A DNA stretch of 64,000 bases, taken from Dyella amyloliquefaciens (lineage in GTDB: Bacteria > Pseudomonadota > Gammaproteobacteria > Xanthomonadales > Rhodanobacteraceae). This document shows positions 1-64,000 of this stretch, in pieces. How positions within the stretch are numbered: position 1 is the first letter of the stretch; each line of letters opens with the position of its first letter. The notes beneath the pieces are model-generated. The model saw only the letters and a program-made list of their open reading frames with translations, was not told the DNA's origin and made no database searches. The stretch lies in NCBI RefSeq assembly GCF_004296575.1, contig NZ_SAYT01000002.1, positions 735,313-799,312 on the forward strand, read 5' to 3'. Made by a program: the position numbers and the translations under genes.

Positions 1-248
1 AACATGTTCCATGCCAGTGCCGGCGGGTGATTCGGCGCGTCGTAACGGAGAGCCGCACCGCCCCAGACTTCCACTGGCATGCCAAGAACATCGCGATACC
101 AGGCCGCGAGGGTCTTGGGATTCTTCGCCTTGAAGAAGATACCGCCCACACCGGTGATATGTCCTGCTGGCGGCGGCGACTCGGCCAGCGCCAGGCAGGG
201 AATGGAAAGAACGGTTGCGCAAAGCAGGAAAATCGATTGCCGCTTCAT
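1..248 (-). CDS. Secreted VOC (glyoxalase-like) protein, 3' part missing
   Basis: The reading frame starts at 248 and runs off the left edge of the window, so only the first 82 codons are seen. A clear GGAGGA ribosome site lies about 6 bases before the ATG. The N-terminus (MKRQSIFLLC...ALA) is a typical Sec signal peptide, followed by a segment with GHITGVGGIFFKAKNP and WYRDVLGMPVEVWGG, the usual first beta-alpha-beta repeat of the vicinal-oxygen-chelate fold. VOC proteins include glyoxalases, dioxygenases and antibiotic-binding proteins, so the substrate cannot be named. The signal peptide suggests a periplasmic protein, which is less common in this family. Confidence 0.75.
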   Translation of the reverse strand, partial: MKRQSIFLLCATVLSIPCLALAESPPPAGHITGVGGIFFKAKNPKTLAAWYRDVLGMPVEVWGGAALRYDAPNHPPALAWNM

Positions 249-521
249 CCAAATCCTCCAGTTTGTGTGCCTTTCCCAATCCCCATGCATGGCGCGCCCG
301 CCTGGATCGAAGGCGAGTGGTTCTTCGTACCGAAACACGGCCCATGGCTCTTCGGCTTCGAGAAAGTACTCCCGAATTCATTTCAGGTCAGCCATCGTCC
401 CTCTCCCTGCCGCGGACCGAAGCGTAGATCGCCATCCGACGCCATGAGGGGACCCCATCCCGATACCGCTTTCCAGATACGTTGAACCGAGAGGCACTAA
501 CCAGCTGCCAGCGACGTCGGG

Positions 522-1418
522 CTAGGCGCGTCGCTTCTTGCGCCCGGGCCAATGCTCCAGCGTCAGGTCCACAAACGCCCTGCTCGCCGCGCTTTGGTAC
601 GCGCCCTTCCGCCTCAACAGCACTGCCGTGCGTTTCAGCAGGCTGGGGTTGAGCGAAATGGCGGACAGGTCGGGATGCTGCTCGGCCACCGAGGCCGGCA
701 ACAAGGTGGAAAGACTGGTGCGCCTCACGATCTCCGTCACGGCGGTAATCGAATTGGCTTCCATCGCGACATGCGGCTGTACGGCGTGTTGGAGGCAATA
801 GCGATCAATCTGCTCGCGCGTAGCGAACTCGCTCGAAAGCAGCACCAACGACTCGTCATTCAAGGCTTGCAGCCCGATGGTCCGCTTGCCTGCATAGGGG
901 TGTTCCTTGCCCACGACGAGCGCCAGTGTTTCCACCAGCAGGGCCGTGGCCTCGATATCGGGAGATCGCACCTCATCGAAGGCAATGCCCACGTCGAGCT
1001 GGTCATTGCTCAGGAGTTCCTCCATGCGTTCCTGCGGCATCTCGCGCACGGTCAGCACGATATGGGGGTACCGCCGGTGAAATGCCTCGACCAAGGGGCC
1101 AATCAGGTACGAGGTGAAAGTGGGCGTCATGCCCAGGCGCAACGCGCCGCGACTGAGATCCTGCACATCGTGCAGTGCGCGCTTGCCGGCCTCGAGATCC
1201 ATCAGCGCGCGTTGCGCGTAGCGCTGATACACCTCGCCGGCATCGGTCAGGCGCGTGACCTTGCCGGTCCGTTCAAACAACGGTACGCCAAGCGCTTCCT
1301 CGAGCAGTTTTATCTGCTGCGATAGCGCCGGCTGCGAGACATGGAGTGCTTCGGCCGCACGGGTGAACCCACCGTGCTCGGCTACGGCCAGGAAGTAGTG
1401 GATGTGTCGTGAAAGCAT
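522..1418 (-). CDS. cynR: LysR-family regulator, probable CynR
   Basis: A full-length LysR-type regulator (298 residues): winged helix-turn-helix at about residues 1-60 ([28 protein letters not shown], then [15 protein letters not shown]) and a co-inducer-binding domain over the rest. It is divergent from carbonic anhydrase and cyanase genes, the arrangement of the E. coli cyn locus, where CynR activates cynTS in response to cyanate. The CynR assignment rests on this context plus family membership; CynR and other LysR proteins are hard to separate by sequence alone. Negative autoregulation would be typical for the family. Confidence 0.8.
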
Positions 1419-1534
1419 GGACGCTCACTACATAAGTTATTCCTATGACATACATAATAAATCAGTCTTTTACCTTATGCTCGGCCGCGCGTAACTTGCG
1501 CTCCATCGCCCCACCCGGGCCAGGAGCAGCAGCC
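1419..1534. promoter_or_regulatory. Divergent cynR/cynT control region
   Basis: The 116-base gap between the divergent cynR and cynT starts contains an AT-rich block (about 1427-1480, including ACATAAGTTATTCC and CATACATAATAAATCAG) in otherwise GC-rich DNA. This is where a LysR regulator is expected to bind and where the opposing promoters should overlap. No clear T-N11-A palindrome or -35/-10 pair could be fixed by eye. Confidence 0.5.
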
Positions 1535-2194
1535 ATGAAAGACATCATCGAAGGGTTCCTGAAGTTCCAGCGCGACGCCTTCCCCAAGCGGGCTGGCCTG
1601 TTTCGGGAGCTCGCCACGCGACAGGCACCGCGCGCGTTGTTCATTTCATGCTCCGATAGTCGCCTCGTACCGGAGCTGGTGACCCAGCGCGAGCCCGGCG
1701 ATCTCTTCGTGATTCGCAATGCCGGCAACATCGTGCCCTCCTACGGGCCGGAGCCGGGCGGTGTGTCGGCGTCGGTGGAATACGCCGTCGCGGCCCTGCG
1801 AGTGTCGGACGTCGTGATCTGCGGCCACTCCGACTGTGGCGCAATGACGGCCATCGCCTCCTGCACCTGTCTGGACCATATGCCGGCCGTCGCGAGCTGG
1901 TTGCGCTATGCCGATTCGGCCCGCGTGGTCAATGAGGCGAGGCAGCACAAGACACCTATCGAGCGCGTGCAGTCGATGGTCCGCGAGAACGTGATAGCGC
2001 AGCTCGCCAACATCAAGACGCATCCTGCCGTGCGCCTTGCACTCGAAGAGGGCCGCCTCGCCCTGCACGGCTGGGTCTATGACATCGAGACCGGCAGCAT
2101 CGACGCGCTGGATGGCACCACCGGCCGCTTCGTCTCTCTCGCACAGCATCCCCACGCCTGCGCCACGCCCGTTTCGCAGGCGACTGCAGCGTAA
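1535..2194 (+). CDS. cynT: Beta-class carbonic anhydrase CynT
   Basis: The protein has 219 residues, the same length as E. coli CynT. It carries the beta-carbonic anhydrase zinc site: C39 and D41 in SCSDSR, and H98 and C101 in HSDCGA. The enzyme interconverts CO2 and bicarbonate in the cytoplasm; next to cyanase it re-supplies the bicarbonate that cyanase consumes and that would otherwise leave as CO2. The start at 1535 is chosen because a GGAG ribosome site precedes it and the longer frame has no homology to the family. The cyanase gene follows 31 bases downstream, so the two are likely co-transcribed under CynR. Confidence 0.92.
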
Positions 2195-2225
2195 TTCCCC
2201 CGCGTCCACCAGGAGCCTCCGTTCC

Positions 2226-2696
2226 ATGATCCAGTCACAACACACCCAGTCCGCCCGCCAGGCGCTCTCCGAAGCCATCATCGCTGCCAAACTCAAGAAG
2301 GATCTGTCCTTTGAGCAGATCACGCAGGGCACGGGCCTGAGCATCGCTTTCGTAACGGCCGCACTGCTTGGTCAACACGCCCTGCCGGCTGACGCCGCCG
2401 CGATCGTTGCGAAGAAGCTGGGCCTCGATGAGGACGCCACGGCGCTGCTGCAGACGATCCCGTTGCGAGGCAGCATCCCCGATCGCGTGCCGACTGACCC
2501 CACCATCTATCGCTTCTACGAGATGCTGCAGGTGTACGGCACGACTTTGAAGGCGCTGGTCCATGAAAAGTTCGGCGACGGCATCATCAGCGCAATCAAC
2601 TTCAAGCTCGACGTACAGAAGGTCGACGATCCGGAAGGCGGCTCCCGCGCCGTGATCACGCTCGACGGCAAGTACCTTCCGACCAAGCCGTTCTGA
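2226..2696 (+). CDS. cynS: Cyanate hydratase (cyanase)
   Basis: The protein has 156 residues, the length of E. coli cyanase, and the known catalytic residues fall at the same numbers: R96, E99 and S122 (YRFYEML and [10 protein letters not shown]). An N-terminal helical DNA-binding-like domain precedes the catalytic C-terminal part, as in the family. Cyanase converts cyanate plus bicarbonate to ammonia and CO2, detoxifying cyanate and supplying nitrogen. The start at 2226 follows an AGGAG site. It sits directly behind cynT in the same operon. Confidence 0.96.
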
Positions 2697-2711
2697 TCTC
2701 TCTGCCCGCAA

Positions 2712-2743
2712 CCGGGCAACCCGCGTCGTGCGGTGTTGCCCGG
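2712..2743. terminator. Hairpin after cynS
   Basis: A 9-base perfect stem (CCGGGCAAC at 2712-2720 with GTTGCCCGG at 2735-2743) lies 15 bases after the cyanase stop. There is no clear T-run, so it may terminate only partly or protect the 3' end of cynTS mRNA before the deaminase gene. Confidence 0.5.
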
Positions 2744-2806
2744 CTGCGAACGAACGCCACTATCTATCGCCGAGCGTCCGCTTGGCTCGTCTTGCTGAGG
2801 TAACCC

Positions 2807-3274
2807 ATGGATTTTGTAAAGCGCACCATCGAACTGGCCATGAAGAACGTCGAAGAAGGTGGACGCCCGTTCGCGACGGTGATTGCTCGCGATGGCGAAA
2901 TCGTCGCCGAGAGTCCGAACATGGTGGCTCAGACCAAGGACCCGACTGCGCACGCAGAAATCCTGGCCGTCCGCGAAGCCTGCAGGAAGCTGGGCACCGA
3001 GCATCTGACCGATTGCGACATCTACATCCTGGCCAGCCCGTGCCCGATGTGCCTGGGTTCGATGTACTACTGCAGCCCGCGCCAGGTGATCTACATCACC
3101 ACGCGCGAGGACTACGCACCGTTCTACCGCGACGATCGCAAGTACTTCGAACTCGACACGTTCTACACCGAGTTCAGCAAGCCGATCGGCGAGAGGCGCA
3201 TGCCCATGGTCGAGCAGAAGGACGACGCCGCGATCAAGGTGTATCAGCGCTGGAAGGAACTCAACGCGCAATGA
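2807..3274 (+). CDS. Nucleoside/guanine deaminase (CDA fold, GuaD-like)
   Basis: A 155-residue cytidine-deaminase-fold enzyme. The zinc site is complete: H49-A-E51 and PC79PMC82. Its length and the C-terminal helix with aromatic residues match the small bacterial guanine deaminases (B. subtilis GuaD type) better than tRNA adenosine deaminase TadA. These enzymes release ammonia from guanine or related purines. It lies 110 bases behind cynS on the same strand; the pairing of cyanase with a second ammonia-releasing enzyme suggests a nitrogen-scavenging role, which is inference. Other substrates such as cytosine or ammeline-like compounds cannot be excluded. Confidence 0.8.
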   Translation: MDFVKRTIELAMKNVEEGGRPFATVIARDGEIVAESPNMVAQTKDPTAHAEILAVREACRKLGTEHLTDCDIYILASPCPMCLGSMYYCSPRQVIYITTREDYAPFYRDDRKYFELDTFYTEFSKPIGERRMPMVEQKDDAAIKVYQRWKELNAQ

Positions 3275-3310
3275 GGTAGTGACGACCGCTTTCGGTTGGA
3301 AGCGGTCGAT

Positions 3311-3574
3311 CTATGTCCCGAACAGGCCATGTTGAATCTCTACCAGCCACTGACGGGCCTCATCCTGCGTCTCGAACTCGTTGCCCGTAAGGCTGTTGAT
3401 TTGGACGACAGGAATCGCTGGATGGCTCAGGATGCAATCAGCCAGTTCCCTCCTGAAGAGCGCCACGTCATACCGGGCGTCTCCTTCGAGGGCAAGCGCT
3501 TTCAACTCGGTCATTTCATACCATTCGACATGACAGAAGTCTCGAAGGATGGAAGCCAACAGAGGTGGAATCAT
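3311..3574 (-). CDS. Small hypothetical protein
   Basis: An 87-residue acidic protein that I do not recognise. Its ATG overlaps the stop of the upstream membrane-protein gene (ATGA at 3571-3574), which supports translation by coupling. No signal peptide, membrane segment or known motif is visible. It ends 36 bases from the convergent deaminase gene. Confidence 0.5.
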   Translation of the reverse strand: MIPPLLASILRDFCHVEWYEMTELKALALEGDARYDVALFRRELADCILSHPAIPVVQINSLTGNEFETQDEARQWLVEIQHGLFGT

Positions 3575-4026
3575 TTAGCTTGACCTGATCTCTCGACGGC
3601 CACTTTGGAAAGCGGATCTATTTTTTCGTGGGACTCGGCATGGATAGCGGCGTACAGGAGGAACCCGAACACCACCGCGGTGGCCACGTCGAACCCAGCA
3701 CAGAATCCGGGCCACCAGGCCGGAATTCCTCCATTGGCGATCATATGCGGATGCACGACATCCGCTGCCGCGTGACCAACCAACCCCAGCAGCACCAGCA
3801 CCGGCCATTTCCTGAAGCCGATGACAGCCATGACGATGAAAACCATTGCCAGCAGGAATTCGGCCACGATGACGCCCGCATCCTGGGTGAGCGCCGCGAA
3901 GACCAGGTCGTAGGACGCGATGGCGATCAGGAGAACGGGATAAAAGGCGCGATCACGGTCGAATCCAATGAATCGTGCAGCCAGGCACATGGCCACGGCC
4001 ATGGCGATACCGATGGCGATGCTCAT
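3571..4026 (-). CDS. Small integral membrane protein, unknown function
   Basis: The 151-residue product is mostly hydrophobic, with about five predicted membrane segments (for example IAIGIAMAVAMCLAARF, VIVAEFLLAMVFIVMAVIGF, VLVLLGLVGHAAADVV, FDVATAVVFGFLLYAAI). Histidine and tryptophan residues (GHAAADVVHPHM, AWWPGF) sit at loop edges. The start at 4026 is preferred over 4059 because GGAGAG precedes it by 8 bases. It is downstream of the di-haem peroxidase gene on the same strand, 111 bases away. No family was recognised. Confidence 0.65.
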   Translation of the reverse strand: MSIAIGIAMAVAMCLAARFIGFDRDRAFYPVLLIAIASYDLVFAALTQDAGVIVAEFLLAMVFIVMAVIGFRKWPVLVLLGLVGHAAADVVHPHMIANGGIPAWWPGFCAGFDVATAVVFGFLLYAAIHAESHEKIDPLSKVAVERSGQAK

Positions 4027-4137
4027 GTCACATGCTCTCCAAAGTTGAAGGCTGAACACATGCGCGTCGAGCTCCCGGCCCGCAACGCACTTTGAAGTCG
4101 AATCCCATGCCCAAGATGGGCGACCACTTGCCCCCGC

Positions 4138-5403
4138 TCACGAGGAGGCGCCTTCCCCCGATTCGGAAAGAGTACCGAGGAATGCCGCCAAGTCGCGCAC
4201 ATCATCTTCCGACAGCCTGATCGGCGCGCGGCCGTGCACGAGCTCGGATCGGCCAACGGGAGCTTCTGGGGCCTGCGTGTAGTGGCGAATGGCCTGCTCG
4301 AGCGTGCCGAACTGACCGGCATGCATGAAGGGGGCCCGCTGTACCACACCGCGAAGACCCGGCGTCTTGAACGCACCATCGAGCGCCGGGTCATCCTCGG
4401 ACATGAACTGCAGTTCCTCGCATTGTCCGGGGAGCGCATCGCTGTGCGGCCCGAGGCAATTGAATTCATCCTGGCTCACCAGGGCCAGCGCTGCGCGACG
4501 TCCATGATCAGGCACTGCCTCACTTCGCGCAGGCACTCCGGTGTTATGGAATCCCTGATCGGTGAACAGCGGCCCGTTGTGGCAACTGATGCATTGCCCC
4601 TGCCCAATGAAGAGACGCAGGCCGTTCTCCTCCTGCGCGGTGAACAGGGATGCTTCGGTCGCATCGCCATGCAGCGCGGACTGTACATATCTATCGAACC
4701 GCGTGCGGCCATGCCTCAACGTCCGCTCATAGGCCGCCAGGACCTTGCCCATGTTGGCGAACGCCCGGCTGATGGCCACCCGTTCCGCCGGATCCAGTTG
4801 TGCCCAGGCATCCCTTTGCGCAGGCGTTCCCAGCGGACCGGCATCGAGCGGTATACCGCTCATGTCGGGAAGCGCTCCGAAGATCGCTTCATACTCCCGT
4901 GCGTAGTGGGTCGACAGAAGATGGACATAGTGCGTGCGGTTGCCACCGTGCTCCACGCCATCCTCGAGCGGGCCGAGCGCCTGAGACCAGAGGCTATCCT
5001 TGCGGCCGTCCCAGAACAGCCACGGGCTGTAGGCGGCGCCGACGATAGGCATGGCCCGGCGACGCCCGGTCCCCACCCCCTGCCCCACAGGCCGGCCATC
5101 CTGGAATCCCTTGCGAGAGTCATGGCAACTCGCGCATGCGACCGCACCATTCCGGCTGAGGCGAACGTCACCGAAGAGCTGCCTGCCGAGTTCGATCGCG
5201 GCAGGTTGTTCCTCGAACGCATTCGAAGGATCGAAAGGCGGCGGAGGGAGCGCGTCAATCATCAGCCCTCCCAGGACCTGCAGGTCTGCAGCGCCCCACG
5301 CATTGGTGGCGCGCATCGGCGTTGCTGCGAGCCCCATCACCACTGCAAGAGGAATCAGCACCGCCAGCGCGAAGAGCGCATTGATCGACCATGGACGTTT
5401 CAT
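4138..5403 (-). CDS. Di-haem cytochrome c peroxidase / MauG-like protein
   Basis: A 421-residue exported protein: N-terminal hydrophobic signal or anchor (residues 8-27) followed by two CXXCH haem sites, C90-C93-H94 and C271-C274-H275, in the order and spacing of the CcpA/MauG family. These periplasmic proteins reduce hydrogen peroxide using cytochrome or cupredoxin electrons, or act as MauG-type oxidases. The adjacent FixH-like gene lies 22 bases upstream and is probably in the same operon. Which of the two activities applies cannot be told from sequence alone. Confidence 0.88.
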   Translation of the reverse strand: MKRPWSINALFALAVLIPLAVVMGLAATPMRATNAWGAADLQVLGGLMIDALPPPPFDPSNAFEEQPAAIELGRQLFGDVRLSRNGAVACASCHDSRKGFQDGRPVGQGVGTGRRRAMPIVGAAYSPWLFWDGRKDSLWSQALGPLEDGVEHGGNRTHYVHLLSTHYAREYEAIFGALPDMSGIPLDAGPLGTPAQRDAWAQLDPAERVAISRAFANMGKVLAAYERTLRHGRTRFDRYVQSALHGDATEASLFTAQEENGLRLFIGQGQCISCHNGPLFTDQGFHNTGVPARSEAVPDHGRRAALALVSQDEFNCLGPHSDALPGQCEELQFMSEDDPALDGAFKTPGLRGVVQRAPFMHAGQFGTLEQAIRHYTQAPEAPVGRSELVHGRAPIRLSEDDVRDLAAFLGTLSESGEGASS

Positions 5404-5425
5404 ATCGCTCGACTCGCCGTGGCGC

Positions 5426-5863
5426 TCAGCGCACCGAGGCCTGCGGGTCGACGACGGTGTTGAACGTCACCGTGTCACCGACGCCACCAGCTTCGATTGC
5501 GAGTTTGATTTCCCACCAGCCGGTCATGCTGAACTTCATGCCTTCCAGCAGGTAGGTACCGTCCTCGAGCTCACGCGTCGCCTTGGGGTGGGTCGGCAGG
5601 CCGTGGCCATGCTGGGGCATCCCGCCATCGACCGTGATGCGGGCCTGGTGCAACGGCTGCCCGTCGGGTGACGTCACCCTGACGCGCCAACTGTGCATCT
5701 GGTTGATGGCCGCCGGGTTCGCTGGCGGCTCCAGCTCCGCCACGAAGGCGTGGTGGGCCGTCGCATGTTTCATCCCGGTGTCGAGATCGCCCGGCATCGA
5801 CATGGCGTGAGCCGCGACTACAAAACCGAGCGGGAGAAGTGAGATTGCGGTGCGGAGGATCAT
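5426..5863 (-). CDS. FixH/YtkA-like exported protein
   Basis: The 145-residue product begins with a Sec signal peptide (MILRTAISLLPLGFVVAAHA). The mature part has the Ig-like pattern of FixH/YtkA proteins: WRVRVTSPDGQPL, ARITVDGGMPQHGHGLPTHPKAT, YLLEGMKFSMTGWWEIKLAI. The cluster of His and Met (GGMPQHGHGLPTH) could bind copper, in line with the copper genes nearby. The start at 5863 is taken because GGAGG-like bases and the signal peptide appear there, while the longer frame has no signal. It is upstream of the peroxidase gene on the same strand. Confidence 0.72.
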   Translation of the reverse strand: MILRTAISLLPLGFVVAAHAMSMPGDLDTGMKHATAHHAFVAELEPPANPAAINQMHSWRVRVTSPDGQPLHQARITVDGGMPQHGHGLPTHPKATRELEDGTYLLEGMKFSMTGWWEIKLAIEAGGVGDTVTFNTVVDPQASVR

Positions 5864-6153
5864 GGAAGTGGCGTCCGTAATGAGCCGAGCACAGTCATCT
5901 CCCCCGACGGGCCATGACAGCACGGTACGTTCGGGGAACTCGGCAGAAAAAGTTTCTGTACTGCCCGGTTGCGGTTCCGGGACATGGTCGGCGTCATGAG
6001 GCACTCACCCACGAGACCGTGGATGAGCCTTCCGCTCGCGCTGTAGCTCACCCTGCCTTGCCAGTGAGTCGGCAGGGACGGCATCGAGTGCCGGATCGCC
6101 AGGCTCCGGATCGGGACGAGGCGGCGGTTCGTAGCAAAGGGGGTTTCGAGGCT
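5864..6153. other. Gap between Cys-rich gene and fixH-like gene
   Basis: About 290 bases without a supported gene. Open frames here lack ribosome sites and are shadows of one another. The stretch may be the 3' region of the Cys-rich gene plus the promoter of the fixH-like/peroxidase operon; no confident -35/-10 pair was fixed. Confidence 0.4.
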
Positions 6154-6297
6154 TCAGTTCGGCTCGCAGCCGCAGGGCGCACCCTGCTGGCAGCCGCAAC
6201 CGCAAGTGGACGCGGCCGAGATGGCAGTCTGGCAGCCGCAATCGCAGCCAGCGCCCACGCAGGGATTGCAGGAACAAGTCTTGGTTTCGGTATTCAT
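6154..6297 (-). CDS. 47-residue cysteine-rich, metallothionein-like mini-protein
   Basis: A short gene that is easily missed. The ATG at 6297 is preceded by GGAGG with a 7-base spacer. The 47-residue product has 11 cysteines, at 8, 10, 13, 18, 20, 22, 32, 34, 36, 42 and 44, nearly all in CxC or CxxC spacing (TCSCNPC, GCDCGCQ, TCGCGCQ, PCGCE), and no signal peptide or aromatic residue. This composition is that of a soft-metal (Cu, Zn, Cd) thiolate-cluster protein. It is not obviously a member of the SmtA/BmtA family, whose pattern includes histidine and a zinc-finger fold. It is divergent from an AraC regulator and lies among copper genes, so metal binding is a reasonable inference. Confidence 0.72.
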   Translation of the reverse strand: MNTETKTCSCNPCVGAGCDCGCQTAISAASTCGCGCQQGAPCGCEPN

Positions 6298-6403
6298 GGG
6301 AGTGCCTCCGGATTGTGGCGGGCCGGTATTGGCCTGCGCGACAAAGTTTCCTTACTCTCCGGTGGCGGGTCTTGAATATTGGGGCTGACTCCGGGGGAAG
6401 GTC

Positions 6404-7231
6404 GTGGCCGAACTTGAAGCTGTCACTGATGCCAGGAAGCGGATGCTGGCTGGCATCGGGCGAATCGTCCTCTGGCCCGGCGGCAGCCTTTGGGTCGCGC
6501 GCCAGGTAGGCATGGTGCCGGAGCACGCCCACCATGCGATCCAGATATCGCTGTCGCTCGAAGGGCGTTTTCGTGTCCATGCACGATCCTGGCCGGAGTC
6601 GCGTGAAACGGCCGGCATGGTCGCCATGCCTGATCGGCCGCACAGCTTCGACGGCTGCGGCTCCACCGTCGCCATGCTGTTTGTCGAACCCAACTCCCTG
6701 CAGGGCGCCGCCCTGCGAAAGCGATTCGCCGGAAGCGATGTCGCGCTGTTGTCCGACGAGGAATCCGAGGCGGCGGCAACGTACCTGCGAAACGAATACC
6801 TGGCGGGTGCACCCGACCTGCGCCTGGCCCAGTACGCGAAGGGCGCGATCTGCCGCATTGCCGGAAATCCGCAAGTTGCAACGCGATCCGATTCACGCAT
6901 CACTGCCGCCTTGAAATGGATGCGCGCGCATCTGGCTTCACCCATCCGACTGCAGGATGTCGCGGCGGCGGTCCACCTTTCCCCGGGGCGATTCCGGCAT
7001 CTGTTCGTTGCCCAGACAGGTACCTCGTTCCGCGCCTGGCTGCTTTGGGCACGCGCTGAACTCGCTGTGGTCGAGGCCACCAAGGGCCTGTCCTGGACGG
7101 ATGCTGCACAAGCCGCCGGATTCTCCGACGCTGCGCACTTCACGCGCACCTGCAGGCGCATGTTCGGGGTAGCGCCCACCATGATCGGTTTCGAGAAGGC
7201 CACTGCCATCAAGGGCACGACGCCCCCGTGA
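6404..7231 (+). CDS. AraC-family transcriptional regulator
   Basis: A 275-residue regulator with an N-terminal cupin-like sensing region (HAHHAIQISLSLEGRFRVHA at about 41-60) and a C-terminal double helix-turn-helix (ALKWMRAHLASPIRLQDVAAAVHLSPGRFRHLF and WTDAAQAAGFSDAAHFTRTCRRMFGVAP). The start used is GTG at 6404 behind GGGGGAAGG; an ATG at 6443 with AGGA before it is an alternative. It is divergent from the Cys-rich mini-gene (106-base gap) and convergent with copD, so it probably controls the mini-protein and perhaps the copper genes. The effector is unknown. Confidence 0.85.
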   Translation: MAELEAVTDARKRMLAGIGRIVLWPGGSLWVARQVGMVPEHAHHAIQISLSLEGRFRVHARSWPESRETAGMVAMPDRPHSFDGCGSTVAMLFVEPNSLQGAALRKRFAGSDVALLSDEESEAAATYLRNEYLAGAPDLRLAQYAKGAICRIAGNPQVATRSDSRITAALKWMRAHLASPIRLQDVAAAVHLSPGRFRHLFVAQTGTSFRAWLLWARAELAVVEATKGLSWTDAAQAAGFSDAAHFTRTCRRMFGVAPTMIGFEKATAIKGTTPP

Positions 7232-7334
7232 CAGTGTCACCCATGGATTTCATGCGGGCAGAATGCTGGTAACCCGGCATGACGAAAGTAGAGCGGACCA
7301 GCAACAACGCGGCACCTCGCCGCCCGTCTAGCGC

Positions 7335-8261
7335 TTACCCTCCTCCCGGGTTGAGCGTACCCAGCCAGGCGACGAGGCCGAGAATCGAGATCACCAACGT
7401 CGTTTCGAGGTAAATGCTGCGCTTGAGGGCCGACACGGCGCCGGCGACATCTGCGTCGTGTTCCGCCTTACTGAGTGCCGGTGCCAGGTGAAAACGATTG
7501 GTCGCGGCGAGCGCGAGCATGCTCGCAAACAGTCCGAGCTTTATCAGCAGGAGACGGCCGTATGGGGCCTCGACCAATCCAGACAGGGTCGGGCCCACGA
7601 TCAGGGTGTAGTTCACCGCTCCAGTGACGATCAGCACCGCCACGATCAGCGTGCCCATTCGGGCAAACCCGGTCGCTGCGCTCGACAGCAGAACGACTGC
7701 CTCTCGCCCGCCTTGGCGTGATGCGGTCCCGGCAATAAGCGTGAGGGAGACCAGAGCACCCACCCAGGCGCCGGCAACAAGCAGATGCGCAATGTCAGCA
7801 GCGAGATGAAGCCAGCCGACGGCACCGTCGTTCATCGCACCATGACCTGCCCATGCGAGCGTCGCCAAGGCCACGGCGCCAAGCACCGAGAGCGCGGCTA
7901 CGCGGATGCGGGCCTGGATGCCGGTGACCACGCCAAGCCACAGGCACACGACAAGGAGCGCGACGCGGAGGTTCCACGTCATCCCCACGGTGGTCTGGGT
8001 GAGCAGCGTTCGCACCACGGACCACACGGCGCCTGGATCGCTGGTAGCACTCATGGATTGCGCCATCGCCCAGAGCGCCGTCGCCGATGCCAGCAAGCCG
8101 ACTAGCGTTGCCGCAGCCGCCACGCGCATGGCCCGGCGAACGACGGGCGAGGCCAACGTGTTGATGCCCATGACCTGAAGGACGAACAGCGGCACACCAT
8201 AGGCCAGCATGAGGCCGATATAGAGCGCGAAGCGGCTGAGTACCAACAAGCCATCGAACAT
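7335..8261 (-). CDS. copD: CopD-family copper resistance membrane protein
   Basis: A 308-residue polytopic membrane protein with about eight hydrophobic helices. The second half matches the CopD domain: HLLVAGAWVGALVSLTLIAG, VLIVTGAVNYTLIVGPTLSGLVEAPYGRLLLIKLGLFASMLALAATNRFHLAPAL. CopD works with periplasmic CopC in copper handling, probably import. The stop of copC is only 7 bases upstream, so the two are translated together. The ATG at 8261 is preferred; a TTG three bases earlier is also in frame. Confidence 0.88.
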   Translation of the reverse strand: MFDGLLVLSRFALYIGLMLAYGVPLFVLQVMGINTLASPVVRRAMRVAAAATLVGLLASATALWAMAQSMSATSDPGAVWSVVRTLLTQTTVGMTWNLRVALLVVCLWLGVVTGIQARIRVAALSVLGAVALATLAWAGHGAMNDGAVGWLHLAADIAHLLVAGAWVGALVSLTLIAGTASRQGGREAVVLLSSAATGFARMGTLIVAVLIVTGAVNYTLIVGPTLSGLVEAPYGRLLLIKLGLFASMLALAATNRFHLAPALSKAEHDADVAGAVSALKRSIYLETTLVISILGLVAWLGTLNPGGG

Positions 8262-8268
8262 CAACGGG

Positions 8269-8649
8269 TCACTTCACGCGGAAGCTGAAGGAACCTTTCA
8301 CGGCATGTGTATCGGTGGATACCGCATGCCAGTCGACTCGGTAGGTTCCCGGGCTCAGGGGCCGGGCCGGGGTAATCACCAACGATTTCGCATCCGCCGA
8401 TGCCGCGGTCTTGACCTCAATCTTTGTCGACCCCGTCGTGCCGGATTTCTCCGTCATGGTCAGATCCGCGCCCGAGAGCTGGGTCATCAATGTTTCCGAG
8501 AACGCTATCTCGATCGTCGATGGTGCGCTGACCTCGGCGTGATCGGTCGGCGTGGTGGAGACGATCTTGGGATGGGCAAACACAGCGCCACTGGCAAGGA
8601 ATGCCGCGGCGGCGGCAAGGCCAAGCGTGAAGGAACGAAGTTGCGGCAT
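8269..8649 (-). CDS. copC: CopC periplasmic copper-binding protein
   Basis: The 126-residue precursor has a signal peptide (MPQLRSFTLGLAAAAAFLASGAVFA) whose cleavage leaves histidine at the mature N-terminus (HPKIVSTTPTDHAEV), the start of the Cu(II) site of CopC proteins. The rest is the CopC beta-sandwich with YRVDWHAVSTDTHAVKGSFSF, giving the other conserved His/Asp ligands. An AGGA site lies 9 bases before the ATG at 8649; the longer frame upstream has no support. It is transcribed just ahead of copD. Confidence 0.9.
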   Translation of the reverse strand: MPQLRSFTLGLAAAAAFLASGAVFAHPKIVSTTPTDHAEVSAPSTIEIAFSETLMTQLSGADLTMTEKSGTTGSTKIEVKTAASADAKSLVITPARPLSPGTYRVDWHAVSTDTHAVKGSFSFRVK

Positions 8650-8935
8650 GACGGATTCCTTTGAAGCGAACTGAGCCATAGATTCTTTCATGATGTCGGA
8701 AACGCCACGTTTGAGCCAAAGAGGGACGCCCACGGCCCTCGGCCGATCGTGGGCGGGAAGAAACTTCTTTCGCACATGGTCGACGGTCGTTCCAGGGGCA
8801 TGGCGATGCATGAGGTAGAACGCCCGGTACCTCAAACCCGCCGACATCACTCGCCCGTACGCCCCATGAGGTCGTGGCCGTTCCGGCTCATCCATCGATG
8901 TGCCGTACCTCAGCGTCGAGGCACCCGCGAACCTA
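8650..8935. other. Gap upstream of copC
   Basis: About 286 bases without a convincing gene. The open frame that extends copC upstream lacks a ribosome site and codon pattern. It should hold the copCD promoter; no site was fixed with confidence. Confidence 0.35.
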
Positions 8936-9271
8936 TCACGGCTTGCTGAAGGCGAGATGCAAGGTGATCTGATCACCCGCCTTCAGATTCGCCACGCTTG
9001 CAGGTGGGAAATGGACCTTCAGGGCCATGCCACCGGCGGTGGCGTCAACGACACCGGTCTTGGTATCCACGGCGGATACCGTGGCAGGCATCGTGTGCAT
9101 CCCTTGCACCTTGGCGTGCCCCTCTTTCATGCCTTCCATGCCCTGCTGACTGCTCATCGAGTCCGGCTTCGGAGGGGAATCCTGGGCTGCCATCGCGGCA
9201 GCAGAGGCCAGGACGAGTGCCAAGGCCAAACCTGTCCGTCGCCACCCCGGGAACTTGCTGTGACTTACCAT
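8936..9271 (-). CDS. CusF-like periplasmic copper-binding protein
   Basis: The 111-residue precursor has a signal peptide (VSHSKFPGWRRTGLALALVLASAAAMA), then a Met/His-rich linker (MSSQQGMEGMKEGHAKVQGMHTMP) and a small beta-barrel-like domain (TVSAVDTKTGVVDATAGGMALKVHFPP, LKAGDQITLHLAF). The last part follows the pattern of CusF-type copper/silver chaperones, with GDQITLHLAF at the C-terminal strand. It probably binds Cu(I) in the periplasm and hands it over. GGAGAA precedes the ATG at 9271 by 6 bases. It lies between the cytochrome c4-like gene and copCD on the same strand. Confidence 0.72.
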   Translation of the reverse strand: MVSHSKFPGWRRTGLALALVLASAAAMAAQDSPPKPDSMSSQQGMEGMKEGHAKVQGMHTMPATVSAVDTKTGVVDATAGGMALKVHFPPASVANLKAGDQITLHLAFSKP

Positions 9272-9433
9272 GATGTTCTCCCATACCCGTGTCGCCCATA
9301 ACGGCTCACGAAGCCTGCGCCGACCCATGTGTAGGACGATTGAATATGGTGGTATGGAAGTCTTAGCTGCCACCTCGCCACAACGGTATCGTGCCGCGAA
9401 GGCTTCCGGATGCTGGCAGGCTGGCCCGACCGC

Positions 9434-10156
9434 TCAGCGCGATGACAAATACGTGCTCAAATGCTGGATATCGTCGTCGCTCAGCGTGCCCGCAATGGAT
9501 TGCATGATCCTGGCGTTTGAACTGTCGCTTCTCGCGCCTGATCGAAAGTCGTTCAGAGCCTTGGTCACATAGACAAGCGACTGGCCGCGTAAACGAGGGA
9601 AGGTTGCCCAAGGTGGCTGAGGCTTGCCGCTCGCTTCGTAGCGAGGACCCGTAGCATCGCTACCATGGCAGCCCTGGCATGGCGGGATGCCGCGCGCCGG
9701 ATCGCCGCTCAGGAACAACTGGGCCCCCGCCGACTGCGTTTCGTCCGATCCCGGCGTCTTGGGCGGCAGTGACGCGTAATAGCTCGCGAGGTCCCGCATG
9801 TTGGTATCGCTGAGGTTGGCCGCCTGCCCGCTCATGACCGGGTCGCCGCGCTGGCCACCCTTGAACTGCTTCAGCTGCAGGTACAGATAGGTCGCGGATT
9901 GGCCCGCCAGATTCGGAAAGTTCGGTGCGACCGCAACGCCCTTGGGGCCATGGCAAGCGGCACATACCGTCGCCTTTCCCGCACCATCGTGCGCGTTGCC
10001 ATCATTCGGTGACTGCCTGCGCACGTCCAGGAAAGGTGCGGGCTTGGCAGTCGTACCCGCTGCTGCCGGTATGTCCGTCGCAGCGTGCAAAGCCGGCATC
10101 CAGGCAACGCTGGCCATCGCCAACGCGATCAAGCCAAGGATTTTCAGCGTAGTCAT
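9434..10156 (-). CDS. Periplasmic di-haem cytochrome c4-like protein
   Basis: The 240-residue precursor has a signal peptide (residues 1-25) and two class I cytochrome c domains with haem sites C65-C68-H69 (CAACHG) and C160-C163-H164 (CQGCHG). PNLAGQSATYLYLQLKQFKGGQR and FPRLRGQSLVYVTKALNDFRSGARS are the typical post-haem repeats of cytochrome c4, with Met ligands in DPVMSG and ARIMQSI. Such proteins carry electrons in the periplasm. It starts 12 bases after the MtrB-like gene stops, with GAGGAGG before the ATG, so it is in the same operon and a natural electron partner of the decahaem conduit. Confidence 0.9.
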   Translation of the reverse strand: MTTLKILGLIALAMASVAWMPALHAATDIPAAAGTTAKPAPFLDVRRQSPNDGNAHDGAGKATVCAACHGPKGVAVAPNFPNLAGQSATYLYLQLKQFKGGQRGDPVMSGQAANLSDTNMRDLASYYASLPPKTPGSDETQSAGAQLFLSGDPARGIPPCQGCHGSDATGPRYEASGKPQPPWATFPRLRGQSLVYVTKALNDFRSGARSDSSNARIMQSIAGTLSDDDIQHLSTYLSSR

Positions 10157-10167
10157 GTCACGCCTCC

Positions 10168-12816
10168 TCATAGCTTCAGCGTGACGAAAGCGCCCAGCAC
10201 GGCCGCGTGCCAGCGCGTCTGCGGGCCGAGATCGGTATAGACGCGGTTGCCGATCACGAGGTCGCCAGGCGCATCGAACCCGGTGTAATGCCAATCGGCG
10301 TACCGCCCATAACCGTATTGCCCGTACAGCCGTAGCCCTACCCGCTGCGTCAGCGCCAGGTTGAGGTTGGCCGTGAGGGTCTGCAGCCGATAGATGTTCG
10401 CGGGAAAACTGTTGCCGATGGACGCCGTCGTCAGAATGGCCAGGTAACCCGGTGTAATGGCCCCCATGCTGGCATAGTCGTAACCATTTACGCCGCGCGA
10501 ATAGGTGTAGTCGTAGCCGACGTCGAGTTTGACCCGCGGCGTGAAGACATGGCTGATGGTCGCGCCCACGTTGGCGTCCTTCTCGGTATCGGTGGCGGTC
10601 CAGAAATTGGCATAGGGGTACATCGGTCCGCCGAACTGCGTATTGGCCTGCTCCGGTGATTGATCCATCAGCGACTCGTTATCCGCCACGTTGCCCTGCT
10701 TGATCCGCGAGGACTCCATGCTCAGATAGCTGTTGAAGGTGGTGCTGGCGGAAGGCGTCCAGTCGAACGACACGTCGGCACCGGTCGTGCTGGCGGACTG
10801 GCGGCCAATGTCGGCGCCGTAGCGGTTGCGGTTGCCGTAGAACGTGGTGGTCAGCGTCGCGGTATTTCCCAGTGGCGTCGTGATGATCGCCTTGAGCTTG
10901 CTCGCCTCGAGGTCGCTCATGTCGTACTTGTACATCTGGCTCACCGTGTAGGCGAGGATGCCAAGCTCACTCTGGACGTATCCCGGTAGCGACGGCGAAT
11001 ACCACGGCATGTACGGGAAGTAGTTGTACGGGCCACCGGTGCGCTTCTCGTATTCGTAACTGAAGCGGAGCGTGCTCTGGCCCAGCGCCTGCGAGTCCCA
11101 GGTCAGTTTCAGGTGCTGGTCGTTGAGATAGGTGCGTTCGCGCTGCTGGGGCGTCTGCCGGTCAAACGTGTAGGTAAGCCCGAGTGAATTGTGGTTGTTC
11201 ACCTGGTAGGTGCCCCCCAGTTCGGCTTGGCGGTCGTTGTAGCTGTAGGGAATGTTCGCGAACTGGGTGAAATACGACTGATACAGCGGATTGCCTGCCT
11301 GGAACAGACCGGCTTCCAGGTTGCCGACAACGAGCGTCTGCGTACCGTTTTCGTGAAGAAAGCCGTACTGCCCGGTCAACGGGTTGTACATCGTGTAGCG
11401 CGTCATGTTGTTCTCGCCACGCCACCGAAAATTGACGTACGCGGTCAAGTCCGTCAGCGGCCGGAAGCTCGCGCGCAGGTTCACCAGCCCGGTGTCGATG
11501 CGGGCGTCGGCACTCTGCTGTGACAGCGCGGCAGTCGTGTTCCAGTTCGCGCAGGCGATACCGGTGGTTCCGATGAATTGCCCGGTGGGACAGAACGCCG
11601 GGTCGAGCGGCGATTGCAGCGCATCGTTCTGCCGCATGCTTCCGTAGGACGCCGTGGCGGAGAATTCGCCGCGCCACAAGGACAGCGGGTGCGATCCTTC
11701 CAGTCGCACGTTGTAGTAGTTATTGTCCGGCTCCAGCGACCAGGTGCCGCCGGTAATGACCGATGCCGATCCGGGGACAGGGGAAAACGGCGCGGAGAAG
11801 CTGAGTGAATCCTTGTGATCGCGGAAGAAGGATGCGCTCATGTTGAAGTTGAATCGCCAACCGGCAGCGCCCGCTTTGTTGCGCATGCCGATGTTGATGT
11901 CCGTCGTGGTGAAATCGACGGGACGCACGGTTTCATTCTGCCCGCCGCCTGTTCCCTGTATGCCCGGCGTGCCGATGCCACCGGGGCCCGGTGCGGTGTA
12001 GTAGTAGCTGAAGAACATCGACCCGCCCCAGTCGCGTTCACCGTGGCGGTTTTCGTTGGTCACGCCGGCATATCCGATCCAGTCCTTGCCCAGCATGCCC
12101 TCCCAGCTCACACCCTCGCTTTCCCGCGTCACTTGCAGCGTGCGGCGGGGACGGTCCGCCTCCACGGCAGCGACCTGCGCCTGGCTGCTCGCGCCGGGCG
12201 TGAGGCCCGGCGGCAGGGTCAGGCTGGTGGACCCCACGCCATTCCACAGCGGATAGGCGTCGGTACTGAGTACATGGGGAATGTCCCGGAAGAACGCTTC
12301 GACGCGATAACTGCCGTACGTTCCCATCCGCAGCCGGTAATACTGGTTGTCCTCGTCGATGCGACTGCCACGGAACTCGACGTATTGGCCGGTCTTGCGA
12401 TTGAGCGCACTGAAGTCAAAAGCGCCCAACGCACCAGCATCCTTCCAGGCCGCGTACTGCTGAAAGAATTCCGCGTTGCGATCGCCGCTGGTGTGGATGT
12501 AACCGAACTGCAGAAGCCAGTGATACGTCCAGTCGCCCTGCCCCATGGGCGCTTCCGCGGGTGCCTGTGACGGATAGGGATACAGCGAGCCCGTGGGCGT
12601 CCGCAGCTGGTCAGGATGCAGATACGACATGCCCATGGGGTCAGGCGTCTGGAACGACGACCATCCGGTGGGGTCCAGGTTATTGCCGAACTGCGTGTTG
12701 CCTACACGCTGGGTGTCACTGGTATCGAACTGCGCCGATGACACGCAGGGCAACGCGACCGCCGATGCGGTAACGCACCATACGAGTCCCGTGGCTAGCG
12801 GATGTTGTTTCGGCAT
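10168..12816 (-). CDS. MtrB/PioB-family outer-membrane beta-barrel
   Basis: An 882-residue protein with a signal peptide ending near SSAQ and then alternating beta-strand sequence rich in Tyr, Asn and Gly through to a terminal strand (RWHAAVLGAFVTLKL). Size, strand pattern and the gene order directly behind a decahaem cytochrome identify the MtrB/PioB family, the porin sheath that holds an MtrA-type cytochrome across the outer membrane. It would let electrons cross between periplasm and outside. The start at 12816 is chosen for the signal peptide. The upstream cytochrome gene ends 25 bases before it. Confidence 0.88.
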   Translation of the reverse strand: MPKQHPLATGLVWCVTASAVALPCVSSAQFDTSDTQRVGNTQFGNNLDPTGWSSFQTPDPMGMSYLHPDQLRTPTGSLYPYPSQAPAEAPMGQGDWTYHWLLQFGYIHTSGDRNAEFFQQYAAWKDAGALGAFDFSALNRKTGQYVEFRGSRIDEDNQYYRLRMGTYGSYRVEAFFRDIPHVLSTDAYPLWNGVGSTSLTLPPGLTPGASSQAQVAAVEADRPRRTLQVTRESEGVSWEGMLGKDWIGYAGVTNENRHGERDWGGSMFFSYYYTAPGPGGIGTPGIQGTGGGQNETVRPVDFTTTDINIGMRNKAGAAGWRFNFNMSASFFRDHKDSLSFSAPFSPVPGSASVITGGTWSLEPDNNYYNVRLEGSHPLSLWRGEFSATASYGSMRQNDALQSPLDPAFCPTGQFIGTTGIACANWNTTAALSQQSADARIDTGLVNLRASFRPLTDLTAYVNFRWRGENNMTRYTMYNPLTGQYGFLHENGTQTLVVGNLEAGLFQAGNPLYQSYFTQFANIPYSYNDRQAELGGTYQVNNHNSLGLTYTFDRQTPQQRERTYLNDQHLKLTWDSQALGQSTLRFSYEYEKRTGGPYNYFPYMPWYSPSLPGYVQSELGILAYTVSQMYKYDMSDLEASKLKAIITTPLGNTATLTTTFYGNRNRYGADIGRQSASTTGADVSFDWTPSASTTFNSYLSMESSRIKQGNVADNESLMDQSPEQANTQFGGPMYPYANFWTATDTEKDANVGATISHVFTPRVKLDVGYDYTYSRGVNGYDYASMGAITPGYLAILTTASIGNSFPANIYRLQTLTANLNLALTQRVGLRLYGQYGYGRYADWHYTGFDAPGDLVIGNRVYTDLGPQTRWHAAVLGAFVTLKL

Positions 12817-12841
12817 TGCCGCCTCCTCGCCCAGCCGATCG

Positions 12842-13963
12842 CTACTGATGGAACATGGATCCACTGGGGCTGTTGGAGCCGTGGATGTTGGTGTGACAGG
12901 TCACGCAGGAGCGCCCCATCAGGCGTTCGTCCGGTGTCAGCCCGTTGCGCATGCTCTGCCGGGTCTGCAGGTCGTTGGGGTGTCCGCTCATGGTGTGGCA
13001 CTGCTGGCACAGCATCGGCATCGGCAGCACCAACAGGGTTTGCTGATTCGATCCATGCGGATCGTGGCAATTCAGGCAGTTCTCGCGTACCGGCGCGTGC
13101 TCGAAAATGAAAGGCCCGCGCTTCTCGGCGTGGCAGGTGTAGCAGGTCTCGTTCACCGTGTCGGTTTTCAGCAGCGGCCTGGTGATGGAACCATGGGGAT
13201 TGTGGCAATCGGTGCATGCCATCTGCCCTTCGGGCAGCGGCATGTGCGAGCGTCGATTGAACTTGACCAGGACGTCCTGGTGGCAGGTAGCGCACACCTG
13301 GTTGATGGATGACTTCGCCAGCGCGCCTTCCGCGGAGTTGCGCACCATCGGATTGTGGCAGTCGGTGCACGACAGGCCGCGCGCCTCGTGCACGGATCCC
13401 AGCCAGTGCTGCCTGGCGCCACCGGCATGGCAGCCGAGGCACACCGTCGCCTGTGTCTCCGGCGTGCTCGCACTGCCGTGCGTGAAGGCAATGATCGAGC
13501 CTTTGGCCGTAGGGTTTTTGGCGTGATCGGAACCGGGGCCATGGCATGCTTCGCACGCGGCCTGAGGACCGGTGTTCGACGTCCCCATCTGGAACGACTG
13601 CACGTGCATGGCGTGCGAGGCGTGGAGATCTTCCAGCGCGTGGCAGGCATTGCAGGTCTTCGCGCCGACCGGTTGGGCGTTGGGTGCAGCCGGGTTAGCG
13701 GGGATACGCGCCGCATCGAAAGGCGTGGCTGGACCCGTGCTCATCGACGCCGACGAGGCAGACGCACTCCTGTCCGCATGACGCCCCGCTCCCATATCGG
13801 TCGGGGGAAGCATGCGATCAATATCGCTCTGAGTGAGCTTCGCGCCGTCCTCGCTCGTCAATGGCGCTTGCTGGGCGAACGCCGAAGAACCCATGGCCAG
13901 TAATGCAACCATGATGAGCAGGCGTCTCCACACAACCGCGAGCGATTCCCGCAACGTACGCAT
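12842..13963 (-). CDS. Decahaem c-type cytochrome, MtrA/DmsE family
   Basis: The 373-residue precursor starts with a signal peptide (RRLLIMVALLAMGSSAFA) and contains exactly ten CXXCH motifs in order: CNACH, CEACH, CLGCH, CTDCH, CATCH, CTDCH, CYTCH, CLNCH, CQQCH, CVTCH. This is the number and length range of MtrA/DmsE/PioA cytochromes, which form a haem wire inside an MtrB barrel. The barrel gene follows, then a cytochrome c4-like gene. No outer-surface MtrC/OmcA-type cytochrome gene is in the window. Direction of electron flow (to an extracellular acceptor, or inward from a donor such as Fe(II)) cannot be told from sequence. Confidence 0.93.
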   Translation of the reverse strand: MRTLRESLAVVWRRLLIMVALLAMGSSAFAQQAPLTSEDGAKLTQSDIDRMLPPTDMGAGRHADRSASASSASMSTGPATPFDAARIPANPAAPNAQPVGAKTCNACHALEDLHASHAMHVQSFQMGTSNTGPQAACEACHGPGSDHAKNPTAKGSIIAFTHGSASTPETQATVCLGCHAGGARQHWLGSVHEARGLSCTDCHNPMVRNSAEGALAKSSINQVCATCHQDVLVKFNRRSHMPLPEGQMACTDCHNPHGSITRPLLKTDTVNETCYTCHAEKRGPFIFEHAPVRENCLNCHDPHGSNQQTLLVLPMPMLCQQCHTMSGHPNDLQTRQSMRNGLTPDERLMGRSCVTCHTNIHGSNSPSGSMFHQ

Positions 13964-14365
13964 AGCGCTCCTACTTCTTCGCCTGGCCGCCGCTGGAGCA
14001 ACGGCCGGCAATCAATCGTCCAGCTCCTCGGTGCGCTGGGCGGAGTGACAAGAGCTCTTCCGGAACTCTTGCGCCTGATGCACTGCTATTTCGTGGGGCA
14101 ACGAAACACGTCACCGTGCCAGCGGCACGGATGGGTTCGCTGGTTGGGCATGACACCCACGTAGGTACCGTTTGTTCAAAGATTGGTTTAAAGGGGCGAT
14201 AGGAGCATTCCCCCTGGGGTCGGATCAGCGTCGCCCATGTGCTGTGCCCCCGCCCAAACCGATTCCGCTGCCACGGAATGTCACGACGCGCAGGCTGAAG
14301 TCGATTGCCGATCTGAGCGCGCTGCGCCGGCAGGAAAGGCCTTTGGCAGAGCACGCTGCGAATCA
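13964..14365. other. Gap between decahaem operon and arsR-type gene
   Basis: About 400 bases between divergent transcription units. No gene with ribosome site and sensible codon use is seen. It must hold the decahaem operon promoter on the minus strand; an AT-richer patch near 14160-14195 (TTTGAACAAACGG on the minus strand) is a weak candidate. Confidence 0.4.
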
Positions 14366-14407
14366 ATCAACATACTTGTTGACAGTCAATCGATATGTTG
14401 ATATTAA
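14366..14407 (+). promoter_or_regulatory. Sigma70-type promoter inside a palindromic operator
   Basis: TTGACA at 14379-14384 and TATTAA at 14402-14407 are separated by exactly 17 bases. The promoter is embedded in a palindrome: ATCAACATA (14366-14374) and its complement TATGTTGAT (14394-14402), with an inner TTGA-CAG-TCAA. The -10 element ends 6 bases before the ATG at 14414, so transcription should start at or within a base or two of the start codon. The ArsR-type product of the next gene is the obvious ligand. Confidence 0.75.
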
Positions 14408-14413
14408 ACAACC

Positions 14414-14863
14414 ATGGTGAATATCCGTCAGCCGCTACAGGTCGTTAACGACACCGGGTTTGATCCGGAACAGGCGCAGTCGCGCCTCGACCAGGTGTTC
14501 TTTGCCCTGTCCGATCCGATCCGCCGACAGATCCTGGAGCAGCTCGATGGCCAGGCGCTGCTGGTGTCCGAGATTGCGGCGGCGTTCGACGTGTCGCTGC
14601 AGGCGGTATCTCGCCATATCCAGGTGCTGGTGCGCGCCGGGCTGATCCAACAGGAACGCACCGGACGCATCAGCCGTTGCAGCCTCGACGCCGGCCCCCT
14701 GCTCGATGCCGCCGTCTGGATGAATCGCTACAGCAAGTACTGGCAGCAACAGTTCGACCTGCTCGCCGCCACGCTTGCCGACATCGACGAGCGCAAAGCC
14801 GCCTCGCCGAAATCCGCCCCGACTCGCAAGCAAGCCAAGAAACGCACACCCCGCAAGCAATGA
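14414..14863 (+). CDS. ArsR-family winged-helix regulator
   Basis: A 149-residue regulator with the ArsR helix-turn-helix core: RLDQVFFALSDPIRRQILEQL, then LLVSEIAAAFDVSLQAVSRHIQVLVRAGLIQQERTGR. No metal-binding ELCVCDL-type cysteine motif is present, so it belongs to the non-metal group often linked to SRPBCC or DUF899 genes. A basic Lys/Arg-rich tail ends the protein. No ribosome site precedes the ATG and the promoter predicts a leaderless mRNA. It heads an operon with two DUF899 genes and probably represses its own promoter. Confidence 0.85.
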   Translation: MVNIRQPLQVVNDTGFDPEQAQSRLDQVFFALSDPIRRQILEQLDGQALLVSEIAAAFDVSLQAVSRHIQVLVRAGLIQQERTGRISRCSLDAGPLLDAAVWMNRYSKYWQQQFDLLAATLADIDERKAASPKSAPTRKQAKKRTPRKQ

Positions 14864-14926
14864 CCGGCGCTGCGCGCGGTCCCCACGGATCCGGCGCCGG
14901 CCTCCCCTACCCCATTGGAGGTTGTC

Positions 14927-15631
14927 ATGGCCATGCATCAAATCGTGAATCACGAAGACTGGATCGAGACGCGCAAGCGCTTTCTCGCCAAGGAAAAGGA
15001 ATTCACCCGTCTTCGCGACGAATTGAGTCGCGAACGTCGCGAACTGCCCTGGGAACGCATCGACAAGGATTATGTGTTCGAAGGCGAACACGGCAAGGAA
15101 ACGCTTGCCGATCTGTTCGGCAAGCACAGCCAGCTCATCGTCTATCACTTCATGTACGCGCCTGACTGGGAGATCGGCTGTCGCAGCTGCTCGTTCTGGG
15201 CGGACAACTTCAACGGCATCATCCCGCACCTCAACCACCGCGACGTGTCGATGGTGGCCATCTCGCGCGGCCCGCTGCACAAACTGCAGGAGCAGGCGCG
15301 CAAGTTCGGCTGGACCTTCAAATGGGTGTCCTCGGCCGGCAGCGACTTCAACTTCGACTATGGCGTGTCGTTCCCGCCACCCTCACCCGAGCACGACGGC
15401 ACGCCGTACAACTACGGGTCGATGACGGTGAAAGGGCCTGAAATGCCCGGCGTCAGTGCCTTCATCAAGCAGGGTGACGAGATCTTCCACACCTATTCGA
15501 CTTATGGTCGTGGGGTGGACATGTTCAACACTGCCTATCACTACCTCGACATCGCACCCAAAGGACGTGACGAGGATGACCTGCCCTATCCGATGGCGTG
15601 GCTGAGGCATCGCATCGCCTACGAAAGCTGA
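14927..15631 (+). CDS. DUF899 thioredoxin-like protein (first copy)
   Basis: A 234-residue cytoplasmic protein of the DUF899 family, which has a thioredoxin-like fold. It shows the characteristic block LPWERIDKDYVFEGEHGKETLADLFGKHSQLIVYHFMYAPDWEIGC, with CRSC and the following FWADNFNGIIPHL. The function of DUF899 proteins is not established; a redox or detoxification role is usually assumed. GGAGG stands 6 bases before the ATG at 14927. It follows the arsR-type gene by 63 bases and precedes a second, more distant DUF899 copy. Confidence 0.85.
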   Translation: MAMHQIVNHEDWIETRKRFLAKEKEFTRLRDELSRERRELPWERIDKDYVFEGEHGKETLADLFGKHSQLIVYHFMYAPDWEIGCRSCSFWADNFNGIIPHLNHRDVSMVAISRGPLHKLQEQARKFGWTFKWVSSAGSDFNFDYGVSFPPPSPEHDGTPYNYGSMTVKGPEMPGVSAFIKQGDEIFHTYSTYGRGVDMFNTAYHYLDIAPKGRDEDDLPYPMAWLRHRIAYES

Positions 15632-15648
15632 TCCGCGAGGACATCGTC

Positions 15649-16239
15649 ATGAACTATACAGACGTCAACGGCAAGCTCGCCGACTACCGCCGGCAGATCT
15701 CCGATATCCGGGAGAAGATGCGCGAGACGCTCGCGACCGTTCAACCACAGGAAGTGAAGGACTACGCGTTCAGCACCTTCGACGGCAGCGTGCGCCTTTC
15801 GGAGCTGTTCGGCGACCACGAAGACCTCATCCTCATCCACAACATGGGCGCCGCCTGCTCGTACTGCACGCTATGGGCGGACGGCTACAACGGCATCCAC
15901 CAGCATGTCGTCTCGCGGGCGGGCTTTGTCGTCACCAGCCCCGACCGCCCTGGCGTGCAGAAGAAGTTCGCCGAAAGCCGCGGCTGGAAATTTCCCATCG
16001 TGAGCCACGAAGGCACGAACTTCGCCGCCGACATGGGCTATGTCTCCAACAGCGGCGGATGGTTACCGGGCGTATCGGTATTCCGGCGCGAAGGCGATGC
16101 CATCCAGCGCGTGTCGGACACCGGTTTCAGTCCCGGCGACGACTTCTGCTCGCTCTGGCATTTCTTCGACATGCTTCCCGGCGGCGTCGGCGACTGGCCG
16201 CACGTCGCGAAGAAGCCGTCCTGCTGCTCCGACCACTGA
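15649..16239 (+). CDS. DUF899 thioredoxin-like protein (second copy)
   Basis: The 196-residue protein is a second DUF899 member: VKDYAFSTFDGSVRLSELFGDHEDLILIHNMGAACSYCTLWADGYNG, with a CSYC pair where the first copy has CRSC. The C-terminus ends in PSCCSDH, so additional cysteines are available for metal or redox chemistry. The start at 15649 lies 17 bases after the previous stop. The pair looks like an old duplication that has diverged in length and active-site spacing. Function unknown. Confidence 0.83.
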   Translation: MNYTDVNGKLADYRRQISDIREKMRETLATVQPQEVKDYAFSTFDGSVRLSELFGDHEDLILIHNMGAACSYCTLWADGYNGIHQHVVSRAGFVVTSPDRPGVQKKFAESRGWKFPIVSHEGTNFAADMGYVSNSGGWLPGVSVFRREGDAIQRVSDTGFSPGDDFCSLWHFFDMLPGGVGDWPHVAKKPSCCSDH

Positions 16240-16251
16240 GGAGGACGCGCC

Positions 16252-16452
16252 ATGTGCCCTGCATGTATGGGAACCCTGCTGCTCGTCCTCGGCGGTGCCG
16301 GTTCGGCGGGCGGCATCACCGCCGTGTCGCTGCGTACGTTAGGACGCAAGAAGAAACCTGCCGCCGTGGATGAAACCCGGGCGCCCCCGCGAGGCAACGG
16401 TACCCGAGGCATCCCGGCGATCCGCATGGAGACTCGATCGACTGGTCAATGA
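16252..16452 (+). CDS. Small CxxC membrane peptide
   Basis: A 66-residue product with MCPACMG at the N-terminus, one hydrophobic segment (GTLLLVLGGAGSAGGITAVSL) and a basic tail. GAGGAGG stands before the ATG, only 12 bases after the second DUF899 gene, so it is the last gene of that operon. The CPAC pair at the very start could bind metal or take part in thiol exchange with the DUF899 proteins; this is inference. Confidence 0.6.
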   Translation: MCPACMGTLLLVLGGAGSAGGITAVSLRTLGRKKKPAAVDETRAPPRGNGTRGIPAIRMETRSTGQ

Positions 16453-16549
16453 ATGCGCCCAGTTGGTGCTGACGTCTATGGCTCGGTCGTTGCGCCGATG
16501 ACCCGACAGCGCCTGCAACGGTGCACTCCCCGAGCGAAGCGCATCGTTC

Positions 16550-17866
16550 TCAAGGTAGAAAAACCGAGGCAGTGACCCCGCCACCATCACGGCGGGCAAG
16601 CTGCAGCCGGCCGCCAATGGCGCTGGTCAGCTGTGCGGCAATCGCCAGTCCGAGCCCCGAGCCGCCCGTATCGCGATTACGAGAAGCCTCCAGCCGGTAG
16701 AACGGCTGCAACACTCGCTCAAGTTCCTCGTCGGGAATGCCGGGGCCACGATCGGAGACGGTGATGCATAACGCACCCTGCGGGTCGTGCTGTACACCGA
16801 TCTCCGCCGAGCCGCCGTACTTGATCGCGTTGTCCACCAGATTGCCGAGCACGCGCCTCAGGGCCTGTGCGCGCACCGTGGGCGTGCCGTCGACGGGCCC
16901 AGACAGCGACACCGGCTGGCCGACGTCCTGGTAGTCGAACGCGAGACTTTCCAGGAAGGAACCGAGATTGATGCGTACAGGCTTCTCACTACCGCCATGC
17001 GCGCTGCGGGCGTATGCGAGGCCTTCGCGCACGAGATGTTCCAGCTCGCGCAGGTCGTCGAGCAGCTTGCGTTGCTCGATCGATTCGTCCAGCGCCTCCA
17101 CATGCAGGCGCATGCGCGTAATCGGCGTCTGCAGGTCGTGCGAGATGGACGCCAGGATATGCAGGCGCTCCTTCAGATGCTGGGCGATGCGGTCCTGCAT
17201 GGTGTTGAACGCCTGGGCCGCCCGCGCCACTTCGGTCGGTCCGTCCTGCGACATGCGCGGGCCGTCCGCGGTCGGCTTCATGGCATCGGCGGCATCCGCC
17301 AATGTCGCCAACGGGCGCGTGGCCAATCGCACGGCGAACCAGGTGCACAGCAGCACCAGGATCACCTGCAGCACGAACACGAACGGCAGCCAGGACGCTA
17401 CGGGCTTCATGTGCGGCGTGATCTCCAGCGTCAGCGGCGTGCCATCGTGCAGGGTGAAGTGCACCTGGTAGCGCTCCGGCGACATGCCGATGGTGTTGCC
17501 GTATACGTGGTAAGCCGGTCCGACTTCGCGCGCGATCATGTCGACTGCACCGCGCGAACGCGCTGTCGTCAGCGAGTGCCCCGGTTCGCCCGCGCCCAGG
17601 ATGTAGAAGTAGTTGTCGCGCTCCAGCCGATTGAGCCAGCGCGGGCGCTGGTCCGCGGGAAGATGGTCGAGCACGGCGACGGACGTGCCGACGTCTTGCT
17701 CCAGCGTGTTGAACATCACCGCCGTGGCGCTCTGCATGCGCTCCGCATACAGCAGCGCGAACGACAGGCCCTGCGCCAGCATCAGTCCGGCGAAGATGAT
17801 GAGATACAGGCGCGCCGCCATGCTGGGTGGCAGCCAGTGGCGGCGTGGTGTGGCGGGCGTGCTCAT
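16550..17866 (-). CDS. Two-component sensor histidine kinase (EnvZ-like)
   Basis: A 438-residue membrane kinase: two membrane segments (about 20-42 and 162-184) flank a periplasmic sensor domain, followed by a HAMP region, a HisKA domain with the phospho-acceptor in ASISHDLQTPITRMR, and a HATPase domain with NLVDNAIKYGG (N box), DRGPGIP (G1) and GGSGLGLAIAAQL (G2). Its ATG overlaps the stop of the regulator gene (ATGA at 17863-17866). It should phosphorylate that regulator. The signal sensed is unknown; the neighbouring redoxin and ohr point to oxidative or thiol stress. Confidence 0.92.
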   Translation of the reverse strand: MSTPATPRRHWLPPSMAARLYLIIFAGLMLAQGLSFALLYAERMQSATAVMFNTLEQDVGTSVAVLDHLPADQRPRWLNRLERDNYFYILGAGEPGHSLTTARSRGAVDMIAREVGPAYHVYGNTIGMSPERYQVHFTLHDGTPLTLEITPHMKPVASWLPFVFVLQVILVLLCTWFAVRLATRPLATLADAADAMKPTADGPRMSQDGPTEVARAAQAFNTMQDRIAQHLKERLHILASISHDLQTPITRMRLHVEALDESIEQRKLLDDLRELEHLVREGLAYARSAHGGSEKPVRINLGSFLESLAFDYQDVGQPVSLSGPVDGTPTVRAQALRRVLGNLVDNAIKYGGSAEIGVQHDPQGALCITVSDRGPGIPDEELERVLQPFYRLEASRNRDTGGSGLGLAIAAQLTSAIGGRLQLARRDGGGVTASVFLP

Positions 17867-18603
17867 GCGTCCGGTCCGTGCACGATCACCGGCATGCTGA
17901 AAACGTAGCCTTCGCTACGGACGGTCTTGATATAGGCCTGATCCTTGGCGCCATCGAGCAGGCGCTGGCGCAGGCGGCTCACCATCAGGTCGATGGAACG
18001 ATCAAACAGTTCCGCATCGCGGCCCTGCGTTAGGTTGAGCAACTGGTCGCGCGACAGCACGCGCTGCGGATGATCGAGGAATACGCGCAGCAGGCGGAAC
18101 TCCGCGCCGCTCAACGACACCACGGTGCCGTCCTCGTCCAGCAGGTGACGTGCCGACGTATCCAGGCGCCAGCGGCCGAAGGAGATACTTTCGCTGCTCT
18201 CGGTCACGCGCAGGTTCGGCGGCAGCATGCGCGTCCGGCGGATCACCGCCTTGATGCGGGCCAGCAGCTCGCGCGGCGAGAACGGCTTGGTGACGTAATC
18301 GTCGGCGCCCATTTCCAGGCCGATGATGCGGTCAGTCTCGTCATCGCGCGCGGTCAGCAGCACCACCGGCACATGGCGATGCTTGCCGCTGCGCAGGTTG
18401 CGGCAGAGCACCAGGCCATCGTCGCCCGGCATCATGATGTCGAGCACGATCAGGTCGAAGGCCGAGGTGTCCAGTTGCGCGAACATGTCCCGGCCATCGC
18501 TGGCCGGGCTCGCGCGCAGTCCGTTCTTGCGCAGGTAGTCGACGATGCCGGTGCGGATGCCGTGGTCGTCATCGACGACGAGGATGTGATCGACATGTTC
18601 CAT
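17863..18603 (-). CDS. OmpR-family response regulator
   Basis: A 246-residue regulator: receiver domain with acidic D11-D13, phospho-acceptor D55 (IVLDIMMPGDDG), LLTARDD and the conserved lysine in YVTKPFSP; then a winged-helix DNA-binding domain (LSGAEFRLLRVFLDHPQRVLSRDQLLNLTQGR, RSIDLMVSRLRQRL, IKTVRSEGYVF). It is partner of the overlapping kinase gene. OmpR-type direct repeats found in the 19.2-19.5 kb intergenic region are its probable targets. Confidence 0.93.
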   Translation of the reverse strand: MEHVDHILVVDDDHGIRTGIVDYLRKNGLRASPASDGRDMFAQLDTSAFDLIVLDIMMPGDDGLVLCRNLRSGKHRHVPVVLLTARDDETDRIIGLEMGADDYVTKPFSPRELLARIKAVIRRTRMLPPNLRVTESSESISFGRWRLDTSARHLLDEDGTVVSLSGAEFRLLRVFLDHPQRVLSRDQLLNLTQGRDAELFDRSIDLMVSRLRQRLLDGAKDQAYIKTVRSEGYVFSMPVIVHGPDA

Positions 18604-18642
18604 GCCGTCTCCGTGGGTTGGATGGCGTGCGGTGGGGATGCT

Positions 18643-19191
18643 TCAGGCCTTGCCCAGCAGCTTGCGGACAGCGGCCTCGGTCTGCTCGTAGTTTCCCTCA
18701 CCCGCGTGGCGATACACCACCTGTCCGTTGCGGTCGATCAGATAGATGGCCGGCCAGAACTGGTTGCCATAGGCGCTCCATACGCGCTGCTCGTTGTCCA
18801 TGGCTACCGGGTAGGTAATGCCCAGGCGCTTGATGGCGGCCTTCAGGGCGGACGGATCGCGCTCTTCGTCGTACTCGGGCGTGTGGACGCCGACCACGAC
18901 CAGGCCGTCGCCCGCGTAGCGCTCATACAGCCCCTCGGTGTGCGGCAGTACATGGAGGCAGTTGATGCATTCGCGGGTCCAGAACTCGACCAGCACCACC
19001 TTGCCCTTCAATTGATCCATGGACAGCGGTGACGAGTTGAACCAGCGCGTGGCGCCGTCGAAATCGGGGGCCGGTGCCTGGGCAACCGGCGTTCCCGCGT
19101 TGACGATGCTGCCGATACCGGTACCGGGCCAGGCGGCGAACAGGGCTGCCGTGAGGAAAAGAGTGGCGGCGACATAACGCAGGGAAAGCAT
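18643..19191 (-). CDS. Exported redoxin / thioredoxin-like protein
   Basis: The 182-residue precursor has an N-terminal signal or anchor (LRYVAATLFLTAALFAAW) and a TlpA/redoxin domain: LKGKVVLVEFWTRECINCLHVLPHTEGLYERY, with active-site C75-I-N-C78 and the cis-Pro loop in FWPAIYLIDRNGQVVYRHAGEG. Proteins with this layout resemble the C-terminal redoxin domain of DipZ and act in the periplasm on thiols or peroxides. It is the first gene of the operon with the response regulator and kinase (40-base gap) and is divergent from ohr. Confidence 0.85.
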   Translation of the reverse strand: MLSLRYVAATLFLTAALFAAWPGTGIGSIVNAGTPVAQAPAPDFDGATRWFNSSPLSMDQLKGKVVLVEFWTRECINCLHVLPHTEGLYERYAGDGLVVVGVHTPEYDEERDPSALKAAIKRLGITYPVAMDNEQRVWSAYGNQFWPAIYLIDRNGQVVYRHAGEGNYEQTEAAVRKLLGKA

Positions 19192-19293
19192 GATGGGGTC
19201 TCCATAGGCAGTGGGCGCGCGGTGGTGCGCTTCCCGTGTGCATGCATTGGAACAACCCCGTTTATCCCGGACATGTCGCCCGACCCGGCTTTT

Positions 19294-19364
19294 TGTATCG
19301 TTTTGTACAAGCGCCCCAGGGTGCCCGCGAAGCCCGGCGCGGCGGCCTTGTATCGGAATGTATC
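19294..19364. promoter_or_regulatory. Two OmpR-type direct-repeat boxes
   Basis: Two pairs of TGTATC-like half-sites each repeat with a 10-base pitch: TGTATC 19294 / TGTACA 19304, and TGTATC 19349 / TGTATC 19359. Both pairs are followed by CAAGCGCCC, so they form a longer imperfect repeat 55 bases apart. Ten-base-spaced direct half-sites are how OmpR/PhoB-type dimers bind. They lie between the divergent redoxin-regulator-kinase operon and ohr. Confidence 0.65.
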
Positions 19365-19493
19365 AAGCGCCCGTCGCGACACATTGCGATGCGTTTTGGC
19401 GCGTCGCGGGACACATCGGGGATACGCGCCGACGGTTTCCTATGCACACCGGCTGATCACCAGCCCTGACCCCAGCCTCCCAAGGAAACCGCC

Positions 19494-19904
19494 ATGACCA
19501 GTACCATCCTCTACACCGGCAAGACCCACACCACCGGCGGCCGCGAGGGCCAGAGCCGCAGCGACGACGGTCGCCTGGACGTGAAGCTTTCGACGCCCGG
19601 TTCCGCCGGCGCCGGCACCAACCCGGAGCAGCTGTTCGGCGCAGGCTGGTCGGCCTGCTTCATCGGCGCCATGACCCATGCGGCCCGCGCCAGCAAGATC
19701 GCCCTGCCCGCCGGCACCGCCGTGTCCGCCGAGATCGGCCTGGGCAATGGCGAGTCGGGCTACTTCCTGCAGGCGCATCTCACGGTATCGCTGCCGGGTC
19801 TGGATCGTGACGTGGCGCAGTCGCTGATCGATGCCGCGCACCAGACCTGCCCGTACTCCAAGGCGACGCGAGGAAACATCGACGTCGCGATCACGCTCGC
19901 CTGA
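19494..19904 (+). CDS. ohr: Organic hydroperoxide resistance protein Ohr
   Basis: A 136-residue OsmC/Ohr-family thiol peroxidase. The two catalytic cysteines are C55 (GWSACFIGAM) and C119 (HQTCPYSKATRGNI), with the conserved arginine in TTGGREGQ. Ohr reduces organic hydroperoxides in the cytoplasm using lipoylated-protein electrons. The CPYSKATRGN motif fits Ohr rather than OsmC. No ohrR gene is adjacent; the divergent response regulator operon and the TGTATC repeats suggest two-component control instead. Confidence 0.93.
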   Translation: MTSTILYTGKTHTTGGREGQSRSDDGRLDVKLSTPGSAGAGTNPEQLFGAGWSACFIGAMTHAARASKIALPAGTAVSAEIGLGNGESGYFLQAHLTVSLPGLDRDVAQSLIDAAHQTCPYSKATRGNIDVAITLA

Positions 19905-19952
19905 GTGCGCCCGCCATCCACCCATCACACCCCATCATTCCTGGAGATCACC

Positions 19953-20270
19953 ATGAACGTCCGGCTTCCGATCAAAACCTTTTCCTTCCGCAACCCGTCT
20001 ATCAAGGCATGGTTGCTCGGTGCCCTGGCCTTCGGCGCCTCCGGCTTTGCGATGGCCGACGATGCCGCGCAGCAGCCGGCAGTAGCGACCTACCACGCAG
20101 CCCTGCAGGCCAAGGTCATCCCTGAACGACTCAACGGCGAGGCGGGTAATCGCGTCGACTGGAACGTGGACTATCCAAGCCAACTGGCGCCACAAGCCGT
20201 TTCAGAAACCAGCCGCAGGCCTGTCAGCAAGATGGATGGGATCGTGGAGACCTCGTCTCGCCATCCATGA
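19953..20270 (+). CDS. Small exported protein of unknown function
   Basis: A 105-residue precursor with a good ribosome site (GGAG) and a signal peptide (WLLGALAFGASGFAMA). The mature part (DDAAQQPAVATYHAALQAKVIPERLNGEAGNR...) shows no domain I recognise and the last 25 residues are low in hydrophobic content, so the gene may be a shortened form of a longer one. It follows ohr by 48 bases and could share its promoter. Confidence 0.5.
   Translation: MNVRLPIKTFSFRNPSIKAWLLGALAFGASGFAMADDAAQQPAVATYHAALQAKVIPERLNGEAGNRVDWNVDYPSQLAPQAVSETSRRPVSKMDGIVETSSRHP
20232..20268. terminator. Nested hairpin at the end of the ohr operon
   Basis: ATGGATGG (20232-20239) pairs with CCATCCAT (20261-20268), and inside it GAGAC pairs with GTCTC. 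It overlaps the end of the small exported-protein gene. No T-run follows, so termination is only probable. Confidence 0.4.
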
Positions 20271-20340
20271 TGGCTGCCCGGGAGCAGAGTCGGCGCAGCC
20301 CTGCAGCGCCAACGCACCGGGAGGCGTGCGGTAGGCCCCT

Positions 20341-22098
20341 TCACGAACGCAGCACCCGCCTGTCCGCCTGCGTCGCCTCCCCCTGCACCTGCACCGGCAC
20401 ACGCCGCGCCAGCACGCCGGTCAGATCGGCACCAATGTCGATCTGCTGGTCTGCCAGCGATGCCACGCTGGTCCGATGGGAGACGACGACCAGGATCGTG
20501 TGCGGAAGCCGGGCCTTGAGTGTCGCGAGCACGCGCATCTCGGAGACGGCGTCCAGCGCGCTGGTGGCCTCGTCCAGGAGCGCGATGCAGGGCTGGCGCA
20601 GGATCACCTGGGCGAGCAGCAGGCGTTGCAGCTCACCACCGGACAGGCGGCAGGATGAGCTGTGCAGGTCGGTATCGAGTCCGCGCTGCGACGCGGCAAG
20701 GCGCTGATCCAGCCCCACGTCCCTGAGCACGTCGTGCAGCATTGCGTCGCTGGCGTCCGGGTCGGCCCAATGCAGGCAGTCGCGCACCGTTCGCTGCCAG
20801 GGACGCACGTTCTGGCTCACATAGGCACCGTTGCGCACGCGCTGTCGATACGCATCGAAGTCGATGTCGTGACCCGTCGCCTGCGCACGAAAGGCCTGAG
20901 GCTGGGACATGCCAGCCAGGACATCGATCAGGCTGCTTTTGCCGATGCCGGAATCGCCGGACACCAGCGTCATCTCGCCAGGCACCAGCCACAGCCCGTC
21001 CACCGTGACGCCCGCAGACGGAGGCGTGACGCACAGATGCGCGATATGCAAGGCATCGCGCCGGACGCTGGCCGGTGCCACGGGCAACGAGCCAAGCGCC
21101 GGCGCCATGCGCATATAGCGCTCGCGCAGTTCCAGCGCGGGTCCAGCCGAACGCAGTTGCTGGAAGCTCTGGCGCGTGGAAACGAGATAGGGAAGCAGGC
21201 GCCCGAGCAGCAGGCATATCGCGATAAGCGAAGCCTGGTTCACGCCGCGCCAGCGCTGCGCCAGCAGGAAGATGGCCGTGATGCCGCCAGCCGCCAGCAG
21301 TTCCAGTACGAAGCGTCCGCTCGCCACCAGCTCCAGTTGCCGCCGATAGCCATGGCCAAGGCTCGCGGAAATATCTGCATAGCTGGCCTTCTCCGCACTT
21401 TCGCGACCGAACGATCGCACGTGTCGAAGACGACGGGGAAAATCTTCGCTATGCCAGAACAACTGGGTCATGTCGGCCACATATCGACGTGCCACTTCCG
21501 ACTGCTCGCGCCCGAACAGGCGCGATGCCAACAGGCCCACACCTGCCAACAGGGGAGCCGCCAATGCGAGTGTCGGCGACACCCATAACGCGAGCGCCAG
21601 GCTGACGGCACAGGTAAGGCCCGTCACCAGAAGTTGCTGCAACGCGCTCAGGCCTTGCACGATGACCTCGACATTGTGGGTGAGCACATTGGCGATTTCC
21701 GCGGAGGTGGCATCGGCCAGCGATGCCAGCGAGGCATCGATCAGACGCGCATGTACCTGCCGCCGCAAACGCATGCCATAGCTGCTGACCTGGCGCGCGC
21801 CACATCGCGCGGCCTGCCAACGCAGGACCGCGAAGCTGCCCATCGCCATGGCGAAGACGACGATACGCATGCCCATGCTGGCACCCATGCCGGGCAGATG
21901 AGAGGCGATGCGCAGCGGCTGATCCGGCTGGATCAGCGGCACGAGCGCCACGGCGGCGATGCCGCCCGCCAGTGCCGCCGCGAGGGACAGCACGACGTAG
22001 ACGGCCAGCCCCGCCACGTCGGCGCGCGTGAGCGAGGCCCATACCAGGCGCCAGGTGTCATGGCTCCGGTCGTTCGTCCGAGAGGGATGGACCGCCAT
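20341..22098 (-). CDS. ABC exporter, fused membrane and ATPase domains
   Basis: About 585 residues with an N-terminal six-helix export domain (first helices near 30-70 and 80-100) and a C-terminal ATPase: Walker A GDSGIGKSS, Q-loop YVSQNVRP, signature LSGGELQ, Walker B CIALLDEATSALD, H-loop VVSHR. This is the homodimeric half-transporter layout used for lipids, peptides and drugs. ATG at 22098 behind GGTGAG is preferred to an earlier GTG. It has its own predicted ECF promoter at 22175-22203 and follows the HprK-like gene. The substrate is unknown; a product of this cluster is the natural guess. Confidence 0.88.
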   Translation of the reverse strand: MAVHPSRTNDRSHDTWRLVWASLTRADVAGLAVYVVLSLAAALAGGIAAVALVPLIQPDQPLRIASHLPGMGASMGMRIVVFAMAMGSFAVLRWQAARCGARQVSSYGMRLRRQVHARLIDASLASLADATSAEIANVLTHNVEVIVQGLSALQQLLVTGLTCAVSLALALWVSPTLALAAPLLAGVGLLASRLFGREQSEVARRYVADMTQLFWHSEDFPRRLRHVRSFGRESAEKASYADISASLGHGYRRQLELVASGRFVLELLAAGGITAIFLLAQRWRGVNQASLIAICLLLGRLLPYLVSTRQSFQQLRSAGPALELRERYMRMAPALGSLPVAPASVRRDALHIAHLCVTPPSAGVTVDGLWLVPGEMTLVSGDSGIGKSSLIDVLAGMSQPQAFRAQATGHDIDFDAYRQRVRNGAYVSQNVRPWQRTVRDCLHWADPDASDAMLHDVLRDVGLDQRLAASQRGLDTDLHSSSCRLSGGELQRLLLAQVILRQPCIALLDEATSALDAVSEMRVLATLKARLPHTILVVVSHRTSVASLADQQIDIGADLTGVLARRVPVQVQGEATQADRRVLRS

Positions 22099-22174
22099 GT
22101 TCACTCACCCACGCTGCGATAGGACGTGATGGGCCGCGCCGAGTATTCCGTTGCCCGTCAAATGGCCTTGGCGG

Positions 22175-22203
22175 TGAGTGCCCGGTTCCGCCCAAACGGT
22201 TGC
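22175..22203 (-). promoter_or_regulatory. Predicted ECF-sigma promoter A (ABC exporter)
   Basis: On the minus strand GCAACC is followed after exactly 16 bases by GCACTCA. It lies between the stop of the HprK-like gene and the ABC exporter start, about 70 bases before the latter. The same bipartite motif occurs at five other places in 22-43 kb. Confidence 0.65.
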
Positions 22204-22210
22204 CTGCCCG

Positions 22211-23233
22211 TCAGGCGAGCAACGTCAGCAGGGCATCCACCGAAGCCTGGGGATGCACCCCGCGGCGCAGCTCATGCACTCCGAGTCGCGTGATGGTCTG
22301 CTGGAAGGTCGACCAGCCGGGCTGACCCGAGGCGTAGGGCTGATCATTGATCAATCGACCGGCGACAGTCTCGAGCGGCAGCGCTTGCAACAGGTGTTGG
22401 GGGTCGTCCGCTTTCCGGGCGGAAACGAATACCGCCCCGACGAGTTCGAGCGGACCGGAAGACATCGAAATCGGCGCCCGCCGCAGATCCGCTTCGTGCT
22501 TTACCACACCGCTGCGGCGGCGGATCACGGGCGCATCGCGTATCCATGAGCGCGCGGAGTCACCGCTGACAAAGCCGAGTGCATCGTCCTTCACGTGGAG
22601 AAAATTCGCGACGCCGGTGGCTAGCATGCTTTGGGGTTCGACGAAGACGGCATCCTCGGCAAGGAAGTCCAGCCCATGCAGCAGGCTGTGCAGAGCCAGC
22701 GTCGACTTGCCCGAACCGCTCGCGCCAAGCAGCACCAGCCCGCGTCCATGCCGCCCGACACAGGCGCCATGCAAAGGCACCAGGCCAAGCCGGCACGTGG
22801 CCATGGTAAACACCGCGAATTCGATGAGTTCGTAGCGCAGGTGATAGGGAAAGGCCAGCATGTCGCGCGAGACCACCACCAGCGCCCTTCCCTGCTCGGG
22901 CGACATCACCACATAGTTGCGTTCGTCCATCACGCCGCACAGCAACCCTGCGCCCGACTGCGCGCGCACGGCCGGTGGTTCGCCGGTCGTCGTCATTGAC
23001 CGACCCGGCACGAGACGCAGCTCGATGTGGAACTCCGGAGCCGATACCGGCAACCGATGCGCCGGCAATCCCGCATAGGCCATCCGTACCAACTGCAGCA
23101 GTTCGGGGCTGTCGCTCTCGAAACGGAAATCGCCACCCATCAGGCTCGCAAGCACGACGTCGCGCTCGCCGACCCGTTCCTGAAAGGGGTCCAGGCTCGA
23201 TTCACTGATACCGGGAAGCGAGGTCGTGGCCAT
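22211..23233 (-). CDS. HprK-like serine kinase-fold protein
   Basis: A 340-residue protein whose second half carries a P-loop typical of HPr-kinase-related proteins: VPLHGACVGRHGRGLVLLGASGSGKSTLALHSL, then LDFLAEDAVFVEP. It lacks the N-terminal domain of true HprK. Related kinases accompany nucleotidyltransferases in peptide-modification (lasso-type) and some glycan clusters, and a nucleotidyltransferase gene is indeed close by here. No lasso cyclase or PqqD-like gene is in the window. The target is unknown. The start at 23233 has AGGG before it; the longer frame lacks support. Confidence 0.78.
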   Translation of the reverse strand: MATTSLPGISESSLDPFQERVGERDVVLASLMGGDFRFESDSPELLQLVRMAYAGLPAHRLPVSAPEFHIELRLVPGRSMTTTGEPPAVRAQSGAGLLCGVMDERNYVVMSPEQGRALVVVSRDMLAFPYHLRYELIEFAVFTMATCRLGLVPLHGACVGRHGRGLVLLGASGSGKSTLALHSLLHGLDFLAEDAVFVEPQSMLATGVANFLHVKDDALGFVSGDSARSWIRDAPVIRRRSGVVKHEADLRRAPISMSSGPLELVGAVFVSARKADDPQHLLQALPLETVAGRLINDQPYASGQPGWSTFQQTITRLGVHELRRGVHPQASVDALLTLLA

Positions 23234-23312
23234 GGTCGCGCCCTGGAAATTCCGTCGCCCGTGATAGCACATCACCGTGCAAACGGACATCCAAATATTT
23301 TTGAGCGCAAGG

Positions 23313-23341
23313 GCAACCCTCGCCTCGTGACAAGGCACTCA
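23313..23341 (+). promoter_or_regulatory. Predicted ECF-sigma promoter B (radical SAM operon)
   Basis: GCAACC at 23313-23318 and GCACTCA at 23335-23341 with exactly 16 bases between. It points at the B12-type radical SAM gene 80 bases downstream. A 23-codon open frame (23356-23427) lies between and overlaps the start of the enzyme gene; its status is uncertain. Confidence 0.65.
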
Positions 23342-23420
23342 CATCCAACTGAGCGATGAGCGCGGACGGCCGCCAGGCCGACTCCAGCGCCCGCCGACAC
23401 CCGATTGAGGCTTCCCCGCA

Positions 23421-24908
23421 ATGCTAAAGATCCAGGTCGGCCACTCCTATTACCTGAGGTTCGACCGGAAGCAGTGGGAGCGTGGCAAGCCCTACCCGCC
23501 ACTGGCGACCATCCAGGTCGCGGCCCTGCTGCGGCGGATGGGGCACGCCGTAGCCCTGTTCGACGCCATGCTCGCAGAAGGCGAGGCCTCGTTTGCGGCC
23601 AACGTGCATGCGCAGCAGCCCGATGTCGTCGTGCTCTACGAAGACAACTTCAACTACCTCACCAAGATGTGTCTCGCGCGCATGCGCGAGGCGGCCTGCC
23701 AGATGATCGGTGATGCCCGCGCCACCGGTGCGCGAGTGATCGTCGCGGGGTCCGATGCCTCCGACCAACCCGAGGCTTTCCTCGCCGCGGGCGCGCATGC
23801 CGTGCTCATCGGCGAAGGCGTCGCGCCGCTGATCGAGCTGATGGAACGACTCGAACGCAACCCGGCCATCGACACCCCGTCATGGGTATCCGGCATTGCC
23901 GGCGTGGCTTCGCTGGACAGCGGCGAAACGCGCCTTACGCGTGTGGGCGTGCTGCCGCCCGATCCACGTATCGTCGGCCATCCGGCGTGGGACCTGGTCG
24001 ACGTCGATCGCTACCGTACGATGTGGCAGGAGCGGCACGGCTATTTCAGCCTCAACATGGCGGCTTCGCGCGGATGTCCATTCCGTTGCAACTGGTGCGC
24101 CAAGCCGATCTGGGGCAACCACTACAACCGCCGCACCGCGCAGGATGTCGCCGAGGAGATGAGTCATCTCAAGACGACCTTCCATCCTGACCATATCTGG
24201 ATGGCGGATGACATCTTCGGTTTCCATGTGAACTGGGTGGAGGAGTTCGCGCAGCACCTCACCGCAGTCGATGGCTCCGTCCCCTTCACCATCCAGACGC
24301 GTGCCGATCTGATCAGCGAACGGATGGCTGCCGCCCTGAAACAGGCGGGTTGCGCGGAAGCATGGCTGGGCGCCGAAAGTGGCAGCCAACGCGTACTGGA
24401 TCGCATGAACAAGGGCACCCATGTCGCCGACCTGATCGCCGCTCGCGAACGCCTCGGTGCACTCGGCATCCGCGTCGGCTTCTTCATCCAGCTTGGCTAT
24501 ATGGGCGAACAACTGGTCGACCTGCTGGCGACACGCGAGCTGATCGAACGGGCGGCGCCGGACGACATCGGCGTGAGCGTGTCGTATCCGCTGCCGGGAA
24601 CCAAGTTCTACGAGCAGGTGAAGGCGCAGCTTGGCGAGAAGACGCATTGGCGCGAAAGCAACGACCTGGCGATGATGTTCCGCGGCGCCTACGACTCCGA
24701 TTTCTATCGCAGCTTCCGCGACCTGCTGCATGAACAGGTCGCCTTGCAACAAGCCATGGCCACCGGGCAACGACAGGACGAGCGCACAAGGATGGCGCTT
24801 GAGGCTCGCTGGGATATGCTGATCGCCACGGAAGTCGAGCACCGCACGGAGGGCGCGCCGGTCATGCCGCTGATCGCTCCGCAGGGCAAGGCCCAGGCAT
24901 CGCTCTGA
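23421..24908 (+). CDS. B12-binding-type radical SAM enzyme
   Basis: The 495-residue protein has an N-terminal cobalamin-binding-like Rossmann domain (PPLATIQVAALLRRMGHAV...DVVVLYEDNFNY, GARVIVAGSDA, GAHAVLIGEGVAPLIELM) and a radical SAM core with the cluster motif SRGCPFRCNWCAKP (C-x3-C-x2-C) followed by HIWMADDIFGF and GAESGSQRVLDRMNKG. Members of this class methylate, rearrange or couple unactivated carbons in lipids, peptides, sugars and natural products. Its gene overlaps nothing but is followed by a nucleotidyltransferase 10 bases on. Substrate unknown. Confidence 0.9.
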   Translation: MLKIQVGHSYYLRFDRKQWERGKPYPPLATIQVAALLRRMGHAVALFDAMLAEGEASFAANVHAQQPDVVVLYEDNFNYLTKMCLARMREAACQMIGDARATGARVIVAGSDASDQPEAFLAAGAHAVLIGEGVAPLIELMERLERNPAIDTPSWVSGIAGVASLDSGETRLTRVGVLPPDPRIVGHPAWDLVDVDRYRTMWQERHGYFSLNMAASRGCPFRCNWCAKPIWGNHYNRRTAQDVAEEMSHLKTTFHPDHIWMADDIFGFHVNWVEEFAQHLTAVDGSVPFTIQTRADLISERMAAALKQAGCAEAWLGAESGSQRVLDRMNKGTHVADLIAARERLGALGIRVGFFIQLGYMGEQLVDLLATRELIERAAPDDIGVSVSYPLPGTKFYEQVKAQLGEKTHWRESNDLAMMFRGAYDSDFYRSFRDLLHEQVALQQAMATGQRQDERTRMALEARWDMLIATEVEHRTEGAPVMPLIAPQGKAQASL

Positions 24909-24918
24909 GAGCCGACGC

Positions 24919-26130
24919 ATGCTGCCCCCGCTCAAGACCATCAAGAACGGCTTGCATCGCACCACCGAGGCACTGGCGGCGGAGCTGGCAAAACCGGGCA
25001 CGCCAACGCCCGATTGGAATGCGCTCGAATGGCGACTGGCCTCGGTGTCGGCCGTGGTGCACGGTGTATCGCCCCTGCTCAGCCAACGCTGCACGTGGCA
25101 GGCACCGGATTGGCAGCCGTTTCTCGCAGCACAGTGCGAGCATGTCGAGCAGCGACACCGGCGAGTTGCGACGCTGTTGCAACAGATCGACCTGGCTGCG
25201 CGCTCCGCAGGCGTGGCCATCGTTCCGCTGAAAGGCAGCGCCCTGCATGCCATGGGCCTCTACGTGCCTGGCGAACGCCCCATGGCCGATATCGACCTGC
25301 TGGTGCGCGAAGCCGATGCGGCAGAAGCTTCGCGGTTGCTGCAGGATCTTTGCTATGTGGAATCGTTCAATGCGTGGAAGCACCGTGTGTTCAAGCCGCA
25401 TGGGGCTGAGCCACGGGCCGTGCTGGGTGAACACCGTGACACGCCGATCAATGTCGAGCTGCATATCCGTATCCAGGAACGTCTTCCCGTCTCTCCGGTA
25501 GACATTTCGGGGCGGGTCCATCCGTCTCAGCCTCACGCTGGTCTGAATGCCTATCCATCGACCGCTGCGTTGATGAGTCATTTGCTGCTGCACGCGGCGG
25601 GAAATATCTGCAATCGCAGTTTCCGCCTCCTTCATATGCACGACATCGCCCTTCTATCGACGCGCATGACACCTGATGACTGGCACAACTGTCTCGACGA
25701 ACGTCTCTCGGGACCGGCATGGTGGGCGCTACCGCCGCTGACGCTGGTGGCGCGCTATTACCAGGGCGTTGTTCCCGAGGCCGTTCTGGAACGGCTGCAC
25801 GCCACCTGCCCATCGATCTTGAGGATCATCTCGCGCCATCAGACCCTCACGCAGGTGTCCTGCTCCGATCTGTGGCTGCATGCATTCTCCGGCATCGAAT
25901 GGTCGCGCTCGCTCACCGAAGTGACGCTCTACCTGAGGAACCGTATCCGCCCGCCCCAGGGAGCGGTCAACGAACGCAATGACATGGCACGTACCCAACT
26001 GTGGCTGAGGGACCAGCCATGGGTCACCGCACCACAGAAGCGGCGCGTGCTGACCTGGCTGACCCAGCCTGTGCCGCGCATGGACACGATGTATGCGGTG
26101 CGCGCTGCCCTGGAGCCCTCTGCAGCCTGA
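24919..26130 (+). CDS. Nucleotidyltransferase-fold protein (NTP_transf_5 type)
   Basis: A 403-residue protein with the polymerase-beta-like nucleotidyltransferase signature in VPLKGSALHAMGLYVPGERPMADIDLLVRE: the G-S pair followed by the D-x-D metal site. The rest is alpha-helical with a His-rich middle (SHLLLHAAGNICNRSF, HMHDIALL). This family of uncharacterised nucleotidyltransferases often sits beside HprK-like kinases in peptide- or glycan-modifying clusters. It is translated right after the radical SAM gene and ends 10 bases from the convergent glycosyltransferase gene. Confidence 0.78.
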   Translation: MLPPLKTIKNGLHRTTEALAAELAKPGTPTPDWNALEWRLASVSAVVHGVSPLLSQRCTWQAPDWQPFLAAQCEHVEQRHRRVATLLQQIDLAARSAGVAIVPLKGSALHAMGLYVPGERPMADIDLLVREADAAEASRLLQDLCYVESFNAWKHRVFKPHGAEPRAVLGEHRDTPINVELHIRIQERLPVSPVDISGRVHPSQPHAGLNAYPSTAALMSHLLLHAAGNICNRSFRLLHMHDIALLSTRMTPDDWHNCLDERLSGPAWWALPPLTLVARYYQGVVPEAVLERLHATCPSILRIISRHQTLTQVSCSDLWLHAFSGIEWSRSLTEVTLYLRNRIRPPQGAVNERNDMARTQLWLRDQPWVTAPQKRRVLTWLTQPVPRMDTMYAVRAALEPSAA

Positions 26131-26139
26131 TCCACCACG

Positions 26140-27252
26140 TCAGCCGTCGAGACCGCCCGTGAGCAACTGCAGGTACAGCGTCTCGAACGACTTCGCGGTG
26201 TAGTCCGCATCTTCCAGCATGGCCTTGCGTTGTGCTGCCAGGGCCATACGCAATCGCAGCGGTTCGTCAGTGAGCACCCGCGCGATGGCGCCTGCAAGCG
26301 CCGACCAGTCGCCAACCGGCACCGCGAGCGCTGCCTTGGGCGACCATTCGGCGATATGCCCCACCTCCGTGCCGACCGTAGGGACCCCGACAGCCGCCGC
26401 CTCGAGCAGTACCAGCGGCCCCGCTTCGTGGCATGACGACATCACCAACAGGTCGGCCCGCTCCATCAGCGGACGCAGTTCGCGCTGTGTCTTGAAGCCG
26501 AGCAGGCGGACATGGCGTTCCAGGTCAAGCTGGCGAACCAGCTGATGAACCTCGCCATGCAGCGTGTCCACGCCGACGATATCCATGCTGAACGCAACGC
26601 CCTTTCGCGCCAACACGGCGAGCGCGCGCAGCAGGGTCGCCTGGTCCTTGACGCGGTTGAGGCTGGCGACGTGAATCAGCTTCGCGGTGCCGTGATGGCG
26701 CTCGCGCGGACACAACGGTGGCCAGGAACGCAGATCGACGCCGAGCGGTACGCGGCGTCCCTGGATACGCAGCTTCCGCAGCGAATCGACGATGGGCCGG
26801 CTTGCCCCGGTGACGATGTCCGCAGCGCGCAGCACCACGGCCTCCCGCATCCGGCCTTTCCAGCGCCGACGCCCGCCGTAGTCGATCTCGTCCATCGCCA
26901 CGAGTTCCCCGCCGGCGACATGCACCAGGCTGGGCAGGCCCAGCAGCCTCGCCGCCGCTACCGCCACGAGTCCACACGATCCGGAGAAGATCGCATGCAC
27001 GAGGTCGAACGGTCCGCGGCGATGTTCCTCGCGGATCGCCGCAATCGCACGGATACGCGACCAGCCATCGCCAATGTTGTGCACGGTGGCACCGGACAAG
27101 CCCCAGCGGTCCGCCGCCGGCTCCTGACGCAGCGCAAAGACATGGACTTCATGCACGCGGGCCAGCCGCTCGATCAATGCCAGCAGCACGGGAATCACGC
27201 GGAACTCGCCCGTACGGTCCACGCCACCCGGCACCACCAGCGCGAGCTTCAC
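26140..27252 (-). CDS. GT4-type glycosyltransferase
   Basis: A 370-residue GT-B glycosyltransferase: N-terminal Rossmann part (LALVVPGGVDRTGEFRVIPVLLALIERLA) and C-terminal nucleotide-sugar part with LIHVASLNRVKDQATLLRAL, HVRLLGFKTQRELRPLMERADLLVMSS and the EX7E-type block CHEAGPLVLLEAAAVGVPTVGTEVG. The GTG start at 27252 overlaps the stop of the preceding gene (GTGA), so it is translated by coupling. It is the last gene of the 32.7-26.1 kb operon. Donor and acceptor sugars are not predictable. Confidence 0.87.
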   Translation of the reverse strand: MKLALVVPGGVDRTGEFRVIPVLLALIERLARVHEVHVFALRQEPAADRWGLSGATVHNIGDGWSRIRAIAAIREEHRRGPFDLVHAIFSGSCGLVAVAAARLLGLPSLVHVAGGELVAMDEIDYGGRRRWKGRMREAVVLRAADIVTGASRPIVDSLRKLRIQGRRVPLGVDLRSWPPLCPRERHHGTAKLIHVASLNRVKDQATLLRALAVLARKGVAFSMDIVGVDTLHGEVHQLVRQLDLERHVRLLGFKTQRELRPLMERADLLVMSSCHEAGPLVLLEAAAVGVPTVGTEVGHIAEWSPKAALAVPVGDWSALAGAIARVLTDEPLRLRMALAAQRKAMLEDADYTAKSFETLYLQLLTGGLDG

Positions 27253-28385
27253 GAGGCCCTCCGCCACCGTTGCTGGATGACTTGCGCATAGGCGCGCGTC
27301 CACAGGCGCCCCACGGTATCGAACGATAGCGATGCATCGAAATGGGCGCGCACGCGGTCACGCGGCAGGTCATTCGTGCCAGCGCGAATCAACGCGGCAG
27401 CCAGGGCCGATGCGTCGCCCCGTGGCCACAGATGTCCGACCGTGCCGTTCGCGGTGAATGCGCGGAATGACGGAATGTCCGTGACCACCGGCCTGACGCC
27501 ACAGGCCATCGCCTCGAGCAGCGCGTAGCCACTACCTTCCACGTGGCTGGCCGAGATGTACAGGTCGGCAGCGCGCATCAGCGATTCCACGAGCGCGTGG
27601 GCCACCTTGCCCATGAGGTGCACGCGACCCGCCAGTCGCGCATCGGCGTCGATGCAGCGCCGCACGTCTTCCATCAACGGCGCGCTGCCGAAAGCGCACC
27701 ACAGATGCAGCTCCGGCAGGTGAGGCACCGCCTGGGCGATGCCTTCGAGCATGGTCAATGGGTCCTTGTTGCGATTGAGGTGACCCACCCAGAGCACACA
27801 GGGATCGCCGTACAGACCCGTCGCCAGTCGCGCCTGCGCCTGGCTGCCCGGCGTGAAGTGGCTGCTGGACTCGGGTATGGCGAAGAGCGGGGTCGACGTC
27901 CCGAACAAACCGGCTTCGATGAACGGGCGCGCCTGTTCCAGTGCGGTGAACGCCACGCCGGAAGCCACTCCATACCAGCGGCGCCATAGTGGTCGCCGCC
28001 ACCAGCGCGGCGGACGATTGGCATGATCCTGCAGCACGATGGGCACCTGTGGCAGGTGCCCGGCCAGGGCGAAGGTTTCCTCTGCAAACCCCAACCCGTT
28101 CACGTGGATCACATCGACATCCAGTGCTTCGAGCAGACGGGCCACGAGGTGACCACGATCCACAGGCCGCTTCGCGCCATCGATGCTGGCGAACCGATAG
28201 TCGACACCGTGCCGTTCCACCCGCTCCGAACGCAGCGCCAGCTGGATCACCGAAACACGCGTGCCGCTGGCACACACCGCCTCGGCCACGTTCGGCAACG
28301 ACGGCCAGTGATGAAACACCTCGTCCGGCCCCCATTCCAGTGGAGGGACCACGAAATTGATCTGCGCAACATGCACGGAGCCCAC
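27249..28385 (-). CDS. GT4-type glycosyltransferase
   Basis: A 378-residue GT-B glycosyltransferase with VLWVGHLNRNKDPLTMLEGIAQ, GRVHLMGKVAHALVESLMRAADLYISAS and the EX7E block HVEGSGYALLEAMACGVRPVVTD in the C-terminal half. A GTG at 28376 with GGTGGG before it is an alternative start. It follows the radical SAM gene by a few bases and overlaps the next glycosyltransferase gene. Together the two would add two sugars to the product of the cluster. Confidence 0.87.
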   Translation of the reverse strand: MGSVHVAQINFVVPPLEWGPDEVFHHWPSLPNVAEAVCASGTRVSVIQLALRSERVERHGVDYRFASIDGAKRPVDRGHLVARLLEALDVDVIHVNGLGFAEETFALAGHLPQVPIVLQDHANRPPRWWRRPLWRRWYGVASGVAFTALEQARPFIEAGLFGTSTPLFAIPESSSHFTPGSQAQARLATGLYGDPCVLWVGHLNRNKDPLTMLEGIAQAVPHLPELHLWCAFGSAPLMEDVRRCIDADARLAGRVHLMGKVAHALVESLMRAADLYISASHVEGSGYALLEAMACGVRPVVTDIPSFRAFTANGTVGHLWPRGDASALAAALIRAGTNDLPRDRVRAHFDASLSFDTVGRLWTRAYAQVIQQRWRRAS

Positions 28386-28389
28386 CGAT

Positions 28390-29895
28390 TCAGAGTCCCG
28401 AGACCTGCGGCATGCGCAGCCGCACCAGACGGTTGGCGAGATCGAGCTCCCATGGGCGGTCGTAGCGGCGGTAGCGATAACGCCACGCCGCCGCCGTGCT
28501 AAGCGCCCGCTTGGCCCACGGTGGCGAGCGCATGTCCTGCACGGTGGGATAGCGGCAACGCAGCACCGTCACAAAATCATGGATGCGCTGGCGCATGCGG
28601 TCGGTCAGCCACGGCGCATCGGCATGGCACGTGTAATTGACCCATCGCGGCTGGGCCCACTCTTCCACGGTCGTGGGAAAAACCACAGGCTCGCCGTTGA
28701 GATCGAGCAGTGGCGCCGAGGGTCGCCTGGCGCGGTCCTTTTCGTTGCGGCTGAATTCCGGCAGCGGCGTGTAGACGTAGACCACGACCTCGCTGTGCGG
28801 ATTGATCTTCTTCAACTCGCGGATGAACTCGAAGGTATGTTCGGTTTCCTCTTCGGTGTTTTCCGGGGGCGCGACCATGAAGGACAGCTCGGGAATCACC
28901 CCGTTTCGCCGGCACGCCTCGACCGCCGCGACGGTCTGATCGGGTCGCGTGCCCTTGCGGATGTCCTTGAGCATCTGGCCACTGGGCGATTCCGCACCGA
29001 TGTAGGCCATGCGCAGCCGGCTCTTGCGCACCAGCTTCCAGGCCCGGTCGGACAGCTTGAGCAAGGCATCGGAGCGTGCATAGCACCACCATGGCATCTC
29101 ATGGCGCGCCATGACTTCGAGCAGCGGGATCATGTCTTCCTCGCGGTCGAAGAAATTGTGGTCGAAGTACTGCACCGAGTCGGCGCCCAACTCGTACTTG
29201 AGATAACTCAGGTCGCGGTCGAGCCGCTCTGCCGACGACAGCATCGTCGTGCCACCGAACATCGCCGCCACGCCACAGAACGTGCAGCGGAACCGGCAAC
29301 CGATCGCGGCCTGGTGCGCTGCCGTGCGTCTGCCGAGATAAGTGCGTGCGAGATAGCCACGTGGATCGCCGAGCTTTTCGTAGGGCAGCACGCGCCCGGG
29401 GTCGGCATGGCTAAAGCGGCGCGGTGCATTGTGGATCGTGGCACCACCTCGCTTCCACGATAGTCCATCGATACCGGCGACATCGGGCACCGCCGCCTTG
29501 CCCAGCGCCGCGACCAGTTCGCTGAAGGTCTGCTCGCCCTGGCCGCGGATGGCGTAGTCGACATACGGCGCCGCGAGCGCCGCTTCGGTGTTGAGCGTCG
29601 GAAAATAGCCTCCCCAGGTGATCGGCACCCGGGGATGGCGCGCGCGGATGGCCTTGGACAGCGCGATGGCCGGCGCCAGCTGCGGGCCACCCATCACGCT
29701 GATGCCCACGGCATGGAAGCGCTCGCTTTCCATCGCGCGCAGCGCTTCGTTGACCACATCGCGGTCGACGTTGCCGTCGACGATGCGGCTGCGACCTGTC
29801 CGGTCCAACGTCGCGGCGAGGTTCAGCAGCGACAGCGGGAATCGCGCGCTGGAGCGGGAGGTGATGGTCGGGTTGATCAGCAGTGTGTTGGTCAT
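28390..29895 (-). CDS. B12-binding-type radical SAM enzyme (second)
   Basis: The 501-residue protein has an N-terminal B12-binding-like domain (LLINPTITSRSSARFPLSLLNLAATLD, FHAVGISVMGGPQLAPAIALSKAIRARHPRVPITWGGYFPTL) and the radical SAM cluster in IGCRFRCTFCGVAA (C-x3-C-x2-C), then QYFDHNFFDREEDM and GAESPSGQMLKDIRKG. It differs clearly from the first radical SAM gene, so the two are not a recent duplication. The start at 29895 is the ATG of MTNTLLINP; the longer open frame is an artefact reading through the neighbouring gene. A methyltransferase gene precedes it by 20 bases. Confidence 0.9.
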   Translation of the reverse strand: MTNTLLINPTITSRSSARFPLSLLNLAATLDRTGRSRIVDGNVDRDVVNEALRAMESERFHAVGISVMGGPQLAPAIALSKAIRARHPRVPITWGGYFPTLNTEAALAAPYVDYAIRGQGEQTFSELVAALGKAAVPDVAGIDGLSWKRGGATIHNAPRRFSHADPGRVLPYEKLGDPRGYLARTYLGRRTAAHQAAIGCRFRCTFCGVAAMFGGTTMLSSAERLDRDLSYLKYELGADSVQYFDHNFFDREEDMIPLLEVMARHEMPWWCYARSDALLKLSDRAWKLVRKSRLRMAYIGAESPSGQMLKDIRKGTRPDQTVAAVEACRRNGVIPELSFMVAPPENTEEETEHTFEFIRELKKINPHSEVVVYVYTPLPEFSRNEKDRARRPSAPLLDLNGEPVVFPTTVEEWAQPRWVNYTCHADAPWLTDRMRQRIHDFVTVLRCRYPTVQDMRSPPWAKRALSTAAAWRYRYRRYDRPWELDLANRLVRLRMPQVSGL

Positions 29896-29915
29896 GGGCG
29901 TGATCCGGGCAACCG

Positions 29916-30614
29916 TCAGGGCAGCCGCCTCAGCTGGAAGACGATGGTCACAGGCACCTGCAGTGCCATCGGGTCGAAGCGCGCTCCGTCGGGTACGTCC
30001 GAGGGGTCGAGCATGGGTTCGACCACCTCCTCGATCTCCAGGCCGAGCGCCGCACAGGCTGCGTGCCAATGGCTGTACAGATGGGTGATGTGTCGTATCG
30101 CGTAACGCTGACCACCCGACTTGAAGTCGCGCAGCCAACCCAGCGCGTGCCCGATCGGGTGCACGTCGCTGCACAACAACAGACCGCCGGGACGCGTCAC
30201 GCGGCGCAGTTCCGCCAGCGGGCGCTCCAGGTTGTCGATATGTCCGAGCACCAGCCCGCTCAACGTGAGATCGGCCCAGGCGTTCGGCATCGGCAAGGCG
30301 GCAAGATCGCCCTGCACCAGCTCGATCACGGCATCGCCCCGCACACCGGCCAGCTCCTCGCCAGCACGATCGAGCATTGCCGGCGACGCATCCACGCCGG
30401 TGACGCGTGTCGCGCCACGGCGCAGCGCATGCAACATGTACCGGCCGCTGCCGCAGCCAGCGTCGAGCACGGAATAGCCCTCCAGGCGTGCGGGCAGCAG
30501 GGCAAGCATCGCCCGCTCTTCCGCAAGCATCACCGGGTTGTGGGCCCGCGCCGGATAATTCGGTGCCCACAACGCATACGCTTCGAGCGGATCGAGTATC
30601 GGTGGACGCGACAT
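29916..30614 (-). CDS. SAM-dependent class I methyltransferase
   Basis: A 232-residue methyltransferase with motif I VLDAGCGSGRYMLHAL, acidic GVDASPAML, GDLAALPMPNAWADLTLSGLVLGHI and post-motif LRRVTRPGGLLLCSDVHPIG. The ATG at 30614 shares one base with the stop of the upstream amidohydrolase (TGATG). The substrate is not evident; the ubiE/bioC-like layout fits small-molecule methylation in the cluster. Confidence 0.87.
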   Translation of the reverse strand: MSRPPILDPLEAYALWAPNYPARAHNPVMLAEERAMLALLPARLEGYSVLDAGCGSGRYMLHALRRGATRVTGVDASPAMLDRAGEELAGVRGDAVIELVQGDLAALPMPNAWADLTLSGLVLGHIDNLERPLAELRRVTRPGGLLLCSDVHPIGHALGWLRDFKSGGQRYAIRHITHLYSHWHAACAALGLEIEEVVEPMLDPSDVPDGARFDPMALQVPVTIVFQLRRLP

Positions 30615-31843
30615 CACTGCTGCACCTCCATCCTCAGGTCATACACCTGGCCTGGGCGTGCAGGCACCGCTTCGAGTCCCGGCTCCATCGCCATCAGCGC
30701 AGGCTCCGCCAGCTCGCGTGCAATCAGCTTGGGCCGTCCATCCAGCATGACCGGAACGACATCGATGCCCGCGGCATCGAACCACTCGGCAAAGTCGGGA
30801 TCGGCAATACGCGGAAGGCCCTCGCGCACCACGGCTCGAATGTTGCTGCGATCGATGCCGAGCAGGCTGTCGGCGGCGGCACCACCCTTGTCCTCCACGA
30901 TAAACATGTCCGCGGGCGCTCCCGGCATCAGGCTTCCGCGCGAGCCCAGGCGCAGGAGGCGCGATGCCTCGGTCGTCACCAGTGCAAGCAGCTGCGCCGA
31001 GGAGAGCTCCCCCTGCGCCATCGCGACATGCAATTCTTCAAGCAGATCGCGTGCACCGCTCAAGCGCGAATCGGTGCCCAGCGTGAGGCAACCCGCAGCG
31101 TGCAGGCGCCGTGGCTCGAGCGTGGCGCCGAGCAGGTTGAGGTTGCTCGACGGGCACCACACCACGCTCGCACCCACCTCGACGATACGTTCGATGTCGC
31201 GCTCATGCAGGCCCACCCCATGAATCAGCACCGAGTTCGCCGCGAGGCAACCCAGCTGGTCCAGCAGGGACAACTCGGACTGTGCGGCTTCGTCGGTGCC
31301 CTCCGCGAGGTGGATCATCCACGGCTTGTCGGGTGGCGTCGCCGCGAAGCTGTCCTTCACCGGCGGTCCGTAGCTGGGCCAGCCGAGCGCGTAGCTCCAG
31401 CCATGCCCTCGTACCAGGGCCACGGGAAAATCGGCGGCATCCAGCACCGGGTGCCATGGATCGTGATGCGCCACGCACGTCGTGCCGGCCAGCAGGTTCT
31501 TCAGTGCGCCATGCCGCATGCGAAGAGCCTTGGGATGCCGCAAGACGGCGGCCACCGTCGCCTGCTCGAAATGCGACTGGAAGGCTTCGATCCAGGCGTA
31601 GCTGTTGGCGAACGGTGCATCGTGCGCCAGCGGTGGCACCGCGTTGACATGCAGGTGATCGTGCGCGTTGATCAGGCCGGGAAACACCAGGTGACCGCGC
31701 AGGTCGACCCGGTAAGCCCAGGATGCCGGCGAGGATGCTACGCGACCTTCGCGAATCGACAGCGGCGCACGCGAAACGCTGCCCGGAAGGACGATCCCCG
31801 CACGTTGCAGGCTGACGCTTGGTGTCGGCGGCAAGGTGTCCAT
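30614..31843 (-). CDS. Metal-dependent amidohydrolase (cytosine deaminase-like)
   Basis: A 409-residue amidohydrolase-superfamily enzyme. It has a beta-sandwich start, then the metal site FPGLINAHDHLHVNAV, HHDPWH, IHLAEG with the second histidine, VLIHGVGL, and the aspartate in LGTDSRLSGARDLLEE, followed by SRGSLMPGAPADMFIV. The family hydrolyses or deaminates C-N bonds in purines, pyrimidines and other small molecules. In this operon it probably trims or deaminates a biosynthetic intermediate. The ATG is 4 bases after the preceding stop. Confidence 0.83.
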   Translation of the reverse strand: MDTLPPTPSVSLQRAGIVLPGSVSRAPLSIREGRVASSPASWAYRVDLRGHLVFPGLINAHDHLHVNAVPPLAHDAPFANSYAWIEAFQSHFEQATVAAVLRHPKALRMRHGALKNLLAGTTCVAHHDPWHPVLDAADFPVALVRGHGWSYALGWPSYGPPVKDSFAATPPDKPWMIHLAEGTDEAAQSELSLLDQLGCLAANSVLIHGVGLHERDIERIVEVGASVVWCPSSNLNLLGATLEPRRLHAAGCLTLGTDSRLSGARDLLEELHVAMAQGELSSAQLLALVTTEASRLLRLGSRGSLMPGAPADMFIVEDKGGAAADSLLGIDRSNIRAVVREGLPRIADPDFAEWFDAAGIDVVPVMLDGRPKLIARELAEPALMAMEPGLEAVPARPGQVYDLRMEVQQ

Positions 31844-31847
31844 CGGC

Positions 31848-32738
31848 TCACCGCCGACGCATCACGATGAGGAAATGGTCGCCCATGTCGCGCAGCAGCG
31901 GCAGGCCACCCAAGCGGTCATCCAGCCACCCCAGCCTCTCGCACCAGCGGCGATGGCGGCGGTAGTAGTCGACCAGATACGGTGGCGGCAGGAACAAGCT
32001 CAGTGCGCGGTAGCCATCGAGCGCGAAGTGTTCGGCGAAGGCACGATAGAACTCGCGTGGCAGGTAGTAGTACGTCCAGATCGTGTGGCGATTCATGCCC
32101 ACCGCGGTGGCGCCACGACTGGCACGCACGCCTGCCCTTTTGAGGCGACCGCGCAACGCGTAATGCATCACTTCCCACGGGCAGATGCGACCGATGACAG
32201 AAAAGACCAGGTGGCCGCCAGGCTTGAGCAATCGAGCGCATTCACCCGCGACGGATTGCATGTCGGGCACGCAATTGAGGGGTCCGAAGTTCGAGTAGAT
32301 GCCATCGAACTGCTCCTGGAGCTGGCCGAGCTGTTGTATGCCCAGGTGCGCGACCGTCACCCGGGACTCCAGCCCGGCAACGGCGGCACGCGACCTCGTG
32401 CGCCCGACCATCTGAGGGGACCAGTCGGTGGCGGCCACCTGGTAACCACACCGCGCGAATTCGATGGCATCGATGCCGGTGCCACAGCCGAGGTCGAGCA
32501 GGCTGGAACCCACGGGAATCTTTTCAAGCACGGTCTCCCACAGGGAAACCCGCATGCGCTGGATCAGTTCGTTGTTGCCGCGCGGCCCGTCGTAGTCGGC
32601 TGCCACGCTGTCGAAAGCGCGCTGGGTATCGAGCAGCTGGCCTTCATCCAGCGGCGACGTCCAGACAGCCCGGCGCTCCATCCGCACGACGGCGCCCTCC
32701 TGCCCGCTACCCAATCCGTGCTGTCCGCTCATGTCCAT
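31848..32738 (-). CDS. SAM-dependent class I methyltransferase
   Basis: A 296-residue methyltransferase: SLLDLGCGTGIDAIEFARCGYQVAATDWSPQM (motif I and acidic loop), then GIYSNFGPLNCVPDM and ARLLKPGGHLVFSVIG. A longer C-terminal part with aromatic residues (TIWTYYYLPREFYRAF) makes it distinct from the other methyltransferase of the operon. GGAG stands 5 bases before the ATG. It is the first gene of the operon that runs down to 26.1 kb, and promoter C lies about 70 bases upstream. Confidence 0.85.
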   Translation of the reverse strand: MDMSGQHGLGSGQEGAVVRMERRAVWTSPLDEGQLLDTQRAFDSVAADYDGPRGNNELIQRMRVSLWETVLEKIPVGSSLLDLGCGTGIDAIEFARCGYQVAATDWSPQMVGRTRSRAAVAGLESRVTVAHLGIQQLGQLQEQFDGIYSNFGPLNCVPDMQSVAGECARLLKPGGHLVFSVIGRICPWEVMHYALRGRLKRAGVRASRGATAVGMNRHTIWTYYYLPREFYRAFAEHFALDGYRALSLFLPPPYLVDYYRRHRRWCERLGWLDDRLGGLPLLRDMGDHFLIVMRRR

Positions 32739-32817
32739 TCACGCTCCGACCTGCTGCCATCGACTGATTGCTCACTCGTGCATCGCATCGCCACGCATGG
32801 CGCAACCATCCTTGACG

Positions 32818-32846
32818 TGAGTGCTTTTGCGCAGACCTTTGGTTGA
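32818..32846 (-). promoter_or_regulatory. Predicted ECF-sigma promoter C (methyltransferase operon)
   Basis: On the minus strand TCAACC, 16 bases, then GCACTCA. One base of the -35 part differs from the other sites. It lies between the end of the polysaccharide operon and the methyltransferase gene that heads the 32.7-26.1 kb operon. An open frame of 26 codons (32809-32729) starts just behind it and overlaps the methyltransferase start. Confidence 0.6.
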
Positions 32847-32888
32847 ATGGCTCGCGCGAGCCGGGCCATCTCCTTCGCGGCGTGGGAC

Positions 32889-33731
32889 CTAGCCTCTGCG
32901 GCGCGCCGCATTGCGCGCGACACCCGCAAACGCGCCCAGCCCCAGTCCGGCGAGCAGGCCGATGCCATAGGTCAACACGGGATTGGGAAAGGCCTGTCGC
33001 TCCGGCACGTACGCGGGCCAGGGCAACGAGGTCTCGTAGGTGAAGTTGGGGCTCAACCGCATCGCCAGATCGCTCTGCTGCATCTGAAGGTTGCGAATGT
33101 CCTCGCTCTTGCTGGCAAGCAGCACGCTGACCAGCGAGGCATCCTTCCCGCCCGCATCGTCCTTGCGGGCTGCCTGCAGCAGGCGATCGCGATCGGCCAG
33201 CGCCTCCTTCAATTCCGTCTGCACTTCGTCCAGGCGGGCATGCGCCAACGACAATGGCGTGGCTTCCATACCGCGGTGGACGGCGCGCAACTGCGCCACC
33301 GTGGCCTCGGCGAACTGGCGGGCCTGCGCCGGGGACTCGCCACGCACATTCACGCGCACCATCGGCCCCGCATAGGGCAGCGGCTCCAGCTTCAGGCTCT
33401 TGCGATAGAGCTGCGCCTCCCGCGAAGCCGGCGCAAGGCCAAGGCTCCCGGTGACGTCGTTCTGGAACGCCGTCGTCTGCAAGCGCTCCAGCACTCGGGC
33501 GATCGGTTCCACCTTGGGATCCTGCCCCTGAGGTACCTGCCCCACCTGGCCAATCAGGATCCACGCCGAAGCCTCCCATTGCCGCCTCGCCAGGTGCGCA
33601 AACGCGTAGGTGCCGGCCAGCACCAGCACCAGCACGGCCAGGCACCACTTCCACTCGCGAACCAGGATCCGCCACATGTCGATCAGGTAGATCTCGTCCC
33701 TTTCCATGGTCACCGGCTTGTTGAAGTTCAT
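32889..33731 (-). CDS. Wzz-type polysaccharide chain-length protein
   Basis: The 280-residue protein has two membrane segments, one near residues 28-48 (WKWCLAVLVLVLAGTYAFA) and one near the C-terminus (PVLTYGIGLLAGLGLGAFAGV), around a periplasmic helical region, with the proline-rich PNPVL just before the second helix. This is the Wzz/PCP layout without a kinase domain. It sets chain length with Wzy. Its ATG overlaps the stop of the polymerase gene (ATGA). It ends the operon that begins at 41.1 kb. Confidence 0.85.
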   Translation of the reverse strand: MNFNKPVTMERDEIYLIDMWRILVREWKWCLAVLVLVLAGTYAFAHLARRQWEASAWILIGQVGQVPQGQDPKVEPIARVLERLQTTAFQNDVTGSLGLAPASREAQLYRKSLKLEPLPYAGPMVRVNVRGESPAQARQFAEATVAQLRAVHRGMEATPLSLAHARLDEVQTELKEALADRDRLLQAARKDDAGGKDASLVSVLLASKSEDIRNLQMQQSDLAMRLSPNFTYETSLPWPAYVPERQAFPNPVLTYGIGLLAGLGLGAFAGVARNAARRRG

Positions 33732-34870
33732 GTCGATAGCCCGATTGCAGCGGCGGCTTCGCGCCGGTTGGGAAGCAGGACCACGAGTGCCTGCAGCAGC
33801 AGGCAGACACCGATGAAGCCGGCATTGGTCCAGGTGAACGCCTGCGGTGCGAACGGCGACATCAGGCACACGTAGGCCATGCGCAGGAAAATCAGGAGTG
33901 GGAACAGCGACACCCGTGGAAAAAGGCGGGCCACGCTCCAGCGCAGCGACGCATACAGCGCCACCATCGAAAAGATCGCCCCCATGGGACCCAGCGCCAG
34001 CAGGAACGGCAGGAACTCCGACCCTACGTTGATGTTCGACGCGTCCAGCGGAATGCCCGTGCCGGCGGTGGCGACCGAGCCAGCCATCGGCACGATCTGG
34101 TTGATGAGGAACGTCGTGTTGGCATAGTGCTTGGCCAGCAGCGAGGCGAAATTGTAGGGCCCGGCACTCGCATAGAGCAGCAGCCAGCGGACACCAACCG
34201 GCATCGACCGGTAGCTGTCGCTGAAAGGCAGCGTGACCGTCTCCAACGTGCCCGAGCGCAGCACGCCGAGCACCGAGAACACCGTGGCGCCGATGATGGC
34301 CAGCAGGCCCACCGTCTTCCACGGCAAAGGACGGGCGGCGTCCCGGCGAAACACGATCACCAGGGCCGTGGCAAACAGCGCCGCGAAGATACGGTTGCGA
34401 TCGATCACCAGCACCGGAAACACGAAGCCGATCAGCATCAGCGTCGTGCGCAACCACTTGCTACGCGTGCACAGCATGCCGATCGGTGGCAACACCCAGC
34501 ACATGTCGGAGATATGGCGCACGTGATCGCGCCCGTTTTCCATGCGCGCATACGAGGATGGCGCATCGATCAGCGGTATCGGGTACAGCGTCAGGTCGAG
34601 CACGCAGAACAGGATGATCAGCGCCGCGAACGTCAGCGCCACAAATGCCTGGCGGCTACCGACATAGCTGCACTCGCGGAACCGCCCCGGCGACGGCAGG
34701 CGCAGACCGGCCATGACGTCGAACAGCAGGATAGTCGTCGACGTGGCCAGCAGCAGGACGATGCCTTCCATGTAGTCCGCCGGCAGGTCGTAGACGAACA
34801 CCGTCAGCCCGCAGGTCAGCAGCATGGGCAGGCAGAGGTAGGCCGACGGCAGTCGCAGCAGTGCCCTCAT
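33728..34870 (-). CDS. Wzy-like oligosaccharide polymerase
   Basis: A 380-residue protein with about ten hydrophobic helices and a large periplasmic loop after the middle, the usual form of Wzy/O-antigen polymerases. Sequence similarity within this class is low, so the call rests on topology and on position between Wzz and a glycosyltransferase in a Wzx-containing operon. The ATG at 34870 overlaps the upstream stop (ATGA); the longer open frame in the same phase is a shadow. Confidence 0.75.
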   Translation of the reverse strand: MRALLRLPSAYLCLPMLLTCGLTVFVYDLPADYMEGIVLLLATSTTILLFDVMAGLRLPSPGRFRECSYVGSRQAFVALTFAALIILFCVLDLTLYPIPLIDAPSSYARMENGRDHVRHISDMCWVLPPIGMLCTRSKWLRTTLMLIGFVFPVLVIDRNRIFAALFATALVIVFRRDAARPLPWKTVGLLAIIGATVFSVLGVLRSGTLETVTLPFSDSYRSMPVGVRWLLLYASAGPYNFASLLAKHYANTTFLINQIVPMAGSVATAGTGIPLDASNINVGSEFLPFLLALGPMGAIFSMVALYASLRWSVARLFPRVSLFPLLIFLRMAYVCLMSPFAPQAFTWTNAGFIGVCLLLQALVVLLPNRREAAAAIGLST

Positions 34871-35796
34871 GCGCCCTCCGCCAGATGCATAGCGGCGCGC
34901 AGCTTGATGCGCGAGGCCGCCAACAGCGACAGATAGACCACCATGTGGACGGTCACCGAGCCGTACCGCCGCTGCAGGAAGGAAATCTTGGCGCCGAGAT
35001 AGTGGGATTGCGCCTTCAGCAGGGACCGGTACGGCTCCTGGAACAGGCATTCACGACGGATTGCGACGTTCTGCGCCTCGATCAGGTTGAGAATCCGCGC
35101 GCGGGCGTCGCGCGTCCGGCTCAGGTTCGAGCTGTGGATGCGATATGCGCAGACATTCACGTCGATGAAACCGATGGCGTCATGCGCCGCGAGTCGCAGG
35201 AAGAAGTCCCAGTCGTCGATGCGCAGGCTTTCGCTCCAGCCGGCCACGCTCTCCAACGCGCGCTTGCGGATCAGCGCGACCGGTCCGCCGACGGCCCACT
35301 GGGTAATCACGGCCAAGCGTATGCCATCGTCGGATGCGTAAAGGCGCTTGTCCGCATGGTGGAGATCGCGCATCCCGCTCTCATGCAACCTGCGGTCGTC
35401 CTGGTCGACCACCACGGAATCGCCGATTACCGCCCACTTGCGCGGATGAGCCAGCAGGTAACCCACCAGTGCATCGAGACCGCCGGGCAGCAGATAGTCG
35501 TCACTTGCACCCAGGCGCAGGAACTCGCCCCGTGCCCGCGCGGCCAGTTCATTCAAGGTCGCCGCGATGCCACGGTTGTCGCGGCGCACGTACTCCACGG
35601 GCAGGTCCCGCCGGTGCCGTGATATCCAGGCTTCGATGCGCCGAGCGGTACCGTCGGTGGAACCGTCATCGATGATCACCAGCTCCTTGGCCGGATACGG
35701 ATCTTCCAGCACACTGTCCAGGCAACGCTCGATGAAGCGTTCGTGGTTGAACGCCGGGATGAGGATGGAGACCAGCGGCAAGGCCGGCGCGCTCAT
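34867..35796 (-). CDS. GT2-family glycosyltransferase
   Basis: A 309-residue GT-A enzyme: LVSILIPAFNHERFIERCLDSVLEDPYPAKELVIIDDGSTDGT at the start, LRLGASDDYLLPGGLDALV with the DxD-type metal site, and GGPVALIRKRALESVAGWSESLRIDDWDFFLRLA. It transfers a sugar from a nucleotide donor to a growing oligosaccharide at the inner membrane. It is the only glycosyltransferase in the 41.1-32.9 kb operon. Both ends overlap neighbouring genes by ATGA. Confidence 0.9.
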   Translation of the reverse strand: MSAPALPLVSILIPAFNHERFIERCLDSVLEDPYPAKELVIIDDGSTDGTARRIEAWISRHRRDLPVEYVRRDNRGIAATLNELAARARGEFLRLGASDDYLLPGGLDALVGYLLAHPRKWAVIGDSVVVDQDDRRLHESGMRDLHHADKRLYASDDGIRLAVITQWAVGGPVALIRKRALESVAGWSESLRIDDWDFFLRLAAHDAIGFIDVNVCAYRIHSSNLSRTRDARARILNLIEAQNVAIRRECLFQEPYRSLLKAQSHYLGAKISFLQRRYGSVTVHMVVYLSLLAASRIKLRAAMHLAEGA

Positions 35797-37067
35797 GGGT
35801 ATTGCGGCGACCATTGCCCCAACCCTCCGAGGAATCGACGCGCGACCCATACGTTGAACAGGAAGTACAGCGTGTAGTTGGCCGTGAACGCGTACATCGC
35901 CCCCACCAGCCCGAAGTACGCGGTGAAGGCGTACACCAGTCCGAGGTAGCTGGCGGCGAACACGCACTCGGACGCGACGAACAGGCGCGTCATCGCCTTG
36001 GCCAGCATCAGGTAGGACAGAACGAAGGACGCGATCTTGATCACGTCGCCCACCAGTTGCGGCCCATACAGGACGTTGGCGGAGGCAAAACCTTCGTTGA
36101 AGAGCAGCAGGGTCACCCAGCCACGCGCGATGAACACCGCCAGGGCAAGCACGACCACCAGCGGCAACAGGAACCGGTAGGCGTTGCGCAGCTCCATGAC
36201 GAGCGATGCGCGGTCGTCGATCGAGGCGAGCTTGGGCAGGTAATAGACGTTGATGGCCGTGGTGATGAACAGCAGGTACGCGTCGGATACCTTGCTCACC
36301 GCCTGCCAGTAACCCACCTGCTCCCAACCGAACTCGCTGGCCAGGTAGTCTCGCACCGCGATGTTGACCAGCGGCGACAGCAAGGCCGCGGTCAGTGTCA
36401 TCACCGAGAAACGGGCCAGCCGCCTGATCATGTCGCCGTCGAAGCGCAGCCGCAGCATGCCGCGCCGGAAGTACGGGCTGCGCCACCACGCTGGCAGGCC
36501 AACTGCCAGCCAGAGCGCCTGGCCCAGCACGAGGGCCAGCAACGCCCCGTACAGATGCAGCCAGTGCGAAAGCCACGCCACCATCGCGACATTGAGAATG
36601 GAGCCCGCGACCTGCACCAGCGCCAATCGGCGCACGTCCATGAAACCGTTGATCACGGCCAGCACGTAGTTGGCCAGGGCGATGCCGAACTGTGCCACGG
36701 CAAGGGTGCGGATGAGGCTGGCGTAACGGCTGTCGCCCAGCAGCCATTGCGCAAGCGGCTGGCTGAAGACCAGCGTGACCACGCCCATCAGCAGCGAAGC
36801 GCCGAGCGCGTACCACAGCGCCGCTCCCAGCAGGCGCGTGAGGCGCACCTTGTCGTCGCGATACTCGGCCACGTACTTGACGATGCCCGCGCTGATACCG
36901 CCGCCGGCCAGCACGGCGAGCAACGACATCAAGCTCATGAACTGGCCGAACTTGCCTACGCCCTCGGGCCCAGCGAACGAGGCCACCAGCTTGATCACCA
37001 CCAATCCGGCAAGCAGGCGCGCGGCGGTGGAGGCCGCCGTGTAAAAGCTCGCGCGCATGATGTTCAC
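35793..37067 (-). CDS. Wzx flippase (O-antigen translocase type)
   Basis: A 424-residue membrane protein with about twelve helices, typical of the MATE-like Wzx/O-antigen translocases ([38 protein letters not shown] at the start resembles WzxE). It would flip lipid-linked repeat units across the inner membrane for Wzy. The start codon appears to be GTG at 37067, overlapping the stop of the aminotransferase (GTGA); an ATG at 37058 is possible. Confidence 0.88.
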
Positions 37068-38176
37068 CGCGCGCCCCCGAAGGTCTCGCAGGCCTGCACT
37101 ACCTGCGCGACCGCTTGCGCGTCCATCGTCGGCCCCATCGGCAGGCTCAGCACCTCTCGATGCAGGCGTTCGGTGAGCGGCAGCCGGATGTCATGCAGCG
37201 AGGGATAAGCCGGCTGGAAGTGCGGTGGCAGCGGATAGTGCACCTGGCTCTGGATGCCATGGCTCTCCAAATGGAGATGCAGTTCGTCCCGGCGATCGCT
37301 GCGCACCACGAACAGGTGCCAGACGTGCCCCTCTTCATGGATCACCGTGGGAAGCAGGATGTTCCAGTGGTGGATACCCTCACGGTAACGCCTCGCCACT
37401 TCGCGCCGCCGCGCAATGTCTTCGTCCAGGTACTTCAGCTTCACGCGAAGCATCGCGGCCTGCATTTCGTCGAGACGCGAATTGATGCCCTGGTACGGGT
37501 AGTGGTACTTCACCTCCGAACCGTAGTTGCGTAGCGCCGCAATGCACCTGGCGAGCGCATCGTCGTCGGTGACCACCGCGCCGCCATCGCCCAGCGCCCC
37601 GAGGTTCTTCGTCGGAAAGAAGCTGAACCCCGCCGCATCGCCCCACGCACCGGCCTTTCTCCCCGACCCGACCGCGCCGTGGGCCTGCGCGGCGTCCTCG
37701 ATCAGCAGCAGCTTGTGCTGTCTGGCAAGTGCGGACAACGCGGGCATGTCCGCCAGCTGGCCATACAGGTGCACCGCCATGATGGCGCGTGTGCGTGGCC
37801 CTATGGCGTCTTCCACGCGCATGGGATCGAGATTGAAGGTCGTGGGGTCGGGCTCGACCGGCACGGGGACAAGGCGGTTCTCTGTGATCGCGAGGAAGCT
37901 GGCAATGAAGGTATTGCCGGGTACGATCACCTCGTCACCCTCGCGCAGCGCACCGAGCTGCTTGTAGCCACGCAGGATCAGCGACAGTGCATCGAATCCG
38001 TTGCCCACCCCCACCACGTGCCGCACGCCGCAATAGGCGGCGAATTCGCGTTCGAACGCCGCGACTTCCTCGCCCAGGATGTACCAGCCTGAATCGATCA
38101 CGCGTGCAGCGGCAGCCTTCAGCTCGTCGGCATGGCGCGCATTCACTTCGCCGGCACTGAGGAAGGGGACGCTCAT
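37064..38176 (-). CDS. DegT/DnrJ/EryC1 sugar aminotransferase, FdtB-like
   Basis: A 370-residue PLP-dependent aminotransferase. The lysine is in [20 protein letters not shown], the aspartate/glutamine pair in [12 protein letters not shown], and [10 protein letters not shown] and [17 protein letters not shown] complete the family pattern. Together with the FdtA-like isomerase and an acetyltransferase in this operon it is expected to make a dTDP-3-amino-3,6-dideoxyhexose (Fuc3N or Qui3N). The ATG shares a base with the upstream stop (TGATG). Confidence 0.88.
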
Positions 38177-39105
38177 CAGAGCACCCACTCGTAGAAATCG
38201 TGCGCGATGCCACGCGCACCGAAGTACTCCTTCTGCGCCACCAGCCCTCCATTGAGCACCCGCCCCTCCTGCTCGGTGGAGATGCCGAACGAAAAGTAGT
38301 GGCGTCCCGCATAGAACGCGATCAGCTCGGCCAGCAGAAGGCTGAGTGCATTCTCGCGACGCCCTTCATCCGAGGTGGCCAGATACTGGGTATGCACCAC
38401 GCGGCCGAAGTCGTACGCGACCGAGCCCGCCAGCAGGCGTCCTTCGTGGCGTACCTCATAGAGCAGGATCTGCTCCGGAAAGCGCGACTGCAGCAGGCGA
38501 AGTTCGTCCAGGCTGTGGGTCGGTACGGCGTCGTGCTTGCGCAGCACGTCGGACAGCAGCGCGTGGAAATCGGTCGGGTCGTTGTTCGGGTGGATCGCCA
38601 GGCCTCTGCTGCGCGCCTTGCTGACCGCGCGCTTGCGCTCATCGGTGAAGCGGAAGGGTTCATGCAAGGCGATGACGGAGGCGATATCGCGGCGCTTCAA
38701 CCGCGCCCCGAGCCGATGCAATGCATACAGGTCCTCCTCGGCGGGATAGCGGTGAAACACGTGCGGCACGGCCTTGTAGACGACCTTGTCGACACCCAGC
38801 GAGCGATAGAGCTCACCGATCTGACCGAATGCCTCCAGCGTCGACTCGGCGCGCAGCGCATGGGTGGAGATCAGGCCGCCATAGGTGAGGCCGCCGTGGC
38901 TCACCACGGTCTTGCCCAGTACGTTGGCAGGGAACACCGCCACCGGCACGCCACGGCGCTCGACGATCAGAGAGCGATCCGTGAAGCGATCGGCGTGATA
39001 GTCCATGTAGCCGCGCCGATGCAGCAGCACGCCATTCCTGGACTCCGCGACCACCGCGTCCCAGGCGTCCGCGTCCGTCGGCGCATAAGGCCTAACCGCC
39101 AGCAT
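38176..39105 (-). CDS. FemAB/GNAT-like acyltransferase
   Basis: A 309-residue protein with two GNAT-like halves: [39 protein letters not shown] near the start and [45 protein letters not shown] near the end. This is the layout of FemAB-related peptidyl or acyl transferases found in polysaccharide operons. It may attach an aminoacyl or acyl group to the amino sugar. It overlaps the upstream gene by 14 bases. Confidence 0.75.
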
Positions 39106-40045
39106 GGCTGCCTCCCATGCCTGACGGCGGCTGGGTTTCGGCTACGCCGAAGCCATCCACCCCCATGTCATTGCCGTTGTAGAACATCAGCAGCTTGTCG
39201 CGCTGCCGGATCAGGGCGGGATAGCAGATGACCCTCGAATCCCATCCACTGGGCGACAGCGAAAGGCCCAGCGACTCGTCGTGGCGCTCCCAATGGATGC
39301 CATCCGCGCTGTAGGCCACGCCAGGGAAATATTCGCCCGTCACATTACCTCGCGTGAAGTACATGACGTAGCCATCGCCCCATCGATAGACGCGCGGACG
39401 ACCGATGCGGTATTCGCTGCCCCGAGGCCGCAGGCAGACATGATCCTCGCGAGCTATCGCCGTGAGGTCGTCCGTCTCCACACAACGGATGTGGTAGCGG
39501 GGAAACGAACGACTACCGATGGTTTCCCAGTCGTCACCCACCGCGTACCAAAGTCGCCAGCGATCACCTTCACGCAGCACGGAATGCACTGCACCGATGG
39601 TGCTGCGCCCCGGTGCACGGTCCAGGATGGGTGTTTCCTGGACACGCTCGAAACGTTCACCGCCATCCCGCGAGATCGCCAGTCCCGTGAAGGCGAGGAA
39701 CTTCGCATGAGCCACGCGCTGGAAGCCCACGTACAACATGTGCAGGCCATCGGGTGTATCCACCAGATCGCCGAGGATCATGCCGCTGTCGTCGAAGCAC
39801 CCGCCCCGCCCGACATCCAGCACTGGCTTACCACTCACGCGCACGATGGACGATGGCTCGTCGGCCCGTACGTCCACGTAACCGATACGGCTTACGCCAT
39901 CCTCGTCGCGGAAGCCCGCATAGACGCGGATGAGGCCGTCATCGATGCGCCACGGCGTCGGCGTGAGTGCCGAATGCGCCATCCAGCCGCCCACGCCCTG
40001 GCGGGCGGTGTCGAAAACCAGCCCCCTCTTGGTCCAATCGAACAT
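39092..40045 (-). CDS. Five-bladed beta-propeller glycosidase-like protein
   Basis: A 317-residue protein with repeated propeller strands: DGLIRVYAGFRDEDGVSRIGYVDV, DTPDGLHMLYVGFQRV, EGDRWRLWYAVGDDWE, WGDGYVMYFTRGNV, QRDKLLMFYNGND. These are typical of GH43/GH32-like folds. There is no signal peptide, so it works in the cytoplasm or is not a true hydrolase. Such genes are common beside FdtA-type sugar genes. The ATG at 40045 is preferred to a TTG nine bases earlier. Function in the pathway is unknown. Confidence 0.7.
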   Translation of the reverse strand: MFDWTKRGLVFDTARQGVGGWMAHSALTPTPWRIDDGLIRVYAGFRDEDGVSRIGYVDVRADEPSSIVRVSGKPVLDVGRGGCFDDSGMILGDLVDTPDGLHMLYVGFQRVAHAKFLAFTGLAISRDGGERFERVQETPILDRAPGRSTIGAVHSVLREGDRWRLWYAVGDDWETIGSRSFPRYHIRCVETDDLTAIAREDHVCLRPRGSEYRIGRPRVYRWGDGYVMYFTRGNVTGEYFPGVAYSADGIHWERHDESLGLSLSPSGWDSRVICYPALIRQRDKLLMFYNGNDMGVDGFGVAETQPPSGMGGSHAGG

Positions 40046-40050
40046 GGGTG

Positions 40051-40716
40051 TCAAAGCCTCACGTCGAAGCTGGAGCGGTCCGGTACTGCACGTGCGGGCG
40101 AACCGACATAGACCCTGCCTGCCTCCGTATCGCGCGTCACCAGGGCGCCCGAACCGATCACGTTGTCCTGCGCCACCTTCACGTGGTCGTTGAAGGTGGT
40201 GTTGACCCCTATGAAGCTGCTGTCACCGATGTCGCAATAGCCGGAGATGACCGCATGGGAGGCCACGAACACGTTGTCCCGAAGCACCGTGCGATGCCCC
40301 ACGTGGTTGCCGCTCCACAGGATGCAGTTGTTGCCGATGCGCACGAACGGCTGGATCACGTTGTTCTCGAAGATGAAGCTGTTCTCGCCGATCTCCGCAT
40401 TGCGCCACACGAAGGCGCGCGAACTGACATAGGTGGCGAACCGATAACCCCGGCCCTTGGCGTCCAGGTAGAAGCGCGTGCGCAGGCGATTGAGCTGGCT
40501 CGCCGGAATGGCTACGAACGCGTCGTAGTCCGCCGGAGGAAAATGCCTCTCCAGTTCCTCATAGGGCACCACCGGCCGGTCCGCCAGCGTGGGCTGGTCG
40601 AGGAAGGCACGCTCGACGCTGAAGGCCGCGACGTCGTAGTCGCTGTCGTGCTGGAAGTATTCGCAGGCGATCAGCGCTAGCTCACCCGCTCCGATGAGCA
40701 CTAGCGGCCTTGGCAT
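40051..40716 (-). CDS. NeuD/PglD-like sugar N-acetyltransferase
   Basis: A 221-residue protein with an N-terminal nucleotide-binding-like part (LVLIGAGELALIACEYF) and a left-handed beta-helix of hexapeptide repeats (IGENSFIFENNVIQPFVRIGNNCILWSGNHVGHRTVLRDNVFVASHAVI). It closely fits acetyl-CoA-dependent acyltransferases that N-acetylate UDP- or dTDP-amino sugars. It follows the FdtA-like gene with a 16-base overlap, giving the isomerase-aminotransferase-acetyltransferase set. Confidence 0.82.
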   Translation of the reverse strand: MPRPLVLIGAGELALIACEYFQHDSDYDVAAFSVERAFLDQPTLADRPVVPYEELERHFPPADYDAFVAIPASQLNRLRTRFYLDAKGRGYRFATYVSSRAFVWRNAEIGENSFIFENNVIQPFVRIGNNCILWSGNHVGHRTVLRDNVFVASHAVISGYCDIGDSSFIGVNTTFNDHVKVAQDNVIGSGALVTRDTEAGRVYVGSPARAVPDRSSFDVRL

Positions 40717-41135
40717 GCTGCCATGTCTCCCGGATAAGCCGATTCCACTTCGTGCAGGAACAACGCATAGTCCGTGATGTAGTCCGCCGGGTCGTACAAC
40801 TGGTCGGCCAGCACCATCAACACGCAGTCCTCGGTGAAGTCGTACATCTCGCGCCACACCATGCGCCGCAGCAACAGACCTTGCGACGGGTCGTTCAGCA
40901 CGACCTCGCACGGTCCCCTGCCATCGTCGACAAGAAAGGTGACCGAGCCGCGTACGGTGACCGCAAGCTGGTTGAGATTGCGATGGGCGTGCATGCCGCG
41001 GTGCACGCCGCACCTGGTGGAAAACAGGTAGTAGACGCGACGGATCTCGAACGGCACGTTGAGATCCTGCTCCAACGAAATGAGCATGCCGCGATCATCG
41101 CCATGCTGCTGCAACTGGATTCGTTCGATTTCCAT
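40701..41135 (-). CDS. dTDP-4-keto-6-deoxyglucose 3,4-ketoisomerase (FdtA/WxcM type)
   Basis: A 144-residue cupin with the FdtA/QdtA pattern: GDDRGMLISLEQDLNVPFEIRRVYYLF, GVHRGMHAHRNLNQLAVTVRGSVTFLVDDG and LRRMVWREMYDFTEDCVLMVLADQLYDPADYITDY. The catalytic histidine is in HAHR. It turns the 4-keto into the 3-keto sugar that the aminotransferase uses. It is the first gene of the polysaccharide operon and lies 43 bases behind promoter D. The rmlA/rmlB functions must be supplied from elsewhere in the genome. Confidence 0.9.
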   Translation of the reverse strand: MEIERIQLQQHGDDRGMLISLEQDLNVPFEIRRVYYLFSTRCGVHRGMHAHRNLNQLAVTVRGSVTFLVDDGRGPCEVVLNDPSQGLLLRRMVWREMYDFTEDCVLMVLADQLYDPADYITDYALFLHEVESAYPGDMAACQGR

Positions 41136-41177
41136 GTCGGTGGCTAGGCGGAAACACTCGAGGACGATGTCGTTAGC

Positions 41178-41206
41178 TGAGTGCCGCCTGACCGGCGAAA
41201 GGTTGC
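41178..41206 (-). promoter_or_regulatory. Predicted ECF-sigma promoter D (polysaccharide operon)
   Basis: On the minus strand GCAACC, 16 bases, GCACTCA. The distance to the FdtA-like start codon is 43 bases. It stands back to back with plus-strand site E, and the two -35 parts form an inverted repeat (GCGAAAGGTTGC / GCAACCTTTCGC). Confidence 0.68.
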
Positions 41207-41241
41207 GCTCGCAGTCGCCGTAAAGGGGCTGCAAGGCGCAT

Positions 41242-41270
41242 GCAACCTTTCGCGACGCTGCAGGCACCTA
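41242..41270 (+). promoter_or_regulatory. Predicted ECF-sigma promoter E
   Basis: GCAACC at 41242-41247, 16 bases, then GCACCTA at 41264-41270 (two bases differ from the GCACTCA of other sites). It would transcribe rightwards from about 41276, through 530 bases without a secure gene, into the outer-membrane barrel gene. Confidence 0.5.
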
Positions 41271-41277
41271 GCATGCG

Positions 41278-41577
41278 ATGACCGCCCTGACCCTCGTGCC
41301 TTCAGCCCCATCGACCAGAAGCCAGGCCTCACCTGCATGCTCCGGTACATCTGCGGCCTCACTCTCGCGTACCCGCAGCGCGGCAGCGGGTACAGCGACA
41401 CGCACTACCCTTCCATGGGAGACCCGTGCCGATGGGCAGCACATTCCTCACGCTGCTCGGAGTGCCCTTCGGCAAGGCCCGATGGACATGGAGAACGGGC
41501 AAGCGATGCAGTTATCTGTCGCTGCCGGCGAGGCAGGCCAACGCGGGTACCTGTATGAAGACGAGCCGCCCAGATGA
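41278..41577 (+). CDS. Doubtful small open frame behind promoter E
   Basis: A 99-codon frame whose ATG lies almost at the predicted start of transcription of site E. The first 50 residues are Ser/Ala/Thr-rich and the end (MENGQAMQLSVAAGEAGQRG then YLYEDEPPR) looks more protein-like. Third-codon-position GC is clearly lower than in neighbouring genes, and there is no ribosome site. It may be a decayed gene or non-coding leader; I list it so that the 41.28-41.80 kb stretch is not read as empty. Confidence 0.2.
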   Translation: MTALTLVPSAPSTRSQASPACSGTSAASLSRTRSAAAGTATRTTLPWETRADGQHIPHAARSALRQGPMDMENGQAMQLSVAAGEAGQRGYLYEDEPPR

Positions 41578-41666
41578 CCGCATCCGCTGGAGTACCTGCC
41601 CTCGCGATTCGACACCTCCGGTTGACCCCACACCTTGACCCGGCCGACTGTATAGAATCGCCTGAA

Positions 41667-41765
41667 CTCCACACCGGGGAGCGGTGCATGCACCGAAGGT
41701 GTCGTACCAGCTTCGGCAGCGACGGCCTGTTGACGGCTGTTCTCCCCGGGAATCCGACCGTGGAG
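41667..41765 (+). other. Structured leader element upstream of barrel gene
   Basis: About 100 bases fold on paper as nested stems: CTCCAC (41667-41672) with GTGGAG (41760-41765), CCGGGGAG (41674-41681) with CTCCCCGG (41742-41749), and inside them CCGAAG (41693-41698) with CTTCGG (41711-41716), beside the 12-base palindrome GGTGCATGCACC (41683-41694). Directly before the ATG at 41803 another stem, GGCGGG/CCCGCC, covers the only purine-rich stretch. This looks like a regulatory 5' leader. I could not match it to a riboswitch family I know. Confidence 0.4.
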
Positions 41766-41802
41766 CTTCCGCGGCGGCAGCGGTGGCGGGCCTGACCCGC
41801 CC

Positions 41803-42588
41803 ATGACCGCGCTCCTTTCCACCTGCGCAGCTTCCCTTCGCTTCCGCCAAGCCTGCGCCGGCAGAGCCTGCGCACGCCACCTCGCCTTGCTGGTGGGCGC
41901 CTGTCTGCCCATGGCTATCCATGCGCAGTCATCGAGTATCAATGGCACCGTGGCGCTCAGCTCGCAGCTGGTGGACCGGGGCCAGGCCGTCACGCCGCAG
42001 ACGCCGATCCTGCAGGGCGCCATGTCCTGGTCCTTCGCCAAGGGATGGTTGCTTGGGATTTCCGCGGGCGTCGAAGCGCGCGAGCCCGACCGCTTCGCCG
42101 AAACGCTGGCCCAGGCGGCCAAGTCGTGGTCGCTGTCGCCGGACTGGCAGATACAGGCGAACCTCGCTTACTACGACTATCCCGTCAGCCAGCACACGCA
42201 AAGCTTCGATCGCACCGAAGCCGGGGTGAGCTGGATCTACCGGGACGTGCTCACGCTGGGCGTATCGGCGATCTATCCCGTGGGCAAGGCCGAACACAAG
42301 CTGCACGGCGCCGCGGACATCGGCTTCCACTGGCCGCTGCCCCACCATTTTTCGCTGTCCGCCGGCCTCGGCATCATCCAGTCCAACTTTGTCCAGTACG
42401 CGTACTATGGGAACGAGTACTACGCGTACAACCGGTTGGAGACCTATAGCTATGGCCATGCCGGACTGCTATGGAACTACGGCCCCTGGCGTGTGGAAAT
42501 GGACCGCATCGCAACCTCGGGTCTCCCCCATATGCAGGGTTATCCGGACACAGCCCCTTGGGTTGCCACTGTCTCATGGTCGTTCTGA
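41803..42588 (+). CDS. Outer-membrane beta-barrel protein (TorF-like)
   Basis: A 261-residue precursor with a long signal region ending in AIHAQ and then amphipathic strands ending in a terminal Phe strand (PWVATVSWSF), as expected for outer-membrane barrels. The beginning of the mature part (NGTVALSSQLVDRGQAVTPQTPILQGAMSWSFAKGWLLG) resembles the TorF/gcw_chp family of small putative porins. It lies between the polysaccharide operon and the sigma operon, so it may export or anchor the product. The start codon has no clear ribosome site except inside a hairpin. Confidence 0.72.
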   Translation: MTALLSTCAASLRFRQACAGRACARHLALLVGACLPMAIHAQSSSINGTVALSSQLVDRGQAVTPQTPILQGAMSWSFAKGWLLGISAGVEAREPDRFAETLAQAAKSWSLSPDWQIQANLAYYDYPVSQHTQSFDRTEAGVSWIYRDVLTLGVSAIYPVGKAEHKLHGAADIGFHWPLPHHFSLSAGLGIIQSNFVQYAYYGNEYYAYNRLETYSYGHAGLLWNYGPWRVEMDRIATSGLPHMQGYPDTAPWVATVSWSF

Positions 42589-42597
42589 CGCCCGCAG

Positions 42598-42626
42598 GCA
42601 ACCTTTTGGTGCCAGAGCGGCACTCA
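42598..42626 (+). promoter_or_regulatory. Predicted autoregulatory ECF promoter F
   Basis: GCAACC at 42598-42603, 16 bases, GCACTCA at 42620-42626, ending 31 bases before the sigma gene start. Most ECF sigma genes are autoregulated, so a matching promoter here is the best argument that the shared motif belongs to this sigma factor. Confidence 0.7.
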
Positions 42627-42657
42627 CGGGCTGACCCACCATCGTTATGAGACGGCC

Positions 42658-43242
42658 ATGACCGAAGCCGACATCGACGCAGACGCGACAGACCGCATGC
42701 TGCTTCAACGCATGTCGGCGGGCGATCGTGCCGCGTTGGCTGTGCTCTATCGCAGCTACCACGGGCGCCTATGTCGCTTTCTTTCCCGGCTGACGCGACG
42801 TTCCGACGTCATCGAGGAAGTGATCAACGACTGCCTGTGGATCACCTGGCAAAAGGCCGGCACCTTCCACGGCGACTCGCGGGTCTCCACCTGGATCATC
42901 GGCATTGCCTACCGCTGTGGGCTCAAGGCGCTGCGCCAGCATGGCGACGAGCCGGTGGATGACGATGCATTGTCGGAAGACCGGTTCCCGGCCCATTGCC
43001 CCGATGAGGACCGCGAACTGCGCGACTGGCTGGCCAAGGGCCTCAGCCGCCTGTCCGCGGACCAGCGCGTAGTGATCGAACTGGTGTACGGCCTGGGCCA
43101 CACCCTGGATGACGTCGCCGTCATCATGCAGTGCCCGGTGGGCACGGTGAAGGCGCGCCTGTTCCACGCCCGGGTCAAACTGCGCAACACGTTGCCGGCC
43201 CTTGCGGGAGATCCGCCCATTCGTAAAGAGAGCATGCCATGA
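42658..43242 (+). CDS. ECF (extracytoplasmic function) sigma factor
   Basis: A 194-residue sigma factor with region 2 (about 15-85: AGDRAALAVLYRSYHGRLCRFLSRLTRRSDVIEEVINDCLWITWQKAGTFHGDSRVSTWIIGIAYR) and region 4 (about 125-180: GLSRLSADQRVVIELVYGLGHTLDDVAVIMQCPVGTVKARLFHARVKLRN). Regions 1 and 3 are absent as in all ECF factors. It overlaps the anti-sigma gene (ATGA at 43239-43242). It should direct RNA polymerase to the CAACC-N16-GCACTCA sites around it and thus to the 20-45 kb cluster. Confidence 0.93.
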   Translation: MTEADIDADATDRMLLQRMSAGDRAALAVLYRSYHGRLCRFLSRLTRRSDVIEEVINDCLWITWQKAGTFHGDSRVSTWIIGIAYRCGLKALRQHGDEPVDDDALSEDRFPAHCPDEDRELRDWLAKGLSRLSADQRVVIELVYGLGHTLDDVAVIMQCPVGTVKARLFHARVKLRNTLPALAGDPPIRKESMP

Positions 43243-43871
43243 AGCTTCCGACGGACATCGGCAAGGACTGTGCCCGCGCCTGGGATGCCATGCCCTGGTC
43301 GCTGCAGAACAGCGCGACACGGGATCAGGACGAGTGGCTGAACCAGCATCTGGCGCAATGCGAAGCCTGTCGCTCCGAATTCGAGCTGCAGAGCCGGCTG
43401 CGCCTGGCCATTTCGCTGCCGCAGGACGTCCCCGTCGATGTGGACGCCGGGCTTCGACGTCTGCTGGCGCGCATCGACGCGCCCGACACGCGCGCTGCGC
43501 GCCAGCGTAGCCGCACGAGCTGGGTCACGCGGGCCCTGGTTGCCGCCGTGCTGGTGCAGGCCATCGGCATCGGTGTTCTCGGTGCACGGCTGTGGTCGGA
43601 AGCCAGCCAGGCGGACTATCGCACCCTGAGCCAGGCGTCCGCGCCGCTGCCAACGGGTGCCATGCATGTCGTGCCCGACGACACCATGAAGCTGGCCGAC
43701 TGGGACACCTTGCTGCATACCTTCAGGCTGCAGGTCATTGGCGGCCCCAACGAGGTCGGCGCCTATACCGTGGTCGCCTCGGACGGATCCACATCGTCCA
43801 GGGACACGCTGCAGAAGCTGCGTACCACCCACGGCATCCGCCTCGCGGAGCCCGTCGCGAACACTCCATGA
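43239..43871 (+). CDS. Membrane anti-sigma factor with zinc-finger (ZAS) domain
   Basis: A 210-residue protein: cytoplasmic ZAS domain with H37-x3-C41-x2-C44 (HLAQCEAC), one membrane helix at about 95-117 (VTRALVAAVLVQAIGIGVLGA) and a periplasmic tail. It should hold the sigma factor at the membrane. The tail (residues 176-206) aligns with the pro-region of the subtilisin encoded next: a Tyr-beta strand, then R-D/E ... L..L ... LA-E/Q-P. This suggests a shared I9-like fold and a physical link between the two proteins. Both gene ends overlap their neighbours by ATGA. Confidence 0.88.
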   Translation: MKLPTDIGKDCARAWDAMPWSLQNSATRDQDEWLNQHLAQCEACRSEFELQSRLRLAISLPQDVPVDVDAGLRRLLARIDAPDTRAARQRSRTSWVTRALVAAVLVQAIGIGVLGARLWSEASQADYRTLSQASAPLPTGAMHVVPDDTMKLADWDTLLHTFRLQVIGGPNEVGAYTVVASDGSTSSRDTLQKLRTTHGIRLAEPVANTP

Positions 43872-45172
43872 AGCAAGGCGTCCTCGTATCGCTGTTGATC
43901 CTGGCAGCGTTGATGCTGGGTGCCTGCACGCCACCCCGCCCCACCGCGCCGCAAAACGGTGATCCGTCGCAGGGTCCGATCGCCCATGTGCAGGCGATGG
44001 ATACGCGTCGCGACATCGTGCTGGCCGTGGCCAATCCGCTCGATCCTCCGGCCACGCACGCCGGCTCCAGCCTGCTCGGCTACGCGCCCGCTGGCGCCTA
44101 CGGTGCCGGCCAGCGCGCCGTGTCCACGCTCGCCGCGCTCAAGCAGAGCTACGGCATTCGCGAAATCACCGGCTGGCCCATCAAGTCGCTGGACCTCTAC
44201 TGCATCGTGCTGGAGCCACCACCGGGCATGACCCGCGAAGCGATGCTCGAAACGCTGTCGAAGGACAGTCGCGTGGCGCTCGCACAACCGCTGCAGGACT
44301 ATGCCGTCTACGCCGACACCACCAAGGGAGCGCACCAGTACAACGACCCGTACGCCAATCTGCAGCGCGGCTTCGTCGAAACGGAAGCGGCGGTTGCGCA
44401 CAGTGTCACGCAGGGCGACGGCGTGCATGTGGCCATCGTCGATACCGGCGTGGACATGATGCATCCCGACATCCAGGGCAGCATCGCCCAGGCACGCAAC
44501 CTGGTGGACGCGAACGTCGCGGCCTTCAACGCCGACAGCCATGGCACCGAAGTGGCAGGCATCATCACGGCCATCGGCGACAACCACCTGGGCATCGTCG
44601 GCATGGCGCCCAAGGCGATGCTCAATGTCTACAAGGCCTGCTGGTACCTGCCCGGCACGGACAGCGGCGCGCACTGCAACTCCTTCACGCTCGCCAAGGC
44701 ATTGGCCGCGGTGATCGACACCGATGCACGCATCGTCAACCTCAGCCTGGGCGGCCCGGCCGACCCCTTGCTCAACCGGCTGCTGGGTGAACTGCTGCGG
44801 CAAGGGCGCATCGTGGTTGCAGCCATGCCACCGGAAGGCAACAACGGCGGGTTTCCGAACGACGCGCCCGGCGTCATCGTGGTGCGTGTGAGCGCTCCAT
44901 CGCAGGCGCCACCCGGGGTCCTCAGCGCGCCCGGCAACGACATCCTCACCACCCAGCCCGGTGGTGGCTATGACTTCACCACGGGCTCCTCGATGGCTGC
45001 CGCTCACGTGAGCGGCATCGTCGCCTTATTGCTGGCCATCGCGCCGAAACTCGATGCCCGCTCGGTGCACGATCTGTTGCTGCGCACCAGCAAGACCACC
45101 GCCGGCAAGCTGCAGGTGAACGCCGCCTCCGCCGTCAGCACGCTGCAGGCGCAGCACCCGGCTTCGCACTGA
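43868..45172 (+). CDS. Lipoprotein subtilisin-like serine protease (S8)
   Basis: The 434-residue precursor has a lipobox (LMLGAC20), an I9-like pro-region at about 85-150 and a subtilase domain with the complete triad D192 (VAIVDTGVD), H225 (DSHGTEVAG) and S375 (TTGSSMAAAH), plus the oxyanion asparagine region GNNGG. It should be anchored in a membrane facing the periplasm. Its ATG overlaps the anti-sigma stop, so sigma, anti-sigma and protease form one translated unit. A role in cutting the anti-sigma, or in sensing, is inference from this arrangement. Confidence 0.9.
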   Translation: MKQGVLVSLLILAALMLGACTPPRPTAPQNGDPSQGPIAHVQAMDTRRDIVLAVANPLDPPATHAGSSLLGYAPAGAYGAGQRAVSTLAALKQSYGIREITGWPIKSLDLYCIVLEPPPGMTREAMLETLSKDSRVALAQPLQDYAVYADTTKGAHQYNDPYANLQRGFVETEAAVAHSVTQGDGVHVAIVDTGVDMMHPDIQGSIAQARNLVDANVAAFNADSHGTEVAGIITAIGDNHLGIVGMAPKAMLNVYKACWYLPGTDSGAHCNSFTLAKALAAVIDTDARIVNLSLGGPADPLLNRLLGELLRQGRIVVAAMPPEGNNGGFPNDAPGVIVVRVSAPSQAPPGVLSAPGNDILTTQPGGGYDFTTGSSMAAAHVSGIVALLLAIAPKLDARSVHDLLLRTSKTTAGKLQVNAASAVSTLQAQHPASH

Positions 45173-45196
45173 CATCGCGTGCTGCCACGCGCCCTC

Positions 45197-46177
45197 ATGG
45201 ATGCTCCTGTGAAAAACAGAGACAGCGCGGTTTGCCCTCTCCCTGATATCGGCGCGCACGTCACGCCCGGTCCGGCCGGCCAGCTCGACTGGGTGGGTAT
45301 GGAAGGCATCGCGTTGCCGGTGTGCTTCGATGCCGGCGACGGCAACGCACAGCGCTCCGCTGCGAAAGTCGACGCCTTCGTGAATCTCGTTCGCGCAGAA
45401 CAACGCGGCATCCACATGTCGCGCCTCTACCTGCTGGCGGAAGCACATCTGGATCGCAACCCCGTCGATGCGCCATCGTTGGAGAAGCTGCTCCGGGCCT
45501 TCCTGCATTCGCACGAAGGCCTCGCTGATCGTGCGCACGTTCGCATCCGCTTCGATCACCTGGTTCGCCGCCCCGCCCTGCGCAGCCACAACCAGGGCTG
45601 GCGCGCGTATCCGGTCAGCCTGGAAGCAAGCATCTCGGAACAAGGCTTCCAGTTCGAACTGGGCACGGAAGTGGTGTATTCGTCCACGTGCCCCGCTTCC
45701 GCGGCGCTCTCGCGCCAGCTCATCCAGCGCCAGTTCGCCGAGGATTTTCCTGCCGGCCATCCGCTGGACCATGCCAGCGTCTTGGCATGGCTGGGCAGCG
45801 AGCAAGGCATCGTCGCCACACCCCATGCGCAACGCAGCACGGCATGCCTGCGCGTCCGGTATGCGCACGGCGCACCGCTTCAGCTGATCGCCCTGCTTGA
45901 TCGCGTCGAACACGTGCTGGGCACGCCGGTACAGACAGCCGTGAAACGCGAGGACGAACAGGCCTTCGCCCTCGCCAACGGCGGCAACCTGATGTTCTGC
46001 GAAGACGCCGCACGTCGCATACAGCGCGCACTCGAAAACGATGCCGCCATTACGGGGTTCAAGGTACGCGTCGCGCATCACGAAAGCCTGCACCCGCACG
46101 ATGCCGTGGCTTATGCGAGCGGAGGATCGCTGGATCGCCTTGAGCCCTTGCTACCTTCATCGAGTAACGCCGCCTGA
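45197..46177 (+). CDS. folE2: GTP cyclohydrolase FolE2 (type IB)
   Basis: A 326-residue enzyme of the FolE2 family: LDWVGMEGIALPVCF near the start, RGIHMSRLY, EVVYSSTCPASAALSRQL with the catalytic cysteine, and HYxxx-free C-terminal part with NGGNLMFCEDAARRIQRALE. FolE2 makes dihydroneopterin triphosphate for folate without needing zinc and is often used when zinc is short. The start at 45197 is likely but lacks a clear ribosome site. It is 24 bases behind the protease gene, so the ECF operon could read into it; whether that is meaningful is open. Confidence 0.88.
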   Translation: MDAPVKNRDSAVCPLPDIGAHVTPGPAGQLDWVGMEGIALPVCFDAGDGNAQRSAAKVDAFVNLVRAEQRGIHMSRLYLLAEAHLDRNPVDAPSLEKLLRAFLHSHEGLADRAHVRIRFDHLVRRPALRSHNQGWRAYPVSLEASISEQGFQFELGTEVVYSSTCPASAALSRQLIQRQFAEDFPAGHPLDHASVLAWLGSEQGIVATPHAQRSTACLRVRYAHGAPLQLIALLDRVEHVLGTPVQTAVKREDEQAFALANGGNLMFCEDAARRIQRALENDAAITGFKVRVAHHESLHPHDAVAYASGGSLDRLEPLLPSSSNAA

Positions 46178-46324
46178 GTCGGCATTCCGCGCGTGACACC
46201 CGGCACTCGAAAGCGATCATGCAACGCAACAATTACGCGCGACCGATGCATTGCTCGCTTCGTGTGCTTTATGGACTCGTCATCGCTCTGTTAACGTGAG
46301 GTCTTTCCAACGTCGGGGGACCCC

Positions 46325-47263
46325 ATGCTGCGCCATTGCCTTGCTGCTGCCATCGCACTCGCCACCACCCTTCCTGCCATCAGCCTGGCCGCTGACCAGA
46401 CACCGGCGCACACGCCGACGCCGAAGGAACTGCTGAGCAAGTCGCAACCGCAGGAGTGGCGCACGCCCGATCCGCAGAACCTGCTGATCATGAAGCTGCC
46501 GCAGGGCCAGGTATTGATCGAGCTGGCCCCGGACTTCACCCCGCAGCATGTCGTCAACATCCGCACGCTGGTGCATGAGCACTACTTCGACGGACTCGCC
46601 ATCGTGCGCGTGCAGGACAACTTCGTGACCCAGTGGGGCGATCCGGAAGACGACGACAACGGCGACAAGAGCAAGCTCAAGCCGCTGGGCAGCGCCAAGG
46701 CCAAGCTGCCGCCGGAATACACCCGCCCGTTCGACACCAGGCTGCCGTTCACGCGACTGCCCGACGGCGACGTCTACGCGCCGGAGGTCGGCTTCTCCGA
46801 AGGCTTCCCGGTGGGTCGCGACAAGGCGCACGGACAGGAATGGCTCACGCACTGCTACGGCATGGTCGGCGTGGCACGTGATGTCGATCCGGAGACCGGT
46901 AGCGGCACCTCCCTGTACGTGGCGATCGGCCAGGCACCGCGCGGACTCGATCGCAACCTCGCCGTCGTTGGCCGCGTGCTGCAGGGCATGGAATACCTGT
47001 CCGGCTTGCCGCGCGGCACGGGCCCGCTGGGCTTCTACGAGAAGCCCGAGCAGCGCCTGGGCATCAGCGCCATCCAGCTCGCCTCCGAACTGCCGCCGGA
47101 ACAACGCCCGAAGATTGAAGTACTGCGTACCGACAGCGCTACCTTTGCCGCGTTGATCGAAGCCAAGCGCAACCGCCGCGACGACTTCTATCGCAATCCC
47201 GCCGGCAAGATCGACCTGTGCAGCATCAGCGTCCCCGCACGCGAGGCGAAGACGCAGCCTTGA
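46325..47263 (+). CDS. Periplasmic cyclophilin-type peptidyl-prolyl isomerase
   Basis: A 312-residue precursor with signal peptide (residues 1-22) and a cyclophilin-like domain: GQVLIELAPDFTPQHVVNIRTLVHEHYFDGLAIVRVQDNFVTQWGDP, then GSGTSLYVAIGQAPRGLDRNLAVVGRVLQGMEYL. It is longer than standard cyclophilin because of an insertion (about 115-165). It should speed proline isomerisation during folding of exported proteins. It has its own promoter region (147-base gap before it) and ends in a hairpin. Confidence 0.87.
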   Translation: MLRHCLAAAIALATTLPAISLAADQTPAHTPTPKELLSKSQPQEWRTPDPQNLLIMKLPQGQVLIELAPDFTPQHVVNIRTLVHEHYFDGLAIVRVQDNFVTQWGDPEDDDNGDKSKLKPLGSAKAKLPPEYTRPFDTRLPFTRLPDGDVYAPEVGFSEGFPVGRDKAHGQEWLTHCYGMVGVARDVDPETGSGTSLYVAIGQAPRGLDRNLAVVGRVLQGMEYLSGLPRGTGPLGFYEKPEQRLGISAIQLASELPPEQRPKIEVLRTDSATFAALIEAKRNRRDDFYRNPAGKIDLCSISVPAREAKTQP

Positions 47264-47276
47264 GCTGCGTCTTCGC
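47246..47276. terminator. Bidirectional hairpin terminator
   Basis: GCGAAGACGCAGC (47246-47258) pairs perfectly with GCTGCGTCTTCGC (47264-47276). It overlaps the last codons of the cyclophilin gene and lies 6 bases from the end of the convergent DUF4349 gene, so it can serve both. Confidence 0.65.
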
Positions 47277-47281
47277 GTGAT

Positions 47282-48064
47282 TCACGCCGGAGCCTTGATT
47301 ACCCGCCTGGTGATGCGGCGCCACGCCCATCGCCAGGCCCATGCCAACGGCAACGCAAGCAGCAGGAACGGCAGGCCGTAAGCCAATGCGGAAAGCGCAT
47401 CGCCGAGGCCATCGATCAGGCGATCGAGCAAGCCGCGGAACGACTCTCCGAGCCGATGCGCGCGCGAACCAGCCTCGGCATCGTGGAAATCGAGCGTCAG
47501 CACATTGGTGTCGAGCCGACGCTGCTGCATGACGGCCTCGCCCTGCAATGACTCGCGCTGCTGCTGCACCTGCGCCTGCTCGTGGCTCAGCGTGATCAGA
47601 TCGGCAACCGCCAGGTCCTTGCGCGAGGCCAGCTCGTCCAGCCGCTTCGCGTAGGCATCCAGTTGCACCTGCTTGCGCTGGTTGTCGCTGACCACATCGG
47701 CAAGGTCCTCCGCGTGCGTTTCACGCGAGGAAAGTCGCCCGCCCTGTCCAGCCATGCTTACCAGGGGTTCGATGGCGCCGGGTACCGCGCGCACCACCAG
47801 CGATGAACGCCACTCGCCCTGCTGCATGCGCAGGACATTGCAGGCGCCAAAACGCTGTAACTCGCACGCATCGCGCATGGCAGCCATCCTGCCGGCAATC
47901 TGTGCCTCCGGCAGCTCCACGTTGACGCTGTGTTCGTACGCGAGCTTCGCGCCCGCCTTGGCCTTCTCGCCGGTCAACGTCCCCGGCCCCACTTCCTGCT
48001 TCTTCGAGCAGCCGGCCAGCAGCAGCACGGCAAACACCGCAAACATCCACTTGCGCACAGTCAT
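47282..48064 (-). CDS. DUF4349 lipoprotein
   Basis: A 260-residue lipoprotein (lipobox LLAGC near residue 18) with the DUF4349 layout: a periplasmic region, a coiled-coil (about 140-190: NQRKQVQLDAYAKRLDELASRKDLAVADLITLSHEQAQVQQQ) and a C-terminal membrane helix (GLPFLLLALPLAWAWRWAWRRI). The function of the family is not known. The start at 48064 is taken for the signal peptide. Confidence 0.82.
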   Translation of the reverse strand: MTVRKWMFAVFAVLLLAGCSKKQEVGPGTLTGEKAKAGAKLAYEHSVNVELPEAQIAGRMAAMRDACELQRFGACNVLRMQQGEWRSSLVVRAVPGAIEPLVSMAGQGGRLSSRETHAEDLADVVSDNQRKQVQLDAYAKRLDELASRKDLAVADLITLSHEQAQVQQQRESLQGEAVMQQRRLDTNVLTLDFHDAEAGSRAHRLGESFRGLLDRLIDGLGDALSALAYGLPFLLLALPLAWAWRWAWRRITRRVIKAPA

Positions 48065-48136
48065 GGTATCCCTTCCTGGACCCTGGTTTGGGTTGAGTCT
48101 GCCATAGGACATGGCCTCGACTTGCCACGCATCTCA

Positions 48137-48170
48137 TTTCGATATATCGTTTTATTTAGATATATCGAAA
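48137..48170. promoter_or_regulatory. PadR operator palindrome
   Basis: TTTCGATATATC (48137-48148) and its exact complement GATATATCGAAA (48159-48170) are separated by 10 AT-rich bases. The site lies 12 bases before the PadR-type gene start, so binding would block its own transcription and that of the reductase behind it. Confidence 0.75.
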
Positions 48171-48181
48171 TTAGCCCAAGC

Positions 48182-48709
48182 ATGCGAGACCGGACACATC
48201 CCTCCAAGCCTGCCGCACGTGGCGACCAGGACCGCCGCGGCAGCCAGCGCCTGCTGGGACATGGCGACCTGAAGCTCTTGTTGCTCGCCCTGGTCGAACA
48301 GCAATCCAGCCACGGCTATGAATTGATCCGACGCATCGCCGACATGTTCCATGGCCACTACACGCCAAGCCCCGGCGCGATCTATCCCACCCTGACCATG
48401 CTGGAAGAGCTGGGATTGCTGCAGGTCGAGCAGGAGCACGGCGGGCGCAAGCTCTATGCCGTCACGGCTGCGGGTCGCCGCTTCCTGTCGGACAACCAGG
48501 AAGCCGTCGATGCGATGACCCTGCGCACGCGGCATGCCGCTCGCACGGCGGCCAAGATGGCGCTTCCCCCTGCCGTGCGACATGCGATGCACGAGATCAA
48601 GCACGCATTGATGGCGCGCGGCTCGGCCTGGAATGCAGCGGAAGCACGACGCGTTGCCGCGTTGCTGGAACACGCCGCCCGCGAGATAGCCAACGAATCC
48701 AACGATTGA
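48182..48709 (+). CDS. PadR-family transcriptional regulator
   Basis: A 175-residue regulator: winged helix at about 25-100 (GDLKLLLLALVEQQSSHGYELIRRIADMFHGHYTPSPGAIYPTLTMLEELGLLQVEQEHGGRKLYAVTAAG) and a helical dimer domain. This is the PadR family group 2-like layout. It is followed by a siderophore-interacting reductase gene 22 bases on, a known association in which the regulator responds to iron or redox state. The strong palindrome before its start is the likely operator. Confidence 0.87.
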   Translation: MRDRTHPSKPAARGDQDRRGSQRLLGHGDLKLLLLALVEQQSSHGYELIRRIADMFHGHYTPSPGAIYPTLTMLEELGLLQVEQEHGGRKLYAVTAAGRRFLSDNQEAVDAMTLRTRHAARTAAKMALPPAVRHAMHEIKHALMARGSAWNAAEARRVAALLEHAAREIANESND

Positions 48710-48731
48710 ATCCCCCGTCGAGATGATCCCC

Positions 48732-49526
48732 ATGACCCGACATGCCCACCAGATGCAGCGACACACCGTGGTGCTGCGCGAGATCGAAGTGCTTCGCTCC
48801 GAACGCCTGACGCCGCACATGCAACGCGTCGTCTTCGGCGGTGCCGCGCTGCGCGGTTTCCTCAGCGCCTCGCCAGACGACCACGTGAAGCTGTTCTTCC
48901 CCAATCCCCAGGGCCAGCTCGCGCTTCCCACGTCCGGCCAGGGGCGCCTCGAATTTCCGGAGGGTGTCGAGCCCTCGCCGATGCGCGACTACACGCCTCG
49001 CCGCTACGACGATGAATTCAACGAACTCACGGTGGATTTCGTGCTGCACGGTGACGGCCCTGCCTCGGCGTGGGCCGAGCAGGCAAAGCCTGGGCAACAT
49101 ATCGGTGCCGGTGGCCCGCGCGGCTCGTTCGTGGTGGCGAATGACTTCGACCATTACGTGATGATCGGCGACGAAACGGCATTGCCGGCGATCGGTCGCT
49201 GGCTGGAAGAACTGCCATACGGCGTACGAGCGACCGTGCTGGTGGAAATCCCCGGCAGCGCGGACCGGCAGATGCTGGAATCGCGTGCACAGGTCGAGCT
49301 CACCTGGTTCGAACGCAACAACCAGGACGCCGCGACAAGCCAGTTGCTGGAACATGCGCTGGAGCGCTTGCCCACACCGGCCGGCGACACCTTCTGGTGG
49401 ATTGCAGCGGAGTCTTCCCGCGCACGCCGCATGCGCCAGCACCTATCCGATGATCGCGGCGTTCCGAAGGAATGGGTGCGTGCCACAGGCTACTGGAAAG
49501 CTGGCGGAAGCGACGAGGAAGCGTGA
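48732..49526 (+). CDS. Siderophore-interacting protein (ferric-siderophore reductase)
   Basis: A 264-residue flavoprotein of the SIP family: RLTPHMQRVVFGGAALRGF, SPMRDYTPRRYD (FAD-binding RxYTxR), GPASAWAEQAKPGQHIGAGGPRGSFVV, DETALPAIGRWLEELP, and the C-terminal FWWIAAESSRARRMRQHL...GVPKEWVRATGYWKAG. SIP enzymes use NAD(P)H to reduce iron(III) siderophores in the cytoplasm. An ATG at 48723 is an alternative start. It is co-transcribed with the PadR gene. Confidence 0.9.
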   Translation: MTRHAHQMQRHTVVLREIEVLRSERLTPHMQRVVFGGAALRGFLSASPDDHVKLFFPNPQGQLALPTSGQGRLEFPEGVEPSPMRDYTPRRYDDEFNELTVDFVLHGDGPASAWAEQAKPGQHIGAGGPRGSFVVANDFDHYVMIGDETALPAIGRWLEELPYGVRATVLVEIPGSADRQMLESRAQVELTWFERNNQDAATSQLLEHALERLPTPAGDTFWWIAAESSRARRMRQHLSDDRGVPKEWVRATGYWKAGGSDEEA

Positions 49527-49639
49527 ATGGCATGAACTGCCGCTGAGCGCAAAAGCATCATCACTACGAAAATTTGCCGTTGACACGGTTATGAGTGGCA
49601 GCGTCGACCGGCACCGGCCGGTCATTGCAGGAGGCAATG

Positions 49640-51814
49640 ATGTCCTGGCGCAGCCGCAGGCTCAGGTGGTTTGTGTATGCACCGGTGGCGTTCGTGCTGC
49701 TGTTGTTTGCCGTGGCGGTCTTCATTGTCCTCACCTTCGACTGGAACCGCCTCAAGCCAACCATCAATGAGCGCGTGAGCCAGGCGATTGGCCGTCCGTT
49801 CATTGTCCAGGGCGACATCAGCGTCGGCTGGGCGCGCGAACCGGGGCAAGGTGGCATGGCAGCCCTCGTTCCATGGCCCACGCTGGAAGCACGCGACATC
49901 GTCATCGGCAATCCGGATTGGGCCAAGCAGCTGCAATTCGCCCAACTGGACGCCGTTCGCTTTCGCCTCGCGCCGCTGCGCCTGCTGTTCCATCGCGTCG
50001 AGATCCCCACGCTCTATGTGGTGCGTCCGAGGATCGATCTCGAGCGTGATGCGCAGGGACGTGCCACCTGGGATTTCAATCTGGCCAACAACGACCAGCC
50101 CTCCAGCTGGACGCTCGACCTGCGCGCCATCGGCTTCGATCATTCGGAGATCACGTTCGACGATGCCATGAGCAAGGCGAACCTGAAGATCACCGTGGAA
50201 CCGCTGCAGCAGTCGATCCCTTATGACCAGATCGTGGCGCAGCAGTCCGCCGATGCGCTGGAACAGGCCGGCAGGACCGCAGGCGCCGGCGCGCGCCAGG
50301 CCCTCGCCAAGGCCAACGCCAAGAACGAAAGCCAGCCCGGCAGCACGAACGCGACCTATCAGTTCTCCTGGCAGGCCGACGGCCGTTACCAAGGGGCGCC
50401 TGCGACAGGCAGCGGCAAGATCGGCGGCGTGCTCGCGCTGCAGCAGGCGGACCAGCCCTTCCCGTTGCAGGCCAACGTACACGTCGGTGACAGCCATATC
50501 GCCCTGGTGGGCACGCTCACCGACCCGCTGCACCTGGCCGCCCTCGATATTCGGCTGTGGTTCTCCGGCACCAGCATGGCCAAGCTCTACCCGCTGATCG
50601 GCGTCACCCTGCCCAATACGCCACCCTTCGCCACGCAGGGTCACCTGAAAGCCAACCTCAGGCGCGGCAGCAGCCACTTCTCCTACGAGAACTTCCGCGG
50701 GCGCGTCGGCGGCAGCGACATCGCGGGCGATGTCACCTTCGACACCGGCGGCGCTCGGCCGAAGCTGAGCGGTGACGTGAAATCACAGGTGCTGCGCTTC
50801 GCCGATCTCGCCCCGTTGATCGGTGCCGACAGCAATGCGGAGAAACAACAGCGCGGCGATGCCACGCCGCAACCCGCGGACAAGGTGCTCCCGGTCGAAC
50901 CGTTCCGCACGGACCGCTGGCGCGCGATGGATGCCGATGTCACGTTCAGCGCCGCGCACATCGTGCGCGAAAAGTCGCTGCCCATCGATGGGCTTTCCAC
51001 TCATGTGATCATGGACAACGGCGTGCTTCGGCTGGATCCGCTGGCCTTTGACCTGGCCGGCGGCAAGGTCAACAGCAATCTTCGTCTCGACGGCAGCCGC
51101 ACGCCGATGCAGGGTACCATCCGGCTTGGTGCGCGCCATCTCAAGCTCAAGCAGCTGTTCCCGACCTTCGAACCGATGCAGACCAGCTTCGGCGAAATCA
51201 ATGGCGATGCCGCTCTCGATGCGCGCGGCAATTCGGTGAGCGAGCTGCTGGGCACTTCAAGCGGCGAGGTGAAGCTGCTGATGAACGATGGCGCGATCAG
51301 CAAGGCGCTGCTGGAAACGGCCGGCCTCAACGTAGGCAACATCATCATCAGCAAGCTGTTCGGCGACAAGACGGTGAAGATCAATTGCGCGGCGTCGGAT
51401 CTCACCGCCACCCATGGCCTGTTCCAGACGCGCCTGTTCGTGTTCGACACCGAGGACGCCACGATACGCATCGACGGCACGGTCAATTTCGCCAACGAAA
51501 AGCTGGACCTGGACGTCCATCCGAACTCGAAGGGCTTGCGCTTGCTGTCGCTACGCTCACCGCTCTACGTGAAGGGCACACTGAAGAATCCCGACGTTGG
51601 TGTCCAGCCAGGCCCGTTGATTCTCCGTGGCGGCGGCGCCCTGGCGCTGGGCGTGCTCGCCACGCCGGTGGCGGCACTGCTGCCGCTGGTGGCCACCAGC
51701 AAGGGCGAGCCGGACAATACCTGCGCCACCGTGCTGGACCAGATGCGCAGTCCGTCGCAGGCCAAGCAGCCGGCTTCCACCAAAAACGCGCCGAAACCGG
51801 CACAAACCCATTGA
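49640..51814 (+). CDS. AsmA-family envelope protein
   Basis: A 724-residue protein with one N-terminal membrane segment (FVYAPVAFVLLLFAVAVFIVL) and the AsmA pattern: DWNRLKPTINERVSQAIGRPFIVQGDISVGW at the start, repeated beta-rich groove segments, and the C-terminal LLNVGNIIISKLFGDKTVKINCAASDLTATHGLFQTRLFVFDTEDATIRIDGTVNFANEKLDLDV block. AsmA-like proteins are thought to move phospholipids between membranes. AGGAGG lies 5 bases before ATG 49640. Confidence 0.88.
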   Translation: MSWRSRRLRWFVYAPVAFVLLLFAVAVFIVLTFDWNRLKPTINERVSQAIGRPFIVQGDISVGWAREPGQGGMAALVPWPTLEARDIVIGNPDWAKQLQFAQLDAVRFRLAPLRLLFHRVEIPTLYVVRPRIDLERDAQGRATWDFNLANNDQPSSWTLDLRAIGFDHSEITFDDAMSKANLKITVEPLQQSIPYDQIVAQQSADALEQAGRTAGAGARQALAKANAKNESQPGSTNATYQFSWQADGRYQGAPATGSGKIGGVLALQQADQPFPLQANVHVGDSHIALVGTLTDPLHLAALDIRLWFSGTSMAKLYPLIGVTLPNTPPFATQGHLKANLRRGSSHFSYENFRGRVGGSDIAGDVTFDTGGARPKLSGDVKSQVLRFADLAPLIGADSNAEKQQRGDATPQPADKVLPVEPFRTDRWRAMDADVTFSAAHIVREKSLPIDGLSTHVIMDNGVLRLDPLAFDLAGGKVNSNLRLDGSRTPMQGTIRLGARHLKLKQLFPTFEPMQTSFGEINGDAALDARGNSVSELLGTSSGEVKLLMNDGAISKALLETAGLNVGNIIISKLFGDKTVKINCAASDLTATHGLFQTRLFVFDTEDATIRIDGTVNFANEKLDLDVHPNSKGLRLLSLRSPLYVKGTLKNPDVGVQPGPLILRGGGALALGVLATPVAALLPLVATSKGEPDNTCATVLDQMRSPSQAKQPASTKNAPKPAQTH

Positions 51815-51878
51815 TTCTGCACAACCGGTACGCGGGCGACGCTAGAATGCGCCGCCCTGTTCCCGTTGATGTACGTCC

Positions 51879-52808
51879 ATGCATTCCGTCACCAAGGCCC
51901 GCTGGCAGATCCACTTCTGCGTCCTGCTGTGGGGCTTCACCGCCATCCTGGGCAAGCTGATCACCCTGCCCGCCCTGCCACTGGTGTGGTGGCGCATGCT
52001 GCTGGTGTCCGGCTCGCTTCTGCTCATGCCCCGCGTCCGGCGCGGCCTCAAGGCCATGCCCGCGCGGTTGCGCTGGTCCTACGCCGGTATCGGCGTACTG
52101 GTGTCGCTGCACTGGCTGACCTTCTATGCCGCCATCAAGCTCGCCAACGCCTCGGTGGCCGCCACCTGCATTGCGCTGGGTCCCGTGTTCCTGGCGCTGG
52201 TGGAACCCTGGATCGCCAAGCGCAAGTTCGATCCGCGCGAGCTGCTGATCGGCGTGGCCGTCGTGCCCGGCGTGGCGATGGTCGTGGGGGGCGTTCCGGT
52301 CGACATGCGCGTTGGCATCGCCGTGGGCGCGTTCTCCGCATTGCTGGTGGCGCTGTTCGGTTCCTACAACAAGCGCCTGGTGGAACACGGCGACCCGCTC
52401 ACGGTGACCTGCATCGAACTGGGCACCGGCACGCTGTTCCTTACCCTGTTGGCACCCCTGCTGCCACACGTCGGCCCGGCCTTCGTGTTGCCCAGCCTGC
52501 ACGATGCCGCGTTGCTGGTGCTGCTCTCGTTCGGCTGCACGCTGCTGCCGTTTGCGCTTGCCCTGGTAGCCCTGCGCCACATGAGCGCGTTCGGTACGCA
52601 GATGGTGACGAACCTGGAGCCGGTCTACGCCATCGTGCTGGCCATGCTCATGCTTGGCGAACAACGCCAGCTGGACGGCTGGTTCTATGCAGGCGTGGCG
52701 GTGATTCTCGCTGCCGTCTTCATGCATCCGCTGCTCAGCCGCCGGCAAGGCAAGACCACGCAGCCCGAACTGCTGGGCACGGCGGAAAGCCACAACGTCG
52801 TGGAATAA
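51879..52808 (+). CDS. EamA/DMT-family transporter
   Basis: A 309-residue protein with ten membrane helices in two EamA repeats (for example HFCVLLWGFTAILGKLITLPALPLVWWRM and LVVLLSFG...LALVALRHMSAFGTQMVTNLEPVYAIVLAMLMLGEQ). Members export amino acids or other metabolites. It ends 3 bases from the convergent LysR gene. Confidence 0.87.
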   Translation: MHSVTKARWQIHFCVLLWGFTAILGKLITLPALPLVWWRMLLVSGSLLLMPRVRRGLKAMPARLRWSYAGIGVLVSLHWLTFYAAIKLANASVAATCIALGPVFLALVEPWIAKRKFDPRELLIGVAVVPGVAMVVGGVPVDMRVGIAVGAFSALLVALFGSYNKRLVEHGDPLTVTCIELGTGTLFLTLLAPLLPHVGPAFVLPSLHDAALLVLLSFGCTLLPFALALVALRHMSAFGTQMVTNLEPVYAIVLAMLMLGEQRQLDGWFYAGVAVILAAVFMHPLLSRRQGKTTQPELLGTAESHNVVE

Positions 52809-52811
52809 GGC

Positions 52812-53711
52812 TTATGCCTGCGCGGCCAGCCATGCGCGCAGGTGCTCGATGAAGACGCGCACCTTGGCTGGCGGCTGGCGCCCCGGATACACCGCATAGA
52901 TACCGCACTCCGGCAGCCGGTACTGCGCCAGCAGCGGCACGAGCCTTCCTTCGCGGATGTCGTCGGTAACCAGATAATCCGGCAGCACGCTGATACCCGC
53001 GCCATGGCGTACCAGCGCGTGCGCCGCCGTCACGTTGTTGGCCTGCGCCACCTGCTTCATGCGCACGGTGCGGCGTGAGCCGTCGGGCGCGGTGAACGTC
53101 CAGCGCAACGGCGACGACAGCAACGCCAGGGCCACCCAGCCCAGTGACGGCAATTCCGCCAGGCTACGAGGTTCCCCGCGGCCAGCGAGATAACCTGGCG
53201 CCGCCACCAGCAGCTGTCGGAAGCTGCCCAGGCGCGTCGAACGCAGATTCGAGTCGCGCAGCGAACCCATGCGGATCGCAAGATCGAACCGCTCCGCAAT
53301 CAGGTCGCTCACGTGATCGGTCAGTACGAGGTCGGTCTGCAATTGCGGATGGGCCCGCATGAAATCGGCCAAAGCGGGCGCCACGACCGAGGTGCCGTAG
53401 TCGGTGGTGGCCGTGAGGCGCAAGGTACCAGTGGGCTTTTCCTGATTGCTGCCAACCTGCTCGATGGCCGCTTCAGCCTCGGCAAGAATGCGCACGCAGG
53501 CCGTATGAAAGGCGATACCCGCTTCGGTGAGCGTCATGCGCCGCGTGCTGCGCAGGACCAGGGTGACGCCGAGCTCCTGCTCCAGCTTCGCCAGATGCTG
53601 GCTGACCATCGCCTTGGTCATGCCCAGCGTCTCGGCAGCGGCCGTGAACGAGCCGGCATTCACCAGCGCCACGAATACCGACAACCGGTTGAGATTCACT
53701 TCGCTGGACAT
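52812..53711 (-). CDS. LysR-family regulator
   Basis: A 299-residue LysR-type regulator: helix-turn-helix in FVALVNAGSFTAAAETLGMTKAMVSQHLAKLEQELGVTLVLRSTRRMTLTEAG and an effector domain over the rest. It is of the CrgA/DmlR-like group. It is divergent from an NAD(P)-binding oxidoreductase gene, its probable target. ATG 53711 is preferred to the GTG before it. Confidence 0.88.
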   Translation of the reverse strand: MSSEVNLNRLSVFVALVNAGSFTAAAETLGMTKAMVSQHLAKLEQELGVTLVLRSTRRMTLTEAGIAFHTACVRILAEAEAAIEQVGSNQEKPTGTLRLTATTDYGTSVVAPALADFMRAHPQLQTDLVLTDHVSDLIAERFDLAIRMGSLRDSNLRSTRLGSFRQLLVAAPGYLAGRGEPRSLAELPSLGWVALALLSSPLRWTFTAPDGSRRTVRMKQVAQANNVTAAHALVRHGAGISVLPDYLVTDDIREGRLVPLLAQYRLPECGIYAVYPGRQPPAKVRVFIEHLRAWLAAQA

Positions 53712-53719
53712 GGCCACCT

Positions 53720-53744
53720 CACTGTCAAGTCAAACTTTACAGTG
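53720..53744. promoter_or_regulatory. Inverted repeat before the LysR gene
   Basis: CACTGTCAAGT-CAA-ACTTTACAGTG is an inverted repeat with 11-base arms and one mismatch pair, 8 bases upstream of the LysR start codon. It fits an autoregulatory LysR operator that also faces the divergent oxidoreductase gene. Confidence 0.6.
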
Positions 53745-53877
53745 AATTCCCGTTTGATGCGTTTATCCGTATCGATCAAGAGCGCATGCTTTGCCTCAAC
53801 CCGATGCTGGCGACACGTTCACGAAACCCGCGCCATCGTCCGTCGATACCTCGCCCACCCTGCTGGAGTCCCCATCC

Positions 53878-54519
53878 ATGAAGATTGCCCTGTTCGGCGC
53901 CACCGGCCATATCGGCCACGCCATCCTCGACGAAGCGCTGGCTCGCGGCTACGACGTCACCGCCATCGTCCGCGATCCCTCGCGCCTGTCCACACAGAAC
54001 CCCCGCCTCACCGTCGTTACCGGCGACGTCGGCAAGCCCGACACCTGGCTGGGTGCGGTGCGCGGCGCCGACGCAGTGGTAGCCAGCCTCTCCGCGCGCC
54101 GCGACGGCAATAACGACAGCATTCCGGCCAATGCCGCCGTGCTGCTGGACAACCTGCCCGGCGCAGGCGTCAAGCGCCTCGCATGGGTCGGCGGCGCCGG
54201 CTCGCTGGAGACCGCGCCGGGCGTGCTCGTGATGGACGATCCGCACTTCCCCGAGGCCTGGAAGCCCGAAGCGGCTGGCCAGGGCAAGGCGCTTGCGGTG
54301 TTCCGCGCCAGCCCTTCCACCATCGATTGGACGTTTATCAGTCCAGCCGCCCTGATCGAGGATGGCCCGCGCACCGGCAAGTACCGCGTGGGCGGCGACC
54401 AGCTGCTGGTGGACGCCAATGGCAAGAGCCATATCAGCGTGCCCGACTATGCGGTCGCCCTGCTCGACCGCGTCGAAAAGGGCGACGCCAGCCGCAAGCG
54501 CATCACGGTGGCTTACTGA
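53878..54519 (+). CDS. NAD(P)-binding (NmrA/SDR-like) oxidoreductase
   Basis: A 213-residue Rossmann protein: KIALFGATGHIGHAILDEALARGYDVTAIVRDPSRL (GxxGxxG), LTVVTGDVGKP, GADAVVASLSARRD, VKRLAWVGGAGSLE, and a conserved C-terminal PDYAVALLDRVE. It resembles small NADP(H)-binding proteins of the YwnB type, which may act as flavin reductases or sensors. It is divergent from the LysR gene (166 bases). Confidence 0.85.
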   Translation: MKIALFGATGHIGHAILDEALARGYDVTAIVRDPSRLSTQNPRLTVVTGDVGKPDTWLGAVRGADAVVASLSARRDGNNDSIPANAAVLLDNLPGAGVKRLAWVGGAGSLETAPGVLVMDDPHFPEAWKPEAAGQGKALAVFRASPSTIDWTFISPAALIEDGPRTGKYRVGGDQLLVDANGKSHISVPDYAVALLDRVEKGDASRKRITVAY

Positions 54520-54526
54520 TCGCTTG

Positions 54527-54550
54527 GACGGGCGGCTTCGGCCGCCCGTC
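54527..54550. terminator. Hairpin with TTCG loop between convergent genes
   Basis: GACGGGCGGC and GCCGCCCGTC form a 10-base stem closed by a TTCG tetraloop, 8 bases after the oxidoreductase stop and 26 bases before the end of copB. It can stop transcription from both sides. Confidence 0.7.
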
Positions 54551-54575
54551 GTTGCTTCCTACGGATGGACCCGCG

Positions 54576-55541
54576 TCACAACCACCAGCGCACGCCGGCC
54601 ACCCAGGTCGTTTCACGTGCATGGAACATCGGCGCGCCAGGCGCCTGGGCATCGCCGTAGCGTCGCGTCCAGTTCACGCCGACATAGGGCGCGAACTTGC
54701 GGCTGAACTCGTAGCGCAGGCGTAGCCCGGTTTCCAGATCCGACAGCCCTGACGATACGCCGCGTTGCGGGTCATCCTTGTCATAGAAGTTGAGTTCGAG
54801 CTTGGGCTCCAGCACCAGTCGCTGCGTGAACAACAGCTCGTAACTGGCCTCGAGCCGTAGCGCCGTGCGCCCCTGCTCGCCCGCGTAGAACGTCGCCTGT
54901 GTTTCGAACCAGTACGGCGCCAGGCCCTGTACGCCAAATGCAGCCCATTGGCGGTTCGGCCCCTGGCCGAAGTCCTGCCGCGCGCCGAGCTGCGCATCCC
55001 AGAAGCTGGTCCAGGCGTGGCTCCACAACGCCGCGACGCGCCCTTCGGTGCCATCGCTGCCGCGCTCACCTTCGGTCTTCACCCATAACCGATCGATGGG
55101 ATTACCCAGCCATCCTTCCGCCTCCCAGCTCGTGGCGTAGTCGCCTGAGGTGCTGCGCGATCGTTCCAGCCGATCGATCAGCAGCATGCCCGTCACCGAC
55201 GCATCGTTCATCTGCATCAGCTTATGCATCTGCTCTGCCGTCATCGCCGGCATCACGTGTTGCGGTGGAGATGGCGGCACGTGGTCATTGGGCGGAAGCG
55301 CCGCTGTGTCGATGGATGACATGTCGTGACCGGTGTGGTCCATACCGTCATGCGCCTGATCGCTGCGGGCCGGCTCCGTTACCGCGTGATGAACCGCATG
55401 GGGATCGGCAGGGACACCGTGTTCCGCATGCTGCATGGACATACCAGGCATGCCCTCCATGTCGGCGCTCTGCGCCAGCAGCATTGTTGGCGCGCATGAA
55501 CCAAGCGCCAGCGCGATTGCTGAAATCCTCTGCAGCCTCAT
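54576..55541 (-). CDS. copB: CopB outer-membrane copper resistance protein
   Basis: A 321-residue precursor with signal region (residues 1-24), a Met/His-rich domain (MEGMPGMSMQHAEHGVPADPHAVHHAV..., HDGMDHTGHDMSS) and a C-terminal barrel (LLIDRLERSRSTSGDYATSWEAEGWLGNPIDRLWVKTEGE... to TTWVAGVRWWL). This is the CopB/PcoB family. Its ATG overlaps the copA stop (ATGA). The Met/His segment should bind copper. Confidence 0.92.
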   Translation of the reverse strand: MRLQRISAIALALGSCAPTMLLAQSADMEGMPGMSMQHAEHGVPADPHAVHHAVTEPARSDQAHDGMDHTGHDMSSIDTAALPPNDHVPPSPPQHVMPAMTAEQMHKLMQMNDASVTGMLLIDRLERSRSTSGDYATSWEAEGWLGNPIDRLWVKTEGERGSDGTEGRVAALWSHAWTSFWDAQLGARQDFGQGPNRQWAAFGVQGLAPYWFETQATFYAGEQGRTALRLEASYELLFTQRLVLEPKLELNFYDKDDPQRGVSSGLSDLETGLRLRYEFSRKFAPYVGVNWTRRYGDAQAPGAPMFHARETTWVAGVRWWL

Positions 55542-57265
55542 GCCACCACCACCTCGCGGAACATGCCCGCTTCCATGTGGTAGAGCAAATGACAGTGGTA
55601 TGCCCAACGGCCCGGAGCATCGGCGCTCACGCGATAGCTGAGCTGCTGCGCCGGCTGCACCATCACCGTGTGCTTGCGTACCTGGAACGACCCGTCCGGC
55701 GCCTCCAGCTCGCTCCACATGCCATGAAGGTGGATGGGGTGCGTCATCATGGTGTCGTTCACCAGGGTCACCCGCACGCGCTCGCCGTGGTGCAGATGCA
55801 GCGGCTCCGCGGCGGAAGCCCGCTTGCCATCGAACGACCACAGGTAGCGCTCCATGTTGCCGGTGAGGCGCAGGGTCAGTTCGCGATCGATGCGCGGCGA
55901 AATCGGCGCATCGACGGCATGCAGGTCTGCATAGCTGAGCACGCGACGCCCGTTGTCACGCAGCCCCACGCCCGGATCGTCGAGATTGCGTCGCGGCGTC
56001 GCCACGCGCATGTCGACTTCCGGACCGGTTTTCAGCGACGGCGCAGGCTCGTGGTGCATGGACATGGCCATGCCAGGCATCGCCATCATGTCCATGCCCG
56101 ACATGTCGTGCCCCATGCTGCCGTGATCCATCGCGCCCATCATGTCGCCCATGCTCAGCAACGGACGCGGATCGATCAGCGGCACGTCGGCCGTCATGCC
56201 GATGCGCGGCGCGAGCGTGGCTCGCGCATAGCCCGTGCGATCCATGCTCTGCGCAAAGATGGTCCAGGCGCGGTCGGCCGATGGCTGCACGATCACGTCG
56301 TAGGTTTCGGCCGTACCGATGCGGAATTCGTCCACGCTCACCGGCTCGATCGCCTGCCCGTCGGCCGCGACCACGGTCATCTTCAGCCCCGGTATGCGTA
56401 CGTCGAAGAACGTCATCGACGAGCCATTGATGAAGCGCAGCCGGATCTTCTCGCCCGCATCGAACAGGCCCGTCCAATTGGCGGCGGGCGTCTGCCCGTT
56501 CACCAGGTAGGTGTAGGCCACGGAAGAAACGTCGGCCAGGTCGGTGGGATCCATGCGCATCTGGTTCCACATGCGCCGCTCGGCAAGCGCACCCGAAAGT
56601 CCGTCGCGCCCCGCATCGCGCAGGAAGTCGCCCACCGTGCGCTTGCCAACGTTGTAATAGCCACCCTGCTTCTTCAGGTTGGCGTAGATGGTTTCCGGAT
56701 CGAGATCGGTCCAGTCGTTGAGCAGCACCACGTAGTCGCGTTCGGCAGGATGGCGCTCGCCGTCGCGCGGCTCGATCACGATGGGGCCATACAACCCGGT
56801 CTGCTCCTGGAAGCGTGAATGGCTGTGGTACCAGTAAGTGCCGGCCTGGTTCACCGTGAAGCGATAGACGTATTCGCCGCCAGGAGGAATGCCATCGAAA
56901 CTCAGGCCGGGCACGCCATCCATGTCCGCCGGCAACACGATGCCGTGCCAGTGGATGGAGCTCGTCTCACGCAGACGATTGCGCACGCGCAGGGTCACCG
57001 TGTCGCCCTGACGCCAGCGCAGCAGTGGCGCGGGCAGTTGCCCATTCACCACGGTCGCGATGCGCTTGCGCCCGGTGAAGTCGACCGGCAGTTCGCCGAT
57101 CTCCAGTTCGAAATGATTGCCGCGCAGCTCGGCGCGCGGCGTGGCGATCTGTGCCAGCGCGTTGCCGCGCCACAACCCCAGGCCAGCGGCCACGCCTCCC
57201 AGCGCCAGCCCCTGGACGAAACGCCGACGCGGCAGCTGAAAGCCGCGCGGTACCTGCTTGCTCAT
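55538..57265 (-). CDS. copA: CopA periplasmic multicopper oxidase
   Basis: A 575-residue protein with a Tat signal (LPRRRFVQGLALGG), three cupredoxin domains and the copper-binding sites HWHG (about 106), YHSHS (about 145), HPIHLHG and HCHLLYHMEAGM near the C-terminus, plus a Met/His-rich insert (MGDMMGAMDHGSMGHDMSGMDMMAMPGMAMSMHH) typical of CopA/PcoA. It oxidises or sequesters Cu(I) in the periplasm. It overlaps copB and is followed upstream by the CopL-like gene, matching the Xanthomonas copLAB order. Confidence 0.95.
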   Translation of the reverse strand: MSKQVPRGFQLPRRRFVQGLALGGVAAGLGLWRGNALAQIATPRAELRGNHFELEIGELPVDFTGRKRIATVVNGQLPAPLLRWRQGDTVTLRVRNRLRETSSIHWHGIVLPADMDGVPGLSFDGIPPGGEYVYRFTVNQAGTYWYHSHSRFQEQTGLYGPIVIEPRDGERHPAERDYVVLLNDWTDLDPETIYANLKKQGGYYNVGKRTVGDFLRDAGRDGLSGALAERRMWNQMRMDPTDLADVSSVAYTYLVNGQTPAANWTGLFDAGEKIRLRFINGSSMTFFDVRIPGLKMTVVAADGQAIEPVSVDEFRIGTAETYDVIVQPSADRAWTIFAQSMDRTGYARATLAPRIGMTADVPLIDPRPLLSMGDMMGAMDHGSMGHDMSGMDMMAMPGMAMSMHHEPAPSLKTGPEVDMRVATPRRNLDDPGVGLRDNGRRVLSYADLHAVDAPISPRIDRELTLRLTGNMERYLWSFDGKRASAAEPLHLHHGERVRVTLVNDTMMTHPIHLHGMWSELEAPDGSFQVRKHTVMVQPAQQLSYRVSADAPGRWAYHCHLLYHMEAGMFREVVVA

Positions 57266-57345
57266 GGTCCTGCTCCGTCAGTCGTGCCCGCGAGGCGGGC
57301 GCGTCACATCGGCCGATCGCTCGGCCCCTTGCATCGAACGGAGAA

Positions 57346-57702
57346 TCAGGCGACCGGCGGCCGCAAAGGCGGTTCGTAGACCGGCTGCGGCGCTGCCTCG
57401 CGGCGTGCCAACCAAGCCTCGCTGGAGGGTTTCACGCGCATCACGTGGCCCGACATCGAAGGCGGCACGGTCATGGTGGCATGCGCGCAGCAGCCATCGG
57501 GAAGCATGCTGATGCTGTGATCCGCACCGTGGTCGTGCGGCGCGGGCGCATGCGGCATGGACATATCCATTGAGGCCGCCATCGGCGCGCAGCAGTCCAC
57601 AGGCTGCGCCCAGACCACGCTGGCCAGCGCCAACCACGCGCACAAAGCCAGCGCGAACAGGGCGCGGCAACGACGCAGATGGCGGAACAGGTGGCGGGTC
57701 AT
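57346..57702 (-). CDS. CopL-like His/Cys-rich copper regulatory protein
   Basis: A 118-residue exported protein with a hydrophobic start (FALALCAWLALASVVWA) and a Cys/His/Met-rich part (VDCCAPMAASMDMSMPHAPAPHDHGADHS, DGCCAHATM). Position directly ahead of copA and copB and the metal-rich composition match CopL, the gene needed for copper-inducible copAB in xanthomonads. The ATG at 57702 is chosen for the signal. It is 80 bases upstream of copA. Confidence 0.68.
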   Translation of the reverse strand: MTRHLFRHLRRCRALFALALCAWLALASVVWAQPVDCCAPMAASMDMSMPHAPAPHDHGADHSISMLPDGCCAHATMTVPPSMSGHVMRVKPSSEAWLARREAAPQPVYEPPLRPPVA

Positions 57703-57770
57703 GACCGGAGCATAGCCACGAGCGTGCCGCGGGCTCAACTCTGGAGATGGCTCCATCGGCTATGCCATAC

Positions 57771-57845
57771 CCCTGTAGGAGCGCACCCAGTGCGCGATGA
57801 TGGGTGAATCAGCGCCCATCGCGCACTGGGTGCGCTCCTACAGGG
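57771..57845. repeat. Long perfect inverted repeat (REP-like, GTAGGAGCGC)
   Basis: Arms of 28 bases, identical on paper (CCCTGTAGGAGCGCACCCAG... at 57771-57798 and its complement at 57818-57845), surround a 19-base loop. The GTAGGAGCGC core is common in REP elements of Pseudomonas and Xanthomonadales genomes. It lies between the divergent copL and rlmJ genes. Confidence 0.75.
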
Positions 57846-57893
57846 AAGCCGCCTGGGCCGTATAATCGCCTGCCGTCCGGCGCATTCCCGACC

Positions 57894-58775
57894 ATGAACT
57901 ATCGTCACGCCTACCACGCTGGCAACTTCGCCGATGTCCTCAAGCACTCGGTGCTGTTCGCGCTGATCGAGGCGCTGCAGGCCAAGGCCACGCCGTTCGC
58001 CTTCGTCGACACGCATGCCGGCAGTGGCTGCTATGCGCTGGACGGTGTCGAGGCAGGCAAGACGGGGGAGTACAAGGACGGCATCAACCGCCTGCTGTTC
58101 CCCGACCTCCATGCCGGCAGCGCGCGTACCCAGCCCTTGCCGTCGCTGCTGCGCCGCTGGCTGGACACCATCGTCCGCATGCCCGGCAATGAACACGGAT
58201 TGCGGCTCTACCCCGGGTCGCCGCTGCAGGTGGCGAACGCCATGCGTGACAGCGACAGCGCCCAGCTCTGCGAATTGCATCCCGAAGAGGCCTCGCGCCT
58301 GCGCGATCTGTTTCATCACGACCATCGCGTCCACGTGCATGAGCGTAACGGCTATGAAGCGCTGAAGGCGCTGTTGCCGCCCAAGGAAAAGCGTGGTCTG
58401 GTGCTGATCGATCCTCCTTACGAGGCGCAGGATGCCGAGTACCGGGTGATCGAGCAGGCGCTCAAGGCCGCATTGCAGCGTTGGCCTACCGGCGTCTATG
58501 CCGTGTGGTATCCGATCAAGTTGCGCAGCCAGGTACAGCCGTTCCACCGCTGGTTGCAGCGTTGCGGTTCACGCCGCGTGCTGCGCGCGGAGTTGCTGGT
58601 GCACCCCGACGATTCGCCGTTGCGCCTCAACGGCTCGGGCATGGTCATCCTCAATGCCCCGTGGAAGCTCGACGAAGCGCTGCGCGACTCGCTGCGTGCG
58701 ATGGCACCGTTGCTGTCGCAGGAACGGCCGGCCGAGTGGCGCCTGGACTGGCTGGTGGAAGAAGCCAAGGACTGA
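57894..58775 (+). CDS. rlmJ: 23S rRNA adenine-2030 N6-methyltransferase RlmJ
   Basis: A 293-residue methyltransferase with MNYRHAYHAGNFADVLKHSVL at the start and the catalytic DPPY (LIDPPYEAQDAEY), the signature of RlmJ/ComJ. It methylates A2030 of 23S rRNA. The start at 57894 matches the family N-terminus. Confidence 0.94.
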   Translation: MNYRHAYHAGNFADVLKHSVLFALIEALQAKATPFAFVDTHAGSGCYALDGVEAGKTGEYKDGINRLLFPDLHAGSARTQPLPSLLRRWLDTIVRMPGNEHGLRLYPGSPLQVANAMRDSDSAQLCELHPEEASRLRDLFHHDHRVHVHERNGYEALKALLPPKEKRGLVLIDPPYEAQDAEYRVIEQALKAALQRWPTGVYAVWYPIKLRSQVQPFHRWLQRCGSRRVLRAELLVHPDDSPLRLNGSGMVILNAPWKLDEALRDSLRAMAPLLSQERPAEWRLDWLVEEAKD

Positions 58776-58866
58776 ACGCCGGGCGACACGCAGCGCGGTC
58801 GCCTACCACCCTTGCCGCCAGCCGGCTAAGCTCATGGCAACCCAGTCTGGAACGCCGGAGTCCGCC

Positions 58867-59382
58867 ATGCCCGCCCGTCTCGCTTCCTATCTGCTTCGCG
58901 GTATGGCAATCGCCGGCCTGGCGGCACTGGCCGCATGCGCCCCGGCACCGATCTACAAACCTTCGACCAACACGATCGCGGTCCCGCCCAACGGGGTCGC
59001 GCAGTCGCCAGACCGATTCATGAACGCGGATGTGATCTGGGGCGGCCGCATCGTGCAGGTGAACAACTTCCACGACCACAGCGAGATCGAGATCCTCGGC
59101 TATCCGCTGGACAGCTCGCAGCGGCCCAAGGCTGACAATGGTGGCGGCTGGGGACGCTTCGTCGCCGTGGTCCCGGGCTATGTCGAGTCATTCGACTACC
59201 CGTCCGGCTCGCTGATCACGCTCACCGGCCATATCACCGGCAGCCGTAGCGGCACCGTGGGCGAAGCAAGTTACGTGTTTCCCACGGTGAGCGTGGCGCA
59301 ATCGCACGTATGGACGTCCGCCGAAATGGAAAGCGGCAAGTCCAACGTGAGCTTCGGCATCGGCGTGGGCGTGGTCCACTAG
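58867..59382 (+). CDS. Slp-family outer-membrane lipoprotein
   Basis: A 171-residue lipoprotein (lipobox LAALAACAP) with the Slp pattern VIWGGRIVQVNNFHDHSEIEILGYPLDSSQRPK, RFVAVVPGYVESFDYPSGSLITLTGHI. Slp proteins are induced in starvation or acid stress. It follows rlmJ by 91 bases. Confidence 0.88.
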   Translation: MPARLASYLLRGMAIAGLAALAACAPAPIYKPSTNTIAVPPNGVAQSPDRFMNADVIWGGRIVQVNNFHDHSEIEILGYPLDSSQRPKADNGGGWGRFVAVVPGYVESFDYPSGSLITLTGHITGSRSGTVGEASYVFPTVSVAQSHVWTSAEMESGKSNVSFGIGVGVVH

Positions 59383-59550
59383 CCGCGCCCGCAGCCAGCG
59401 GTCCCCAATTCGCTGAAGGCGACTCTGCTCGCCCTCGGCGCGGGCTTTGCCAACGTTGCTGACTGGGCCCTGCCCGGCCGCTGTGCGCGACCGCTACGCC
59501 CGGGATGCAGACCGCCCAGTGAGCTTCTGCGGAAAAGCAGCCCCCACTCC

Positions 59551-59946
59551 TCAGGCCGCGGCGAGCTGCAAAAGATCCCACTTGTTGCCGTACAGATCCT
59601 TGAACACCACCACGGTGCCATAGCTTTCCTTGCGCGGCTCTTCGCAGAACTCCGCACCCGCGGCGCGCATCCGCTCGTAGTCGCGCCAGAAGTCATCCGT
59701 GTGCAGCAGCAGGAATACGCGCCCACCGGCCTGGCTGCCCACGTGTGCCGACTGCTCCGGCGTGGCCGCCTTGGCCAGCAGCAGGCGCGTCTCGGCGGCG
59801 CCTGGCGGAGCGACGACCACCCAGCGCTTACCGCCACCCATGTCAGTGTCTTCGATCAACTGGAAACCCAGTACCGTCGTGTACCAGGCCAGGGCTTCGT
59901 CGTAGTCGGCCACGACCAGCGCAATGCTTCCGATATGTTGCTTCAC
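59551..59946 (-). CDS. VOC-family (glyoxalase-like) protein
   Basis: A 131-residue single VOC domain: IGSIALVVADYDEALAWYTTVLGFQLIEDTDMG and VFLLLHTDDFWRDYERMRAAGAEFCEEPRKESYGTVVVFKDLYGNKWDLLQ. The GTG at 59946 overlaps the stop of the upstream MmcQ/YjbR gene (GTGA) and has GGAGAA before it, so it is preferred to the ATG further upstream. Substrate unknown. Confidence 0.82.
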   Translation of the reverse strand: MKQHIGSIALVVADYDEALAWYTTVLGFQLIEDTDMGGGKRWVVVAPPGAAETRLLLAKAATPEQSAHVGSQAGGRVFLLLHTDDFWRDYERMRAAGAEFCEEPRKESYGTVVVFKDLYGNKWDLLQLAAA

Positions 59947-60350
59947 TTCGTCTTCTCCGTCGGCAAGGGCCATGGACCCAGCTCCGCCTGCAGCTTCTTG
60001 GTGAGCTTCGCGCGCACCAGTCCGTAGGAGGCACGGATGAAGTCAGCCAGTTCGGCGGAGGCAAAGCGCTGCGGCTCGACCACCGACACCCAGTGCGCGC
60101 GGGCCATGTAGGGGGCGGCGATGATACCCGGCTGGTCGGTCAGCTCCAGGAAGCGCTCGTCCGGCACCTTGAAGGACAGCCGTCCGCCTTCGCTGCCATC
60201 GGACGGCGTCACCACGAACATCTTGCCGCCCACGCTGAAGACCAGGTCGGCACCCCACTTGATGTCCCGCGTCACCCCGGGCCAATGGCCGCACAGGGCT
60301 TCCAACTGGGCTGCCGTCATGCTCTTGGCTGCTTTTGCCATGCTCTTCAT
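59943..60350 (-). CDS. MmcQ/YjbR-family protein
   Basis: A 135-residue protein of the YjbR fold: EALCGHWPGVTRDIKWGADLVFSVGGKMFVV, RLSFKVPDERFLELTDQPGIIAAPYMARAHWVSVVE, ELADFIRASYGLVRAKL. The family resembles a DNA-binding CyaY-like fold without proven function. ATG 60350 or 60341 may be the start. It is co-transcribed with the VOC gene. Confidence 0.83.
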   Translation of the reverse strand: MKSMAKAAKSMTAAQLEALCGHWPGVTRDIKWGADLVFSVGGKMFVVTPSDGSEGGRLSFKVPDERFLELTDQPGIIAAPYMARAHWVSVVEPQRFASAELADFIRASYGLVRAKLTKKLQAELGPWPLPTEKTK

Positions 60351-60523
60351 CCACCCTCGACGCCCCGATATCCGGGATGGAGCATTCTGCTCCGGGCCAC
60401 GGCCTTCTGCGCGCCTGTCCCAGGGACGCAGCCAGCAGGCAGCGCGGTGCGACATAGAGCCGCCTAAGATGGCTGTCCACAAGGGCTTTTGTTCATGTTG
60501 CGGCGCACACAATACGGTAAAGT

Positions 60524-61135
60524 ATGGCCATGACTCCCGCCATCGACCTCACCCATCCCCGGCGTGCGCTTCCCCCGCGCACCAGCGAACGCTTCAACCG
60601 TCCGCGCCTGGTTGAGCTGCCCCGTCCCAAGGGCGAGGTAGTCCGTACCCACGATGGACGCGAGTTGCACCTGCGCCCTATCGAGCCGGGTGACGTGGCG
60701 GCCCTCAAGCGTCAGTTCGCCCGCTTGTCGCCAGAAGACATCCGTCGCCGATTCCTGCATTCGATGGGCGAGCTTCCCGATCCCATGGCACAGCGCCTGT
60801 GTCGCCTCGACCCGGCGATGGAAACCGCTTACGTGCTGATGGACGAAACGGTGCGCCCTGCCGAGTTGCGCGGCGTGGGCCGCATCTTTGTGGATGAGGC
60901 CGCCAACAATGCGGAGTTCTCCGTGCTGGTGGAGCATGACTGGGCCCGCCAGGGCCTCGGCGCCCTGCTGATGCAGCGCCTGGTCGACGACTGCCGCCGC
61001 CGCGGCCTGAGCGAAATCTGGGGCTACGTGCTGCTGGAGAATCGCCCGATGCTGCAGCTGTGCAAGGAACTGGGCTTCGTGCGCCGCCTGTCCCCCGACG
61101 AGCCCGGCACCACGCAGATCTCGCTGCAGCTGTGA
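60524..61135 (+). CDS. GNAT-family acetyltransferase
   Basis: A 203-residue protein with a GNAT domain from about residue 45: LHLRPIEPGDVAALKRQFARLSPEDIRRRFLHSM, GVGRIFVDEAANNAEFSVLVEHDWARQGLGALLMQRLVDDCRRRGLSEIWGYVLLENRPMLQLCKELGF. It resembles the acetyltransferase domain of protein lysine acetyltransferase Pat/YfiQ without the large N-terminal domain. Substrate unknown. Confidence 0.87.
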   Translation: MAMTPAIDLTHPRRALPPRTSERFNRPRLVELPRPKGEVVRTHDGRELHLRPIEPGDVAALKRQFARLSPEDIRRRFLHSMGELPDPMAQRLCRLDPAMETAYVLMDETVRPAELRGVGRIFVDEAANNAEFSVLVEHDWARQGLGALLMQRLVDDCRRRGLSEIWGYVLLENRPMLQLCKELGFVRRLSPDEPGTTQISLQL

Positions 61136-61200
61136 CCCTCGCCGCGTACGGCGGAAGGGTTGTCGCGCGAGCTACGCGCCCCAACAAGAGATGAGAACCA

Positions 61201-61223
61201 GCGCCCCGGCTCGTCCGGGGCGC
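61201..61223. terminator. GC-rich hairpin before mfd
   Basis: GCGCCCCGG (61201-61209) pairs with CCGGGGCGC (61215-61223), a 9-base stem with a five-base loop, 65 bases after the GNAT stop. No strong T-run follows. Confidence 0.55.
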
Positions 61224-61288
61224 TCGCGTTACACTTGCCCGCTTTCCCGGCGCAGTTCGACGAAGCCGCCCCTCGATCACGCGTACGC

Positions 61289-64000
61289 ATGGCCCAGACG
61301 ATTCCGCATCCGCCCCTGCCCACCAGCCCCAAGCAGCGCCGTTTCTGGACGTCGCCCCATGGATCCTCGCGCGCCTTGCTGGTGGCGGAAGCCGCCCGCA
61401 CGCACCAGGGCCTGCTGGTAGCCGTCACGCGCGACACCCAGCGGGCACACGCGCTGGAGGAGGAGCTGCGGGTTTTCGCCGGCAACCTGCCCGTGTTGCA
61501 CTTCCCCGATTGGGAAACCCTGCCCTACGACGTCTTCAGTCCGCACCCGGACATCGTCTCCCAACGCATCGCCACGCTGTTCCAGCTGCCGAACACGCAG
61601 CGCGGCGTGCTGGTGGTGCCGATCGCCACGCTGATGCAGCGCATCGCCCCGCGCAGCCACATCACCGGCAGCGGCTTGATGGTGAAGAAGGGCCAGAAGC
61701 TGGACCTCGCCACCGAGCAGCGACGTCTGGAAGCCGCCGGCTATCGCAACGTGCCGCAGGTGGCCGAGCCGGGCGACTTCGCCGTGCGCGGCGCGCTGAT
61801 CGACATCTTCCCGATGGGCGCGGCGGAGCCCTACCGCATCGAGCTGTTCGACGACGAGATCGAATCGATCCGCAGCTTCGATCCGGAAACGCAGCGCTCG
61901 CAGCAACAGGTGGAACGCATCGAGCTGCTGCCGGCACGCGAATTCCCGCTTACCGAAAGCGCGGCCAAGGACTTCCGCACACACCTGCGTGAACGCTTCC
62001 CCATCGACGTGCGCCGCTGTCCGCTCTACCAGGACATGAAGGAAGGCGTCACGCCGGGCGGCATCGAGTACTACCTGCCGATGTTCTTCGAGCAGACCGC
62101 GACGCTGTTCGACTACCTCGCGGACAACGCCGTGTTCCTGCTGGGCGAGTCCGCCATGGAATCGGCCGAGCAGTTCTGGACGCAGACCGGCGAGCGCTAC
62201 GACCAGCGCGCGCATGACATCGAACGCCCGGTGCTGCCGCCGGCAGAGCTCTACCTGCAGCCCGAACAACTGCGCGAGCAGCTCAACAAGCGCCTGCGCA
62301 TCGAGCTCGTCGACAGTGGCCACGAGCATGCGCAGCCCAGCGGCACGCAACCGGCGCTCGAGCTCCCACTCAACCGCAAGGGCGAGGAACCCGGCACCTC
62401 GCTGCGCCATTTCCTCGGCAGCTATCCGGGGCGCGTGCTGATCGCCGCCGATTCGGCGGGACGCCGCGAGGCATTGATCGAGCAACTCGCCGGTGCGGGC
62501 CTCAAGCCCGACACGGTGGATGGCTGGGCCGCCTTTGTGGCCGGCGGCGACAAGCTGCGCTTTGCCATCACCATCGCCTCGCTGGAACAGGGCTTCGCGC
62601 TGACCGAGCCCGCGCTCACCGTGCTGACCGAGCGCGAGCTATTCGGCGAACGCGTGCGCACCGAGCGCAAGCGTCGTCGTGGCGCAGCGCGCGACCCTGA
62701 AAGCATCATCCGCGACCTCACCGAGCTGACCATCGGCGCGCCCATCGTGCATGTGGACCATGGCGTGGGCCGCTACCAGGGCCTGGTGTCGATGGAACTG
62801 GGCGGCATGGAGGGCGAGTTCCTCACCATCGAATACGCCAAGGGCGACAAGCTCTATGTGCCGGTGGCCCAGCTTGGCCTGGTCAGCCGCTACACCGGTA
62901 CCGCGCCCGAACTTGCGCCGCTGCACTCGCTGGGTGGCGACGCGTGGGAACGCGCACGCCGCAAGGCTGCCGAGAAGGTGCGCGACGTCGCCGCGGAATT
63001 GCTCGGGATCTATGCACAGCGCGAAGCCCGCGGCGGCGAATCGCTGCCTATCGACCGCCAGCTGGTGGAGGAATTCGGCGCGAGCTTCCCGTTCGAGGAA
63101 ACCCCTGACCAGGAACAAGCGATCAACGCCGTGCTCACCGACCTCGCCGCGCCACGCGCGATGGATCGCGTGATTTGCGGCGACGTCGGCTTTGGCAAGA
63201 CTGAAGTGGCACTGCGCGCTGCGTTCGCCGCCGCCACCGCCGGCAAGCAGGTGGCCGTGCTGGTGCCCACCACCCTGCTCGCCCAGCAGCACTACCGCAA
63301 TTTCGCGGACCGCTTCGCCGACTGGCCGGTGCGCGTGGATGTGCTGTCACGCTTCAAGTCGACGAAGGAAGTAAACGAAGCGCTCAAGCGCCTCGCCGAC
63401 GGCCAGATCGACGTCATCGTGGGCACGCACAAGCTGCTCGCGCCGGATATCCGCTTCAAGGACCTGGGCCTGGTCGTGGTGGACGAGGAGCAACGTTTCG
63501 GCGTGCGCCAGAAGGAACAGCTGAAGAAGCTGCGTGCCGAAGTCGACCTGCTCACCATGACGGCCACGCCGATTCCGCGCACGCTCAACATGGCGATGAG
63601 CGGCTTGCGCGATCTTTCGTTGATCGCCACGCCGCCCGCGCATCGCATGGCCGTGCGCACTTTCATCTCCACCTGGGAGCCCGCGCTGATCCGCGAGGCG
63701 TTCCAGCGCGAGCTGCAACGCGGCGGCCAGGTGTACTTCCTGCACAACGAAGTGGACACCATCGAACGCGCGGCGCGCGAGGTGGCGGAACTGATCCCCG
63801 ATGCGCGCATCGGCATCGCCCACGGCCAGATGCCCGAGCGCGAGCTGGAACGCGTGATGGCGGACTTCCACCGCCAGCGCTTCAACGTGCTGGTGTGCAC
63901 CACCATCATCGAGACCGGCATCGACATCCCGACGGCCAACACCATCATCATCAACCGTGCGGACCGTTTCGGCCTCGCGCAGTTGCACCAGCTGCGCGGC
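61289..64000 (+). CDS. mfd: Transcription-repair coupling factor Mfd, 3' end missing
   Basis: The first 904 codons of mfd; the frame is open at the right edge (full length is normally about 1150). UvrB-like N-terminal part ([63 protein letters not shown]), the RNA-polymerase-binding region ([42 protein letters not shown]), then the RecG-like ATPase with Walker [10 protein letters not shown] near residue 630, DEEQRFG near 731 and [20 protein letters not shown]. Mfd removes stalled RNA polymerase and recruits UvrA. Confidence 0.97.

Follow-up and report, generated by a model that had tools for sequence, protein, structure and literature searches.

Which regulator governs the cluster of exporter, radical SAM, polysaccharide and sigma factor genes of Dyella amyloliquefaciens, in which one bipartite motif recurs six times? 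The window analysed here is the whole 64,000-nt stretch of contig NZ_SAYT01000002.1 (GCF_004296575.1) at positions 735,313-799,312. A preliminary description had located six copies of CAACC-N16-GCACTCA in it, and their coordinates, strands and letters were all found to be as claimed (Table 1). Its tally over the 13 fixed bases, four copies without mismatch, one with one and one with two, was reproduced, and the chance expectation that it put at about 0.002 comes to 0.0027 when computed from the composition of the window. The exact 13-base pattern has four matches in the window, and none of 100 shuffles gave at least four. CAACC-Nk-GCACTCA occurs five times with k = 16 and never with any other k from 8 to 30. 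The whole genome (4.83 Mb) holds seven copies of CAACC-N16-GCACTCA, five in the window and two on contig C1, against none of the reversed control. When three mismatches are allowed, the genome gives 24 matches against 20 in the reversed control; with two mismatches allowed, the window gives nine against a shuffle mean of 7.7, which is not above chance, so that the sixth site is weak by itself and draws its support from relatives. The counts given below are based on strict patterns or on a matrix, weak single sites being left out. Scans of the window with Rfam (gathering thresholds) and for tRNAs gave no matches. From the sites, their conservation, their co-occurrence with the sigma gene and their presence at relocated targets, all established by comparison of genomes, we infer that the six sites are very probably read by the ECF sigma factor encoded in the cluster, which would drive the polysaccharide cluster and a small number of unlinked genes in addition to its own operon.

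Table 1. Motif sites and genes of the cluster, in coordinates of the window.
Feature	Position	Strand	Remarks
Promoter motif, ABC exporter	22175..22203	-	0 mismatches to the 13 fixed bases; site in 21/27 genomes
Promoter motif, radical SAM/B12 gene	23313..23341	+	0 mismatches; site in 28/28 genomes
Promoter motif, methyltransferase-to-GT operon	32818..32846	-	1 mismatch (TCAACC), TCAACCAAA variant; site in 22/28 genomes
Promoter motif, fdtA-to-wzz polysaccharide operon	41178..41206	-	0 mismatches; site in 25/27 genomes
Promoter motif divergent from fdtA (sixth site)	41242..41270	+	2 mismatches (GCACCTA); + strand site in 22/27 genomes
Putative autoregulatory promoter motif, sigma gene	42598..42626	+	0 mismatches; site in 28/28 genomes (matrix trained on such sites)
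ABC exporter	20341..22104	-	Pfam
HprK-related kinase-like protein	22211..23338	-	Pfam/NCBIfam, below cut-offs; true start uncertain
Radical SAM protein, B12-binding-like region	23421..24908	+	PF02310 below cut-off for the B12 part
NTP_transf_5 nucleotidyltransferase	24919..26130	+	Pfam
Operon: methyltransferase, amidohydrolase, methyltransferase, B12 radical SAM, two GT4 glycosyltransferases	26140..32738	-	Pfam
Polysaccharide operon: FdtA, hexapeptide transferase, GH-like protein (weak), GNAT, DegT aminotransferase, Wzx, GT2, probable Wzy, Wzz	32889..41135	-	Pfam; Wzy called from hydrophobic segments only
TorF-like outer-membrane barrel	41803..42588	+	NCBIfam TIGR02001, 44.3 bits, just under cut-off 47.15
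ECF sigma factor, 194 aa	42658..43242	+	Pfam Sigma70_r2 and r4_2 above cut-off
Membrane anti-sigma: HxxxCxxC zinc domain, one TM, periplasmic subtilase-prodomain-like domain (~residues 136-210)	43239..43871	+	
S8 subtilase with own prodomain	43868..45172	+	Pfam S8, alignment, model and pro-subtilisin matches

Over the interval 20341-45172, which runs from the ABC exporter gene to the subtilase gene, synteny with 27 relatives is largely kept. The exceptions are G059, which lacks the fdtA-to-wzz operon, G029, which lacks three genes of that operon, and G057, where the S8 and TorF genes were unmatched in the stretch fetched and the ABC gene is located elsewhere. FolE2 and cyclophilin genes downstream of the cluster are present in only part of the relatives. 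The sigma factor is 95% identical in D. jiangningensis and about 80-94% identical in other Dyella, Luteibacter, Rhodanobacter, Pinirhizobacter and Frateuria. On the other side, a histidine kinase, a response regulator, an AhpC/thioredoxin-like protein and an OsmC-like gene (16550-20270) adjoin the cluster, and this stretch has no motif match with up to two mismatches. Further out (10168-14011, minus strand), an MtrB/PioB-type outer-membrane porin of 898 aa adjoins a 389-aa reading frame, and the two may form an extracellular electron transfer module.

The motif is retained before the sigma gene itself. Of 53 loci with a sigma at least 70% identical (some places count twice, being present in two collections), 52 have as their best upstream match a motif with a 16-base spacer, 28-42 bases ahead of the start codon. 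At 43-62% identity, a matrix site scoring at least 13 precedes the sigma gene in 21 of 34 testable loci (lowest identity with a site, 44.8%; one more locus is cut by a contig end) and is absent in 13, the reversed matrix giving none. The matrix was built from 40 distinct sigma-gene sites only and then applied to 28 clusters, where it found 168 sites scoring at least 10, against 15 with the reversed matrix. All but two of these 168 lie outside matched cluster genes (166 outside, 2 inside). In the four units outside the training set, those headed by the first radical SAM gene, fdtA, the first methyltransferase gene and the ABC exporter gene, a site was found in 21 of 27 to 28 of 28 genomes (Table 1), while the means over 200 column-permuted matrices were 0.00-0.11 genomes per unit, with a largest single count of 5. 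The site of the methyltransferase unit has a conserved form of its own, with the consensus TCAACCAAA. Each of the operon-internal genes (nucleotidyltransferase, amidohydrolase, DegT, anti-sigma, S8, first GT4, second radical SAM and Wzx) has a matrix site in 0/27 or 0/28 genomes. The five sites said to lie directly before transcription units are therefore conserved before the same units in relatives, and the motif upstream of the sigma gene in every one of the 28 genomes agrees with the autoregulation that had been proposed. Two further loci carry the motif: a second sigma copy in G007 (75%; C1:3013001-3013573) has its own exact motif and TorF-like, anti-sigma and S8 neighbours, the polysaccharide-cluster genes being unmatched in the 20 kb fetched, and in a Roseateles MAG a site near the triad of sigma, anti-sigma and subtilase genes lies upstream of a PEP-CTERM protein (L209:3757-4508).

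The two halves of the motif, GCAACC and GCACTCA, both contain GCA and are 22 bp apart, about two helical turns, as might be expected of a direct-repeat operator recognised by a conventional transcription factor. This reading is highly improbable: Pfam recognised no other regulator between the ABC and S8 genes, and the motif lies 28-42 bases from the sigma start in close orthologues and persists before the sigma gene in 21 of 34 distant loci. A comparison of seven distant stretches with the genes of the window found no polysaccharide genes in them. In addition, an AAC core in the -35 element and a 16-base spacer are usual for ECF promoters. The sites would rather be -35/-10 promoter elements, GCAACCTTT-N13-GYACTYA, read by the sigma-RNA polymerase.

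The sixth site had been described as pointing toward the barrel gene. It does lie about 530 bp upstream of the TorF-like gene, but in relatives it fronts a cytochrome operon. A site on the plus strand, facing away from fdtA, was found in 22 of 27 genomes, 17 of which have a CxxCH reading frame downstream of it. In G037, the sole example run on Pfam, the genes encode a cytochrome b561, an unassigned 451-aa protein and a cytochrome c. In G000, G004, G006 and G008, CxxCH frames were not found and the site is kept, 355-533 bases before the TorF-like gene. The sixth site is thus the putative promoter position of a cytochrome operon that is absent from the clade of the window, and the idea that it serves the barrel gene alone was dropped because of the operon that lies in between in relatives. 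It need not be dead, as the same GCACCTA variant is also found upstream of the sigma gene in G002 and G005. Unassigned reading frames of 871-898 aa, similar in size to the 898-aa MtrB/PioB-type porin, are present between fdtA and torF or the sigma gene in G013, G014 and G057.

The HprK-like gene was said to have no site, and indeed no matrix score of 9 or more was found upstream of it in the window. Among the 28 genomes, 14 have an HprK site scoring at least 9 (13 at 10 or more in a narrower stretch), including all seven of those without an ABC site in the cluster. In six of these seven, the ABC gene starts 3-93 bases after the HprK-like gene in an operon-like arrangement; in genomes with their own ABC site, the gap between the two genes is at least 76 bases. 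In the seventh, G057, the ABC gene (65% over 566 aa) is on another contig and has its own site, scoring 29.3.

Presence and absence were compared in 101 genomes with the strict pattern GCAACC-N16-GYACTYA. A sigma orthologue of at least 70% identity is present in 28 genomes, which together carry 117 strict sites (reversed control, 15); 27 of them have 2-6 sites each and G024 has none. The 12 genomes with a more distant homologue have nine sites (reversed control, 5), and the 61 genomes without the sigma have 14, never two in one genome (reversed control, 29). Within the genus, each of the 16 sigma-bearing genomes has 2-6 sites. That these promoters are read by another ECF sigma factor with overlapping specificity might be considered, since ECF -35 elements are often alike and the genome has six matches to the sigma at E <=0.001, itself included. 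The strict sites, however, track the presence of this particular sigma across the 101 genomes, and the four genus members without a close orthologue (G001, G011, G012 and G017) keep sigma homologues, one of 46% in G011, yet have 1, 0, 0 and 0 sites, making this alternative extremely improbable. The radical SAM orthologue is absent from the same four genomes (best matches of 28-29% or none). The earlier proposal of one autoregulated ECF sigma regulon is thereby strengthened, as judged from genome comparison, by the conserved units, the 16-base spacer, the lack of operon-internal sites and the co-occurrence with the sigma.

Twenty strict sites lying off the cluster were examined, comprising both of those in the own genome and a selection of 18 more. 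Six precede a methyltransferase gene, five a peroxiredoxin gene, two an acyltransferase gene and one the relocated ABC exporter gene; the remaining six (L156, L161 and L166-L169) have no clear target. One of the acyltransferase sites, that of G039, has a score of only 16.1, and a predicted reading frame overlaps it. The two sites on contig C1 of the own genome precede genes for an AhpC/TSA peroxiredoxin, whose start resembles a signal peptide, and for a SAM methyltransferase. Among 61 genomes searched (E 1e-40), the peroxiredoxin was found in exactly the 16 sigma-bearing genomes of the genus, those from other genera in the search giving no match; its site (score of at least 13) is present in 11 of the 16. 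The methyltransferase was found in 15 of 61 genomes, with a site (score of at least 9.8) in 13; one of the other two reads a spacer of 17 and the last has no site. In G009 and G014 both genes adjoin the cluster, and the own-genome copies have therefore probably moved while keeping their promoter.

What signal would this sigma factor answer to? Its operon consists of the genes for the sigma, a zinc anti-sigma and a subtilase, a triad that is retained even at loci where no polysaccharide cluster was found close by. The subtilase gene is close behind the sigma gene in 47 of 55 loci, and the triad extends well beyond Dyella, to Tahibacter, Dokdonella, Steroidobacter and Thiodiazotropha MAGs, partly without a polysaccharide cluster nearby. 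The anti-sigma gene overlaps the sigma gene and encodes a zf-HC2-type protein, in which H37, C41 and C44 of the HxxxCxxC motif are invariant in the 51 sequences aligned; its profile matches ChrR (E 1.4e-4) and RsiW (E 3.9e-4). In the subtilase, D192, H225 and S375, assigned as the catalytic triad from the family pattern, are invariant in 48 sequences, and a lipobox-like LGAC is visible by eye at the N-terminus. Three cysteines (residues 112, 258 and 270), one of them in the prodomain, are also invariant in the 48 subtilases and are a possible redox switch.

The periplasmic domain of the anti-sigma seems to resemble a subtilase prodomain. Its predicted model has a beta-alpha-beta-beta-alpha-beta fold like that of solved subtilase prodomains, hhalign matches it to the prodomain of the neighbouring subtilase (P 8e-5), and 14 of the 51 members give a weak PF22148 match, with E 0.013 at best. 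With Foldseek on its own, nothing matched the model at E 0.001 or better. The domain might have a generic ferredoxin-like fold, the subtilase acting elsewhere, for instance as a secreted enzyme, and another site-1 protease freeing the sigma. This is entertained tentatively, at somewhat less than an even chance; the top eight matches of the model in structure comparison are all subtilase prodomains or an inhibitor, and both the profile match to the neighbour's own prodomain and the position of the subtilase gene close behind the sigma gene speak against it. We give about an even chance to a three-gene envelope sensor, in which a prodomain mimic on the anti-sigma and its subtilase partner couple the state of the protease, perhaps a redox state, to the release of the sigma.

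The functioning of such a system can be pictured as follows. The zinc-type membrane anti-sigma would hold the sigma until the subtilase encoded by the neighbouring gene docks on, and perhaps cuts, the prodomain-like domain, which would start the release of the sigma. The latter would then drive its own operon, making more subtilase (feedback), and would switch on the fdtA-to-wzz operon, the methyltransferase/radical SAM/GT operon, the radical SAM/nucleotidyltransferase pair, the ABC exporter, either on its own or together with the HprK-like gene, and, in relatives, the cytochromes. Its unlinked targets would be a probably exported peroxiredoxin and the SAM methyltransferase. The regulons include cytochromes, a copper protein and the peroxiredoxin, which suggests a redox or oxidative signal at the envelope. 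If true, envelope proteolysis or redox state would be linked to polysaccharide production, and the triad suggests a new control of ECF sigma factors, by an anti-sigma that carries a mimic of a protease prodomain and is encoded beside the gene of that protease. The regulon is testable, with a promoter sequence, members and natural contrasts, namely congeneric genomes in which the close sigma and the radical SAM gene are missing along with nearly all of the sites.

No description of this sigma, motif or triad was found in the open-licence papers searched, and the 2021 ECF classification may already include the triad as one of its numbered groups. The best NCBIfam model for the sigma is PRK12515, at 130 bits (cut-off, 236), and no narrow NCBIfam family is above cut-off among the 25 matches listed. 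The Hrp box read by HrpL, of group ECF32, has the consensus GGAACC-N15/16-CCACNNA, a bipartite layout similar to that of the Dyella motif with different letters. Membership in this group was rejected, as an anti-sigma gene overlaps the Dyella sigma gene; HrpL is treated among sigmas without an anti-sigma in PMC8999054. The same paper describes ECF54 as a sigma near a subtilase gene, without an anti-sigma and with a proposed proteolytic control; the Dyella sigma shares the subtilase context and, unlike ECF54 as described there, has an anti-sigma. In Bacillus subtilis, the extracellular domain of RsiV occupies the active pocket of lysozyme and inhibits the enzyme, according to PMC5014341. By analogy with SigV-RsiV, the logic proposed for Dyella would also place an extracellular domain of the anti-sigma on an enzyme. 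The ligand of RsiV is lysozyme and its cleavage is due to signal peptidase, whereas the likely partner in Dyella is the cell's own operon-encoded subtilase. With RpoE-ChrR and SigW-RsiW, the Dyella system has in common a sigma2/sigma4 protein, its own promoter motif and an adjacent HxxxCxxC anti-sigma. It differs from them in that the anti-sigma is a single-pass membrane protein with a prodomain-like periplasmic domain, the third gene of the operon encodes a subtilase and the regulon is a polysaccharide cluster.
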